Shown: in pieces, positions 1 through 64,000 of the stretch
Layout of the letters: the number at the start of each line of letters is the position of its first letter
Position numbering within the stretch: the first letter of the stretch is position 1
From: Tetradesmus obliquus
Lineage: Eukaryota > Chlorophyta > Chlorophyceae > Sphaeropleales > Scenedesmaceae
Assembly: GCA_030272155.1 (NCBI GenBank)
Contig: CP126194.1
Coordinates: 2,347,501-2,411,500 of the forward strand
Length of the DNA stretch: 64,000 nucleotides
Reading direction: 5' to 3'
The notes under the pieces: generated by a model
Databases searched by the model: none
What the model was told of the DNA's origin: nothing
What the model saw: the letters and a program-made list of their open reading frames with translations, nothing else
Made by a program: the position numbers and the translations under genes

Positions 1-402
1 TGGTTTGGCATGTAAGTGTGTTGTGGTAATGTTTTGCTTAAGCCTGGCTGGCTGGCTGATGCGCATTGTGCACGGCTGCACATTGGTGGGCTGTGAGCAT
101 AGTGCTGTCAGCGGTGCACACGACACATGCTGTTGCTCGCTGCCACGTATCCCACTACAGCACATGTTGGTTGGCTCCATGGCATCCTGCATCCTCCGAC
201 AGGGGGGTCGGGTTTGCATTGGTTGCCTGTGACCGCCACCTTGCTGACGGCAGACGTGGTTGCCATCTCACCTTGATGCATGGTAGCCCAGCAGGGTGAG
301 CAAAATAGCGTCGAGGCTTGTTGGCAGCTTCAAAGTGGCATGCAATCTGCACAGCTGCTGGCCAGCTGTTTTTCTTTGCCTGGCGCCGCGACTGATGCGG
401 TT

Positions 403-506
403 GCATGCACGATTCAGGGTGAGTTGTACCGTGCATGCCATGCGCCCCCAACCTGCATGCACGATTCAGGGTGAGTTGTACCGTGCATGCCATGCGCCCC
501 CGACCT
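403..506. repeat. two tandem copies of a 52-bp unit
   Basis: The unit starting GCATGCACGATTCAGGGT at 403 recurs almost unchanged at 455. The copies differ at about one base over the compared length, so the duplication is recent. No coding role is seen. Confidence 0.85.
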
Positions 507-869
507 GCATGCAGCGTTCTTGTTTGGTAACTGACTAGCGTGCATTTGCCTTCATCCCTCGCCAGCCACTTCTATTGGAATGATGTTCTCTAAGGTTACA
601 CGGTGCACCATGTGCCAGATTGATACATCAAGATGTTGATGATGATGCCATAGATGCAGTCACGCATCGTAACCGTTTCTAGCGCGTGACACGCTATGCG
701 TCTGCTCAGAAAATACTGCAACAAGCACGCAGCAAATAAGTACACACAAGAGTGACCCAGCTTACAGGCACAGCCAAGCAGAGACTGCAAAAAAGAGCTT
801 GTGTATTTGCTCGTATGAGTGAAGCATGCAACAGCCCTCACATTTGGCTTGCTCAGGAACATGCAGGTG

Positions 870-1180
870 CAGCACAGCGATGACAGCAACCCCATACACA
901 CCAAGTTTTACACACCAAACATGCAGCAAGTTTGATTTACCTCATTGTATTGACAACACTTCTCTTTGAAGCAGGGCATTTCTCATTGCGGGGCACAACC
1001 GACCTCATAACAGCACACAGCAATCACACAGTTCCGCATTTCGCACATCACAGACCACACAGTGATGAGAGCAACCTCAGGCCCAAACCAAGTCTTACAC
1101 ACCACGCATACAGCAAGCTTTAGTAGGAATCACAGAGCATTGGCAACGCTCCTCTAAACAGCAGGCATCTTTCGCCGTGG
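870..1180. repeat. degenerate tandem duplication, period about 187 bp
   Basis: A block around 870-1000 is repeated at about 1057-1180. Paired landmarks are CCAAGTTTTACACACC (901) against CCAAGTCTTACACACC (1088), followed in both by related GCAAG and ATTG-CAAC-CT segments. The divergence shows it is older than the 52-bp repeat nearby. Confidence 0.6.
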
Positions 1181-1294
1181 AGAGCAGACAAACACAAGAG
1201 CGGCAACAGCACAGGACCGAAAAGCACACATCGCAGACAGCACAGCGACACCACAGGAGGCGGCACGGTGGCTTCCGCAGCTGCTGCTGTGGCC

Positions 1295-1831
1295 TCAAGC
1301 TTTGTTGCGCTGAGCAAATGGCAGCCACGGGCCCTCCTCAGCCTGCCTCAAGCGCTCCATCTCCTTAGCCTTCTCAGCCTCAGCCTCAGCGTGGCGTTGT
1401 TCCTCGATGATGATGGTCAGAACCTCCTCCATGTTTAGGTGAGGATGCAAGACGCGCAGCTTGTTGTACCTCGTCCTTTCGTTGGAGCACTTTCGGCACC
1501 TGCCGCCAATGAAGACAGGATTGTAGCAAGACATACACCTGCATCGCTGCGTGAGCTGGTGGCGTTTGATGCTCGCTGCATTTGGCGCCAGCGGCTTGTG
1601 CTGCAGGCCTGTCTGTGGCACATTGCGCTTTTTGGCGCTGCGCTCGGCCTGTGCCTTGGGCTTGGTCTGGGTCTTTCTCTGGACCTTCTTCTTGGTCTGG
1701 GCGTTGTTCTTTGGGTTGCGCTGGGTCTTTGTCTTGGGATTTTTCTGGATCTTCTTCATGGGCTGGGTCTTTGCCTTTGGCTGGGTCCTTGTCCTTGTCG
1801 CAGGACGCGATCGGCATCGTGAGGGGCTCAT
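1295..1831 (-). CDS. Lys-rich hypothetical protein with a Cys4 zinc-ribbon-like motif
   Basis: An open frame of 178 residues from ATG 1831 to the stop at 1295. The N-terminal half is strongly basic, built from repeated Lys/Gln/Thr/Pro words such as KTQPMKKIQKNPKTKTQ. Around residues 93-115 there is CMSCYNPVFIGGRCRKC, a C-x2-C-x10-C-x2-C arrangement typical of small zinc ribbons. The C-terminal 50 residues are acidic and helical in character (EEVLTIIIEEQRHAEAEAEK). A possible 3' splice site (CCTTCAG) lies just upstream near 1870, so an earlier exon may exist and the true start is uncertain. I do not recognise the family. Basic tail plus zinc ribbon suggests nucleic-acid binding, which is inference only. 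Confidence 0.45.
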   Translation of the reverse strand: MSPSRCRSRPATRTRTQPKAKTQPMKKIQKNPKTKTQRNPKNNAQTKKKVQRKTQTKPKAQAERSAKKRNVPQTGLQHKPLAPNAASIKRHQLTQRCRCMSCYNPVFIGGRCRKCSNERTRYNKLRVLHPHLNMEEVLTIIIEEQRHAEAEAEKAKEMERLRQAEEGPWLPFAQRNKA

Positions 1832-2200
1832 GGTGCTTGTGTCCTTATGCCCAGGGGCAGGCGTCCACCTGAAGGCAGGAGCGGGGAACATACAAGGCAC
1901 ATCAGTATGTTATGATGTTGCAGTTTCTTACAATGGAAGCAGCATGTACACGTAACTCAAGCTTCACAGGACCTGCAGGCACCAACAGCAGCAGCAGCTG
2001 TGTATCTGTGTGGCCAAGCATACCGCCCTGGGAAGCAACATGCCTGCCATACAGCCAGAACAGCAATGTATGGCATGCGGGCTGTGTTGAAGTGTCAGCA
2101 GTCACCGTCTTGATGTTTGTGTGAAATCAAATGTTGCTGCATCAGAGTTATATGTGCCGGAAAAGCTGATCAGCTGCACTCATGAGTGAGAGGCACTCAC

Positions 2201-2493
2201 CACAAGCACTGCAGAATCTGCGAGGCTCTGAATTCGTGAACACCACCAGGGCAAAGCAGGACACCTGCAACAAACAATAAGCAAAGGGATTGGATTTGGG
2301 CCTTGATCGCCTTTAGTGCTTATGGGCGTGCGCATGGTCGGTCGTATAAGCAGCAGCTGTTCGGTGTGGCGGGAAGCCATGCCGCTGCTGGCTGACGGAC
2401 AAGTGTCTGTGCAGGGTGCTGAGCAAACTTAATGTCTTATTGCAGTGACTCAGCATCTCCGCTGCCACATAGGCTCACCTCTGAAGTGTAAAC
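2201..2493 (-). pseudogene. decayed 5' copy of the Cys-rich secreted protein gene
   Basis: This region aligns with the first two exons and upstream DNA of the gene at 4050-5941. Exon 1 here (2479-2493) keeps its donor, but the start codon position reads GTT instead of ATG. Exon 2 (2201-2264) keeps both splice sites and begins VSCFALV, against VLCFALV in the intact gene. It has an 18-nt in-frame insertion that breaks the hydrophobic signal segment. Upstream, the motif CGACCGTAGGCAAAAGTGAA matches AGACCGTAAGCAGAGTGAA beside the intact copy. No equivalents of exons 3 and 4 were found downstream. I read it as a truncated duplicate without a start codon. Confidence 0.65.
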
Positions 2494-2629
2494 TTTTGCC
2501 AGCGAGTGTGTCTGCCAGCGAGTGTGGAGCTGACGACCGTAGGCAAAAGTGAACAGGAAGCCCTATCAAAAATTGTTCATTACCAAAGGTTAGCGGTCAT
2601 TAAAATTGTAGAGAACGGGACGGCACATT

Positions 2630-2760
2630 TGTACCCGGCTCGCACCGGCAGCCGGCTGGCCGGGCCGCGCTGGCCAATGGTTCAGGGTTGGGCTCGGCTG
2701 CTATTTGATCTACATCATGCTGCCTTCTCGCAGCTTCGAGCAGAGAAGGTGTTCTTGGAT
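2630..2760. repeat. upstream segment duplicated at about 6070-6185
   Basis: The stretch containing CCGGCTGGCCGGGCCG, GGTTCAGGG-TGGGCTCGGCTG and CTGCCTTC-CGCAGCTTC occurs here and again at about 6086-6175, each upstream of a copy of the secreted-protein signal exon on the minus strand. The preserved spacing shows that both belong to one duplication about 3.4 kb apart. It may hold promoter elements of that gene. Confidence 0.7.
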
Positions 2761-4049
2761 GTGTTTGAACGAAGTCACCAAGCACGCCAGGCGCTGTTGC
2801 AATGTCGAGCCAGAAGCGTTGCTATGCTGCTGCAGCAGCTGCCATGACTGGAACACAGGCCAACTCAGTGGCTGTTCCTTCGGGCGTTCTGCAGCACGGG
2901 AACTTTCACAGAAGTGCATGTGCTCACTGGCCAACCACTATTTCAGTGGTATATGTACATACATCTGCCAAGACTATTCAGTCCCGTTTCCAGTGGCCTA
3001 CGTCCGTGCATGCTACAGAACAACAGCTGCTGGCGCACTGCTCTTGGCATCACGCAATGCACAGCAAGCAGCATCGGGCGCATCGTGTGCACGTAGGCTG
3101 TAGCTGGGCGGCCTTGGTGTGCTGAGAAAGCAATTCCTGGTGCACGATTTGCAACGGCCGCTATACGCAGCAGTACATTTGCATGACACGTCACAGCATA
3201 GTCTGGCACAGTGCAACTGTGCTTACCAAGGGCATTGCCTGCTGGCCCACATTTGCATCAGCCACAGCAAGCCACCTGCCACTGCATTTAGTATCATAAC
3301 ACCTGACTGCCTCGTCGCCACTACGGCATGCAGCTCTGCAAAGTGCCAGGATCTATATAGATCCTAGAATGGAATATATTTGCGCTTACATGCTGCTTGT
3401 GCAGTCTGTTTGACAGTCTCAAGAGCTCCCTGCATATTGTGACATCATGTTACCGATTTCCACCGGTAACTGGCAACTGTTTGTATTCATTACACAAACA
3501 TTTCTTATTCAAGCTGGCAAAGCTCAAGGGCAGGCTGTGTAATAGGTTGCTGGGCACTCATGTACTGTGTACGCCTCGTGCCACTGGTTCCTGTACTGAC
3601 CCTGTTCTGCGCGTGTGCAGTGTACAATTGCACCCTTTGTAGCTGCTGGTTGGTGCGTATACCCCTTACAACGGATGTCACCTTAGCACATGTATTTCAA
3701 GGTTGCATCAATCGCCAGATTGACTTGCAGGCGTCTTGTCCAGCAATATCGTAGCTTGCTAACTTGCCTCTACCCCTCACTGCGGGCGGCACAGAACACA
3801 TGGCCCGTGCAAGTGCTGTCCAAAGTTACACTGTGTGACACATCCAGGCTAGCAACACACTTCCTTCGCAACAATGCAGCTGCGCCCTGCATGAGGGCAT
3901 GTGCGGTTCTGCACAGTCTACACAGACACGTGTGCACTCCAATGCAGCATACATATTTACAACAACAATGTACATTTGTGCACGTCTACGCACATCTACA
4001 TATGCTCATGCTGCACTTGATACATCAGGTTACTGAAACTCCCAGCAGC

Positions 4050-5941
4050 CTAGTTCTTGCTGTCAGACTTGCTGATGCTGATGTGCTTGCTGTCAGAGAT
4101 GTCAATGGTGGCAACTGTGTTGTTGGGCAGCGTGGGCACTGAAAAGCTGGCAAACTGCTTCTTGGCCACGGTCGACAGCACAGGTGCTGAGATGTTGGCA
4201 AACTTCTGCTTAGCCACTGCAGACAGCCCAGGCGCTGAGATGTTGCCAAACTTGTGTGTGGCCAGCTTGGGGAACCACTCTGGCAGCACAACCTTGATGT
4301 TCTTCAGGCCACGCTTGCTGCTGCTGGCAGATGCGTCCACGCTGACTGCGCTGGCAGACGCATCCACGCTGACAGACAGGGACGGCTTCTTGGGCAGGGC
4401 CAGGGAGAGGCTCTTCTGGGGCAGGCAGATGCACTCCTCCTTGCACTCCTTGCTGGGCACCTTGGTGCACTTCTCCACCTGCACCGTGGTCTCAGTGCAC
4501 TTGACCTCTGGCATGACAAGGGGAATGGTCACGCACACGTCATGGCACTCCTGCAGAGACACGGGACACGGCACGCAGCGCAGCAGGTAGTGAGAACGTG
4601 TCAAAGAGACATGGCTGTGTTGACAATCTCATTTATGGTACAGGCGACTGCAACAGAGCAGGGAAAGAAATGCATAGCTGCAAAGTACCACCGTACAAGC
4701 AAGGTTTCCTGCCACCTTCCAGGAACCACAACTGCTGTAGCACAGCCAAAGAAGCCCAATGAGCAGCGGCGTTGCACTCACCATGTCCAGGTCAGCCTTG
4801 GGCAGGGTCTGCAGGCGCCTGCCGTTGACGTCAAGCGATGCACTGGCATCCACAGAGGCGCTGGCATCACCCACAGATGCAGACAGGGCAGCAGACTTGG
4901 ACAGGTGAAGCTTGGGCTGGGCCTCAGCCTGCAGGGTTGCTGGCACTGCAGAGGTGTTGGCTGCCAGTGCTGCTGGTGGTGCAGAGGGGTTGGGGTTCTG
5001 CTGGGCCAGGCTTGGCAGCTTGATCTCAGGCAGGTCCAACTTCAGGCTGGGCTTGCACTTCTTCTCACAAAACTGCTTGCTGATGGTCTTCTTCTCAATG
5101 GTGCAGTGCTTCTTGGGCACGTCAACAGTCAGGCAGTGCTTCTCCAGCTTGAGGGTGCACTTGGGCGCGCAGATCTTCTTGCAGGGCGCGTCAGACACTG
5201 TCAGCAGCGGCACCTTCTCTTTCTTGACGGAGAGTCCAACAGACACTTGGGGGATGGACAGCACTGCAACGCCAGAGTCTGCAGCTGCTGCAGTGGCCTC
5301 CGCCTTTGACAGGCTCAGGTCCAGGCTGCCAGAGGCACTCAGGCCCTTGTCGGCTGCAGCGGCATCAGCAAGATTTAGACAGGTTGAAAATGTCAGAGAT
5401 GTGTGCGGCCATCATTATTGGTGCCAGCAGCATGCATCAATTGCCCACACTGCACGCTTTCACAGGGTCTGCAGGAGCTGCTTTGATGTATGCAATGAAA
5501 CATGTCTGAAGCACTGCTAGCACAGCTCTGCAGAAACTGTAGACATGGTGTTGCCACTGGCAATTCTTGTTAAGTTTTTTATCATGTCGCAACAGCTGCT
5601 GCGCCAACAGAACGACAATGTGCAGGTGGAGCTGCCCGACACAGACACTCACCATGAACACTGCAGAGGGCGAGAGCCACGAGGGCAAAGCAGAGAACCT
5701 GTAAGCAAATCAGGGAGAGGGATTCAGTCGAGGTTGTATCCACTGTCGCAGTCGAGCAAAGGAGCTAGCATGGCCGGTCGCTCCCATCCCAGGCCCGCAG
5801 CTACTGGTTGTGGCGGGAAAGCATTCCGCAACCGGCTAGCTGAGTAACGGATATGCAGGCTGCCAGTAAAAACGTTTTACAATGGACACTAATAGATGTC
5901 TGCAGGGGGCTGCCGCGAGGACTCACCGTGCGGCAGGCCAT
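4050..5941 (-). CDS. secreted Cys-rich repeat protein (377 aa)
   Basis: Four exons: 5927-5941, 5653-5698, 4782-5353 and 4050-4550, with matching phases at every junction. The first two exons encode a clear signal peptide (MACRTVLCFALVALALCSVHG), so the product should enter the secretory pathway. The mature part alternates Cys/Lys clusters (APCKKICAPKC, KKHCTIEKK, FCEKKCKP, ECKEECICLP) with Ser/Ala/Val linkers containing repeated SVDASAS words. Near the C-terminus three related units follow one another (FGNISAPGLSAVAKQ, FANISAPVLSTVAKK, FASFSVPTLPNN). This is the look of a structural wall or matrix protein held by disulfides, but I recognise no family. A UGUAA signal lies 89 nt past the stop. 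A broken copy of the 5' end lies at 2201-2493. Confidence 0.8.
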
Positions 5942-6829
5942 CTTCGCCAGCGTTTATCGCAGACCGTAAGCAGAGTGAACAGTCGGCGCTGATGATGCTG
6001 ATGTATACGATGAGTACACACTTGCAGACTGTTGAGACTTGATCAAATGGGAGCTTGTCTTTAAACCTTTACCGGGTCTTGGAAGCCGGCTGGCCGGGCC
6101 GGGCTGCCCGGTGGTTCAGGGCTGGGCTCGGCTGGACTTTGATGTCGACATTAGTCTGCCTTCCCGCAGCTTCCCTGCAGTTAACAGGGCGCAGAGATCA
6201 ACTAATTCGACGGAGCAAGTGCGATTGATATCGTCCTTAAGCATTCCAGGCTATGATGCCACAGTACAGCAGTGTTGCTGTGCTATGGGCTGACTTGGGA
6301 CAGACTGAATCACTGTTTGCTGCCTGAAAATCCAGCAAAGTATGCTCGACAAAGCTGTTGCAGCCGATTTATTGGTGCACCTCTCCTACAACTAAGGTCA
6401 TCTCATCTACAGCTGTGCAGGGCGTCATTGCTACAGGAGCAAGTGCTGGAGGACGCAACTGCAGTCACTCAAGCTCACCCCTCGAGGGCAGCTCCCATTG
6501 TCAAGGGCACACAGGAATCAAATGGCTGGTCTAAACCACGATAAACAAACATGCCAGGATTGTATCAGGCATGCACGTGCATGCAGAAGGGGCAGTGCAG
6601 AGGGATGCGCAGGTGCTTTGCACACCAGTTGGTAGCCTGTTGCTGCAGCAAGTACAATCTGCCTACAAAAGGACTGCTGCAGCATCCTCAGCAGCCGCTG
6701 GGGCTGGCCACACATAGCGCACCCCTACGCATAACATGCTTTCAGCTTAGCTGTGCAGCCCTAGGCCCCTAGCAATATCTGCTGCTTCACAAACGCTGCG
6801 CCAGCGCTGCACTGCAGCAGCAGCCCGCC
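5942..6829. other. upstream region of the secreted protein gene and 3' flank of the EgtD-like gene
   Basis: No gene seen. It contains the second copy (about 6070-6185) of the duplicated upstream segment. The rest is the flank downstream of the EgtD-like stop codon at 6830. Confidence 0.5.
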
Positions 6830-8092
6830 TCAGCATGTGAACATGTGCAGGTCATACTGCTGCTGGCTATCACTCCACGCCCTCACCCACACTAACCCGG
6901 CAGCAGCAGCCAGCTCAGCAACCTCCTGCCTGCTGTACTTGTGGCTGTACTCAACATGCACCAGCTCACCCGCAGCAACATGCACCACAACACGGCCCTG
7001 CTCTAGCGCCTTGCTGCGGCCTGCAAGCGGCAAGTCACCATCGCTGCCATTTGCACTGGCAGTCGCCGCAGCGCTGGCACCTGGCCGTGCTGCCTCCTTT
7101 GCATCCGCCGCTGCTGCTGCTGCTGCTGCCGCTGCTGGCAGTGTGATGCTCGTGTCCTTCATCGCTTGGTAGTATGCCTCATGCCTGCCTAGCTCCTCAT
7201 TGTACAAGCAGAAGTAGGAGAAGGCTGAGGAATCCCAGCTGCTGCTGCCGCCGCCGCCGCCGCTGCTGCTGCCAGTACAGCCGTTGCTGCCGCTGTGTGA
7301 GGCTTCTGCTGGCAGCTGGCTATCCAGCAGGCGCTTGCAGTGGTGCAGTCCATTAAGGATGAAGGCACGCGTGACACCTGCAGCGCAGTAGACACACGTC
7401 ACAGCGCAGCACAGATGCAGGTTGGCACAGGCTACTGAAGAAGCTTGGCGCCTCTGCGGTTGACAGTCCACAGCACGGGCACATCACACCATTATCAACG
7501 CAGCATGTGCTGCATGCTGCACAGTAACAACAAATGCACCACGCACCAACCTATGTTGGTTGAGCTGAGCTGAGGCAACCAGCCGGCAGTATGCCATACA
7601 GGCACGGCACACTGCTCGCTAGTGCGCCCGCGAAGGTACATACCAACTGTATGCTATACCAAGTGGCTATACACTGTATTACAGCAGCCCACCTGAGGCG
7701 TCATTGTAAGCAGCCTCCACCTTCGCTGGCTTGTTGCGCCTGTCGATGCCCACCAGGAGCACGTCACCTGCCGGCAGCAGCAGCAGCAGCAGCAGTGGAG
7801 CAACAAAGTGTTGAGGCGGCAGCTGAGACAGCGCCTAGCTCTCGGCAGAGAACACGTCCAAATGCATTGTGACCACGGGCTTTATGCCGGCCTAGCTGGT
7901 GGATACCGTGGTTGCATGCCCTGTACACGATGTAAAATGCAACACAAGCTTTCAAGGCTGATGCCATGGTTTGCCCAGCTCGCGCGCGCACCTGGTTGCA
8001 TGGCTGCCTGCTTGAGCTGGGACAGGAACGCCGCTCCCTCCTCCCTGCTGCTGTTGCCAATGCTGGAGCCCAGCCACATGATGACCTTGCCA

Positions 8093-8130
<38 letters not shown>

Positions 8131-9904
8131 CTGTGCTTTGTCTGCAAGTGCCTGATCTAATGCTGAGGCCCCGCAGCAAAGCTCTGGCTCCTCTCCTGCA
8201 GGAGCAGCTGCAGCTGCTTCAACCCTGCCAAGCTCCACACACCAGTCCAAGCTGCTGCTGCTGCCAGCAGTGCTGCTGTTTGTCAGTGTGGCTGCTGCAC
8301 TCTGCAGGTTGCTGCAGCTCTCGCTGCTGCTGCCACCTTGCGCTGCAGATGGCAGATCGTCGTCTGAGGTTTCAGTGCTGCTGCTGGACAGCAGCAGGCT
8401 GTGCAGTGCCGGCACCTGCAGTGCTGCTGGCTCATCGTCACCAGCGCAGAAGGACGGCCAACTGCCAGAGCGACTGTCATTTGTCAAAAGTGCTTGTGCA
8501 GATGCCTTGAGAGGGTCGAGCTTGGGAGGGGTGCCTGCAGTGGAGTGGTGCAGGTCCTGCTGCTGCTGCTGCTGCTGCAGGTGTGCCAGGCCTTGCTGGT
8601 AGGTACCCACCAGCCCCACGAGCTGCAGCCTGCCCTGGTACACACCTGCAGCAGCAGCAGCAACAGCAGCAGCATGACACAGGCAGAACACACAGTGTGG
8701 CGGTTTATGGTTTGCTTTCCACCCAATTGGTGTATGCATGTTCATGTCTATCTGCTGTTGTTGTACAAGCAGAGATGCTGCACAAGTGATGAGCGGCAGT
8801 TGCTCCAGCTGTTGACCGCAGACATTCGCAACTCACACATGTGCAATGGTTTGACGGTTCCCAATGCCAGTCCAGCACTGGCTGTATTTGTGAAACCAGA
8901 AACAGCTCATACAAGAACACAAAGCTGCCAGACAGCAGGCATAGCTGCTCAATGCATGTGCTGCAATGCAGATGCAGCCACTTGCCTTGCAGCGCCTGCA
9001 GCGCATCATTGAGCGACTGGTGGCACAGGTCGAGCGCGCAGAAGGTGACATCCTGCCTGCCGGCTGCCAGCACTGCATCCAGCAGCAGCCGCGTCTTGCG
9101 CATGGACCTTCAGCAGCACAATGCGCAGTGTGGCAGTTGAAGACACGAGCAGTGATGCGGACTCCTGAGCCCTCACATATGAATTGCAGCCGGCAAGCTT
9201 GAAGCAGCACCCGATCATATATTGCTGCCAGCAGCCCTTTCCTAATTGCGCGTGCAAAATGTCTCATTTCCATGTTTGTTGTACATTGATAGATGCAGCT
9301 GACTAAGTAACATTTTGTACTTCCGCAGCAGCAGTGGCTCACCCTGCACCCAGCTCCACCAGCAGCGGCCCCTGCTGTGCCACACAGGCCTGCACAATGT
9401 CTGTGCCACTTGCTGCCAGGATGTCGGCCTCAGCCGCCGTCAGGTAGTACTCTGGCAGCTGCAGGCAGCAGCACAAGAGTAGGTTAGGCAGGTTTCGAAG
9501 AGGCGTACTGTACTTGTTTACTGGCGCATTTTGCATATGTTGCATATGCAGAACCTTCCTTACACTGTGCTGCCTGTGCCTTGCCAATGGATCAAGACAA
9601 GATATCAAAGGCTGCAACTGCTTCATGTATCACCAACCTGTGTGATCTTGTCAAACAGGTCCAAGCCTGCATCATCATACAGCAGCTCCACTGGCAAGCT
9701 GCGCAGCAATGCTCCCCCTGGTGGTGTGCGTGCATTCGGATCTGCACACTGCTGGCGCAGCTTCAGCGCTGCTGCCTCACTAAGAGGCACGCTGGGGTGC
9801 AGTAGCCGCTGGCATATGTCCTGTACTAGCTGGGCGCTGCAGCAGTTCCCAACTGCATCTGAGGTGTCCTGGCCCAAGGTGATCAGCTGCACTTGGCCGT
9901 TCAT
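6830..9904 (-). CDS. EgtD-like histidine-specific SAM methyltransferase
   Basis: Six exons: 9638-9904, 9343-9458, 8986-9107, 7992-8645, 7693-7767 and 6830-7377, all in consistent phase, giving 593 aa. The family (EgtD, also the N-terminal half of fungal Egt1) trimethylates histidine to hercynine, the first step of ergothioneine synthesis. Family landmarks are seen in order: LYDDAGLDLFDKITQLPEYY, then LLVELGAGSMRKTRLLLDA (SAM site, spliced across an intron), VGLVGTYQQGLAHL, VIMWLGSSIGN, PGDVLLVGIDRRNKP, GVTRAFILNGL and HVEYSHKYS near the end. Bacterial EgtD is about 320 aa. The excess is a roughly 130-residue Gln/Ser/Ala insertion between GLAHL and the GSSIGN strand, plus an Ala run in the last exon. 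The ATG at 9904 is the only one in frame; an upstream exon cannot be excluded. No sulfoxide synthase (EgtB) domain is fused or adjacent. Substrate is inferred from family only. Confidence 0.82.
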
Positions 9905-10540
9905 GTTGGCGATAGTATCTGGCACGGAAAGCACAATGACAGTGTTCTTATCAGCTTGGAGCCGCTCGAAAATCAGGAGCGATGCTGCTGCAGATGGGTG
10001 CCCGACTGGACTCGGTTGATTCGGCAGGTGAGCTTCCGCCGAAGCATGACCGTGCTTTACACCTGCCAGTCGACAACCACGCAAGGCAGCCCACGCATCA
10101 CCACTGATGCTAATCGACTACGCTGAGCTGTCAATGCGGTAAACCAATGTGCGACGAGGTGCCAAGTTATGTGCGTCTGACTGGCGTGCAAACTTTGGAC
10201 TTTACACACTCCACGAGCCACAGTTTGCCGTTGGCATATCAGCTAAAATCCCATTCAAGTGATACTTTGCTGCACCATACAGTGCTGAACGAGTTGTTGC
10301 TGTGCGCACAAGTGAGCACAGCAGGTTGCACACCAGATGAGCATGCAGTAGGGGCAAGCAGGCAGCACATCACCCAGTGCTGGTGTTGCTGCAACGCACC
10401 AGTAGCTCAGATACACAAGCATGATTCAACCTGGGAACAAAAGCCTCAACGGTCTGCTTCATTGAAACAGCTCTCGCGTACAACGCCAAGCCAGTTACAC
10501 ACCTTCACAACTAAGCGCTCCGAGTCACACCGCTGCTTAG
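9905..10540. other. spacer between EgtD-like and MEKHLA genes
   Basis: Both flanking genes are on the minus strand. TTACA at 10495-10499 (UGUAA on the sense strand) lies 42 nt past the MEKHLA stop and is a likely poly(A) signal. The open frame continues upstream of ATG 9904 without a further ATG. Nothing else seen. Confidence 0.5.
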
Positions 10541-12978
10541 CTACTTCTCCTCTTCGCCCTCGTCCCAGCTCTCGACCGTGAGTGGTGCATCTGCTGCTGA
10601 TTCCGCCTCCTTCAGTGCTGCGTCGTACTTGGCCTGCAGCTCTGTCAGGGCCTGCTTGCGTGTCTGCAGCTCTGCCACTGCTTCCTGCACCTGAGGGTCC
10701 TGCAGGTGTTGACAGCAGCACAGCAATGCAGTGCGTGCACAACAGTGAGCAGGGGTTTATAAAAAGGACGCGTGGCGCATTGTCGTTGCACGTGCATACG
10801 TGCATGTGTAACACCAGCAAGTGCATGGCATGACAATGGCTGCAATTGGTGAGTGTTGCTCTGTTTGCAGCCGAAAGTATATGCGCAATACAGTGCTGGT
10901 TTAGAGGGCCCTGCCCAGTCAAACGCATGATCTTGCAGCTGCCAAAACACAATAGAGCAGCCGGCATCCTGTACAGTCACCAGGGCAGCTCTCGCCGAAA
11001 CAGCTTGACACAACAGCAGCATGATCACACAAGCAGCCGTTCCCGCAAGCATCACTGCCCACCTGGTTGGAGAGGCCCTGCTCTTCCTTCAGCTGCCTCA
11101 CTGCTGCCGCCTGCTCCTGCACTGCTGCTGCTGCTGCATCCACGTCCTCCTGGCTGGGAGGAATCTCAATGCTAGAAGGTGGCGGCTCCTGGCCCTGCAC
11201 TGTAACTACTGTGCCGTCCTCTAGCTCGTACTGCTTGAACACTGCTGCCTGGCCCCACAGGGTGCCTGCAGTGCAAGGGCAACACCGACAGCACAGCAAC
11301 ATACGGGTACAAGCATAAGCTTGGATGAGGTGTAGGGTGTAACGCCATGCATCCAATTATGAACTGTTGCCAGGTACGTTGACGGTCTACACCAGTGCTT
11401 TGCAGCCACTGCACCTGCGTTCATCACACAGTAAAACCTCGAAGTAACGACACATGAAGTAACGACTTTCGCATAACAAGGACACGTCGGGCTGTCCCCA
11501 AAGTGCCCGAAGCGCCGCAAAACTGTCGCGAAGTAACGATAAACAAATAGTAACGACAATTTAGGCTGTCCCCAGTGGTGTCGTTACTTCGAGGTTTTAC
11601 TGTAGCAGCAAAGCGGCATTGCGCACCATTCAGCTCTGTCACGTCTAACAGCTTCGCGCCCTTTACACCGCAAATTGTGACGATGCCTGCTTATGCTGAC
11701 ATGTGAAAAGCCAGCTGAATCAAGCAGCACAACCATCGTTCAGCAGCTGCTGCAGCCGTCGCGCAGCGCACCATCCAGCTCTGTCACGTTGAAGAGCTTC
11801 ACGTCTTTCAGCTTGAAGCGCTTGCCGCTCATGCTGACGCGCCAGCCGCTGTAGTCCTGGATGGAGCCGCCAGTGGCAGCGACCTCCAGCAGCTGGTTGC
11901 GCTCCTGCAAGCAAGCAGCAGTTGCAGGAGAAGTTTAAGCGTGAGCACCAAGCAAGCGCGGTTACGGGTTGCTGGGCAATGCGTGCTGCCGCCGCAAGCG
12001 CTGCAGCTTCGCCTCAAGGCATACGCATGCAGGTCAACCCCACGCCACACCTGCTGACCCGCTCAGAGAAATGTCACCAGCAGCAGAAATGGCGACAGCA
12101 TGTGATCATCCACACGCCGCACCTCCTGTGCTTCGGCGTCTGCTGAGTTGCGTGAGGGCAGGCCGATCATGCTGTCCCAGGTGCCCTCAAACAGCTGCAG
12201 CGCTGCCCTGTTGGCGTATGTGAACACGGGGTCGTCCACGCCCTCCTCAAACTTGTTGTGTGCCAGGCAGGCGAAGGGCGCGATGTACATGGCCTCAGCC
12301 AGCGTGTCAAAGCTGACCTCCATGAGGAACCTAAACAGCAGTCAGGGTTGAAAGGGCAGGGAACATTGTGGAATGCAGTATCAATGCCAAAATGGCTGAT
12401 GCTGGCGGCTGTGCAGCTTGGCTGCACCTGCTTCACTGCAATTGAACGGACTTGTCGAATGCACAGCTGTGTGCGGACAGCTTGCTGCAGCATCACCCGC
12501 TGGAAGAAACCTGCAGCGCTGCAGGCTAGCCTGCTGCCTGTATTCGACCTTGGCTGTGCCTACGCTACAGCAGATGTCAGTATACCCATAGAGCACAAGA
12601 CAGCGTTGCTGCATAGCTACGTAGCAAGCGGCCAGCTCGCCGGCTCACTCACTCATCGTACTGCTTCTTGTATGACTGGGTGATCATCAGCAGCTGCAGC
12701 ACCACCTCAGGATCCTTGTACTGCTCAGGGCTGGCAAAGCCATCAGCAGGTGCACTTTGCACAGCTGCTGCCTGGCTGGCCTGCTCCTTTTTCTTCATAA
12801 GGTCTGCCAGCGCACTGCCACCCTTCTTTTGTGCACCCTTTTTCTCGCCGCCCTTTTTCTTGGCCTGCGCTAGCACCAGCCTGCGCGTGCTGGCAGCAGC
12901 TGCTGGTACAGGGGCCGTGAAAGGCTTGCAGGAAGGCCTAGTGCGGAGCATCTGGGGACCGGTTGCTAAGGAATGCAT
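10541..12978 (-). CDS. MEKHLA-domain plastid protein (342 aa)
   Basis: Five exons: 12653-12978, 12123-12330, 11772-11904, 11063-11265 and 10541-10699. The N-terminus (MHSLATGPQMLRTRPSCKP, then KKKGGEKKGAQKKGG) resembles a chloroplast transit peptide followed by a Lys-rich linker. The MEKHLA domain, a PAS-like fold known from plant HD-ZIP III proteins and stand-alone plastid or bacterial proteins, runs from about residue 85 to 235. Seen there are YKDPEVVLQLLMITQSYKKQ, VFTYANRAALQLFE, MIGLPSRNSADAEAQ, IQDYSGWRVSMSGKRFKLKD and TLWGQAAVFKQYE. A C-terminal coiled-coil-like tail (EAVAELQTRKQALTELQAKY) ends in an acidic EGEEEK. The function of such proteins is unknown; sensing or scaffolding is a guess. 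Intron 3 contains a MITE and a decayed copy of part of exon 3. The start region faces the H3 gene across 439 bp. Confidence 0.85.
11429..11602. mobile_element. 174-bp MITE with perfect 25-bp terminal inverted repeats
   Basis: The left end (11429-11453, beginning CAGTAAAACCTCGAAGTA) is the exact reverse complement of the right end (11578-11602, ending TTCGAGGTTTTACTG). The element is followed by TA and preceded by CA, as expected for a TA target duplication with one changed base. The termini starting CAGT-AAACCTCG resemble those of Tc1/mariner-group pogo/Tigger-like transposons. The AAGTAACGA word is repeated just inside both ends (11442, 11456, 11530, 11549). There is no transposase frame, so it is non-autonomous. 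Because the ends are perfect, the insertion or its last mobilisation is probably recent. It lies in intron 3 of the MEKHLA gene. Confidence 0.92.
11617..11712 (-). repeat. decayed duplicate of MEKHLA exon 3 end
   Basis: GCGCACCATTCAGCTCTGTC at 11621 nearly matches GCGCACCATCCAGCTCTGTC at 11766, inside exon 3 and its donor. The similarity continues, with gaps, to about 11712 (CATGCTGACGCGCCAGC-type end). The offset is 145 bp. The MITE lies immediately to its left. The copy is too diverged to be spliced in frame. Confidence 0.75.
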
Positions 12979-13417
12979 GGCTGGCAATAATCACTGGTGG
13001 CAGCAGCAGCACGCGCTTGGCGGGAGCAGAGCAGCAGAAGCAGCCACAGCAGCAGCAGCCCAGCGAGTCAGGCTAGGCGGACGAGATACTGATGATGGGA
13101 CACGAGATTGCAACCACTGGCAAAGTACTCAGAAGACTTGAGCGCTGGCAAAACACCTGTCAGTGACCAGGTGTCATGTCTGGCAGGCTGCCTCTTGGAT
13201 GGACACTGGGCCTCTTCGATGTCGATTGCTATCAAGCTATATGTTCAGAAAACCTTTCTGATTGCACACGGAAGCTCTGCTTGCAACCGTGCTGAGCCTA
13301 GCTCCACTCGAGACTTCGTTTTGCAGGCCTTAAATTGTGTATGGTCTTGAACAAGAAAAGGCTATAGCCAACTAGTCCGCAGGTGTGGCCTTTGGCCTTG
13401 CAAGGACGCGGTTCGCT
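12979..13417. promoter_or_regulatory. divergent intergenic region, MEKHLA (-) and H3 variant (+)
   Basis: The start codons of the two genes face away from each other across 439 bp, so promoter elements for both must lie here. No TATA box or named element could be assigned with confidence. There is a short AGCAGCAG run near 13001-13060. Confidence 0.5.
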
Positions 13418-15008
13418 ATGGCGAGGACAAAGGTGCGTTGTTCGACTCAGTGCACTGACCGACTTCAGTATTGCTGCTGTAACATAGATGCAACCTGCTT
13501 GTGCGCGTCGGCGTGGCAGCTGCGGCATTGCTGAGAATGTGGCAGCGTGCTGTGTGTGATAGGAGTGTGAAGGACTCAACACTGCATGGTGTGAGCCCGC
13601 ATGCAGCGTGATGGCCACTTAATCGACGTATACAACACGCTGTGACATGCCGGGCACGCTGCTAAGCTTGGCTGATGCCTGGTTAAGCTGGATGCACTGT
13701 TTCAATGGCAGCAGCAGCATCAGCAACACCATCACATTGGGTGCATCACGCATGTCCTCAGCTGTGCATGTCCGTGCCGTTTGCATGCCTTTCCTGCAAG
13801 CAGCAAACAGCAAGGAAGACCACAGGTGGCAAAACCAGCCTGCTGGCCAAGAAGATGCGGCAGGTGACAGCAAGGAAGAGCGCAGTAGCCAGCAAAGGCA
13901 TCAAGAAGGTGGTGGCCACAAAGGTGGCTAGGAAGTCTGCTGTCAAGGTGGCCAACACCACCGTCAAGCACAAGCGCCCCACAAAGCGCGGCACAGTCGC
14001 ACTGCGGTGAGTCCTTGGTCAGCCGGAAGGCTGCGCTGGAGAGCAATCGACACAGCAGGCCTGCGGCAGCACTTTCACCATGCGCATCCTGGACATTGCG
14101 GTACATTGGCGAACATTGGGTTTCTTTCTGTTTTCCGTAGTATAACAAGGAAACATGGTCTTAGCTCACGCGAGTGCATGTTCAAGCAAGTGCGCCATGT
14201 ACGCTCCCTGCTCCCTGCAGTGAGATCAAGAAGTACCAGAAGTCCACAGAGCTGCTGCTGCGCAAGGGCCCGTTCCAACGGCTGGTGCGCGAGGTGTGCC
14301 AGGAGTTCAAGGATGACTTCCGCTTCAAGACGGATGCGCTGCTGGCGCTGCAGGAGGCAGCAGAGGCGTACCTGGTGAGCCAGCATTGAGGAGGACGCAC
14401 TGGAACACAGCAGCACCAGTGGAAACACCAACAGCAGAGTCAGCAGGAACAGCCACAGCAGGGCGTGAAGCAAGAGCTGTGCTGCGTGAACGGTGGGGGA
14501 CAGCAGCTCAGGGTGGTTTTTGGTGCTTATAAGGGGGTTCTCAGCTTGCCTGCGCTCACGCAAGTGCAGCAGCAGGGTGCATGTGGGAGTCATTGGTGCT
14601 GCGGTGGCGCAGAGCGAGTTCTTCGACTGGCCACTTATCTTGTGTTGCTCCTGCTGCTCCTGCTGCTGCTGCTGTAGGTGGGCCTTATGGAGGACTCCAA
14701 CTTGTGCGCCATCCATGGCAAGCGTGTGACTATAATGTGAGTGTGCAGTAGCAAGCTAGCGTGCGTGTTTATTTGTCTGCATCTTGATGTTACAAGCAGG
14801 CCAGATGTAGTGCCCTGCATCTGCTGAGCATCTGTGCAGCAGGACATGCGCATGGGCTGTCTCTGGTTGTGAAGTGTCGCCGGTGAAGTTGAGGTCGCTG
14901 CCCACACTGTTCTCACCACTGCCCCCACTGCTGCTGCTGCTGCTGCTGCTGCCATGGCGCAGGCCCAAAGACATGCAGCTGGCGCGCCGCCTGCGTGGCC
15001 AGCGGTGA
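13418..15008 (+). CDS. histone H3 variant with enlarged N-terminal tail (158 aa)
   Basis: Five exons: 13418-13432, 13804-14006, 14221-14374, 14678-14736 and 14963-15008, all phase-consistent. The start [15 protein letters not shown] and the fold region ([80 protein letters not shown]) identify H3. Canonical H3 is 136 aa with Met; this one has about 23 extra residues in the tail and one fewer at the C-terminus. About 19 core positions differ from the usual sequence, so it is clearly a variant. Loop 1 has no insertion and AEAYLV is kept, which argues against CENP-A/CenH3. The tail has three ARK(S/T) motifs, at Lys 10, 30 and 49 counting Met. The gene has four introns. A pseudogene copy follows 2.6 kb downstream. 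Confidence 0.9.
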
Positions 15009-15985
15009 TGCGGCAGCGCATGCGCAGCTGCACCTGGCACGGCTGTGTGCAGCTGCTGGTGCATGCCTGTGCACACGAGGCTGCAGATATGCGGCTCTCA
15101 GCGCAGGATTGGAGTTACAGGAAGACATACAGCTTGGCTTTTTGCGGTCTGCAGTTATGACGCTGGGGGGATTCAAAGGTGATGCCTTGAGAATGCAGAT
15201 GCAAGTCTGCGTGGTGGCTGCAGCTGCCACATGTTCTCTGATAACAGGCACACTGACAGAGAGCAGGGAGGGGCATGGTGTGTGCTGATAGCAGCGGCAA
15301 GCTGCTATCAGCCACCTGGCATGTATACTACTAGCAGCAATAATCAGGTGGTTATGGTTTCAGCCGGCGGGGTGGGGTAGTGTAGGCTTGTCTGCGCTCT
15401 CTTGATAGATGACCTCATTGCATTGTTCTCTGCGCTCAAGTTGCTGTTGCCTTGAGCGGGTTGAAACCAGTTGAACAGTGGTACAGCTGGTCATGTGCGG
15501 CCTTTTGTACATTGTAATTTCATCACATTTCATGTAACGTACCCTCGTCGGCTGCTGCAATCGTCAATGGGGCGGGCATGGCTGCAGCCAAGCGTAACAT
15601 TTTCAGCCCCTGCAGTTGGTTGGACGTGGCTGGTGTTTGACGCAGACTGGCTGTTGTGTGCACAAAGCAGCCCAGCTGCACAAACCAGGCAGCTGCCAGA
15701 TACTCACCTATCTTGTACAATGGACTTATCAAAATAGCTCTGTGCATACTTGGCAACCTTTCCAAACATACAAGCGGCTGCTACGGACATTTGTTGCTGC
15801 CAGCAAAACCCTCGAGGCTTGCAGCACTCGGTGGTCCAAGGTGACAAGTTGACAGCCGGGGGTTCCCTTGGCAGTGACAAGCATGAACAAAGCAAATAGA
15901 TCGTGCATAATCTACAGCTTCAGTCTCATTCCATAGTCCGGAGACTCAGCCTGGCGTGCGCCTGACGACATCTGTGCAGTTTTCG
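15009..15985. other. spacer between H3 variant gene and its pseudogene
   Basis: No gene seen. TGTAA words at about 15512 and 15533 could be poly(A) signals, but they lie some 500 nt past the H3 stop. Confidence 0.45.
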
Positions 15986-17353
15986 ATAGGGAGGATAAGG
16001 GTGCGATTGTCTCGTTGGCAAAACAAATGCTAGGAAGTATCTACTGATGCGCATGACAGCCATGAACAGCACTACGAGGCCAATTGCGAGGGTTTCCTAC
16101 TGCGTGCTGTGTACACACAGTGCAGATGTAGCAAGCACTGGGGCAATTCAGCGTCCTTCTTGCCACGGGTTTGCTTACGAAAGCATACACAGACCTACTG
16201 TAAACGCCTGGCGACTGTAATGGCAGGTGGACTCACAGCAAATGTGCTGGCTGGAGTTGCAACAGCAGCAGCAACAGCAGCAGCAGTGATGTGGGCTAGC
16301 TCCGCCTGAACTCTTTCGTCCCTTACCTGTCTTTCTCCTGCCACAGCAAACTGCCAGGAAAAGGACAGGCGGCGAACCCAGCCTGCTGGCCAAGAAGCTG
16401 CGGCAGACACATGCGAGGAAGACTGCAGTAGCCAGCAAGGGCGTCAGGAGGGCACTGCACACAGCAGTGGCCAACACCACCGGCAGGCACAAGCGCCCCA
16501 CCCCTCGTGGAGAAGCAGCGCTGCGGTGAGCTGAGCTGGTCCATCCCTGCCTCTAAACAAAAAGCAGCTGTGGCGGGACCGGAAACACCACAGCAGCAGA
16601 AGACACAGCATGTGCAGCCCGCCCTGCAGCTGCTACACTGCATCACAAATGCACGCCAGCCATTTCCTCTTTTGCCCTTGACCATGCTGCTGTAATGGAG
16701 TGTATATGCAGTGCAACAACAGCAGACACAGCATCAGCAGCTGTGCCTGCAGCCATTACAAAGCACTATGAACGCATGCTGGCCAAGCATCACAAACCCA
16801 CTTTGCCTGCCGGACTGCTGTGCCACGGCGCCCTTCCCCACTGCAACAGTGAGATCAAGAAGTACCAGAAGTCCACCAGCCGCTGCTGCCCAAGGCACCC
16901 TTTGACCGGTTAGTGCGCGAGGTGTGCCAAGACGTCAAGGCAGCCCTTGCGTTCAGGAAGGATGCGCTGCTAGCGCTGCAAGAGGCAGCAGAGGCGCACC
17001 TGGTGAGGCCAGGTGGTAAAGGCAGTGCAGTGCAGCCCAGCCGCTGGGTCAGCCTCAGCTACATGGCAGCAGCGCATGCGGCACAGCGCCATGCAGCATG
17101 GCACATAAAGCACAGTGCAGCGCGGCTGGTGCTGGTGCTTGCGGCTGCATGGTTAGTGTTACATTTAGCTTTGCCAACAAGTACACATAGTGATAGGCAT
17201 GTAGCGCTGCAGCTCAAGACAGTGCAGCAGCAGCAGCAGCAACAGCCATGAACGCCCCTTCAGTTTCTTTATCGCGCATCTGTGCTGTCTGTTGCTGGCG
17301 TGCTGCCGACTGTTCTGCCGCCGCGGCTGCTGCTCCTGCTCCTGCTCCTGCTG

Positions 17354-17411
<58 letters not shown>

Positions 17412-17933
17412 AGGTCGGTCTCATGGAGGACAGCAACCTCTGCGCCTTCCATGGCAAGCGCGTGACAATCATATGAGTGTGCAGGGCATTGAACAGCATG
17501 CTTTGAATGTGATGCCTGCACATGCGATCTTGTTTATGGCAAGGCTGGGTTTGCTGTGGCACTGCAGGCATACACCCGAGATTTGCAACTGTTCATTGTT
17601 GATTTGTGCGTCAGGGGTGTGTAGGACTCAGATGAGCAGCACATGCCAGGTGGCTTGAGCAGCTCTGTAGGAAAAAATCTACGACAGGAGAGCAGGGCTG
17701 CAGGACGGCCCCAACAGGGGTAGCTGCAACACGTCTAACACTCATATATGCTGTGCACGCTGTATAGCGTGGGCCCAGCGATGCATCAGCTGCTGCCATC
17801 CCTTGTTGTTCCCGTGGTATAATGCACCAATGTGGGCCGCTGCGTGCTGCTGCTGCTGCTACTGCTGCGGCCACCGTGATGCAGGCCTAAGGACATACAG
17901 CTGGCGCGCCGCCTGCGCGGCTCCGCACAGTGA
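15986..17933 (+). pseudogene. pseudogene copy of the H3 variant
   Basis: All five exons of the upstream H3 gene have counterparts: 15986-16000, 16347-16525, 16850-17002, 17414-17472 and 17885-17933. Exon 1 reads ATA where the start ATG should be. Exon 3 is one base shorter than in the intact gene (loss near 16877), which shifts the frame and gives a stop within about ten codons. The exon 4 donor reads AT instead of GT at 17473-17474. Exon 2 also lacks 24 nt of tail relative to the intact copy. The remaining frame is still readable ([58 protein letters not shown]), so decay followed a full-length duplication. Confidence 0.88.
17335..17411 (+). repeat. CTG triplet run abutting a 3' splice site
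   Basis: Imperfect then pure CTG repeats end in TAG at 17411-17413, directly before exon 4 of the H3 pseudogene. The intact H3 gene has a much shorter CTG run at the equivalent place (about 14655-14675), so the run expanded after the duplication. Confidence 0.85.
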
Positions 17934-18583
17934 TGCCGCAGCTGCAGCGGGGCCAGCTGGCCTTCCCTCCATCACGATGCTGCAGCCGCCGCAGCCATTT
18001 GATGCTGCAGCCGCTGCAGCCTCACGATGCTGCAGCCGCTGCAGCCACATTATGCTGCAGCCACTGCAGCTGCCGCAGCCATTTGATGCAGCCACGTTAT
18101 GCTGCAGCCGCTGCACCACTGGCAGGCAGCTGCATGTTGCCGTACTCCTGGAAGCGCTGGCCACAAAGGCGGGTCACGCAGCTCAACGTGCAGCCACTGG
18201 CCAGCTCAACACGGCAGTGGAGACCTTAGACTGCTATGACAACTTTGACAAATGACAGTTTGTGACATACCGCGTGTGGTCAACACCACAGCCTGCAGCA
18301 GGCCTTGAAGGGTGCAGCATGGGTCCAGCTGCTGCCACAGTACATGTTGTTTGGGGGCAGGATAGGAACACATTTCACGCGTTGTATAGAGATACTGAAG
18401 TTGGAATAACGTGTTTTATGCTTGTGGTGGTGCAAAACCGGCACAGCTGCACCATTTGCTGCCTGGACAGGTGTCTGCTAACATGTGCTTGATGGTGACC
18501 GGGCGTGGCTGTGGCATACAGTGCTTGAACCACTGCTACCTGTGATACTACGTCAGGGCAATTGCCGCACTCTTCTTCTTTGC
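17934..18583. other. non-coding, with a GCAGCC-type minisatellite
   Basis: Between about 17975 and 18115 the words GATGCTGCAGCC, GCTGCAGCC and CCGCAGCCATTTGATGC recur several times in shuffled order. The rest shows no gene. Confidence 0.6.
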
Positions 18584-18805
18584 TTACCTGGATTTTAACC
18601 TTTGTCTGGACGCACGTGCTTTTTGTCTGTAGCTCATACTTGTTGGCACAAGGGTCCAGTCAGACACCAGAATTCTTCCTTCGAAGGGCGCAGAGGGCAA
18701 CTGTAGAAGTTCGCCTGGATCAGGCCTGGTGGCAGTGAGCACATGATGTCGCACTGTTTGATCACGGATGAAGAACCAATACGCCGACACCGTTCTGAAT
18801 GTCTC
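18584..18805 (-). other. orphan coding-like exon, family unknown
   Basis: An open frame follows a plausible acceptor (TTCACACAG at 18806-18814). It reads ETFRTVSAYWFFIRDQ, then HHVLTATRPDPGELLQLPSA and FEGRILVSDWTLVP, with a possible donor GTATGA near 18649 and a stop at 18584. The composition is unlike the triplet-rich noise nearby and looks protein-like. No partner exon was found on the minus strand within 1 kb. It may be a gene fragment or a piece of a mobile element. Low confidence. Confidence 0.3.
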
Positions 18806-19157
18806 CTGTGTGAACACAATGTTGTTGGTTTTCAGTCCAAGGTACCCACTTGGTGCCTCCTAGCCTTTTGGCAGCTCGCCAATGCCTGTGGCCTGCCAGG
18901 CCTCAAGCGGGGGCGAGATGGAATGTGTGCTGCTTCAGTATGGCAAATATCGCAAGCAATAAACCTTGCATGCACTTGCTACCTTGAGTGTGTTGCAGTA
19001 CTGCTTTCAAAACGTTCAAAACCCTACCCGCCAGTTCTGTCGAGAAGACAATCTGCACCGCCCTGCAGGTGCATCACGTTGTTTCGCACACACGTAGTTT
19101 CCGTTTGATCGACTTAAACATAAGCAAGTTCTGCTTCTATCATCAAGCTTGAACGTG

Positions 19158-21935
19158 ATGGCGTGGTTTGACAAGCACCGCGCTTGCGACGATGGAAACA
19201 AGCATGAAGGCAGCTTGGAGTTGATCACTTGGAACGGAAGAGACTACATGGGCATCGAGATGGGTTGGGGAGTGCGAGGCGCTGTTGGACGGCCTTCGTC
19301 TGCTTCAAGGCTACTGCACAGCAACAGTCCCGCAGCCCAGCCACCTTGTGCGAGAATGTTGATGGCTGCATGCCAGCTGATACCTCGTTTATAATCATAA
19401 TCTCAATAGTTTCTCAAGAGGAAACTGCAGCAGCATGCAGCCTCACTGATGCTGAGTCATCAAAGTGCAAGGTTTTCAAACTGGATAAATGGCGGGCTTC
19501 TTGCTGCTGCTGCAGGTGTGACTTGCAGGAATGTGAGAATGTGCGACAAACCTTTCTGACAAAGTATGGGGGAGACGAGGCCAAGTTTTCGAGTACTGGT
19601 GAGGCTGTAGCTTTGCAGCAGTTGTTCTTTGTGCGTGAACTAGCCATGCAGCAAGTAAGCAGCACTGCCCTGCTGCTGTCCACAGCCCTCTCCTGCAAGG
19701 GCTACACACGTTACAGGTTCTCCCATCATCGACTCATGTGTATAATACCCTGGGTTATAGCCATATGCTTCATAACAGCTTTGTAGCTGCCGTGGAAGCA
19801 GGCTATGCTGCCTGCATGCACAGCATTCATTGAAGGTCCAGCACAGCTCCAGGCCAACCTGCCAGCAAGCACAGGGCACTAGTTGCACACGGTTGTGTGC
19901 GCGCAGACACTTCTGCTATGGAAAAGCACATTCCAAGGTTGCTTCTCACAAAGCTGTTGTGCCTTGCAGGCCTCAGGGCTTCAGGTGGACCTGCTGCGCA
20001 GCAACAGGTGCGCAGTGCAACAGCAGACAAGCTAGATCATCTGGGATGATCCTGCAACTGTTCAGACACAGCCATAACGTACTTGCCAGCAGCAGTGCGT
20101 AACAGCGGCTGTCAGTGCTATGTCATAGGATGCAAGCATGCACAGCAAGATTGTCCTGCAAGCTGTGAGAACGACGCCTGCTTGCAGGAAAGTTGCATCG
20201 CCCAGGGCTTGAGCTGATTTTGAATGCCCGTCACTGCCTCATTGCTGCCGGCAGTGCGCAGCACACAGCGGCAATGCTCAAACCGAACAGCAGAGAACTT
20301 CTGCCATTGCCTGACACGTGAAGCTGCCAGCCCAGACCCATCGCTGCCATGCTTCTTTTCGTGCAGGCGACAAGTCTTACGGCTGAGACCACCACGGCAC
20401 AGGCAGCAAGCCCTGCTGCTGCGACTACTGCGGCATGGGGAAGCCAGTGCCTGATAACATCCTCAGGCAGAACCCGCAGGCCTGCAGGGGCCTGGCACTG
20501 AGCTGTGGCCCAGACCCTAGGTGAGGCCAGGGTTTGGGTTTTTAAAGATCTTCTGCAAAACACATGCTGTGGCAGCGGCGTACGTATATATCTACAGTGA
20601 ACATGCTGAAGGTCAGGCGGGTGGCTAGATGGCAGGTGGATGGAATTGCTGTGCATGTATTAAGGTTCGACAAAGCAACACATCTACGCTGCAGCAGAAG
20701 CAGATGTACAAGAGCTCCCTGCATCACAACACAGCAGCACAGCACAGCACACAACATACTTGTCTGTACCGTGTGCCCTGCAGGTCGTTCAATGCCGCAC
20801 AGGCTCAAGTCAATGAGATGGTGCGCGGCTTGCTTGGCCTGGACCTGTGAGTGCTGCTGCATGCTTTGGCCTTGGCGGCTTGAGTGGCAGGCTGCTCAGC
20901 CAGCCGTGTGATGTTGATATCAGCGTGCCACGCAGTGCATGCATGCGATAGATGGTGCAAGTTCTTCCATGCAGCCCCAACAGAAACATGCATGGACGTA
21001 CAGCCACAGCATTGACATCACTCGAGGTTGGTGCGGCAAACTGCTACAATACAACCTGCCTTCCACCATCAAAGGTCGGAAGATCCTACCACAGCACACA
21101 CTGACACAGGATTTGTCCCCCCGCTCACCGTGCAAATGCTGCCTTGGCAGGGGCAATGGCAACAATAGCAACGGTGCCGCAGCACCCTCACTTTTTGGTG
21201 GCTTGACTGGCCTCCTGGCCATGGCAGCGAGGCTGACAGGCAGCAACTCCCCATCAGGGGCTGCAGCATTTGCTGCTGCACAGGAAGCAGCCCTTGCTCG
21301 TGGCGGTGGTGGAGGCAGCAGCAGCAGCAGCAGCGGCACAGGCCATAGCAGCAGTCAGGGGCCCTCAACTGGACACAGCAGCAGGCCTGCACCTTCAACG
21401 GCAGCAGCAGGGGCAAGGGGCCACGTCACCAGCAGGGGCAGCAGCAGCGCGGCAGGGCGTTGCTGCGGGGTTTGTGGTGAGTCCAAGCCAGCAGGGGGCT
21501 TCAAGTCAATGAAGAAGTGTGCCGGCTGCCGGGCAGAGTACTACTGCTCAAAATCATGCCAACAAGCAGGTGAGGCCGCACAAGGGGTTTGAGTATTGGC
21601 GCTGTTAGGACGGCTTGGATGTGCACTGGATGTCTGACGAGCTGGATACTGCACCTGGTGTTACAGCATGGCAAGCCTGTGGCAGCATGCGAGATTTCAA
21701 ATTTCAACATCCCTAACGTAAGAACCAGAAGTGCTACAGCCTGTGGCCGCGTTGTCGCATGACATGCTTGTTTTGTGGGTGATGAACCCACGGACTAAAT
21801 GTCTAAACGGGCCTAGTATTGTGTTTTTGCGCCCTCTTTTGCTGCGCAGCGTGGCCAGGGCACAAAATGGAGTGCAAGGAGAAGCGCAAGGCACTGCTGG
21901 CAGCAGCAGAAGCAATTGCAGAGCAGTACTTTTGA
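19158..21935 (+). pseudogene. tandem copy 1 of MYND zinc-finger gene, disabled
   Basis: Exons corresponding to copy 2 lie at 19158-19271 (approximate end), 19516-19598, 19970-20007, 20367-20520, 20784-20846, 21151-21569 and 21850-21935. Exon 2 is 83 nt against 84 in copy 2, a one-base loss that shifts the frame. Exon 4 has TGA at 20384-20386 where copy 2 has TGC (Cys). The exon 1 donor region has also shifted phase. Downstream exons are intact and encode CCDYCGMGKPVPDNILRQN, a Gly/Ser/Ala linker, and a MYND-type Cys cluster (CCGVCGESKPAG, KKCAGCRAEYYCSKSCQ, WPGHKMECKEK). Intact 3' exons beside broken 5' exons suggest recent inactivation, or expression from an internal start. An assembly error is the alternative. 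Confidence 0.72.
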
Positions 21936-22929
21936 ACGGAACGATCCTGAGATGGTTGGTTCTCTTCCGGCTGAGTCTAGTGCTTCAGAGACTGAGTACT
22001 CTGAGCTTGTTGAGGTCTCCGACGCTCAGTGTCTGTGTTTCTGTTTTGTGCTTTCTGGACCCCATGAGCCTTGTCTGGCTCCTTAGTGGGTGGGCTTGTG
22101 GCCCTACTTTGGTAACTGGTAACTGGTAACTGAACAGCATGTTGCTGTCGCCGACACCGGCGGTTGTGTAAGCTGGCTTCAGGACCCACATGTTACTACC
22201 TCCTCCGTTCTCTGTTGCCAACAGTGTTTGTGCACCAGCGTGGTTAGAAGCACCTGCCCTCATGATGACAATGTCACATCGTCAGGAGCATGGTGCTCCT
22301 GTATGCTCTGCGAATTGCAGGGCAAACTGCCATAGCTGCACACGCGGTGCCTTGCCAGCTGGTTTTTATCATTATTTCAGCATCGTATTGTGTAGAGAAT
22401 ATGTCTGTGACATCAGTTGGCATATTGGTTTGAGGCACAGCGGAGAATATTGAATGTAATTTTTCTGGATTCACCAGGGTTGAGTCCTGGTGGCAGCTGA
22501 TATATAGCAGGGGGTGTGGCGAAGGCATTACACAGCACCATTTTTCCCCAGCAATATGTATGAATTTTCATGTGTGGAATGAGTTTAGGTGGAATGAGTT
22601 TAAGTATTCATGGTGAATATGCTGAACAGGTATTGGTCAGCCTGAACAGGTACTGATCAGCCTGATAATATGCCTCCAAGAGGCTGAGCCTCAATTTTCC
22701 CTGCGCTCACCCTTGGCTGAGACAAGTTCGACTGCTATGACTGCGTTTGGAGCACTTGAGCACTGCAACGAACGCGTGCGGCGGACCTTGCTGCCCTCAT
22801 GGTTGGCAGTACTGCCCTGCCAAACCCTACCCGCCAGATGTCTGTGTCATACAGTTCACCGCCCTGCAACTCATCAAAACAAACTTGAAACTTAGTTTAC
22901 GCTTGATTCGAATATTGATCGTGTACGCA
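21936..22929. other. spacer between the two MYND copies
   Basis: The 3' end of this region (from about 22790) is homologous to about 18985-19157 upstream of copy 1 (shared AACCCTACCCGCCAG and CACCGCCCTGCA words), so the duplicated unit includes the 5' flank. No other gene seen. Confidence 0.55.
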
Positions 22930-25491
22930 ATGGTGTGGTATGACAGACACCGCGCTTGCGATGATGGCAGCAAGCATGAAGGCAGATAGGATTTGATCAC
23001 ATGGAAGGGGGAGGACGAGGGTGGCGAAGAACTTGGGTTTGGAGCGTAAGCTGCATGTGTCGGGCCTTCCTCGTCTGCTTGAGGGCTGCATAGCTGCTGC
23101 CCCACAGCCTCTCCTTATGCCAGAGTGCAGTGCTTGATCGCTGCATGCCAACCTGATCCATCATGTGTCATCAAGTACAAAACAAGCACTCAGCAGGAAT
23201 GTGGAGCTACATGCAGCTGCAGCATCGTGCAAGGGGTTGAAAGCAAGGGAGTGACGGGCTCCTGTCTGCTGCTGCAGGTGCAACTTGGAGGAATGTGAGG
23301 AGCTGCGAGAAGTTGTTGAAACAAAGTATGGCGGTGACGAGGCCAGGTTCTTTGGATACTGGTGAGCCCATACACCTGTGCAGCAGTGGCACTGGTTCTG
23401 TGCAACTGGCCATGCAGCAAGAGTGCCGCCCTGCTGCAACTCTGATCAGAAATCATGAACCACATCCTGCAAGGGCTGCACATGTTATAGGCCGGGCATC
23501 CAACAGCAGATGTTTTGTGTCTACAGCCATGCTGCTGCGGTACAGTACATGTCTAGTGTGCTTGTTCACAAAGCTGCTGTGCCTTGCAGGCCTCATGGCT
23601 TCAGGTGGACCTGCTGTGCTATGACAGGTGCGCAGCACAGCAGCTGCTGAGCTGATCTCTGTATGCCAGCAGTGTCTTCAAAGCAGCTTTGCTTGCAGGC
23701 TTCACAACAATGACAGCGTCCTGCAAGCTCCAGACAGCAGCTGTTTTCTGCTATCAGGGCCATGCATTTTTGCTGGGTTGGAATCCCCTTGGCCTATCCC
23801 GCCCTGCACAGCGTAGCGCAGCGCAGCATCATTAATCAGTCGCATGTGAACATCACATCGCCTTACTTTTCGCGCCGCTGCTTACCTACCACACGCTGCG
23901 CTGTATCACCCCTCCTGCAGGAGACATGTCCTGCGGCTGCGATCACCACGGCACAGGCAGCAAGCCCTGCTGCTGCGACTTTTGTGCCATGGGCAAGCCA
24001 GTACCTGACAGTATCTTCAGGAAGAACCAGCAGGCTTGCAGGGGGCTGGAGCTGAGCCGCGGCCCTGACCCCAGGTGTGAGGCTGGGGTTGAGGTTTTGC
24101 AGGAAACGTGCATGTGTGAGAGGCCTTGGAGGGCCCTCTGCTTCCCTGGAATGGTACAGCAGGAGCGCATACTATGATAGTATTATATAGCCGCAGCCTT
24201 CAGGTGGCTCAAGGGCAGGCAGGTGGCAAGGTTGCAGGTGGCAACGCTGCTGTGTATGCCCGAGGTCTGGCAACCATGGCCCGGAAGCAGGCATCGTAGC
24301 AACCCGCAGCAGTAGCAGGAGCTGCTTGCGCAAGCACAGCACTCCAACATGTGTTGTATGTTGCGTGTGTCCTGCAGGTCGTTCAATCCTGCAAAGGCCC
24401 AGATCAGCGAGATGATGCGCGGCTTGTTTGGCATGGACCTGTGAGTGCCTGATACATGTGCTGAAGCAAGGACAGGGGCCCTGTTGCCAGCCACTGGATG
24501 GCTGCCGTGCATGCTCATGTACCAAGACGGTTACACACAGTGAAAGCAAGGCTGCGTGCAGTCATGTGTTGGGTGTACGTGCAGCAAGCTCTGCATGAAG
24601 CCACAACAAAGCGCAGGCACAGAAATCAGGCAGCTTGGGTGCTTGATGCCGTGCTCTGCTACCTGCTGCGGCTATCTATGCCACAGCACAAATAGACAGG
24701 GCTCATGCACCCGCGCACCGAGAACATGCTGCGCATGTGTCTTTGCAGGGGTGAGGACAGCGACGGCGACAGCAACACAGCAGCCTCGCCCTTTGGCGGC
24801 TTGACTGACCTGCTGACCATGGCAGCTAGGATGGCGGGCAGGAACTCGCCATCGGGGGCTGCAGCATTTGCTGCTGCACAGGAGGCAGCGCTTGCACATG
24901 GCGGTGGTGGCGGCAGCAGCAGCAGCAGCAACAGCGGCAGCGCAGGTGGTAGCAGCAGTAGGCCTGCACCTCCAGCAGCAGCAGGTGCGAGAAGCAACGC
25001 AAGCAGCAGAGGGCGCAGCAGCGCAGCAGCAGGCAGCAGTAATGAGGCGGGCCGTCACTGTGGGCAGTGTGGGGCATCCAAGCCTTCGGACGGCTCAAAA
25101 TCGCTGTACAAGTGCACCGGCTGCCGGACTGTGTACTACTGCTCAAAGGCATGCCAGCACGAAGGTGAGCCTGCACTGCGGTTGCGGATGAGGGTGCGGA
25201 TATGATGCTATGCATGTGCTGTAGCCTGGTAGGCTGCGTGTTGCACCTGGTGACACTTGCTTGGGGGCGTGTGGCCGCATCTGTTGCATCCAACCCTTGA
25301 CAGCAGCATGCCTGTTCAGTTCATATGTGCAAAAACATGTATCGCCATGTCTTCACTTTCACGTCTTTTGCTACTTCATGGGCTGAAAGGACCTCTTCTT
25401 GTGTCTTTGTGCCTGACTCTGCTGCGCAGCGTGGCCAAGCCACAAGCAGGAGTGCAAAAAGAAGAGCAAAGCAGCAGCAGCACCGGAGTAG
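22930..25491 (+). CDS. tandem copy 2 of MYND zinc-finger protein gene
   Basis: Seven exons: 22930-23045, 23278-23361, 23590-23627, 23921-24074, 24378-24440, 24749-25164 and 25430-25491. All junction phases agree, totalling 311 codons. Recognisable parts are the start MVWYDRHRACDDGSKHEG, then CNLEECEELREVVETKYGGD, FFGYWPHGFRWTCCAMTG, a Cys/His-rich segment (SCGCDHHGTGSKPCCCDFC), a Gly/Ser linker, and a C-terminal MYND finger (HCGQCGASKPSDG, YKCTGCRTVYYCSKACQ, AWPSHKQECKKK). MYND fingers mediate protein-protein contacts, often in transcription or chromatin regulators. Exon 1 contains an in-frame TAG at 22987-22989 where copy 1 has TTG (Leu). Taken literally, this stops translation after 19 codons, so the copy may also be inactive or use another first exon. 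TGTAA at 25786-25790 may be its poly(A) signal. Confidence 0.68.
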
Positions 25492-26739
25492 CTGTGAGCA
25501 GCAACCCCTGTTGGTTGCATGGCGATAACGGGGTCATAGTGTGAGTGGCTGTCGTCTTTGAGAGCACTTCCTTGCAAGCAGCTGGCTATTGGGAATACTG
25601 GTAGCGCTACATCTAGGGTGAGGCGGCAGCTGTCGGTTGCGACATGCTTTGGCGTGGTCTGCAGGATGATGTTGCTGTCATGCCTCTTTGCTGAGGGGTT
25701 TACGCCGTCCCTATATTTATGAATGTCAGCAGTGGCCGGATGAGCCGAGATTGTTGTGGTGTCATGCTACCAGCGCATGTACATGCTGCTGTAACACGTT
25801 GTGTATGTGTTGACTGGCGTTGAGTGCTTCCAGTTGTGTGTTGGATTGAAAAATGAGGGTAACAATGCTGCAAGCAGGGCGTTTACTTCGGTGCCGTTAC
25901 TCTTGATTACTAGTGGTATTTTTTGCACCAGCCTTGGCTAGTGCACTAGCCGCTTGTGGCCGTTTACTCCACTACCCAGCAATGTTACGTTTCTGGCCAC
26001 TTGCGCTTGGGCTCGCCACTTGTGTCTTAAGCCTGCCACTTGTGTCGTGAGAATATAGAGTGCTGCACCCTGCTTTACCACGACTCGTATCGACGAGCCA
26101 CCAGCTGCGCTGCTACAGCTTTATGTAGCGATCTCTCTCTCATGCCTTGTTCACCATCACCACTGAGCACCCGGAGCCTAGACTTGTCCGCTGCAATATA
26201 CTTCGACTTAATTTGATCAAATTGCTTACATGCAACTTGCCAACCTCTGTCAACATCACATGCACTGCAGTACCAGCACACTGCAACGTCATCAGGCCAC
26301 CTGCATACCGCATGCATGCTTGTCGTTGACTTCTCGCATGGTGTGTTTTGAGGTGAGAACAGCCAGATCATGCAAGGGATTTTTGATTGGATTCGTACAA
26401 ACGCTGCCAAGCATGCACAACATCACAGCTTCGTTCCAAAATCAGCTAAAAACACAAAACATTGTCAGCTTGCCATCCTTCTGTGGTGGCAGCACAGACG
26501 CACCGTTTAACGAGGAAAAATAAAACAATACGGGGACCACGAATGGACAGCTGGACTGAAGCACAATCAAGCACATGTGTACAGTTGTTTACTGCCAAAT
26601 GCTGTGGCGGCTACTGCTAATACTGCCTCTTCACTTACTTGCACCACACAGGCTTGCGACACTACGCTCTGCACCAGCACTGGCAGCGCCATGCTGCTAA
26701 GTGACCGTGCTGCTGCCAGCCAGCCCACACCCTGCCACC
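25492..26739. other. convergent intergenic region
   Basis: This lies between the 3' ends of the MYND copy (plus) and the SANT gene (minus). It includes a short direct repeat of GCCACTTG(C/T)G-type words at about 25998-26050. No gene recognised. Confidence 0.5.
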
Positions 26740-28322
26740 TCATAGGCTGCTGCCCGTCTCATCCTCAGCACTGCTGACAGTCTCCTCACTCCCCTCAGGG
26801 CTGTCATCACCACCGCTGTATGTTGCATAACCACCAGCCCCGGCACCGCCCAGCACACCCGCTGCAGGCGGCTGCTGCACAGCTGCGTAAGCAGCAGCAC
26901 CCCAGCCACCAGCAGCAACTGCATTCATCAGTTGAGCATCAGGGACCGCCACTGCACCGGCAGCATTCGCAGCATGCTGCTGAGCCTTATCTTCCAGTGC
27001 AGTTGCAGCAGCAGCACACCGTGCTGCTGTTGCAGGGTCTTGGAAAATTGCTGCTGCACGCCTTGCTATCCGCGCCACATACATGAAATCTATTCCTACG
27101 AGATCTGGACGTACTGCACCTGCAACACCTGCTGCTGCTGCTGCCGCTGCCGCTGGGGCCGCCGCAAGTTCTGCTGCTGCAGCAGGGCCCAGAGCTTGGC
27201 GCTCCCTCAGAGCACCAATAGCTGCCAACTCAGCTAGCCCAGGCTGTGCCTGCAACAGCTGTGCGGCCGCCGCCGGCATTGCTGCTGCTGCTGGTAAGGA
27301 TGCAACCGCTGCGGCTGCTGCTGGCATTATGCCAAGGTTGATTGCAGCTGTTGCAGCAGCTAGCCTGTCAGCTAGAGATGTTACACCCCCGACTGCAGTG
27401 CCTGCTGCAGCAGCTGCTGCTGCAGCCTGCGGCAGCAGTGCAGCACTATTGCCATATGTGCCAGCAGCAGCAATGCCACCAGAGGCAGCTGTTCCAGAGA
27501 GAGATGCCAGCAGCTGCTGCAGTGGCTGCTGCTGTGCTGGGGCTGTAACTGCTCCAACAGTTGATGCTGCAGCTGCCTGTGACTGCTGCTGCTGCTGCTG
27601 CTGCTGCTGCACGGCCTGCTGCAGCAGCTGCAGCAGCTGCTGCTGCCGCTCAGGTGTCATTGAAAAGGCATACCCAGCTGTTGGTGGTGCAAGCAAGGTC
27701 TGCTGCATGCCAGGAGGTCTGGGAGCTGCTGCTGCTGCTGCTAGCCCTGCAGTAGGCAATGCTGCTGCTGCTGCTGCTGCTGCTGCTAGTGGGTTTGCAG
27801 GGCCTCCAGCCAACCCCACAGGGGCACCCATTTGGCCATGCAGGCCCAAACTACCACCCAATGCATCCGACACTAGACCAGTACCAGTACCTGCACTTCC
27901 AAAGCCGCCACTCAAGCCAAGACTGCCACCTGACACTGCTGCTCCAGGCACAGCGGAAGCGCCTGGTGCCCCTGCTGCTGCTGCTGCCGCCAGCACCCTG
28001 CCAATGACATGAGTCTGATTGCTGCCGGGTGCTGTTGGTAGCTGCCCCTGCTGGCCTGAGCCTGTCTGTTGTTGCTGCTGCTGCTGCTGCCACTGCTGCA
28101 GCAGGCTTTGAGCAAAGGGCAGTGGAGTGGGCAACCCTCTCGCGGTGCCCTGCTGCTGCAATTGCTGCAATAGCATCTGCTGCTGCTGCTGCTGCTGAGC
28201 CTGCATGATCAGCTGCTGCTGGCGGGCAGCAGCAGCAAGGCACAGCTGCTGCTGCTGCAGCTGCAGTGCAGCTGCCGAACCTGCTACAAAGTCCTGAGGG
28301 ATTGACAGCAGACTGCGCATCA

Positions 28323-28353
<31 letters not shown>

Positions 28354-30206
28354 AGCAGACTGTGCAGCAAGCGGTTGGGCATGTGCTAGCTGTTGTGCCT
28401 GTGTCAGCTGCTGCATCTGTTGCGCCTGCCACAGCTGCTGTAGCTGCTGCTGCTGCTGCTGCGCCTGCGACTGCGCAGTAGCCTGGCTTGGCCGCGCATT
28501 GATTGCTGCCAGGTGTGTGGCCAGTGCCGCTGCTGCTGCTGGTGACAGCTTGACAGGCTCCGGGCGGATGATGCTGTGGGAGTCCTGCTGCTGCTGCTGC
28601 TGCTTTTTGGCGGGCCTGCAGGCATGTACAGCACAGCACCAGCTTGCGGTCTTCAACACATTCAATCGGTTGATACGGGCATTGTTATTATTCAACGCTG
28701 CGGCCACATCACTTGCGCAAGCTTTGCTGTGGCTATTGTGTGCATTACAGCAACACTTGCTGCCTTGTCTGTGCCCAGCACACCCTGCTGTTGACTGCCA
28801 TAACTGCACGGCTACCGCAAGCAACACCCTCTGCCAGGAGCCAGAAACAGTCCCCACCTGCTGGTGCCATCTTGCCCTTCTTGCTGCTCCAGTGTGGGCA
28901 GTGACAGCGCACGTTTTGGTGCCTGCTGCTGCTGCTGCTGCTGATGGTCCTGTTGCTGGTCAGCATGTGGCACGAGCCCATCGTCTACCTGCATACTGTC
29001 ACCAGCAGCACCCTGCTGCTGCACAACTTGCGACTCGTCTTGCTGCTTGGGCTCAGGCTGCTGCTGCTGCCGGCCGCAGCATGGCGGCTGTTCCACAGTG
29101 TCTGACATACCCGGCTGCTGCTGCTGCTGCTGCACTTTCTTGCGCAGGTTGGGGTGCTGCTGTATGTAGCGCCTCAGACGTGGCTGCAGCTCAGGGCCAC
29201 ATCCTTGCAGGAAGTCCGGCTCCTCCACCATGAGCTTGATGGCTGCAAGCACCACCTGGGGCAGAAAGAAAAGTTTGACAGGTGGACAGGTGATGAAGGC
29301 AGTGAGCAAGCAGAACGATAACCAGTAGATACAACAGAAATCAATGAATAGCAGACACGGAGTGCAGGAAGTGTGGTTGTTGCACCGTGATCTTGATGGC
29401 TGCAAGCACCACCTGGCAAGGAGAGAGAAGGTGCAAGTGTAACAAATGCCGCGTCACGCATGTGGACAGGTGACCGATATGGTGAGGGCAAGAGAGAGGT
29501 CGACACATGGGGGACAGATAAAAACATATGCCCAAGCAGTGATGTGAGTGACAGTGGCATGTATGAGTCATGCATAGGAGCGCCATCAGCAACATACAGC
29601 TGCTTGCGTGTGAGAGCACTGTGCCCTGCACACATCCAAAAGAATAAGGCTGCTCACGCACAGGACTGCAGCGGCGTTGCTGTCTGTTGGAAAGCTTAAC
29701 GTGGCGTGCCATGCACCTCCCTGCTGGATCGCCTGCTCACCTCATTCTTGCTCCTGCTGGGTATGGCGTGAGCCACTTGGTCCCAGTCATCACCATGCCT
29801 GCAGGCAGCCAGGCCATTGATTGGAGAAGAAGAGCAGCAGCAGCAGCAGTTTAATTAAGGGGCTGAACATGCATAATGCATGTGTATAAGCCCATAGCTC
29901 GGCAAACAACATATACACAGCATATACACAGCATATACAGCAGTTGAGACGGTCGTGCCCACCATGGGCCAGTGGCCATGGTCAGTTGTCCAAGGCAGTT
30001 GAGTCAGCACTACCCAGCCAGCATACTACTACCCTGCCGGCATACTACAGCAGAGAAAGCTCTACGTGCACCAAGAACAGAACAACTCACTTGCACAGCC
30101 CCTTGTGCAGGTCTTTCCTCTCCTGCTGCGACCAGGCCTGTGCATCCCAGTCAAAAGCCTCAACCTGCTGCCACACTCTGTTGAGCTGGCCAAGCACCTC
30201 TGCCAT
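26740..30206 (-). CDS. SANT/Myb-like domain protein with long Gln/Ala-rich tail (815 aa)
   Basis: Four exons: 30091-30206, 29741-29798, 28858-29255 and 26740-28615. The start ATG at 30206 gives MAEVLGQLNRVWQQVEAFDW. A SANT-type domain follows at about residues 20-75: WSQQERKDLHKGLCKHGDDW, then DQVAHAIPSRSKNEVVLAAI. SANT domains bind histone tails or DNA in chromatin complexes, so a nuclear role is likely. The rest (about 700 residues) is Gln, Ala, Pro and Gly runs, encoded by CAG/GCA triplets, with a few less biased islands (SLLSIPQDFVAG; DLVGIDFMYVARIARRAAAI). The tail ends in an acidic ETVSSAEDETGSSL. The last exon alone is 1.9 kb. No catalytic domain seen. A partial copy of exon 3 lies in intron 2. 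Confidence 0.8.
29356..29412 (-). repeat. duplicate of the start of SANT exon 3 with its acceptor
   Basis: GCCAG then VVLAAIKITVQQPHFL reads from 29412, against VVLAAIKLMVEEPDFL from 29255 in the real exon. The offset is 157 bp. It keeps an AG acceptor in the same phase, but the frame ends at a stop shortly after (SAIH-stop), so using it would give a short protein with only the SANT domain. It could be a remnant or an alternative terminal exon. Confidence 0.75.
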
Positions 30207-30894
30207 GCAGGGAGTCCTGATCTGCTGTTAATGTGACTAGAAGTGGAGTTTGTGCGCTGGAGCGGCGTATGTCTGCTTCGTACGGGCGAGACAGGCTTAT
30301 GACTACGTGGCTCCTGTACTTCTGTATGCACTGCACAGAGAAAAGCCTGTCAATCAGTCGGTCGAACTGCTCTGTCACTTCATTCAGCGTTACAGCAGGT
30401 TCGCTGGGCGCCTTTCTCTACTGTGTGAGTACCGGCCACATTCGCAGTCGCTGCAAGGTGATGTCATGTCGGACTGGTAGACTGACACGTGGCTGACGAA
30501 CCGCGCAGAACACATATACGCAGCAATACAACATAGACAAACGAACAACACTTTAATCGTGTTTTAAGACAGCTCAGCGCGCTGGACACGGCATTGAAGG
30601 CAGTACAACAACGTCCAAGGAGTCCGCTTAACTCTGTAGCACCCCGCATAGCACAGGGAAAACAGCACACACGAAGACCAAGAAAATCGGCCTGGTGTAT
30701 AGCTGATGATGCACTCGAGCTGCCGCAGTCTGCGCTGAAGTGCCTTTCACAGCACGATAAGGCTGGCAGCACCCTGCGAGCCACAACTTTTGCGCAGTAC
30801 ACAACACAGCATGGCGATCACAGTCCCATGTGTGCTGGCACTGTTCGAAACACTGCCGCTTTGGCACAAGAGACGATTTACTGCCGTTGCGTGC
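30207..30894. other. spacer between NSE1 and SANT genes
   Basis: Both genes are on the minus strand. I searched this stretch on the minus strand for a RING-type Cys/His exon that could complete NSE1 and found none. Confidence 0.5.
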
Positions 30895-30983
30895 TCAGAT
30901 GATGTTCTCCCACGCCTGCTTTGTGGCTGCTGGCAGGTCAAATTCCAGCAGCATGTCACTCAGCTCCAGGAAGCTGCGCACCT

Positions 30984-31055
<72 letters not shown>

Positions 31056-33613
31056 CACACACAGAACGGTGGCTTCAGGAACAGCAGCCAGTGCCAGGCC
31101 CACGTGCCACACCGTCAAGTTGAAACATGACACCACCTCTACTGGATGTTGGACAATGCGATATGCATGTACGCAACAGCAGCAACGTGCCGGCTCACGT
31201 GGCTGTTGCTTGCAGTATGTAGTATGACATGGGACGCGTCGTGCCCCATCTTGAACCTCATGGTAGTCAGCCAAACCCTACCAACACTGACCAAAGCAAC
31301 ATGCTGCTAGTGCCTGTCTGCCGCTCACCCCGATGCAGTAGTGCCCGCTGCGTGCTGTGCTGTGCCGAAGCCAGCCATCAGCCACCAGCTGCTTCAGCGT
31401 CTGCTCCTTCTCCCCCTTGGTCAGCTTGCGCAGCGCGGCAACAGCAGCAGCCTGCAGCACAACGGACAGCAGCCCACTTGCGGTTAGCATGTCTTGCCAG
31501 TCACCGCCAGACAGAGTAGGAGGGGTGATGTGTCGAGTGCAAATGGGCTGTCGGACGCTGTATGGCGGTATGCCGCACAGTAGGCATGCCGCTCAAGGTG
31601 CAACTCATAGCTTTACACCATGGTCATACACTGCTGCATGTCAAAAAGACACACTCTTACCGCACTGGACCTAGGCCGCTATTGCGCTGCAAACGCGTTA
31701 CAACAACAATGGCAGAGCCGAAGCTGCGTTACACCCACAGCCAGCACCAAACACACTGCCTGGGTCGCTGACAACCAATTGCTTCTTTACAATCGCCTGG
31801 GTCGCTGACAACCACTTGCTTGTTTACAACTGCCAAGTTTCCCCCAGCCTGCACCTGGCGACCAGCACACCCCTTCTCCTGCCTCTCACCTGTGCTGCAG
31901 CGGCCGCCTCGTCCTCCTGCTGCTGCGCGCCTGCTGCTGCTCGCCGCGACAGGTCCATGTTGAGCAGCTGCATGCCTGAGGCTGAGCCCACGCCTGCCTG
32001 CGCATCTGGGTCCACTGCAATGGCTTCCAGCTGTTGTACGACAGCAAAAGTTGAAAACAGCCGCAGAAAAGCAGCAATACAGGGTAGCATTAATTGACCA
32101 GAGGACGGCAGCAGATGCATTTGTAGATACCGAACCAAGGACGGTGCTGTTGGGTAAGCTGGTTGGCAGTGGCGTGCACAGCAGGGCAAGGCACTGCACA
32201 GTGGAGGACGCTAGCCAGCGGGGTCAGTCTGGTGAAATGAGGCCTGTATGTTACTGTGTGGTGCACTTTTAGAAACCCACCGCAGTAGCTGCTGGCTGAG
32301 GCATGACACCGCAACTGCACAACATGGCTGCAGAGCCATCATGCAGGATGCTGCAAGGCGGCGTGTTGATGACTGTATAGCCGTGCAGCGTACATTCCCA
32401 CCCCGCTGCCTCACCACGTGCTTGAAGTACTCCCGCTGCCCTATGCTGTAGTGTGTGGCCAGCTTTGAGGGCTCATCACTCATCTGCAGCAGAAAGATAG
32501 GCCAGCGGCATTCACAGTAAAAAGGGGACAACACATTACTATCACGCAGCTGTGATGCACAAGGACAGGGAGGTCGACACAACAGGAGCAGCACCGTAAT
32601 GAATGCCACGAGTAAATCTGGCCAGACCGGTATGCCTCACCTCTGCCACGTGGCTGCGTAATCGCACACCCTTGCCAGTACACCATGCAGTGCCTGATGG
32701 CAGGATTTTAGGAATGCTGCAATTTGCTGTTCTGACTCCTTGCAAATCAAGTTGCAGGTGCTCACGGTGTTGATGATGCCGACGTAGGTCTGGTTGTCCG
32801 GTAGGTAGCGCATGCTGCGCAGCTGCAGCCCCAGCGTGTCCATTTCACGGTTCTGCTCCGCCAGCAGCGCACGGAAGTCTTCCTCTGTACACGTTTAACC
32901 GTACATTATCAACAAGCAGGCAGGGCAGCAGCAACGCCACACGTAAGATGGAAAGTTGTCTTCTGCAGCAAGAGCAGCATCATGGTAGCTGCAACTCCAC
33001 CTTGACGGTTGCTGTGTCATGCATTAAGCAGCAGGCACGCAGGGCTCCTGCTACCCTGGCATGGTGGTGTGCACTGCAGGACACACACAATTGTGGTTTG
33101 CCAGCATACACGCAACGCTGTAGTCGGGGTTGGATGCTGCAGCTGCGCTGGGCTTGATGTAAGGCCTTGGCTGGCTGCAGTAGCTGCTGTGCAGTTCATG
33201 CAGGTAAGCCAAAACCCTGATGTTTTGAACTTTTCTGCATGGCTGCACCAGCAGGCATAGCGCTCACGCAAGCAAGGCCAACCGCACAGCCTCAGCAAGT
33301 GCTGAGACACACAGCCTTTGTCACTGCACTCCTTTGTCACACCGTGAGCTGGTCTATTGTAGAAATGACATGAGACTTACTGCATATTCCGCAGCAAACA
33401 TGCTACCGGATGGACTGGCAAACTACGATGCGTGCACTGCCGCTCACCATTCCTGTGCCCTGTCAGCTGTTCAAAGGTGTCCAGCGCTGCAGACTCCAGC
33501 ATGTAGCTCTTGCGCATCAGCTGCTGCACAAAGGCAAACCTGTGTATCTGCTGGTACCCTGCAGCTGCTTGTGATGCCCGGGGCACCCCAGCCTGCCCTT
33601 GTCGCCTCGGCAT
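30895..33613 (-). CDS. NSE1: NSE1-like SMC5/6 complex subunit, apparently without RING domain (234 aa)
   Basis: Six exons: 33448-33613, 32766-32884, 32415-32483, 31890-32030, 31329-31451 and 30895-30981. NSE1 is a winged-helix plus RING-like subunit of the SMC5/6 complex, acting with NSE3 and NSE4 in recombination repair in the nucleus. Seen here: an N-terminal helix region (HRFAFVQQLMRKSYMLESAA), NREMDTLGLQLRSMRYLP with YVGIINT, DEPSKLATHYSIGQREYFKH, an Ala/Gln/Glu-rich linker, and a second winged helix (RKLTKGEKEQTLKQLVADGW, GHYCIGVRSFLELSDMLLEF). The frame ends LPAATKQAWENII at a TGA. Human NSE1 is 266 aa and continues from this point into a C4HC3 RING; no such Cys pattern is seen here or downstream. 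It is either a genuine short form or the last exon was missed. The start ATG is the first in an open frame. Confidence 0.8.
30985..31053. repeat. pure (CAG)23 microsatellite at a 3' splice site
   Basis: Twenty-three uninterrupted CAG units. On the sense strand of NSE1 they read CTG and run straight into the CAG acceptor of exon 6. A tract this pure should be length-variable. Confidence 0.95.
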
Positions 33614-34169
33614 GCTGTGCTGTGCTGTGCTGCTGCAGGGAGGTGCTGCTGATGGTGGGCACTGGTGCTGCTATTTCCCACTATCCGGTATTTGAAACTA
33701 GTAAAAAGTGCCTCACGCGGTTTTGATTTGCGATGTGATGAGTTCTGCTGCTGCTTCAAGGGTCCCTCCTTCCTGCATCAATTCAAATTATGTTGGGGTG
33801 TGTGCCTCCTAGACGCAACCACAGGTTTCGATAACATGTAGGATGTACTATACTGGTGCTAGATGCCAATCAAACGTCACAGCGACCATACACTACGGCA
33901 GAGTGTTGTGCCAGTGACAATGTGCGGTGTACCTCTGTGTGTCTGTTGAGATGAGCACAGCAAACAGTACTACGCAACGTTCATGCTCATTTTACCAGTT
34001 GCCAGCGTACAACGGGCTCACCAGGGGTCCCTAGGGTCTTGCGTGCGTGGCATAACAGCGATCTTCCGGACGGAGTGTGCATTGCTGCGATCCCGTTTCC
34101 AACGTTCACAGCCAGCAACGCGGAGATTGTTTCACTAGTCACATTCTTGCTGCGCTCCACCTTACAAAA
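33614..34169. promoter_or_regulatory. divergent intergenic region, NSE1 (-) and TLP18.3 (+)
   Basis: The two start codons are 556 bp apart and point away from each other, so both promoters must be here. No specific element could be named from sequence alone. Confidence 0.5.
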
Positions 34170-34906
34170 ATGGCCCTCCGCACCTCTCGTCCATTCACCA
34201 CTCAGTCTGTGTCGGGGACCAAGAATGCCCTGCCAGCGCTTAGGGCCAAGCGCACAGTGACTTGCCGTGCACAGGCGGTGCGTCCGGCAGCGTACTGCTA
34301 GGATCCCTGCTTATGACTCGGTTACCACAGGACCCTCGTGCCAGCAATCGCTGCAGCAGCTGCGGAGGAGTTATGGCGCTTTTTGGACTTGCAGGTGTCC
34401 GGCAAGGAGCTGGCTCAGCGGGCTGCAGCAGCGGGTGCTGCTGTGCTGCTGTCAGCAGGCATGGCTGCCCCTGCCCTGGCCACAGAGTTCGACATCCTTG
34501 CGGAGCCAACCCCAACAAAGGCTTACTATGTGGATGATGCCAGTGTGCTTAGCAAGGCCACAAGGTCGGAGCTGAACAAGAAGCTGGGCATCCTGGAGGT
34601 GCGCAGGCCTGACAATGAACAGCATAGGCTTGCACCACAGCAGCTAACGGGTTTTGATGGTGCATCAGCAGCTCTTGCTTGTGCCTGCATTTATATCAGC
34701 TGTAGTAGCAAGGCATCTTTGTTTTGTGCGACGATTGCTACCAATGCACTTTCCTGCAGAGCGCGGCAGCTGTGATTCCCAAGCTCTTTGGCGTTGATGT
34801 TTTGTGCGCAGCAGCGCGTGTGTGGATTCCTCAACCAGCTCTCTGCAAGCTTATTGCAGTGTAGCTTGCTCCTTGCCCTCATTGCTGCTATTAAATCAAG
34901 CTGCTC

Positions 34907-34953
<47 letters not shown>

Positions 34954-36328
34954 AGACTGTGACCGGCTACCGCGTGGAGGTCGTCACAGTGCGCAAGCTG
35001 GAGTTTGAGACAGACGCCTTTGCCTTTGCAGACAAGGTGCGCTAGGCTGCAGCACACACAGCCGCCAGAGCTGCTTCAGTTGCCCATATGTCTTGCTCAC
35101 TTGCTGTGCCAGTTGGACGTGGCCCGGCAGGAGATGCTCTCTGCTGCTGCTGCTGCATTCTCTTCTGCCAGACTGTTGCACACGCTGCCTGGGACATCGT
35201 GTTTGCACAAGTCAGCAGCACATGCCGCAGCAGCAGCCAGCAGAGCCGTTCATCCGGCAGGTGCAGCGTCAAGCTGCTTGGCACGACACAGCTGGCAGAA
35301 AAGCAACAGCACAGCAAAAACGGCATGCAGCACTGCATCTATTATTGCTGAGCCCTAAGCCTTGCTGTTGCTGTTGCTGCGCTGTGTGCTGCTGCCGCCA
35401 GGTGGTTGACAACTGGTACCCAGGGGATGCTAAGAAGGACAAGGGTGTGCTGCTGATGGTGACAGCAGGCAAGGAGGGCGCAGTGACTGGCGGAGAGGGC
35501 TTCATGCTGGTGAGCGCCAGCAGCAGCAGCAGCAGCAGCAGTGGCGGCGTTGGAACTGCACTGCACTGGAGACACGATGCACGGCTTGGCTGGTGTCGCC
35601 ATCATCAGCTCGCTGCATATGTGTCAGCAGCATGGTGGTCCACCTGGTGTGTCGGGCCACGTTCGGCCAGATATCTGCACGCACTGCAGCTGCTGGGCGC
35701 TGCTGAAACCCCTGCTCTCCGTGACACGTGAGATACCACAATACCTGTGTCTGATGCCTAGCTTTGCTGGTGGCTGCTGTCTGCTGCTCTTGCTGCTATC
35801 GCAGGCTGTGGGTGATGAGCTGATCGACTCTGTCTCCGGCGACAACATCCCCATCTTTGCTGAGGAGGAGCGCTACAACCAGGCAGTGCTCAGCTCAGTG
35901 GAGCGGCTAGAGGCGCAGCTCAACGGCAACCCAGTGCCGGGTGAGCCGCTGCAGCAGCAGCAGTGGAAGCGGCGACTGCGGCAACAGCAGAGCTGCATCA
36001 GCACAACCCTGCCGTCCTGGGTCGATCCTGACTTGTCGTTGCAACAGCGCATATGCCTTGCCTTGTCGCAGATATAAAAATTAGTATACGCTGCCTGGTG
36101 CATGCGCAACGTGTGCCGGCCGTGTCTCACCGTTCTGTGCTTCCTGTTTGTTTGTTATATCCTGCAGAGGCCCCCAAGCGCCAGGACACTGTGCGCCAGA
36201 GGACATACAAGACCAAGGAGGAGACAGAGAAGGGCAAGACCGTCACCAGCACAGTCGTGCTGTCGCTGCTGCTGATCGCCTGCGTGGTGCCCATGCTGCA
36301 GTACTATGGCTACACTGCCAGGGACTGA
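34170..36328 (+). CDS. TLP18.3-like thylakoid lumen protein, TPM domain (265 aa)
   Basis: Six exons: 34170-34277, 34395-34598, 34956-35036, 35402-35509, 35805-35940 and 36168-36328. Arabidopsis TLP18.3 (285 aa) is a TPM-domain protein of the thylakoid lumen needed for photosystem II repair and linked to D1 turnover. Seen here: a chloroplast transit peptide (MALRTSRPFTTQSVSGTKN), then a hydrophobic lumen-transfer segment ending APALATEF (about residues 45-62), and the TPM domain with AYYVDDASVLSKATRSELNK, YRVEVVTVRKLEFETDAFAF, VVDNWYPGDAKKDKGVLLMV and GKEGAVTGGEGFM. A transmembrane helix (VVLSLLLIACVVPMLQYYGY) near the C-terminus matches the family layout. Exon 3 is preceded by a CTG run used as the acceptor tract. 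TGTAA at 36552-36556 is a likely poly(A) signal. Confidence 0.92.
34913..34955 (+). repeat. CTG run at TLP18.3 exon 3 acceptor
   Basis: About thirteen CTG units end in CAG directly before exon 3. There is no other pyrimidine-rich tract near this splice site. Confidence 0.9.
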
Positions 36329-36755
36329 GCGGGTGCTGGTGTGCTGCTGCTGGGGCTTTGCTGTGTGGAGAGTAACGGTGTGTGGTGGCGAGCACTGTCG
36401 CTGAGTGTGCAAGCGCTGGAGTGAAGTGCTGGTTTTGGTTGAGCTGGGACTGTTTGCACCATCCTTTTTGAGCTTGGAAGTGTGGAGGGATGCATGCTTA
36501 TCAACTGAATCACGAATTATCTGCGCTGCGGCGGTTTTGTCAGAATGAAGCTGTAACAACATTTCGATTTTTGCATCACGTCTGAGTTTACGTTGTGGGG
36601 TTGTGCACGTCTGGCTTTACATAAATGATCAAGACAAATGTTTGTTTATTTATGGAAGCAAGTGGTGAAACTCGGTCGTAGAAATTGATCCGTCACAGCA
36701 CACACCGCATGTCCGCTTGAGAGCGCGATCGCTGTCCTGTACAATCGGCAGCAGA
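36329..36755. other. spacer between TLP18.3 and RAD54B-like genes
   Basis: Both flanking genes are on the plus strand. It holds the TLP18.3 poly(A) signal (36552-36556) and the presumed RAD54B-like promoter. Nothing else seen. Confidence 0.5.
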
Positions 36756-39700
36756 ATGTTCAAGCGCAGAACGAACTTTAGTGTGCCATTCAAGGGACCA
36801 GGCGCCGCAGGGACCAATAGCCAAGCAGCAGCATCTGTCACAGTAGCAGCAAACCCAGCACAACCAGACCATCAAGACAGTGAGAAGGACGCTGAACAAG
36901 AGAACCATATTCCGATGCCTGTCCAAATGCCGGCGTTTAAGAAGCCCAAGCTCTTCCAGGCACCAGCAGCTGCGGCTGGAGCACAGCAGTACAGCAGACA
37001 GGCAGCACCACAACAGCCAGCACCCGCCGCATCAGCAGCAGACACCGCTGCAGGAGAGGCGATAACATTTGCCGTGTTGTACACCAAGCGCGCAAAGTTC
37101 TCGGTACGCAGCATGCATGCTCATAATCACTGGCCTGGCAATTTGGTCGTTTTCACAATACAAATTTAAGCACCCGGCACTTGGTGTGGGAGCCAGACGT
37201 CTCTGCTATGCACTGGCTCACATGTGGTGGCATCTTCAGCACCATTCACATCATCCGACTGCCTACTGCATCACTGGCAGTGAACATGTATCCTGTCATG
37301 CACGTATGTGTCACCACCTTTGCGTCAGCAGTTCAGTGACTGAGCTGCCGCAGCTGCCACTTCTTTGCTCACAGCCTCACTCAATGTATCGCGTCTCAAC
37401 TGCCTGGCAATGCAGAAACGCAATGACAGGGGCTTTGCGGATGGTGTGATGGAGCTGCAGCTTGCAGACAAAGCAGCTACGCTGTATGACATGGAAGGCA
37501 AGGTGGGCAGCAGCAAGAGCACACCTGCTTGCAGGAAACGTGGCAGCTGGTGTGCTCGGGCGTCGATGAACCACTGTGCCAACAGCTAGCAAGCAGCAGC
37601 AGCAGCATGCATGATGCACTGTTGTGCCCAACATCAGCAGGTTGTGGCTGGCCTACACAGCTGAACAACAGCAGCAGGGACACCATCGAGGAGCACTGGC
37701 TGCAACAGTCCACAGCTGCACCTCTTTGAAGAATCGGCGGTGTTCAATCTGACCTTCAACCATGCTACCTCCTGCGCTGCCTCCTGCACTGCCGTTACTG
37801 CTGCTGCTGCTGCTGCTGGTGCTGCCAGGTCATCACCAAGGGCAAGCTGGCCAAGCTGCCTGCTGAACTGGAGAGCGGCAGCATCCTGGAGCTGGGCAAC
37901 TTCGTGGCAGAGTACGACAAGGACATTAGCACCGAGGACTACAAGTGAGCACTGGCACATACAGTGCATGTACAAATGTTTGTGTCTTGCTCGATGAGGT
38001 GGCGGCGTGTGTACTGACTGCAACGCCAGGCTGCAGGGGTGGGGAGACGTTGCTGATTAGCAGCGGCAATTCCTGCAAGGCGAGGCTGCCACTTGACTAA
38101 GATGTTTCGCCTCGTAGTTGGGTCTGCCTATCTGCTGTGCAAGGCAGGCATGCTTGCGGCTTTGGTTTTTTTGCTGCTACATCATGTTGAGGATGATTTT
38201 TAGCAGTCTCTACTCATGTGCTTATGCTGCTGCTGCTGCTGCTGCTGTGCACCGTTGCGGTGTTTCTCCTCTTGCCAGGCGCGGCACATGCTTCACAGAC
38301 GCCTGCAAGCTTGCCGCACAGGGCCCCGCCAACCCCTTCTCAGCAGCAGCAATGCCAGCCTTCAAGCCAACAGCAGGCCGCAAAGCAGGAGGCTTGCGGC
38401 CTAGATCGCTGCAGAACAAGCAGCAGGGCCCTGGTGGCTCTAGCGCAGCGCCAGCAGCTACTGCACTGTTTGACCCTGCAGCGCCGGGGGCAGTGGTGGT
38501 GAATGGGCAGCAGTGGCAGGAAGGCAAGGGCAAGCTCAGTGGAGGCAGGCCAGTGGTACCTGTGGTGAGCAAGTCATGTGTTACGTTTCCTGGGTTACTG
38601 CGGTCCTGCATGAAGCAGGCACAGGGTTGTTGACTTGCAAGCGAATGCAGTAATTCAAGGGCGTATGTGAGTTGGTAGTGCTTGATCCTGCAGGACGGTG
38701 GTCCTGCAGGAGGTCTACCACTCGACCCATGTCTGCAGCACCTGCTCATATTGCAAAATGGACCGCCAATGCATTGGCCAGCAACCATCTGCATGGTGCC
38801 TCTCAGCAGCACCTATGCTGCAGTGAACTTGTCTCGTACCCTGCAGCTCTCTGTCACACACATACCACAGCCCTAACTGGCACCCCTGCCACCCCCTGCC
38901 CTGTTGCTGCGCTGCTGCTGTATGGCTGCCTGGCTGTGTACAGGTGATAGACCCGTATGTTGGCCGCCACCTGCGACTGCACCAGCGCGAGGGCGTCACG
39001 TTCCTGTACGAGTGCGTCATGGGCCTGCGCAGCGACCAGTACAGCGGCTGCCTGCTGGCTGACGAGATGGGCCTGGGGTGAGTGAATGGGTGTGGCAGCA
39101 TGCATACGAGATTGGCCTGGGGTGGGTGAGGGCGCTGGCAGCGACCAGTACAGCGGCTGCCTGCTGGCTGACGAGATGGGCCTGGGGTGAGTGAATGGGT
39201 GTGGCAGCATGCATACGAGATTGGCCTGGGGTGGGTGAGGGCGCTGGCAGCGACCAGTACAGTGGCTGCCTGCTGGCCGACGAGATGGGCCTGGGGTGGG
39301 TGCGGCCGCCAGCAGCATGCATGACGAGATGGGCCTGGGGTGGGTGTGTAGGGTCCGGCAGCATGCATGGCATAGCTGCCATGCAGCCTGGTGTTGTTAG
39401 CTCCTGCTAACAGCAGCAGCAACAGCAGCAGTGGTGTCTGAACACGGCTAACAAGGAATTGCGGCAACCACCTGTTGCTGACAAGGCACACCTCAGTACT
39501 ACTGGTATAAGTGGCAGCAAAAGGAAAAATTCATCTGTCAACCGGAGATGCTTGCATAATTAGGAGTTTGGTTTGCCGTTAGAGCATGCTCGTGGCTGAC
39601 AGCAGTTGCATGCTCTGCTGCTTGCCCTGCAGGAAGACGCTGCAAGTGATTGCGCTGCTGTGGACCCTGCTGAGACAAGGGCCTGAGGTGGGGGGCGCGC

Positions 39701-42700
39701 TGCATGCCTGAATCATACAGACTTGTCAGCAGCTCGAGCAGCACCTGTGGTTCATGCGTAGAAGTCAGCAACCATCAGGACCTTTGAAGGCGTGCCAGAA
39801 TGCGCACTGATTGCATGTAGCACTACTTACGAGCCCAGCTCAGCATGTGTCCGCTGCTGCATCTGCCGACCTGCCGTGTATGCACCACACGCTGCTCAGT
39901 TCGTGCCGGCTGCTGTTTCATTGCCTGACATGTGTCTGCGTAACGCTGCGGCAGGGCTCGCCGGTGGCGCGCAAGGCCATTGTGGTCGCGCCAGCCACGC
40001 TTGTGGCAAACTGGGGCAAGGAGGTCAACAAGTGGCTGGGCAGTGAGCGGCTGCGCTTCATCCAGCTGCCACAGGGGCCTGAGGCGGCCGCCAAGGTGCG
40101 GCCCTGCAGCAGCGCGGCTTGTGCATTGTAGCTAAGCGTGCAAGTTGAGGGGTTCATGGGACTGTATGGCCACACGTTCTGTGCTTGCATGAGAGTGGCA
40201 CAGGGCAGGGCCGACAGAGGTTTTCATGTGGCTCCAGGCACCGCAAACAGCAGACTAGCACTGAAAGCAGCTCACAGCATTATGCACTTGCTGTGAGAGT
40301 ACGACGAGCAGAGGTTGACACTGCTGCTCACGCCAAGACACACTGCCTCTGCTGCCGCGCAGGTGCAAGACTTCAAGCTGGGCAATGTCTGGAGGCTGCT
40401 GATTGGCAGGTGTGGCCACAATTTCAACTTGACTGGCTGTAGTTGTGCTCCTGGCCTTTGTTGTCCAACAGCCAACACACGCATCAGCCTTGACAGAGAG
40501 CTCCAGCAGGACCTGTGTAACAGCCTGCGCGCCTCAATGTGTTGCCCGCTCCTCCAGCTTTGCCATCACCTCAGGCCAGCTAAACTGATGATCATCTGTC
40601 CTGCTGCAGCTACGAGACGCTGCGCAAGCACACAGAGGCGCTGGCAGGCGTGTGTGACGTGCTGGTGTGTGACGAGGGGCACCGGCTGAAAGCCACAGGC
40701 GGCAACAAGACCATCGACGCACTGCAGCAGCTGGGCTGCAAGCGGCGCATCGTGCTGACAGGCACACCGCTGCAGGTGGGCACATGAATTTGAAATTGAC
40801 TTGATGGTTGCCCAATGGAGCTGTCGTTGGCTCAAAACCGGGCTGTGTTCCCGTCGCCTGATACACATTGTCAACCCTGAGGCAGCCATGGGTGGTGTGA
40901 CGGCATGTGCATGTATGTTCTGTGCGGGTCAAACAGACTGTGCTTTGTCAAGGCGCATGTGCTGCTGCAAACAAACACGCGCAATCTCAGCCTGCCAGTT
41001 GCTGCAGCACGTGTGATTGTGACTGTTGTCATGTGCTGCCTGGAGGAATGCAAACGTTGATGGTGCACAGCTGACAACCTGTAATCATGAGGCTGCATTC
41101 TTGCAGCAGGACAGTCTTCACCTCAGGGCCAGAGCTGACTGGCTACTACGCCTTGTACATCTCCCTGTGCCCTGGTGCCTGCCTGCTGCTGCTGCAGAAC
41201 AACCTGCAGGAGCTGCATGCGCTGCTGAGCTTTGCTGTGGGTGACGTGCTGGGCACGGCCTCGCAGTTCAAGAGGATCTACGGTGCGCATAGGGCCTGGC
41301 ATGCACATGCAGCACATTGTATGCTGTGTCAAAAGCCTTAGATGGACGTGCGTACCGCAGAGATCCTGGCACGCATATGCCTCACCTTGTTGTGGTGCTG
41401 CTTGTGGGCGGCAGCACCTGCTTCTGCTACAAATGAGGCAGGCCCACCAGTGACACCCAATGCTGAACATTGATAGACCAGGCTAGCATGGCTCAGCTGG
41501 TGATGACGCGCACCATGGCTGTTGCGGCGCAGGCGACCCAATCACGCGCTCACGCGACAAGGACGCCAGCAGCAAAGAAAGGGAGCTAGGGGCAGCCAGG
41601 GCAGAGTGAGTAGCAGTGGCCATGCTCAACATAACCATTCAGCTTGCATTGCTCTGCTGCTGCATGACACTGTCAAGGTCAAGCTGAGGGCGTGCTGCTT
41701 GGTATGTGGGTAGCTGAGCTCCCGCGCTTGCTTGCTTTGCCGTACTGCAGGGAGCTGCAGCGCCAGACAGCCACTTTCATCCTCCGGCGCACACAGGTGT
41801 GTGTGGTGCTGACAGGTGCCAGCAGGCACGCACCTTGTGCCAGCAGCTGCAGGCAATTGTCATGTGGCAGCATTATCTTCATGGCCAAATGGCAGACAAC
41901 CTTGCTAAGCGCAGCAGCAGTGCCAGCAACCATAAGCTTTGCCTGACTTGCTTGAATGTGATGTGTGTTCTGTCCTGTGCTTGCAGGAGGTGCTGTCCAA
42001 GCACTTGCCGCCGCTGGCTGTGCACACAGTCTTCTGCCAGCCTTCACCGCTGCAGGTGAGCAGCAGCTGCGAATTTACGTGTGCTCTGCTACTTGACAGC
42101 AGCGCGGAATGGTGCCACACTCGCAGCCGCATGCAGCATCACGTCCTTTGTTGCTGTCAGCACCTCTGGCCGCTTCCTGTCACCCACAGCAACATCGCAT
42201 AACTGCGCAACTGGCTACCTCAGTATTATAGTACAGCACCAAAGGCACATAAGCTACATTGTGCACTCTGTTGCTATGTGTTTCCACCCCGCACTGCAGG
42301 TGGAGGTGTACAGGGGCCTGCTGCGCAGCAAGAAGATGACCAGCCTGCTGTATGGTGCAGGCAGCGGGACAGGCGACTCCGAGGGCGTGCTGCCAGCCAT
42401 CACGCTGCTGCGCAAGCTCTGCAACCACCCCAAGCTGCTGCTGCAGGACGGCGCAGCGCAGCAGCAGCCGCTGCAGCATGCGGTGCTGCAGGGCAATGCG
42501 AGGCTGGCAGATGTTGCGGCAGCGCTGCTGCAGGAGCAGCTGGGGGTGTGCAGGCAGCCTGTTGAAGCAGTGGAGCTGTCAGGTGGGGTGGTGTTGCAGC
42601 TGCACTGAATGCAGCAAGCATTGCAGGGGCTTGTGGCATGGACCAGATTGCGGACTTTCGTGGTGTCATCGAGCTTGGATGTGTGGCAGCAAGGTGGTGT

Positions 42701-44751
42701 GCAACTTCACCTGCAGCATTGTCACCAGAACGAGGACCCATGGTACGAAGGGATCATGCTAGCATGCTGAGAGCACTGTGCTGCCTGCTAAGCCTCCTCC
42801 TGCAGGCAAGCTGCAGGCGTTGGCAGCAGTGCTGGATGGCGCAATCCATGCAGAGGGCAGCAAGGTGGTGGTGGTGTCCACTTCCACATCAGCCCTGGAC
42901 CTGATCGACAACCTGCTGTGTGGCCCACGGGGGTGAGCACAATGTAGCGCACCAAAATGGGCTTGACACACTGCAAGCACCGAAATTGTGATGAAACTTT
43001 GATACGTGTGCTGTTTTGTGGTGATGTGAGTGCGCTGGTGTGCGCTAATCATTTAGCTGCTCTGTGCAATAAACGCGCAGATTGACGTGGGGGCTCCCGC
43101 AGACAGTACACGTGCATGCACATGACCCGCTTTTGCTGCTGCTGATGCTGCTGATGCTGCAGGTGGCAGAGTGTGCGCATTGATGGCGGCACCAGCGTTG
43201 ATGAGCGGCAGACTATCGTGGACAACTTCAACTGCAGGGGCGTGGGCCAGGTGAGCGCAGCAGCGGCAGCAGCTGGCAGCCATCCACTCAGCACAAACCT
43301 GGGTGCTGCGTGCTCCCCAATGCACGCCATGTCTCCGTGCTGGAGTTACTCAGCTGTGTCATGGTACCAGAGCTGGCTCAGAAGTAGGTGCTAGTGCTTG
43401 ATTAGTTGTTGCTTTGGCTGTTGTACTGAGCACGCGTGGTGTGCACTGCAGGTGTTCCTGCTGTCAACACGGGCTGGAGGTGCAGGGCTGAACCTGATTG
43501 GTGCCAACCACCTGGTGAGGCATAAATCTACTACACAGTTCACCGACTGTTCAGTAGCTAGCCAGCAGCGCTTACTGCAGTGATGCCTGCTACAGTGCTG
43601 CTGTCATTGCTGCTGCCAGCTGGACTGAGAGCGTGGATGCCACACTGCAGTGGGTTGTGGATTGAGCAGTCCTACCAGCTGCAGCAGGACACCCTCAGAC
43701 GGACTTATTGCCCCCTTGCCAATGGACCACAGCATCAAGATGATGATCATCAACAGGCACATTGGCTGGCTGTTGATAGTTCAGCTGTTGACAGAGAGTT
43801 AGCATTGTTCATGTAGGCAGTGGACATAAGCTGGCGTCAAAATTGAGCTATATTGTTGTGACTTCATCTTTCCGCAGGTGCTGTACGACTCCGACTGGAA
43901 CCCTGCCATGGACAAGCAGGCCATGGCGCGCATCTGGCGCGACGGCCAGAAGCGGCCCTGCTTCGTGCACCGCATGCTCACCACAGGCACCATTGAGGAG
44001 AAGGTGAGGCGTGCTCCATTCGGAGGGGCTCTGCCACAGCAGCGGCAGCGGCAGCAGCAAAATTAGGTGTGGGTTCTACAACCAATCCACAATAAATCGG
44101 ACGTTGTCTCCAGGAGCTTGCATGTCAGGTTCGTCCAAGCCAGACAACACCTGTTGTCAGGACACTGGCAGCTCTCACGCTGTGACCGCTGCAGCAGCTC
44201 ACATACTAGCGAGACTCAACAGGATGCCCACTAACCTCCTCCACTGACCTCCTGTTAATCAACCGATACTGAAACCACTTTGTGTTGTGGCTGGCCTGCA
44301 GGTGTACCAGCGGCAGATCATGAAGTCTGACCTGGCCAGCGCCACCATGGTGTCAGGCAGCAGCGCAGCCGGGCTGTCGCAGAACGAGCTGAAGCAGCTG
44401 TTCAGCTTGGAGCTAGGCACGGAGTGCGCCACAAAGCAGCTGCTGCAGTCACGCAAGGCTGGCGAGGGTGTGGTGTGGCTCACCTTGCCTGAGGCTGGAG
44501 CAGCAGCTGGCGATGTAGCAGCAGACAGCAGTGGCAGCATACCCAGGGCGCTGGCAGCGGCGGTGGCGGCTGGGGCAGTCACTGCGATTAATAGGGAGCT
44601 GCAGCCGGGTGACCTAGCACTGCTGCTTCAGCAGCAGCAGGAGCAGGTGTCGGTGGATGCTGGCAACTCAAGCAGCGCGGCAGCAGCAGCACCAGTTGCC
44701 TTGGCTGATGATGTAGACCAGCTTGAGGTGGAGTCGGAGGATGACGACTGA
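36756..44751 (+). CDS. RAD54B: RAD54B/RDH54-type SNF2 recombination translocase (929 aa)
   Basis: Nineteen exons, phase-consistent: 36756-37103, 37416-37502, 37829-37944, 38279-38564, 38944-39077, 39633-39687, 39955-40095, 40363-40409, 40610-40775, 41198-41282, 41533-41605, 41751-41796, 41987-42055, 42300-42582, 42806-42932, 43163-43250, 43452-43514, 43878-44003 and 44302-44751. The family remodels DNA with RAD51 in homologous recombination. Motifs: DEMGLGKT (Walker A, about 319-326, split by an intron), [19 protein letters not shown] (motif II, about 425), [59 protein letters not shown] and TIEEKVYQRQ. The N-terminus has the [11 protein letters not shown] and [10 protein letters not shown] pair that fits RAD54B rather than RAD54; human RAD54B is 910 aa. 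The C-terminal extension is acidic and Gln/Ala-rich. Exon 5's end is part of a 109-bp tandem repeat. Confidence 0.93.
39031..39345 (+). repeat. 109-bp tandem repeat spanning the end of RAD54B exon 5 and its donor
   Basis: AGCGACCAGTACAG(C/T)GGCTG begins at 39031, 39140 and 39249, exactly 109 bp apart. Each unit holds coding sequence for [16 protein letters not shown] followed by a GT donor (GTGAGTG in units 1 and 2, GTGGGTG in unit 3). A further partial unit with ATGGGCCTGGGGTGGG follows at about 39325. Any of the donors could join exon 6 in the same phase. Use of units 2 or 3 would need read-through of the stop after unit 1 and so gives no intact protein. Confidence 0.92.
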
Positions 44752-45071
44752 GGACGCCAGCCGAGTTGTATGTGGCATATTGTCAAGGTGATTGTCACTG
44801 CTGGAGCAGCGCCCGCCATGCAGTGTAGCCGCTGAGCGGTAGGTGCCCTGCACGGCACTTGGGACATAAGCCCTAGTCACAGTTGTCATGCCTCCTCATA
44901 GTGACATGTGCTGGGTGCTGCTTTCGTCTCCACTTGACTGTTGCAGTGACTTGTGCATGTGTTTGTGAAGCAACGCGGAGCCGAACTGGTGATACTCAGC
45001 GTGACTTCAAGCAGCACAGGAGCAGCAACACTCTACACAACAGCAGCAGCAGCAGCAAGAATCACACCACC
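44752..45071. other. spacer between RAD54B-like and TIM8 genes
   Basis: About 320 bp between two plus-strand genes; it must hold the TIM8 promoter. There is an ACAGCAGCAGCAGCAGC run just before the TIM8 start. Confidence 0.5.
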
Positions 45072-45329
45072 ATGGCAGACAAGAACGCAGGCCCGTCGCC
45101 ACAGTTGCAGGCGTTTATTGAGCGCGAACAGCAGCTAGCACAAGTGCAGACAATGATCGCCACGTTAACAGAAGTCTGCTTTGAGAAGTGCATAAGCTCG
45201 CCGGGCTCGTACCTTAGCAGCAGGGAGACCAGTTGCGTAGAAAACTGCGCCAAGCGGTTTGTAGACACCACGCAGTTCATCCTGCAGCGGGCGGCACACA
45301 AGGCTGAAAGCAACTCGTCAGGTTTCTGA
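45072..45329 (+). CDS. TIM8: TIM8-type small Tim chaperone (85 aa)
   Basis: A single-exon frame of 85 residues. It has the twin CX3C motifs of the small Tim family, CFEKC (36-40) and CVENC (55-59), separated by 14 residues, and ends in KRFVDTTQFILQR. The words SSPGSYLSSRE and CAKRFVDT fit TIM8 better than TIM9, 10 or 13. The protein works in the mitochondrial intermembrane space, with TIM13, escorting hydrophobic precursors across it. Its length matches the family (about 75-95 aa). The context ACCACCATGG around the ATG is favourable. It is one of the few genes here with no intron in its coding region. Confidence 0.93.
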   Translation: MADKNAGPSPQLQAFIEREQQLAQVQTMIATLTEVCFEKCISSPGSYLSSRETSCVENCAKRFVDTTQFILQRAAHKAESNSSGF

Positions 45330-47246
45330 GGCAGCCACCAGCAAGTGAGTGCCCCTGATCTGCTTGCCCTGATGCACCTGAACCATTGAGGGAGGTCTGA
45401 GAATATGCAATATACAACTTCTCAACTGGAATTGCCTGTTGTTGCTGCCGCAGGCTACTGGGTGGATGTGGGGCCATGGCACCGGATGTGTAGCGCAGCA
45501 GCAGCAGCAGCAGCAGCATGGACAGCAGCAGGCCTGACTGCCAAAATGTCGGGGTACAGACAGCAGTTGACGGCAGGCGGCATGCGTGTGGGTTCCTGGA
45601 GCTAACCCGTTTGATGTCCTGTCCATGCATGCTGATGCATAGCATCGGCAACAGCATGTGTGCTACTTCAAGCTCGCTGTCTGCCAGCTGCAGTGGTGTG
45701 TGGCATGGGACTCCAGCTATGCAGGACATCTTTCACAGCCATTGAGCGCAAAATATGGTTTATTGCTGCAGCAGGGATAGCAGTGCCTGATGGTGGCAAT
45801 GGGTGCTTATGTTGGTGCATGCTGGCGCAGGAGCTTGCAGGGGCAAGAGCGCAGGCACAGCAATTAGCAGCGTAGGGTGCAAGTGCGGCGCATGACAGCT
45901 GACGATGCTTTTGCTCGGGCAGTGAGACGATGCTCTGTTTGCAGCATACGCTGTGACAGCATATTGCAGTGTGACTCGTTGCACACGGCGTGAGGTCGCA
46001 GCATACGTGTGATGCTTGGCTGCAGAGCAGTTGTCTCGTTGCCTTGCAGCTGGCTGGCAGCCCTGACGTGCACAGCTGCAGCAACTGCTGATCCTGTGCT
46101 TCCCAGGCGTTTACCAGGCGTTTACAATAGGCACCCCAGCTGTTTCTCACAATAGGCTGGAGTTTCCAATTGGGCTTACTTTACGGTGCGCGTTTGAGGC
46201 CGTGATGGTGCTGTGGCTCTGGGCCTCTGTGCATGCACGCACCAAACCAGCAGCTTCATGGGTGTGTATTCGTGTTCTGATGGTTGTACGCCTGTCAGGC
46301 TGTGGGGAGTTTCCATCTTGAGTCACAAGGCCCCAGCCTGTGTTCAAGAATTGCATGCAAAGCTGGGCGAATCGGGTGCATGCCAGCAGTTGGCGCCTTG
46401 CAATATGATGGGTCTTCTACTTGTCATGCATGCCTTAAAATCCAAAATATATCTGTGCTGAAAGTTGGTTGTATGCATGGCAAGTGCCTCAGCTGTAAAG
46501 CTGTGCATGCACTGCATGCGTGGCACGCTTGTATCTTCAAGCAGTAGCACTTCCCGGCAAAAAAGGTGCATGCCATGTAACGTTCTTCTCGTACAACTTG
46601 GCATGCAGTGGCTGCAATGGCAATCAGGTGAAACAGGGGTATGCACACCATGTACATTTGAGATGTGTATTGTCAGGAGCTCGCATGCAGGTGGGGGTGG
46701 GCTCAGCAGGCTGTCGCAGCAGAGCTGGGAACGCTTTGCATGATGTTTGCATGCAGCGCCAGATGCTGCAGTCTTTCGACTGCCTCGACTAAACATGCAT
46801 TAGATTGACTATGTTGAAGTTCCTCGAAAGCAGCAGCGAATAAGACGCCTGTGCCTGGTAGTATGCTGCCCAGGCTTGAAGTTCCAAGCCTTGAACAGAG
46901 GGGGGCAGCAGCAGCAGCTGTGGCAACGGATCTGCAGCAGCATGGACGCATCTCTTCGCTGAAAGTAACTATCAGAAGTGTTGAATGACTTGTAGCACAG
47001 TTCAGTACAGCAGCTGGGATGCCTGAGGCCGCTCGAGCCGTTCGTCGTGTTGACTGAACCGCGGTGACATGGCTTTGCCAACATTCCCGGTCTTCTGACA
47101 CGGCCTTTACCTTGCGCTACGGTATCAAGTCTGTTGCGTTGTGTTCTTCTGTTGAACAGCTGTTTTTGCGTGTGCTACCCGTGTCTAAGCAGTAGCGTGG
47201 GGACACTGCTCCGGAAGAAGTGCTGAACGTGCGACCGTCAGGCGAA
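45330..47246. other. long intergenic stretch with no recognised gene
   Basis: Nearly 1.9 kb without a supportable exon on either strand. Short CAG runs occur near 45496-45530. Part may be TIM8 3' UTR and the promoter of the F-box gene. Confidence 0.5.
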
Positions 47247-49642
47247 ATGGCAAGCATGGATGTACCGTATGCTCCGGTTGCAAAAAAGCAGAGGGTGATT
47301 GAGCCTGCGGCAGCCAGCGCCCCATCAAACAACGCAGTGGATGCGGACATTCAGCTGGAGCCCGCTAGCATGCTGCTAAGCGTGCCTCGGGAAGTGCTAG
47401 TGCAAATTCTGAGTTTTATGGATGCTCCGGGCCTGCTTGCAGTCAGCCAGGTCTGCAAGGCGTTCAGGGCCTTCGACAGCAGCTCCAAGCTCAGGCTCGT
47501 TGAGTCTGTAGCTAGGATTCAGGCCTTGGCAGCATCTAGTGACCAATCAGGGCGCTGGAGGTGCGTGCAGTTGTGGGGCTGCTGCCGTCCTTGTTCCGTA
47601 TGGGTTGCCGCGTTGCCGGGCTGACCCGCAGTCCCTGTTACAGCCATGTTTCACGAGGAAATTGTTTTATTATCAGCAGCGTGCGGCAGGGCGAACGACA
47701 CCACTACAGCAGCAGTAGCTGCAGCAGGAGGTTGGGACCTGTTGCCTACCCTGATGCATGCATGCATGCATGCATCTAGGGCGTGAGCACCCTGTTCCCT
47801 GTTGACCTGACTCACCGTGCCTGTGGTTACCTCCCGCAGGAGGCGCAGCTGGCTCACCAGGCTGTTCATAGAGGACTCTGGTGTGGGCTTCAGCAACTTC
47901 AAGTGGGCCAGCAGCTCACCAGCTGCTGCAGGTGTGCCGCCGCAGTACAAGTTCATGCCACCCACAGCACCTGGCTCATACCTCAACATCAAGCTTGAGG
48001 GCATGGGCCCCAAGCTGCTGGTCTCGGACCTGTCAACAGCAGACCAGCCAGTGCTGCGCTGGCGCTTGGTGGTCCGCGGCAACACTGCTGTTGAGTTTGG
48101 CGTGGTGCCCCTCAGCATGGTGGTGAGTAACGAGCAGCATGAGTGAATGCGTGTTGTTTTGAATGTTGGCAGCAGCGTGGAATGTTTCAGCCATTTGCAA
48201 TGGTGTGAGTTGCAGTGCGGTCATGGGCTTGAGCAGCTGAAGTAGCAGCAGGAGGAACAGCATGCAGCAATGCAACGAAAGACCTTCATGCAACAACACA
48301 GTATATGCAACAACACAGTTTGCAGGAAAACGTCACATCTGCAGAGCAGCAACTGCTGTTTGCATAGCTCTTGCCGCTCATGGTCTTGTGGAGCTTTGGT
48401 TACTGGTAGGCTGCTTTATTCTGCAGGAACTTGCTGGCTTTGCGCGTTCACTGTATGCATACTCACACCTGCTGCATGCTGTTGTTGCTGCCTATTATTT
48501 CTGTCCTCCACATACAGGATGACGACAAGTCGCTGCACAAGTGCCACCAGGAGGAGAAGAAGTTTGAGCGGCTGCGTGGTAAACTGGCGGACGCTGAGCG
48601 GCCGACAGGCTTCTGCTCCAGCATCACAGTCGGCAGCATGCTGCCCTTTAAGACAGCCATCATGAAGGGCAGCGTGGTGGAGCTGCTGGCGCGGCGCGGC
48701 CGGCTGGAGATCCTGGTGCAGAACCCTCCGGATGGCCAGGAGCTGTACTGGCACAACACGCGCACAGTGCCCAAGCCATACAAGGGCCCGCGCGAGGTGC
48801 GCTTTGAGCAGGACTTCTCCCCCAACCATGATGTGAAGCTGGCGCTGACCAGCTGGGCACACGGCGCATTTGATGTGCTGCACCCCGCGCCAGGCAGCAG
48901 GCTGCTTGGGCAGGACATGCAGCGTGCGTGGGACCGGCCGGTGCAGCCGTGGAGCAACAGCGGGGAAAGCAGCAGTGAGGAGGATGAGGAGGGTGGTGAT
49001 GGTGGCAGGGCACGCCGCGCTAGCAGGGCGCAGCAAGGATCACCGCTGCAGCTGCAGGAGCAGCAGCAAAACGCAGCTGTAGAGCAGGTTGACGATGTGG
49101 TGGTAGCTGACGGGCCACAGCAGGCAGCAGCGCAGCAGCAGCAGCAGCAGCAGGCACGTCAGCAGCAGCTCAGGCAGCAGCTGTTGCAGCGGTTGATGCA
49201 GCAGCAGTCTGCGGCTCAGCAGCAGTCTGCGGCTCAGCAGCAGCAGCAAGCAGAGGCAGGTTCAAGCAGTGCAGCAGCTGCTCAGCAGCAGCAGCAGCAG
49301 CAAGCAGAGGCAGGTTCAAGCAGTGCAGCAGCTGCTCAGCAGCCGCAGCAAGCAGAGGCAGGTTCAAGCAGTGCAGCAGCTGCTCAGCAGCCGCAGCAAG
49401 CAGAGGCAGGTTCAAGCAGTGCAGCAGCTGCTCAGCAGCAGCAGCAAGCAGAGGCAGGTTCAAGCAGTGCAGCAGCTGCTCAGCAGCAACAGCCAGCAGA
49501 GGCAGGTTTAAGCAGTGCAGCAGCTGCTGCTGCTGGTACAGAAGCGGCAGCAGCTGCTGCTGCTGCAGCAGCAGAGCCTGCTTCTACCGGCCCCACATCC
49601 GAAGAGTCTACTACCAGCAGAGATGGTCAGCTGCTGGCGTAA
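47247..49642 (+). CDS. F-box protein with Gln/Ala/Ser repeat tail (573 aa)
   Basis: Three exons: 47247-47560, 47840-48122 and 48518-49642. An F-box is seen at about residues 48-90 (VPREVLVQILSFMD, then SQVCKAFRAFDSSSKLRLV), indicating a substrate adaptor of an SCF ubiquitin ligase. The middle (RRSWLTRLFIEDSGVGFSNF, GSYLNIKLEGMGPKLLVSD, ITVGSMLPFKTAIMKGSVVE, YKGPREVRFEQDFSPNHDVK) is a conserved-looking globular region I cannot assign. An acidic SSSEEDEEGG stretch and then about 170 residues of Gln/Ala/Ser repeats finish the protein. The start ATG is the first of the open frame and has MASMDVPYAP after it. Confidence 0.82.
49214..49525 (+). repeat. coding minisatellite in the F-box gene
   Basis: Six tandem copies of a 48-54 bp unit encoding QAEAGSSSAAAAQQ with varying numbers of Gln. 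GCAGAGGCAGGTT recurs at about 49250, 49304, 49352, 49400, 49448 and 49496. Length differences are whole codons, so the frame is kept. Confidence 0.9.
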
Positions 49643-51029
49643 TTTTGTTGAGTGAGCCGCAACATAGCTTGCAGCGTGCAGCATTGCTGGTGAGCAGTTC
49701 TGGGTGTTAGCCAACTCACCCCTTGCGGTGAGTTTGAGAGTTATGAATGTTGTCTTGCTAGTCAGCTGGCCCGTCCACTGCTGTCGGTTTTTCGGTGGCA
49801 AGCGGGTGCGCTGGCATCGCGGGGGATTTGCAGGCAATTGCTGCTTTGCAGGCTTTTCAAAAGGCTTGCAGGAGTTTTTCATACAGTCTGGCGCAGCAGG
49901 GTTGTGTGGCTCTGGGGACGATGGTGTGCTGGTGTGATTGCATGCGGTGGCAATGCATGTGTTCAACGACGCAGCTGTGACAAGACTGGCCGTGTTGTGG
50001 CATCTCCTGGTCAGGCCACACATGCCATTCGATGTGCAGGTGATGCATCTCTTTGTATATAATCAAGCTGCCGCGCTGCAGCTGGTAGGAAGACAGCATG
50101 TCCGTGAACAGTGCTGCAAAGTATGTTCTGACTTGTGGGGCTTGGTTGTGCCTTGCTGACATATGCTTTTGATTCAAGGCTGCTCTCCAGCAGCTTGAGC
50201 GTTGTCTGCTCTGGGCGGCGCTGATGGAGCGTCCTGTGTGCGATGGGGAGGTGTTCACTTAGCTACTGCTATGTTTAGTCGGAAGCTGACACATGGGGCA
50301 TTGTTGCCAACTTCTGGCAGACTTGCAACTGTGCAACAGCGTTGTGCTTTTGAATATATGTGCCTATGTGTGCCTATGCACGCGCAACAGTTTTGTTTGG
50401 CATCGGTAGTTGGCGAGCATGTTTGCTGTACGGGCCTGTTGATTGCCTGTTCAAACAGAGTGACGCCTGCCTCCTACGTCAGCTTACGCGGCATGGCCAA
50501 GAGCCTTCAATGGTGGCCCCGTGTGTGCTTGCAGGCACTAGCTTTAGTGCCATCCAGAGCGAATGTATGTTGAGGCTGGTGTTTGCATGTTGGTCGGCTG
50601 CATCACAATTAGCTGACCCACTTTTGAATGTTCACGTGTGTAGTGCTGGCGTGCCTGCAGCTGGCGTCTCCCTTCCGCCACTTTGTACGGCCATATCGTG
50701 CCAGGTGGGACTGCATTGGGTGCGCAGCATCAAACCATGAACCCTATGCTTTGACCACGAGCTGTGGCACTGTTATGTACCATGCTTTCTTTTTCGGTGT
50801 CCCTACGTGTGTCCGTCAGCCTAATATACAAATCGAGGATATTGCAAACAGCACACGAGCTGCGGCAGTGGACTTCGTGAGCTCCTCCACATTTAGTCGC
50901 CCAACTATCGCAGAGATTCCGATCCATGTGGAGAGCCTACTTTTTAAAACCACACTGTATTGAAATGTACAATTGACGGCAGGAGTTCCTCAAGTACTGC
51001 CGAGCAACTTGCTTTTTCCTCAGGGCTGC
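49643..51029. other. intergenic, possibly 5' exons of the LRR gene
   Basis: No exon with convincing splice and phase support was found. A 3' splice site (TTTTTCCTCAG at 51013-51023) precedes the LRR start, so an upstream non-coding or coding exon is likely, but I could not place it. Confidence 0.45.
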
Positions 51030-53172
51030 ATGGAGCCCAACAGTACCCTCAAGTACGAAGAGGCATGCAGGACGTTTGGATGCAACCCTGTGCCATATAT
51101 TTTGCAAAACCTTCAGCACAGGTGAGTGGCATCAGCAACCCAGTTGCTGCTGCTGGTAGAACACCAAAGCAGGAGAGTGCATGGTCAGGCAATCTGCTGA
51201 CATATGGTGCTATGTGGTTGCAAGGAGCAGCACTCAAGCCATTGTATTGAACGGCAACTGCAAGGAGCTGTTCTCCTCCAGGCTTACAGATGTCCAGGTG
51301 AGAAGTTCTCAAAGCAAGCAAGCCAGAGGCAGCACACACAATGTAGACGGTTGGTGTGGCTGAGCCACACTGTGCCTGCGACAGCTGAGCATGTGCAGCA
51401 CTATGATGCGTCTCAATGCAGCTGATGAGCAGCCAACTGGTCAGTTGAAAAACCAGCTCAGCAAGCCAGATGCCAACCCTGCTCTTGCTTTCATGCAGGT
51501 GGTTGCTTTGTGCGAAGCGCTGCGTGGCAGCAGCCCTGCACGCCTTGTGCTGAGTTACAACGAGCTTGGCAACACAGCAGCAAAGGCAGTTGCACAGCTG
51601 ATGCAGCCTTGTAGCGACTATGAAGATGCAGCAGAGGGATGCAAACAGGGGCTGCTGGAGTTGGAGCTCAGCAGCAACCAAATCACAGCAGAGGGGGCAG
51701 CTGCCCTGGCAGATGCTTTAGCACAGCCGGAGTGCACGCTGCAGGTAGGGGGTGGGGCTGACGGCAGTAGCGCATCCTTTAGACAGTCTCTTGTCAGTTA
51801 CACAACGCTTGGGAAGCAGTCCGCATCAGCACATGCTCAGCATCAACGAAGCCAGGTCTACCAAGCTGGTGTGCAGTACTTGTAGGGCGGCTGCGAAGAT
51901 GCACTCTGTCAAAGCAGTTGACATTTTCTGTCTGCATCTGATGCTGCTGCAGCGGCTAGTGCTCAGTCACAATGCCCTAGGTGATGCAGGCATCACAACG
52001 CTGTCAGAAGCCCTGCAGCACAACACCTCCCTGCGGCACCTCGATATCAGCAACACGCAGCCAACTGAGAAAGGCGTTATCAGCCTCGCCGTCACCCTAG
52101 CAGACCACAACCGCAGCCTGACCAGCTTGCGCCTGGCGAGCCCCCTGCTGCAGCAGCGCCCGCAGCAGGACACCACCACGCACCTGGCGCACATGCTGGC
52201 ACGCAACAGCAGCTTGCAGGAGCTGCAGCTGAGCAAGGCAGGCCTGACGGATGATGCGCTGGAGTGCCTGGTGCAGTATGGGCTGCTGAGGGGTGGGGCA
52301 GTGCAGCGGCTGGACTTGAGTGCCAACAGGTTCTCCAGCCTTGCAGGTGCGCTGATGCGACATTATGAATTTGTACGGCTGGCCCAGGGCGCAGCGGGGC
52401 GCATGCAGCACTGATGCAGCTCCTCAACTTGAGGCACAGGCTGCAGTTTGTACTGTGCATGCTTGGGCAGCGAAGGCAGGGAAGCTGCCGCACACTTGTG
52501 TCGACTGTTGTCATGCCATACGCTGGCACTGCCACCAGTGCCGGTGATGGTACGCTGCACTGCAGCAGCAGCTGGACTGCTAGGGGACCACTCACCAACA
52601 CTGTACCCTACCTGTGCTCCCGTTGCATTGAAAAATCCACGCCCCGCCTATGCTAGACCCATGTATTGACATGGAGTTTACAGAGTTTTTAGCGTGTGAA
52701 GCAGATGGAAGAAGTGTTACATGACACAATACCTTGATTGTCCTCCATTTCATACTGCCAAAATCACCACCTATCTCTTCACTTGATGCCCTCTGCAGGC
52801 CAGCACATCTGGCTCCTGCTGTCCGCTGGCAGCTGCAGCTTGCGCCACCTCAACCTGTCCAGCATTCGCTTGCAGGACGAAGCCGCGCTGCACATCGCAG
52901 CATGCCTGCCCAGCTGCACAGACCTGGAGCACTTGGACCTCAGCAGCTGCAGCATCGGCGACAAGGGGCTTGCCGCGCTGATCGCAGCAGCAGGCAAGGC
53001 AGGCCCAAAGCTGCGTGTGTTGAAGCTGTGGGGCAATGGCTTTGGAGGCAGCTCGAGCCAGGCGCTGCACCTGCTGAGGCAGCAGCGCGGCAGGGAAGGG
53101 TTGGTGGCGGACGTGACGACGTACGTGGTGGATGGCGCGCCCTGCGTTGCTCAGCAGGATGCAGGCTGCTAG
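51030..53172 (+). CDS. RNI-type leucine-rich-repeat protein (373 aa)
   Basis: Five exons: 51030-51121, 51282-51297, 51499-51744, 51953-52346 and 52799-53172. The 16-nt second exon encodes only the RLTDVQ junction, but it restores both phase and the LRR pattern. At least nine repeats are visible, including LVLSYNELGN, LELSSNQITAEGA, LVLSHNALGDAG, LDISNTQPTEKG, LQLSKAGLTDDA, LDLSANRFS, LNLSSIRLQDEA, LDLSSCSIGDKG and LKLWGNGFGG. This is the ribonuclease-inhibitor spacing. The C-terminus DVTTYVVDGAPCVAQ is reminiscent of LRRC34-type proteins, which I give as a possible relative only. There is no kinase, TIR or transmembrane segment, so it is probably cytosolic or nuclear. The ATG lies in an exon preceded by an acceptor, so more N-terminal sequence is possible. 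Confidence 0.78.
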
Positions 53173-54391
53173 CTCTAGCCGTCGCTAGCTCTGCAACCCT
53201 TGGTGAGCATGTGATTACTTTGCTGTGGAGTTTCCGATAGGGTTTGTCAACGAGCTGGTGGTACACTCAGCCACGCGTATGGTGGGCCTGCCTGGGTGCT
53301 GCCAGTGCCCCAGTGTTGTGTTTTATGGAAAGGGTCCAAGCCCCGAGCAGTGCTCTGATGCACAACGTGCATTGTTCAGCATGCTGGGAGCCCTGTCAGC
53401 AACATTTGTGGTGGTATCGTGTGTGCGACATGTTACACTGATGGGTATGCATCATGGGCACCAACAGGTCACCTCTGTCACTCCATTACGCAGCCTGTGC
53501 CAAGTGCAGGGGAAAGGGAACCAGCAGTGTCACTAGCAACCCCACACCCGCATATGTAGCTGTCTGCTGCCTGTACATGTACATGACCCTACCAAATGAC
53601 CGTGAGGGCGGCCATAACAGACCACAAGCCACAAAACATCCATGCAAAAGGCCGCAGAAGCACATCATTGACATCATGGTGCCTACACATGGGCTTGAGC
53701 CATGAAGCGCCAGACTGTAAAATGGCAGTGCCTGGCCATGTCTAAAATGCAGCGCAGCCTGTCAAACTGGGTCCACAACTGCAGTGTATTGCGTGAACCG
53801 ATGGGTTGGCGACTGATGGAAGTTGCTGTCAGCGTCACCACAACTATACCAACACAGGTCGATGCGCAGCAGCTCTTGGGAAGCTGACCTGTACACAGTT
53901 GACGGATCAGACTTGCCACTAAGATGCGCCACTCAATATCAAGTGTTGCATGCTAACATACTTAACACAACGCTCACGTCAACATGCAAAGCCTCCCTGC
54001 TCGGAATGAAAGCAGCTGCAGTCAGGCAACGCTGCGGCAACTTGACACGGTTGTACAACGCTTGTAGCTCGCAAGCTGTCGAAGGCCGACAGCCGGTGTG
54101 GTGCCTAAACACTACTAGCCTAGTAGGCTGGCAATAAAACAGCTGATCACGTAGAGCAGCTGCTACGCAGGGTGATATGGTACATGTAGTGCACAATCAG
54201 CATCGCTGCTGGCGCTGCGAGCCCCAACAGCAAACTGCCGAAACTGGCTGCCTGTAGCATGCTGCTGCTGCTGCTGCTGCCGCCGCCGCTGCTGCTGCGC
54301 TGCACATCAACCATGTGCGCATGCACAGCAGCACTTGCTGTCAGCAAAGCAAGCACCAAGCACACCAGCCAATCCCTCTTGCTGCTTTCCA
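53173..54391. other. convergent intergenic region
   Basis: This lies between the 3' ends of the LRR gene (plus) and AGT2 (minus). A CTG/CCG run occurs at about 54259-54300. No gene supported; the short open frames here are low complexity. Confidence 0.5.
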
Positions 54392-59022
<4,631 letters not shown>

Positions 59023-60593
59023 GTTTGAGCCAGCAAACAGTGAAGGCACTGTGAACGGCAAGCTGCAGGCAACGGTAGTCCTGTTTCACGGGTCGTGCAG
59101 GCAAACAGAAGCGTAGTAAAAACAACACGACCAATAGCTTTAGCTGATCATGAAGGAATCACGTTCTGCAGCACCTGTTCTGTACTAGGGCTCTACGCTC
59201 ACTCTTCCGCGATTGCATAAGCACGTCGATACGTAGAGTTTGGGCCCGATCAACGCTGTATCAGTTTAAATATGTTATCTCATAAGCAATTGGCTTGTAT
59301 GCATATGCCCTGCTTGCATGGCTGATGGGGTAGGAAAACCTAGTACTGCCTCCACCAGGTGCTCACATGCCTCCCTGACTTATGTGCGATATCACAGGTC
59401 AAAGAGCGGCTGACGCTCACTGGCCAATTTCAGCCTGATCCAAAGTATTTTGAGCCAGCGGCTTCACCATCACCCAACCCCAGTGTGAGTTGCCGATCGT
59501 CAAGCTACTTGCTGAACTTCAGCTGCCAGCTTGCACAGCTGGTGTGACACCACCACCAGCCAGGCCATGTGGTATGGCCACTTTGCGATACATGAAACAG
59601 AGCAGCTGAAAGATCATGCGGCTGTTTCCAGGCCTTCCTCAGCTTGTGCAGCTGTGGGCGCTTGGCCTGTCATCCGCAGACTGGGCAACACCAGCAGTTG
59701 GGTGCATGGCAATGCATGAAGGTATGCGTAAGCCACGCCATTGTCGTTAGGGCTCCCCAAATGAAGACGTGACAGCCATTTATCGTGTCAGCTGGATGCT
59801 GTTCTGAGGCATCACCTGGCAGCCTGCGGCACTGACTTTTTGGCAGCACTGACATTTTCAGCCAGTCTGTGCCACAGTCTGCAAAAGCATGTTGTGCAAC
59901 AACATCGATGGTATCAATCTGCGTGCTCAGGGCTTAGCTTATCGCCATGCATCTGGCCTGCATTGAAAGATACTCCAGTCGCAACCAAAAAACAGTCCTG
60001 CCTTAGCAGGCCAACACGCAACACCAACTGCAACAGCAGGAGACTAGCTGGCAAACACATTGCATCGTGTGGCAACACCGCCACAATGCAGTTCAACAAC
60101 GTATACACTATGCTGAGCTCTTTAACTAAAGTCACACCACATATGAGGCCCATCACAACAACGCAGTTCTTGCAGCACATGAGCAGCAGGGTCAATTGTA
60201 ATGACTTGTATTGCGTTCACATGCAGACACAGTGCCGTGGGCAACGCAAGGCTGAGTTGTAAGCTGGCTGATGTCCATGCACTTGATCACTGCTTGCATG
60301 GACTGCATGCGTAGAACGCATATCAAATCTTGAGAGCATGTGCAGAACAGAAACATACTTTACTGTACATGGATCGCACACGACTGCTGCAACCCCACTC
60401 AACCAACTCAACCTTGCCAACGAAATCAAACCAAACCAGCAGTTGCTCTCTCAAGTGCCCACTGCTACAACCAAGCCCCACTTGCCTCACAGCCCTGCAG
60501 CCTTGCTCAGCCGCGCCTCGGTTGCCGTTTGTACTTTGCCAACAAGAAGCAAATCAGCCGGGGCTATGCCACCAGCCCACAGCTGCATCCAGC
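59023..60593. other. intergenic between LACS and AGT2 genes
   Basis: About 1.57 kb with no supported exon. The left part must hold the AGT2 promoter and the right part the LACS 3' flank, including one unit of the 107-bp repeat. Confidence 0.5.
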
Positions 60594-60635
60594 TCACAGC
60601 CCTGCAGCCTTGCTCAGCCGCGCCTTGGCTGCTGC
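60487..60635. repeat. 107-bp tandem duplication at the LACS stop codon
   Basis: TCACAGCCCTGCAGCCTTGC and the following CTCAGCCGCGCCT occur at 60487 and again at 60594, where they encode the last residues and stop of the acyl-CoA synthetase. The left unit is therefore a copy of the 3' coding end in the 3' flank. Confidence 0.9.
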
Positions 60636-63600
60636 TGCTGCGTTGATGCTCTGGTACATCAGATCCAGCTGCGCCTGGTAGTGCTGCTGCAGCTGCGGCC
60701 GCTTCAGCTTGAAGGTGGGCGTCATGAGGTCGTTGTCAACGCTGAACTGGCTGCAGTCTGTGTGCAGGGCCTTGACCTGCTCAAAGCCGGCAAGCTTGCC
60801 GCTGCGGCCGGCTGCCTGCAGCTCGCTCAGCAGGAATGCACGCGTCTCCGGGTGCAGCGCGACATCCTGCAGTAGGCACGAGAATATATGTTATGTTGGT
60901 ATGTTAAGATGGCGGCACAGAGTGTACGTCAGCATTATGTTGGTCGGCAGTTAGCCTGCAAGATGTGGAGACGAGCGGAGTCGTGAGAAGAGCAGATCAG
61001 GGCAGCCGCAGCCAACACAATAGAGACCCCAAGCAGCAACCCACGGCTGGGCCACTCAGGCGTGCATGCCTTGTGTATCGTTAGGTCTGCAGAGCTCAGG
61101 ATTGATGAGGCAGGTGCCGGCTGCCTGCCCGCAGCTGCTGTTGCAATGTAGCAATTGTTTTTCAAAAGCGCACCTGGTAGGTGCCGCGGATGCCCCTGCC
61201 TGCCGCCCATGCCATGATGGGCTTCTCTGCCGGCACCGCCACCGCCACCAGGCAGCTCTCAAAGCTGTTGCCGTACACCCACACCTGCTCCACCAGCGGG
61301 CAGGACTTGAGCACGTTCTCAATCTTCTCCACGGCAATGTACTCGCCTGCGAGGTGCGGCAGATACAGGCAGGGTAGCATGTCAGTGCCTAATGCGATTT
61401 GATATGTAGCACTGAAAAGAGACCCTGCTGTTACAGTACAGCGACGTTGCCGGTGTCTCTGTCTGGGCCGCACACTAGACTTGTCAGCTCACGTGTGGCA
61501 TCTTGGTGTGTAACATTACCAAGGTGTGTGCGAGCTGACAAGTACTGGTGTGCGGTCCAACCAGACACATTGGTTGATGCTGCTACTGGTGTGCACCAGG
61601 CAGTATCAGGGGAGTGTGTGTGCAGGGCTGCAGCGGCGGCAGCAGCAGCAGCAGCGCTCACCCTGTGCCAGCTTGAAGATGTTCTTCTTGCGGTCGATGA
61701 CCTGCAGCGTGCCGTCACCCACCAGGCGCGCAATGTCGCCGGTGTGGAAGAAGCCGTCAGCGTCTGCGCAGCAGCAGCACCAGCAGCAGCAGCAGCAGCA
61801 GCAACAGCAACAGCAGGGAAAAGCCTGATCGTCAGCCAAGGCAGCGTGTGTGTTGCCGAGAGGCTACAGCCTCAGCTGATTATATGCTCCCATGCAGCCA
61901 GCGACTAATCAGCTGTCAGACGCAAGCGCACCGCAACAGCAGCCACCATACAAACTCAAGCACACACACAATGCTCTGTTTACTAATCAGCAAGGGGCTA
62001 TGCAGCTGCAGCCAGGCGTTGTCACAGAGTACACACTCACCGATGCACTCCTTGGTAAGCCCCGGCTGCTTGTAGTAGCCTGAGAACAGGCCTGGCCCGC
62101 GGATGCACACCTCCCCGGTGGGCGGCTCAGCTGCTGGGTCGTACCCCATCTCTGGCACTGCCTCCAGCCGCACCTCCACGCCTGCGGCAGCAATGCGACA
62201 CAACACAGCTCAGTACATTCCAGTACATTTCAGTAATGTAAACGCATTTTCAGGATTGATACCTGCAGGAAGCCACTGCCAGTGGCCCATTTCAGGCGCT
62301 GCCTCCAGCCGCACCTCCACGCCTGGTGCAGCAGCCAAAGGCAGGTGATGCTGTGAATCTTATCGTCGGCATTACGTGAACCTGGCTGGGGGGGCTGTCA
62401 CTGGCAAGTTGGATGTATGTAGAAGATAACACAACACGTGCAGCCAACACTGGATGGTTGGCGAGGATGTCATAAGCAAATCATTCAATCTCAGCACGAT
62501 GCGCATTGGCAGCATCACGCACCTGGCATGGGTGCGCCGACTGTGCCGATGGTATCCCAGCGGAAGGGCTCCGCAATGCTGCTGGCGGCACACGTCTCAG
62601 TCAAGCCGTAGCCCTGCAGCACCGGCGCACACATCGCGCAGGACAGGAACTCCTGTGTGGGCTGCGCGAGGGGCGCTGCGCCGCTGAGGATGAGGCGCAC
62701 GCGGCCGCCCAGCTTGGCCTTGATGGCGTTGAAAGCGAGGGCGTCTGCCAGGGGTGAGGCCTGCATGCATCAAGCGCGGCACAGTGTGAGGATGCTAAGG
62801 TTTGATTTGTGTGTGCCAGCAGTCGCCCAGCTTGGCCTTGATGGCGTTGAAGGCGAGGGCGTCAGCCAGCAGCGAGGCCTGCATGTGTTAGACAGGGAAC
62901 AGCAGCAATGGCACAGCACAAAGTGTGGGTGTGTCTGGGTGTGGTGTGTGCCAGGAGGCTGCCCAGCTTGGTCTTGATGGCGTTGAATGCCAGCGCATCA
63001 GCCAGCGGGGAAGCCTGGTTGCAAGCATGCGAAGCACAAGATCAAACGACTTGATTGTCAGCGCTGTCGCCTGGCGACACATGGCAGCCAGCGCCAAACA
63101 CTGCGTGCTTTGCACTGCAAGCCGGCTGCAGGTGGTGCTGCTGAGCTGATGCTGCCAAGGTGCCGGCAATGCTTCGTGTCTTCATTGTCTGCAGCTCACC
63201 TTGTCGTGCTTGATGCCGCGCTTCATGAAGTACGACTTGCGCCACAGGCACAGGTGGAACACCAGCCACTTGAGCACATTGGCGCGCAGCTGCGAGCAGG
63301 GCAGAGACAGCACAACAGGCATCGCTGTCAGTGCTCAGCCTGTGCAGCATACGCACGCCCTAGGCCATGCCCTTTTAGGCACACAGTGCTCGTGCTCCAG
63401 CAACAGCTTGCAGGTGACCACTGCTTGGCTGCAATTTCTCCACTGCCCCTTGCAGCACCTGCTGTTCGCCCTCCTGCTGCTGCTGCTGTTGCCGCCGCGC
63501 ACCTGCTCGTTGATGCCCAAGCAGGTGCATTCGGACAAGCTGCGGGCCAAACACGCCGCCTGTGAGCCTCTCTATTGGTGTTTCACCAATAGAAACCCAC

Positions 63601-63938
63601 TGCCGGTTAAACATGCACCCAGCCAAACACGCTGCCGGTCAAGGATGCTGCCGGTCCCTAAAAAGCATATTTACTGTTACTCCTCCAACCCCTCAACAAA
63701 ATTCCATATACTCCCAAACTTCCAACTGCCAATACATACATTGTTCCCAAGTTCTAATCCCAAAACACGCCCCCCACCCACCTGCTCGTTGATGCCGGCG
63801 TAGATGCGGTCAAACACGCGCGGCACTCCGCAGAAGAGGCTGGGGCGCAGCGCCTTGATGTCGTCCAGCACCTTGGGGATCTCGCCCTGCCAGTAGCCAA
63901 TGCTGCCGCCCTTGTGCAGCATGAACTCCTCCGCCAGC
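60594..63938 (-). CDS. long-chain acyl-CoA synthetase, 3' part (5' end outside window)
   Basis: Seven exons: 63782-63938, 63200-63289, 62523-62760, 62041-62181, 61662-61763, 61174-61346 and 60594-60866, giving about 390 C-terminal residues. LACS activates fatty acids with ATP and CoA for lipid synthesis or beta-oxidation. Family landmarks: [136 protein letters not shown] and [19 protein letters not shown]. The AMP-binding TSGTTG-type motif and the N-terminus lie to the right of 64000, so targeting cannot be judged. The C-terminus (ARLSKAAGL) is not a canonical SKL peroxisomal signal. The 63938 exon start is phase 2, so it continues from an upstream exon. Confidence 0.92.
62297..62322 (-). repeat. 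duplicate of the start of LACS exon 62041-62181
   Basis: [13 protein letters not shown] follows an AG acceptor at 62322, against [13 protein letters not shown] at 62181, an offset of 141 bp. The copy keeps the acceptor and phase but runs into intron after about 15 codons. Confidence 0.85.
62824..63014 (-). repeat. two extra copies of the start of LACS exon 62523-62760
   Basis: The exon starts [18 protein letters not shown] at 62760. Copies start at 62878 ([18 protein letters not shown]) and 63014 ([18 protein letters not shown]), spaced 118 and 136 bp, each after an AG acceptor. Neither copy has a donor in the right place, so they cannot act as cassette exons in the same phase. Confidence 0.92.
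63503..63560 (-). repeat. duplicate of the end of LACS exon 63782-63938
   Basis: [18 protein letters not shown] with a GTGCGC donor (ending at 63503) mirrors [13 protein letters not shown] with its GTGGGT donor (63782), 279 bp away. The middle codons differ, so this is an older copy. Confidence 0.7.
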
Positions 63939-64000
63939 CTGCAGGGAGGCTAACAGCAAACATGCATGCAGGGTCAGCGGCATTCTCGCAGGAAACGATG

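Follow-up and report, generated by a model that had tools for sequence, protein, structure and literature searches.

Copies of exon edges in the introns of the green alga Tetradesmus obliquus, a probable product of genome-wide short tandem duplication

In the green alga Tetradesmus obliquus, the edges of exons, together with their splice sites, recur as short head-to-tail copies in the adjoining introns. The phenomenon is real and genome-wide, as seen in one genome through a 0.3% sample and home-made gene models, and consists mostly of short tandem duplication that leaves exon fossils, combined with a protection or precise placement of the copies that simulated neutral decay does not reproduce. 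In the explanation that we consider probable, short tandem duplications occurring across the genome leave superfluous exon edges behind and make introns longer, with an additional factor that protects or places the copies. The assembly used (GCA_030272155.1) comprises 104.70 Mb in 17 contigs, with a GC content of 56.5% and 15,224 genes (PMC12571836); a second T. obliquus assembly of 17 contigs is GCA_030272055.1. The analysis started from a single 64-kb stretch of GCA_030272155.1 (C4:2347501-2411500), here called the window.

Local duplicates were identified by self-comparison of the DNA, with a family defined by E <= 1e-4 in a fixed search space and copies less than 600 bp apart; pairs with more than 30% simple repeat, pairs at least 600 bp apart (including a histone-like pair at 13792-17942) and a CAG-rich repeat at 49049 were excluded before counting. 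The window holds 11 families above this threshold, whereas none appears in sequence simulated with a second-order Markov model over the whole length analysed (window and sample, 304 kb). Reading of the sequence, together with exons delimited by hand, places a splice site within eight of the 11; one more holds the stop codon of LACS (60486/60593), and two (873/1058 and 54915/54977) touch no known exon edge. A first-pass annotation of the window had described splice-site-carrying tandem copies in at least five genes, and this description is borne out: exon edge and splice site are duplicated into the adjoining intron in MEKHLA, SANT, RAD54B, AGT2 and LACS (Table 1), with three such events in AGT2 and, in LACS, two events plus the stop-codon pair and an 18-nt donor pair (63500, 63779) that lies below the threshold and outside the 11 families. 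The duplicates in the five genes are 38 to ~110 bp long, spaced 87-157 bp and present in at most four copies. In all eight splice-site families the donor-side copies lie downstream and the acceptor-side copies upstream of the exon, that is, on the intron side. The gene identities are supported by Pfam matches for MEKHLA, Myb/SANT (PF00249) and AMP-binding (LACS), and by homologues for AGT2 and RAD54B; the AGT2 gene is 99% identical to T. obliquus A0A383WHZ5.

Table 1. Exon edges and their copies in five genes of the window
Feature	Positions	Strand	Basis
MEKHLA exon end and donor (source)	11766..11803	-	self-comparison, reading; Pfam MEKHLA
MEKHLA exon end and donor, intronic copy, 145 bp off, 87% identical	11621..11658	-	
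SANT/Myb acceptor and exon start (source)	29206..29259	-	self-comparison, reading; Pfam PF00249
SANT acceptor and exon start, upstream intronic copy, 157 bp off, 85% identical	29363..29416	-	
RAD54B exon; exon end and donor are array source	38944..39077	+	reading, hand exons; annotated protein P0241
RAD54B intron, two more 109-bp copies of exon end and donor	39138..39346	+	self-comparison
AGT2 exon end and donor (source), 87-bp repeat	55695..55793	-	self-comparison, reading
AGT2 intronic copy in decay, with AT in place of the donor GT	55608..55696	-	self-comparison, reading
AGT2 exon end LPAVHK and donor (source)	56432..56477	-	self-comparison, reading, protein alignment
AGT2 intronic copy LPAVYK with intact donor, 115 bp off	56317..56362	-	self-comparison, reading, alignment
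AGT2 exon; acceptor and first ~55 nt are source of four-copy array	56871..57109	-	reading, hand exons
AGT2 three intronic copies of acceptor region and exon start (57185, 57306, 57424)	57185..57492	-	
LACS last codons and stop codon (source)	60593..60632	-	self-comparison, reading
LACS C-terminal codons and stop, copy downstream of the gene's stop, 107 bp off	60486..60525	-	
LACS acceptor and exon start (source)	62145..62192	-	self-comparison, reading
LACS upstream intronic copy, 141 bp off	62286..62333	-	self-comparison, reading
LACS exon, source of three-copy array (62703 x3)	62523..62760	-	reading, hand exons, Pfam
LACS two intronic copies of acceptor and exon start (62819, 62955)	62819..63038	-	self-comparison, reading
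LACS exon end and donor GTG (source)	63779..63796	-	exact match search, reading
LACS exact 18-nt copy of exon end and donor start, 279 bp off	63500..63517	-	

The individual arrays differ in the state of their copies. In RAD54B a triple repeat with a 109-bp period begins at 39029, and the donor core GGCCTGGGGTG occurs six times between 39070 and 39342, once as the used site and five times as an extra one, with GT kept in all; the repeat is nested, the exon end and donor core recurring at 44-bp spacing within each 109-bp unit. The annotated T. obliquus RAD54B protein (P0241, OEZ86_006234) and AGT2 protein (P0001) each contain the duplicated segment in a single copy, as far as annotation, and not reads, can tell. 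In the four-copy array of AGT2 (57055 x4), no donor was seen on reading directly behind the copies at 57185, 57306 and 57424. In an alignment of ten AGT2 proteins, the LPAVHK column has His in P0001 and Tyr in the other nine, whose contexts differ somewhat (EVYK, AVYE, EVYR, EAYR, EAYK, AVYK). Since the Tyr of the intronic copy at 56317 is common to these nine proteins, that copy looks like a record of an earlier state of the exon. A paralogue was considered as the source of the AGT2 copies and rejected, as the search of the organism's own genome found a single place among the best candidates scored. In the stop-codon copy of LACS (60486..60525), similarity stops one base past TGA.

Several other features of the window were recorded. 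The MEKHLA intron contains a 176-bp element (11428-11603) with 26-bp perfect terminal inverted repeats, which has 16 other matches in the genome, ten of them at 89-93% identity and two of these ten partial; it looks like a MITE. A gene for Nse1 of the SMC5-6 complex (PF07574, 30895-33517) lies a few kb from RAD54B. The gene at 13792-17942 has a histone fold (Pfam Histone), by eye that of an H3 variant, possibly centromeric; four diverged fragments of the gene, 71-86% identical, lie some 2.5-2.9 kb downstream of it. At 49232-49528, a 48-bp repeat of about six units lies in CAG-rich sequence within a long reading frame, and the window is rich in further long CAG/CTG runs.

For comparison with the rest of the genome, 20 kb at 1.0 Mb was taken from each of the contigs C1-C12, giving a sample of 240 kb and, with the window, a total of 304 kb, or ~0.3% of one genome. 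The sample contains 90 families, or 3.75 per 10 kb (block range 0.5-7.5), versus 1.7 in the window; the earlier impression that the density of the window is unusual was wrong, and the window was discarded as a duplication hotspot, the sampled blocks being denser on average. Over the 304 kb, 101 families are direct and two inverted, one of the latter being the terminal repeat (26 bp) of the MITE-like element in the window. The spacing of the best pair in the 101 families has a median of 136 bp (quartiles 115 and 191), and 58 of them fall at 100-159 bp. Short head-to-tail tandem duplication with a period of mostly 100-160 bp is thus a genome-wide process within the sampled 0.3%. Similarity extends over at least 85% of the period in 35 of the 101 families (full-period) and over less in the remaining 66 (truncated), with similar median spacings of 129 and 142 bp, respectively (KS p=0.10). 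A 71-bp perfect direct repeat with copies 206 bp apart (block C3 16096-16372, L007 6096-6372) is unlike the other families; it appeared tRNA-like, and ARAGORN found no tRNA there.

Introner elements have changed the intron content of green algae on a genome scale. The T. obliquus copies resemble them in the scale of the change and differ in that the spacers form no visible repeat family: among 65 spacers there were seven short spacer-spacer matches, and 14 of the 65 matched elsewhere in the blocks, at CTG/CAG-rich or local repeats as far as these matches were read. A mobile element or introner was accordingly rejected as the origin of the spacers, with no shared repeat family found among the 65.

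The relationship of the duplicates to splice sites was quantified using gene models from a splice-aware HMM trained on 13 hand exons and sampled DNA, which recovers 13 of the 13, a partly circular result. The final gene finder was masked and anchored, an earlier self-training version having degenerated into CAG repeats by nine rounds; outside the hand-read genes all models are its own, and in some cases, RAD54B among them, it mistakes intronic copies for exons. A predicted splice border is crossed by at least 8 nt in 61 of the 101 families, versus 38.5+-4.3 when the annotation is rotated within blocks (window alone, 7/11 versus 3.5), and exactly one copy crosses a border in 35 families versus 21.9+-4.1. 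Duplicates in the 304 kb therefore cross predicted borders 1.6 times as often as in rotated annotation, and the condition that the first-pass annotation had named as refuting its view, namely that duplications fall on splice sites only at the expected rate, does not hold. The excess is weaker in full-period families (26/35, null 20.9) than in truncated ones (35/66, null 17.6), and at >=88% identity it is absent from the former (5/8, null 4.7) and present in the latter (17/34, null 7.6). Borders are crossed by 9 of 22 pairs at least 92% identical (null 5.7, p=.08), 23 of 37 at 85-92% (null 11.9) and 29 of 42 below 85% (null 20.9), so that the excess is not clearly tied to age.

Among families at least 90% identical, 26 of 31 (84%) are truncated. 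Predicted exon ends coincide, within -2 to +12 nt, with one end of the similarity in 29 of the 66 truncated families (null 5.4+-2.2), in 16 of the 26 that are at least 90% identical (null 2.1+-1.4), and in 6 of the 35 full-period families (null 2.7). Example donor copies end 5-9 nt into the intron and acceptor copies start 2-6 nt before the exon; others extend 18-23 nt. Copies of their own border are found in 44 of 429 predicted introns, with a median length of 464 versus 257 bp, an excess that is partly expected because long introns have more room. A published comparison (PMC5966456) gives T. obliquus introns a mean length of 462 bp, against 230-302 bp in four other green algae.

Where the copies are still alignable, divergence at codon positions 1, 2 and 3 and in the intron is.084,.091,.164 and.168, from 52 HSPs, each spanning 25 or more exon columns and 30 or more non-exon ones; there are several HSPs per family, so that they are not independent. 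These values fit 1:1:2:2, suggesting that one exon copy is constrained and the rest is free. For 19 exon pieces, two or more intronic copies are available; counted by codon position, 7/4/27 changes are confined to the exon and 49/35/77 to intronic copies. The latter count includes changes of the functional lineage between successive duplications, so that a ratio between 1:1:1 and 1:1:2 is expected, and this is roughly observed. Single arrays vary, with intronic-copy changes of 5/2/2 in AGT2 and 4/4/20, far on the coding side, in a RecG-like array. Differences between exon and intronic copy are more biased toward third positions than 1:1:2 over 57 pairs (94/67/223), and the 30 truncated pairs also show a third-position excess (41/27/104). 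The subsets at least 90% identical give 6/0/24 (14 pairs, chosen post hoc) and 4/0/12 (eight two-copy truncated pairs), small numbers that are a hint.

The RecG-like array belongs to a helicase gene in block C11 (L022-L023), in which the intron at 16274-17548 contains six further copies of the acceptor and exon start. Two of them encode stretches of 32 and 44 residues that are identical to P0121, the RecG protein of T. obliquus, and the others are more changed. The protein-identical copies differ mostly at synonymous sites. Between the intronic copies at 17079 and 17314 there are 2/1/13 differences at codon positions 1/2/3. P0121 (OEZ85_005629, another T. obliquus record) has a single copy and agrees with two intronic copies, not with the local exon, at two residues (SLA vs SLT, KQQ vs KQA). 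Further along the gene (19020-20000) there are second copies of two later exons, the duplicated exon at 19020/19215 being uncertain.

Neutral decay was simulated with exon-like and intron sequence turning over equally. Such simulations yield 2-42% truncated pairs at >=90% identity under five indel settings (18-27% under two settings), and 8-12% of truncated pairs ending at a border. With intron turnover three or six times faster, border-ended pairs rise to.57 or.71 (>=90% identity) and.44 or.60 (all), near the observed values, and truncation at >=90% identity reaches.36 or.64, still below the observed.84. Of 53 two-copy truncated pairs, four of which could not be scored, 11 showed residual homology of spacer and flank by local alignment, against an off-diagonal rate of.012 per test; an end-anchored test, judged underpowered for indels, detected it in 3 of 54. 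Simple survivorship, in which old duplicates stay visible only where one copy is constrained, has the right direction and was rejected, since in simulation the observed truncation and border-ending are not reached. The first-pass annotation had offered, as its alternative, that the locus is prone to short duplication and that intronic copies persist by being harmless; this holds insofar as duplication is genome-wide and head-to-tail and alignable copies decay freely, and falls short in that borders are crossed in 1.6-fold excess and neutral simulation misses the ends of similarity. The data require an extra factor beyond neutral decay.

On the reading that we consider probable, short head-to-tail duplications arise throughout the genome with a period of mostly 100-160 bp, as their abundance, orientation and spacing show in the sampled 0.3%. 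Where a duplicated unit spans the edge of an exon, one copy remains attached to the rest of the exon and functional, and the other copy, with its spare site, lies in the intron, as the geometry shows in five genes. The intronic copy stays outside the protein in the annotation of AGT2 and RAD54B, and takes up changes at all codon positions where exon and intron can still be aligned. The outcome, judging from intron lengths and a test of intron register, would be the lengthening of introns with exon fossils and not intron gain. The extra factor would be either a slower loss of the exon-like part compared to the surrounding intron, or a mechanism that sets the ends of copies at the edges of exons. 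At the molecular level, the duplications probably stem from staggered breaks or paired nicks that are filled in and then closed by end joining, a repair that yields short direct duplications. Paired nicks in plants reportedly lead to short tandem duplications. The short duplications described at staggered breaks (Pol alpha-primase/CST, end joining; available text of PMC8355091) are likewise head-to-tail and require no prior repeat, and differ from those in T. obliquus, which are most often spaced 100-160 bp apart and survive as fossil copies.

Alternatively, exon edges could be copied as such, either as exon end plus splice consensus or as coding end plus stop, to a position ~100-160 bp off and in the same orientation, via splicing-coupled repair, recombination with a diverged homologue or exon-templated conversion; we regard this as unlikely. 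Two related proposals are more doubtful still. In the first, homology-dependent maintenance, the intronic copies are repeatedly converted by the functional exon after tandem duplication as the spacers lose homology, which would explain both the truncated pairs of high identity and the similarity ending at exon edges, and would accord with simulations that need exon-like copies to change 3-6 times more slowly than the intron. However, third positions and intron diverge equally where aligned (.164 vs.168), which shows no extra homogenisation of the exon part, and the third-position excess in truncated pairs is not explained by conversion; we consider such maintenance improbable.

We assign an equally low probability to the second proposal, that the second copy came from a diverged allele or strain, joined by repair or recombination between diverged homologues. 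The predominance of third-position differences in truncated pairs, the lack of homology in most spacers, the end of similarity at a splice consensus or stop codon, and the match of two RecG intronic copies to OEZ85_005629 where the local exon differs would all be compatible with it. Yet ~10% divergence at third positions should leave introns alignable, the intronic Tyr of AGT2 is absent from the other T. obliquus protein P0001, and the RecG matches are explained equally well by a retained earlier state.

It is quite improbable that selection maintains the copies as alternative starts of exons or as mutually exclusive exons. The 2/1/13 pattern of the RecG copies at 17079 and 17314 and the presence of both AG and GT in the RAD54B units are in line with such a role, but the exon-start copies of AGT2, LACS and RecG, which include an acceptor, have no nearby donor on reading, some arrays drift over all codon positions (as in the intronic copies of AGT2), the coding part of a copy in block C10 (17016) carries a one-base length change, and annotated RAD54B lacks the extra units.

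The least credible proposal, to which we give almost no weight, is the intron gain put forward in the first-pass annotation, by which a duplicated AGGT-containing exon segment supplies the donor and acceptor of a new intron: CAG|GTG is indeed frequent in the duplicates, and our gene finder parsed the units of RAD54B as exons of 45 nt, in frame and furnished with AG and GT, but among 384 predicted introns with 46 intron-duplicate links only one is in exact register, that is, with the donor junction in one copy mapping to the acceptor junction in the other (introns of 50-700 bp), and it is a coding peptide repeat mis-split by the gene finder, many of the non-exact links being its frame-preserving pseudo-exons, and the annotated RAD54B and AGT2 proteins are single-copy. 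The T. obliquus copies share with this model (the Rogers/Hellsten model; Hellsten 2011, as cited in the available text of PMC4974935) a short tandem duplication with AGGT or a splice site, and differ in that no new intron bounded by duplicates was found here and old introns appear to grow. A comparable case is the potato RdRp gene (Ma et al. 2016, PMC4974935), in which a duplication covers one exon boundary with a spare splice site; the available text of the paper mentions an 83-bp duplication inside an intron as well. In the potato gene, RNA reads showed that a cryptic donor had given rise to a newly spliced intron, whereas the T. obliquus copies stay in the old intron, are known from DNA and annotation, and recur genome-wide. 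Since a boundary-crossing duplication made an intron in potato, the T. obliquus copies may be seen as raw material, of which the sample contained no finished product. In the open-access literature searched, we found no description of exon-edge copies in T. obliquus introns.

The origin of intron sequence is a long-standing question, and in T. obliquus about one predicted intron in ten (44/429) holds a copy of its own border. As the copy-bearing introns are longer, the growth of introns may be followed directly in the sequence, with the constrained exon as a reference for dating, and since copies keep apparent earlier states of the exon, as with the Tyr of AGT2, changes could be polarised within one genome. 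If the exon-like parts outlast the neighbouring intron several-fold, there would be an unrecognised mechanism or a form of selection to find; and if exon edges are indeed copied as such, the introns of this alga would gradually be composed out of the exons beside them.
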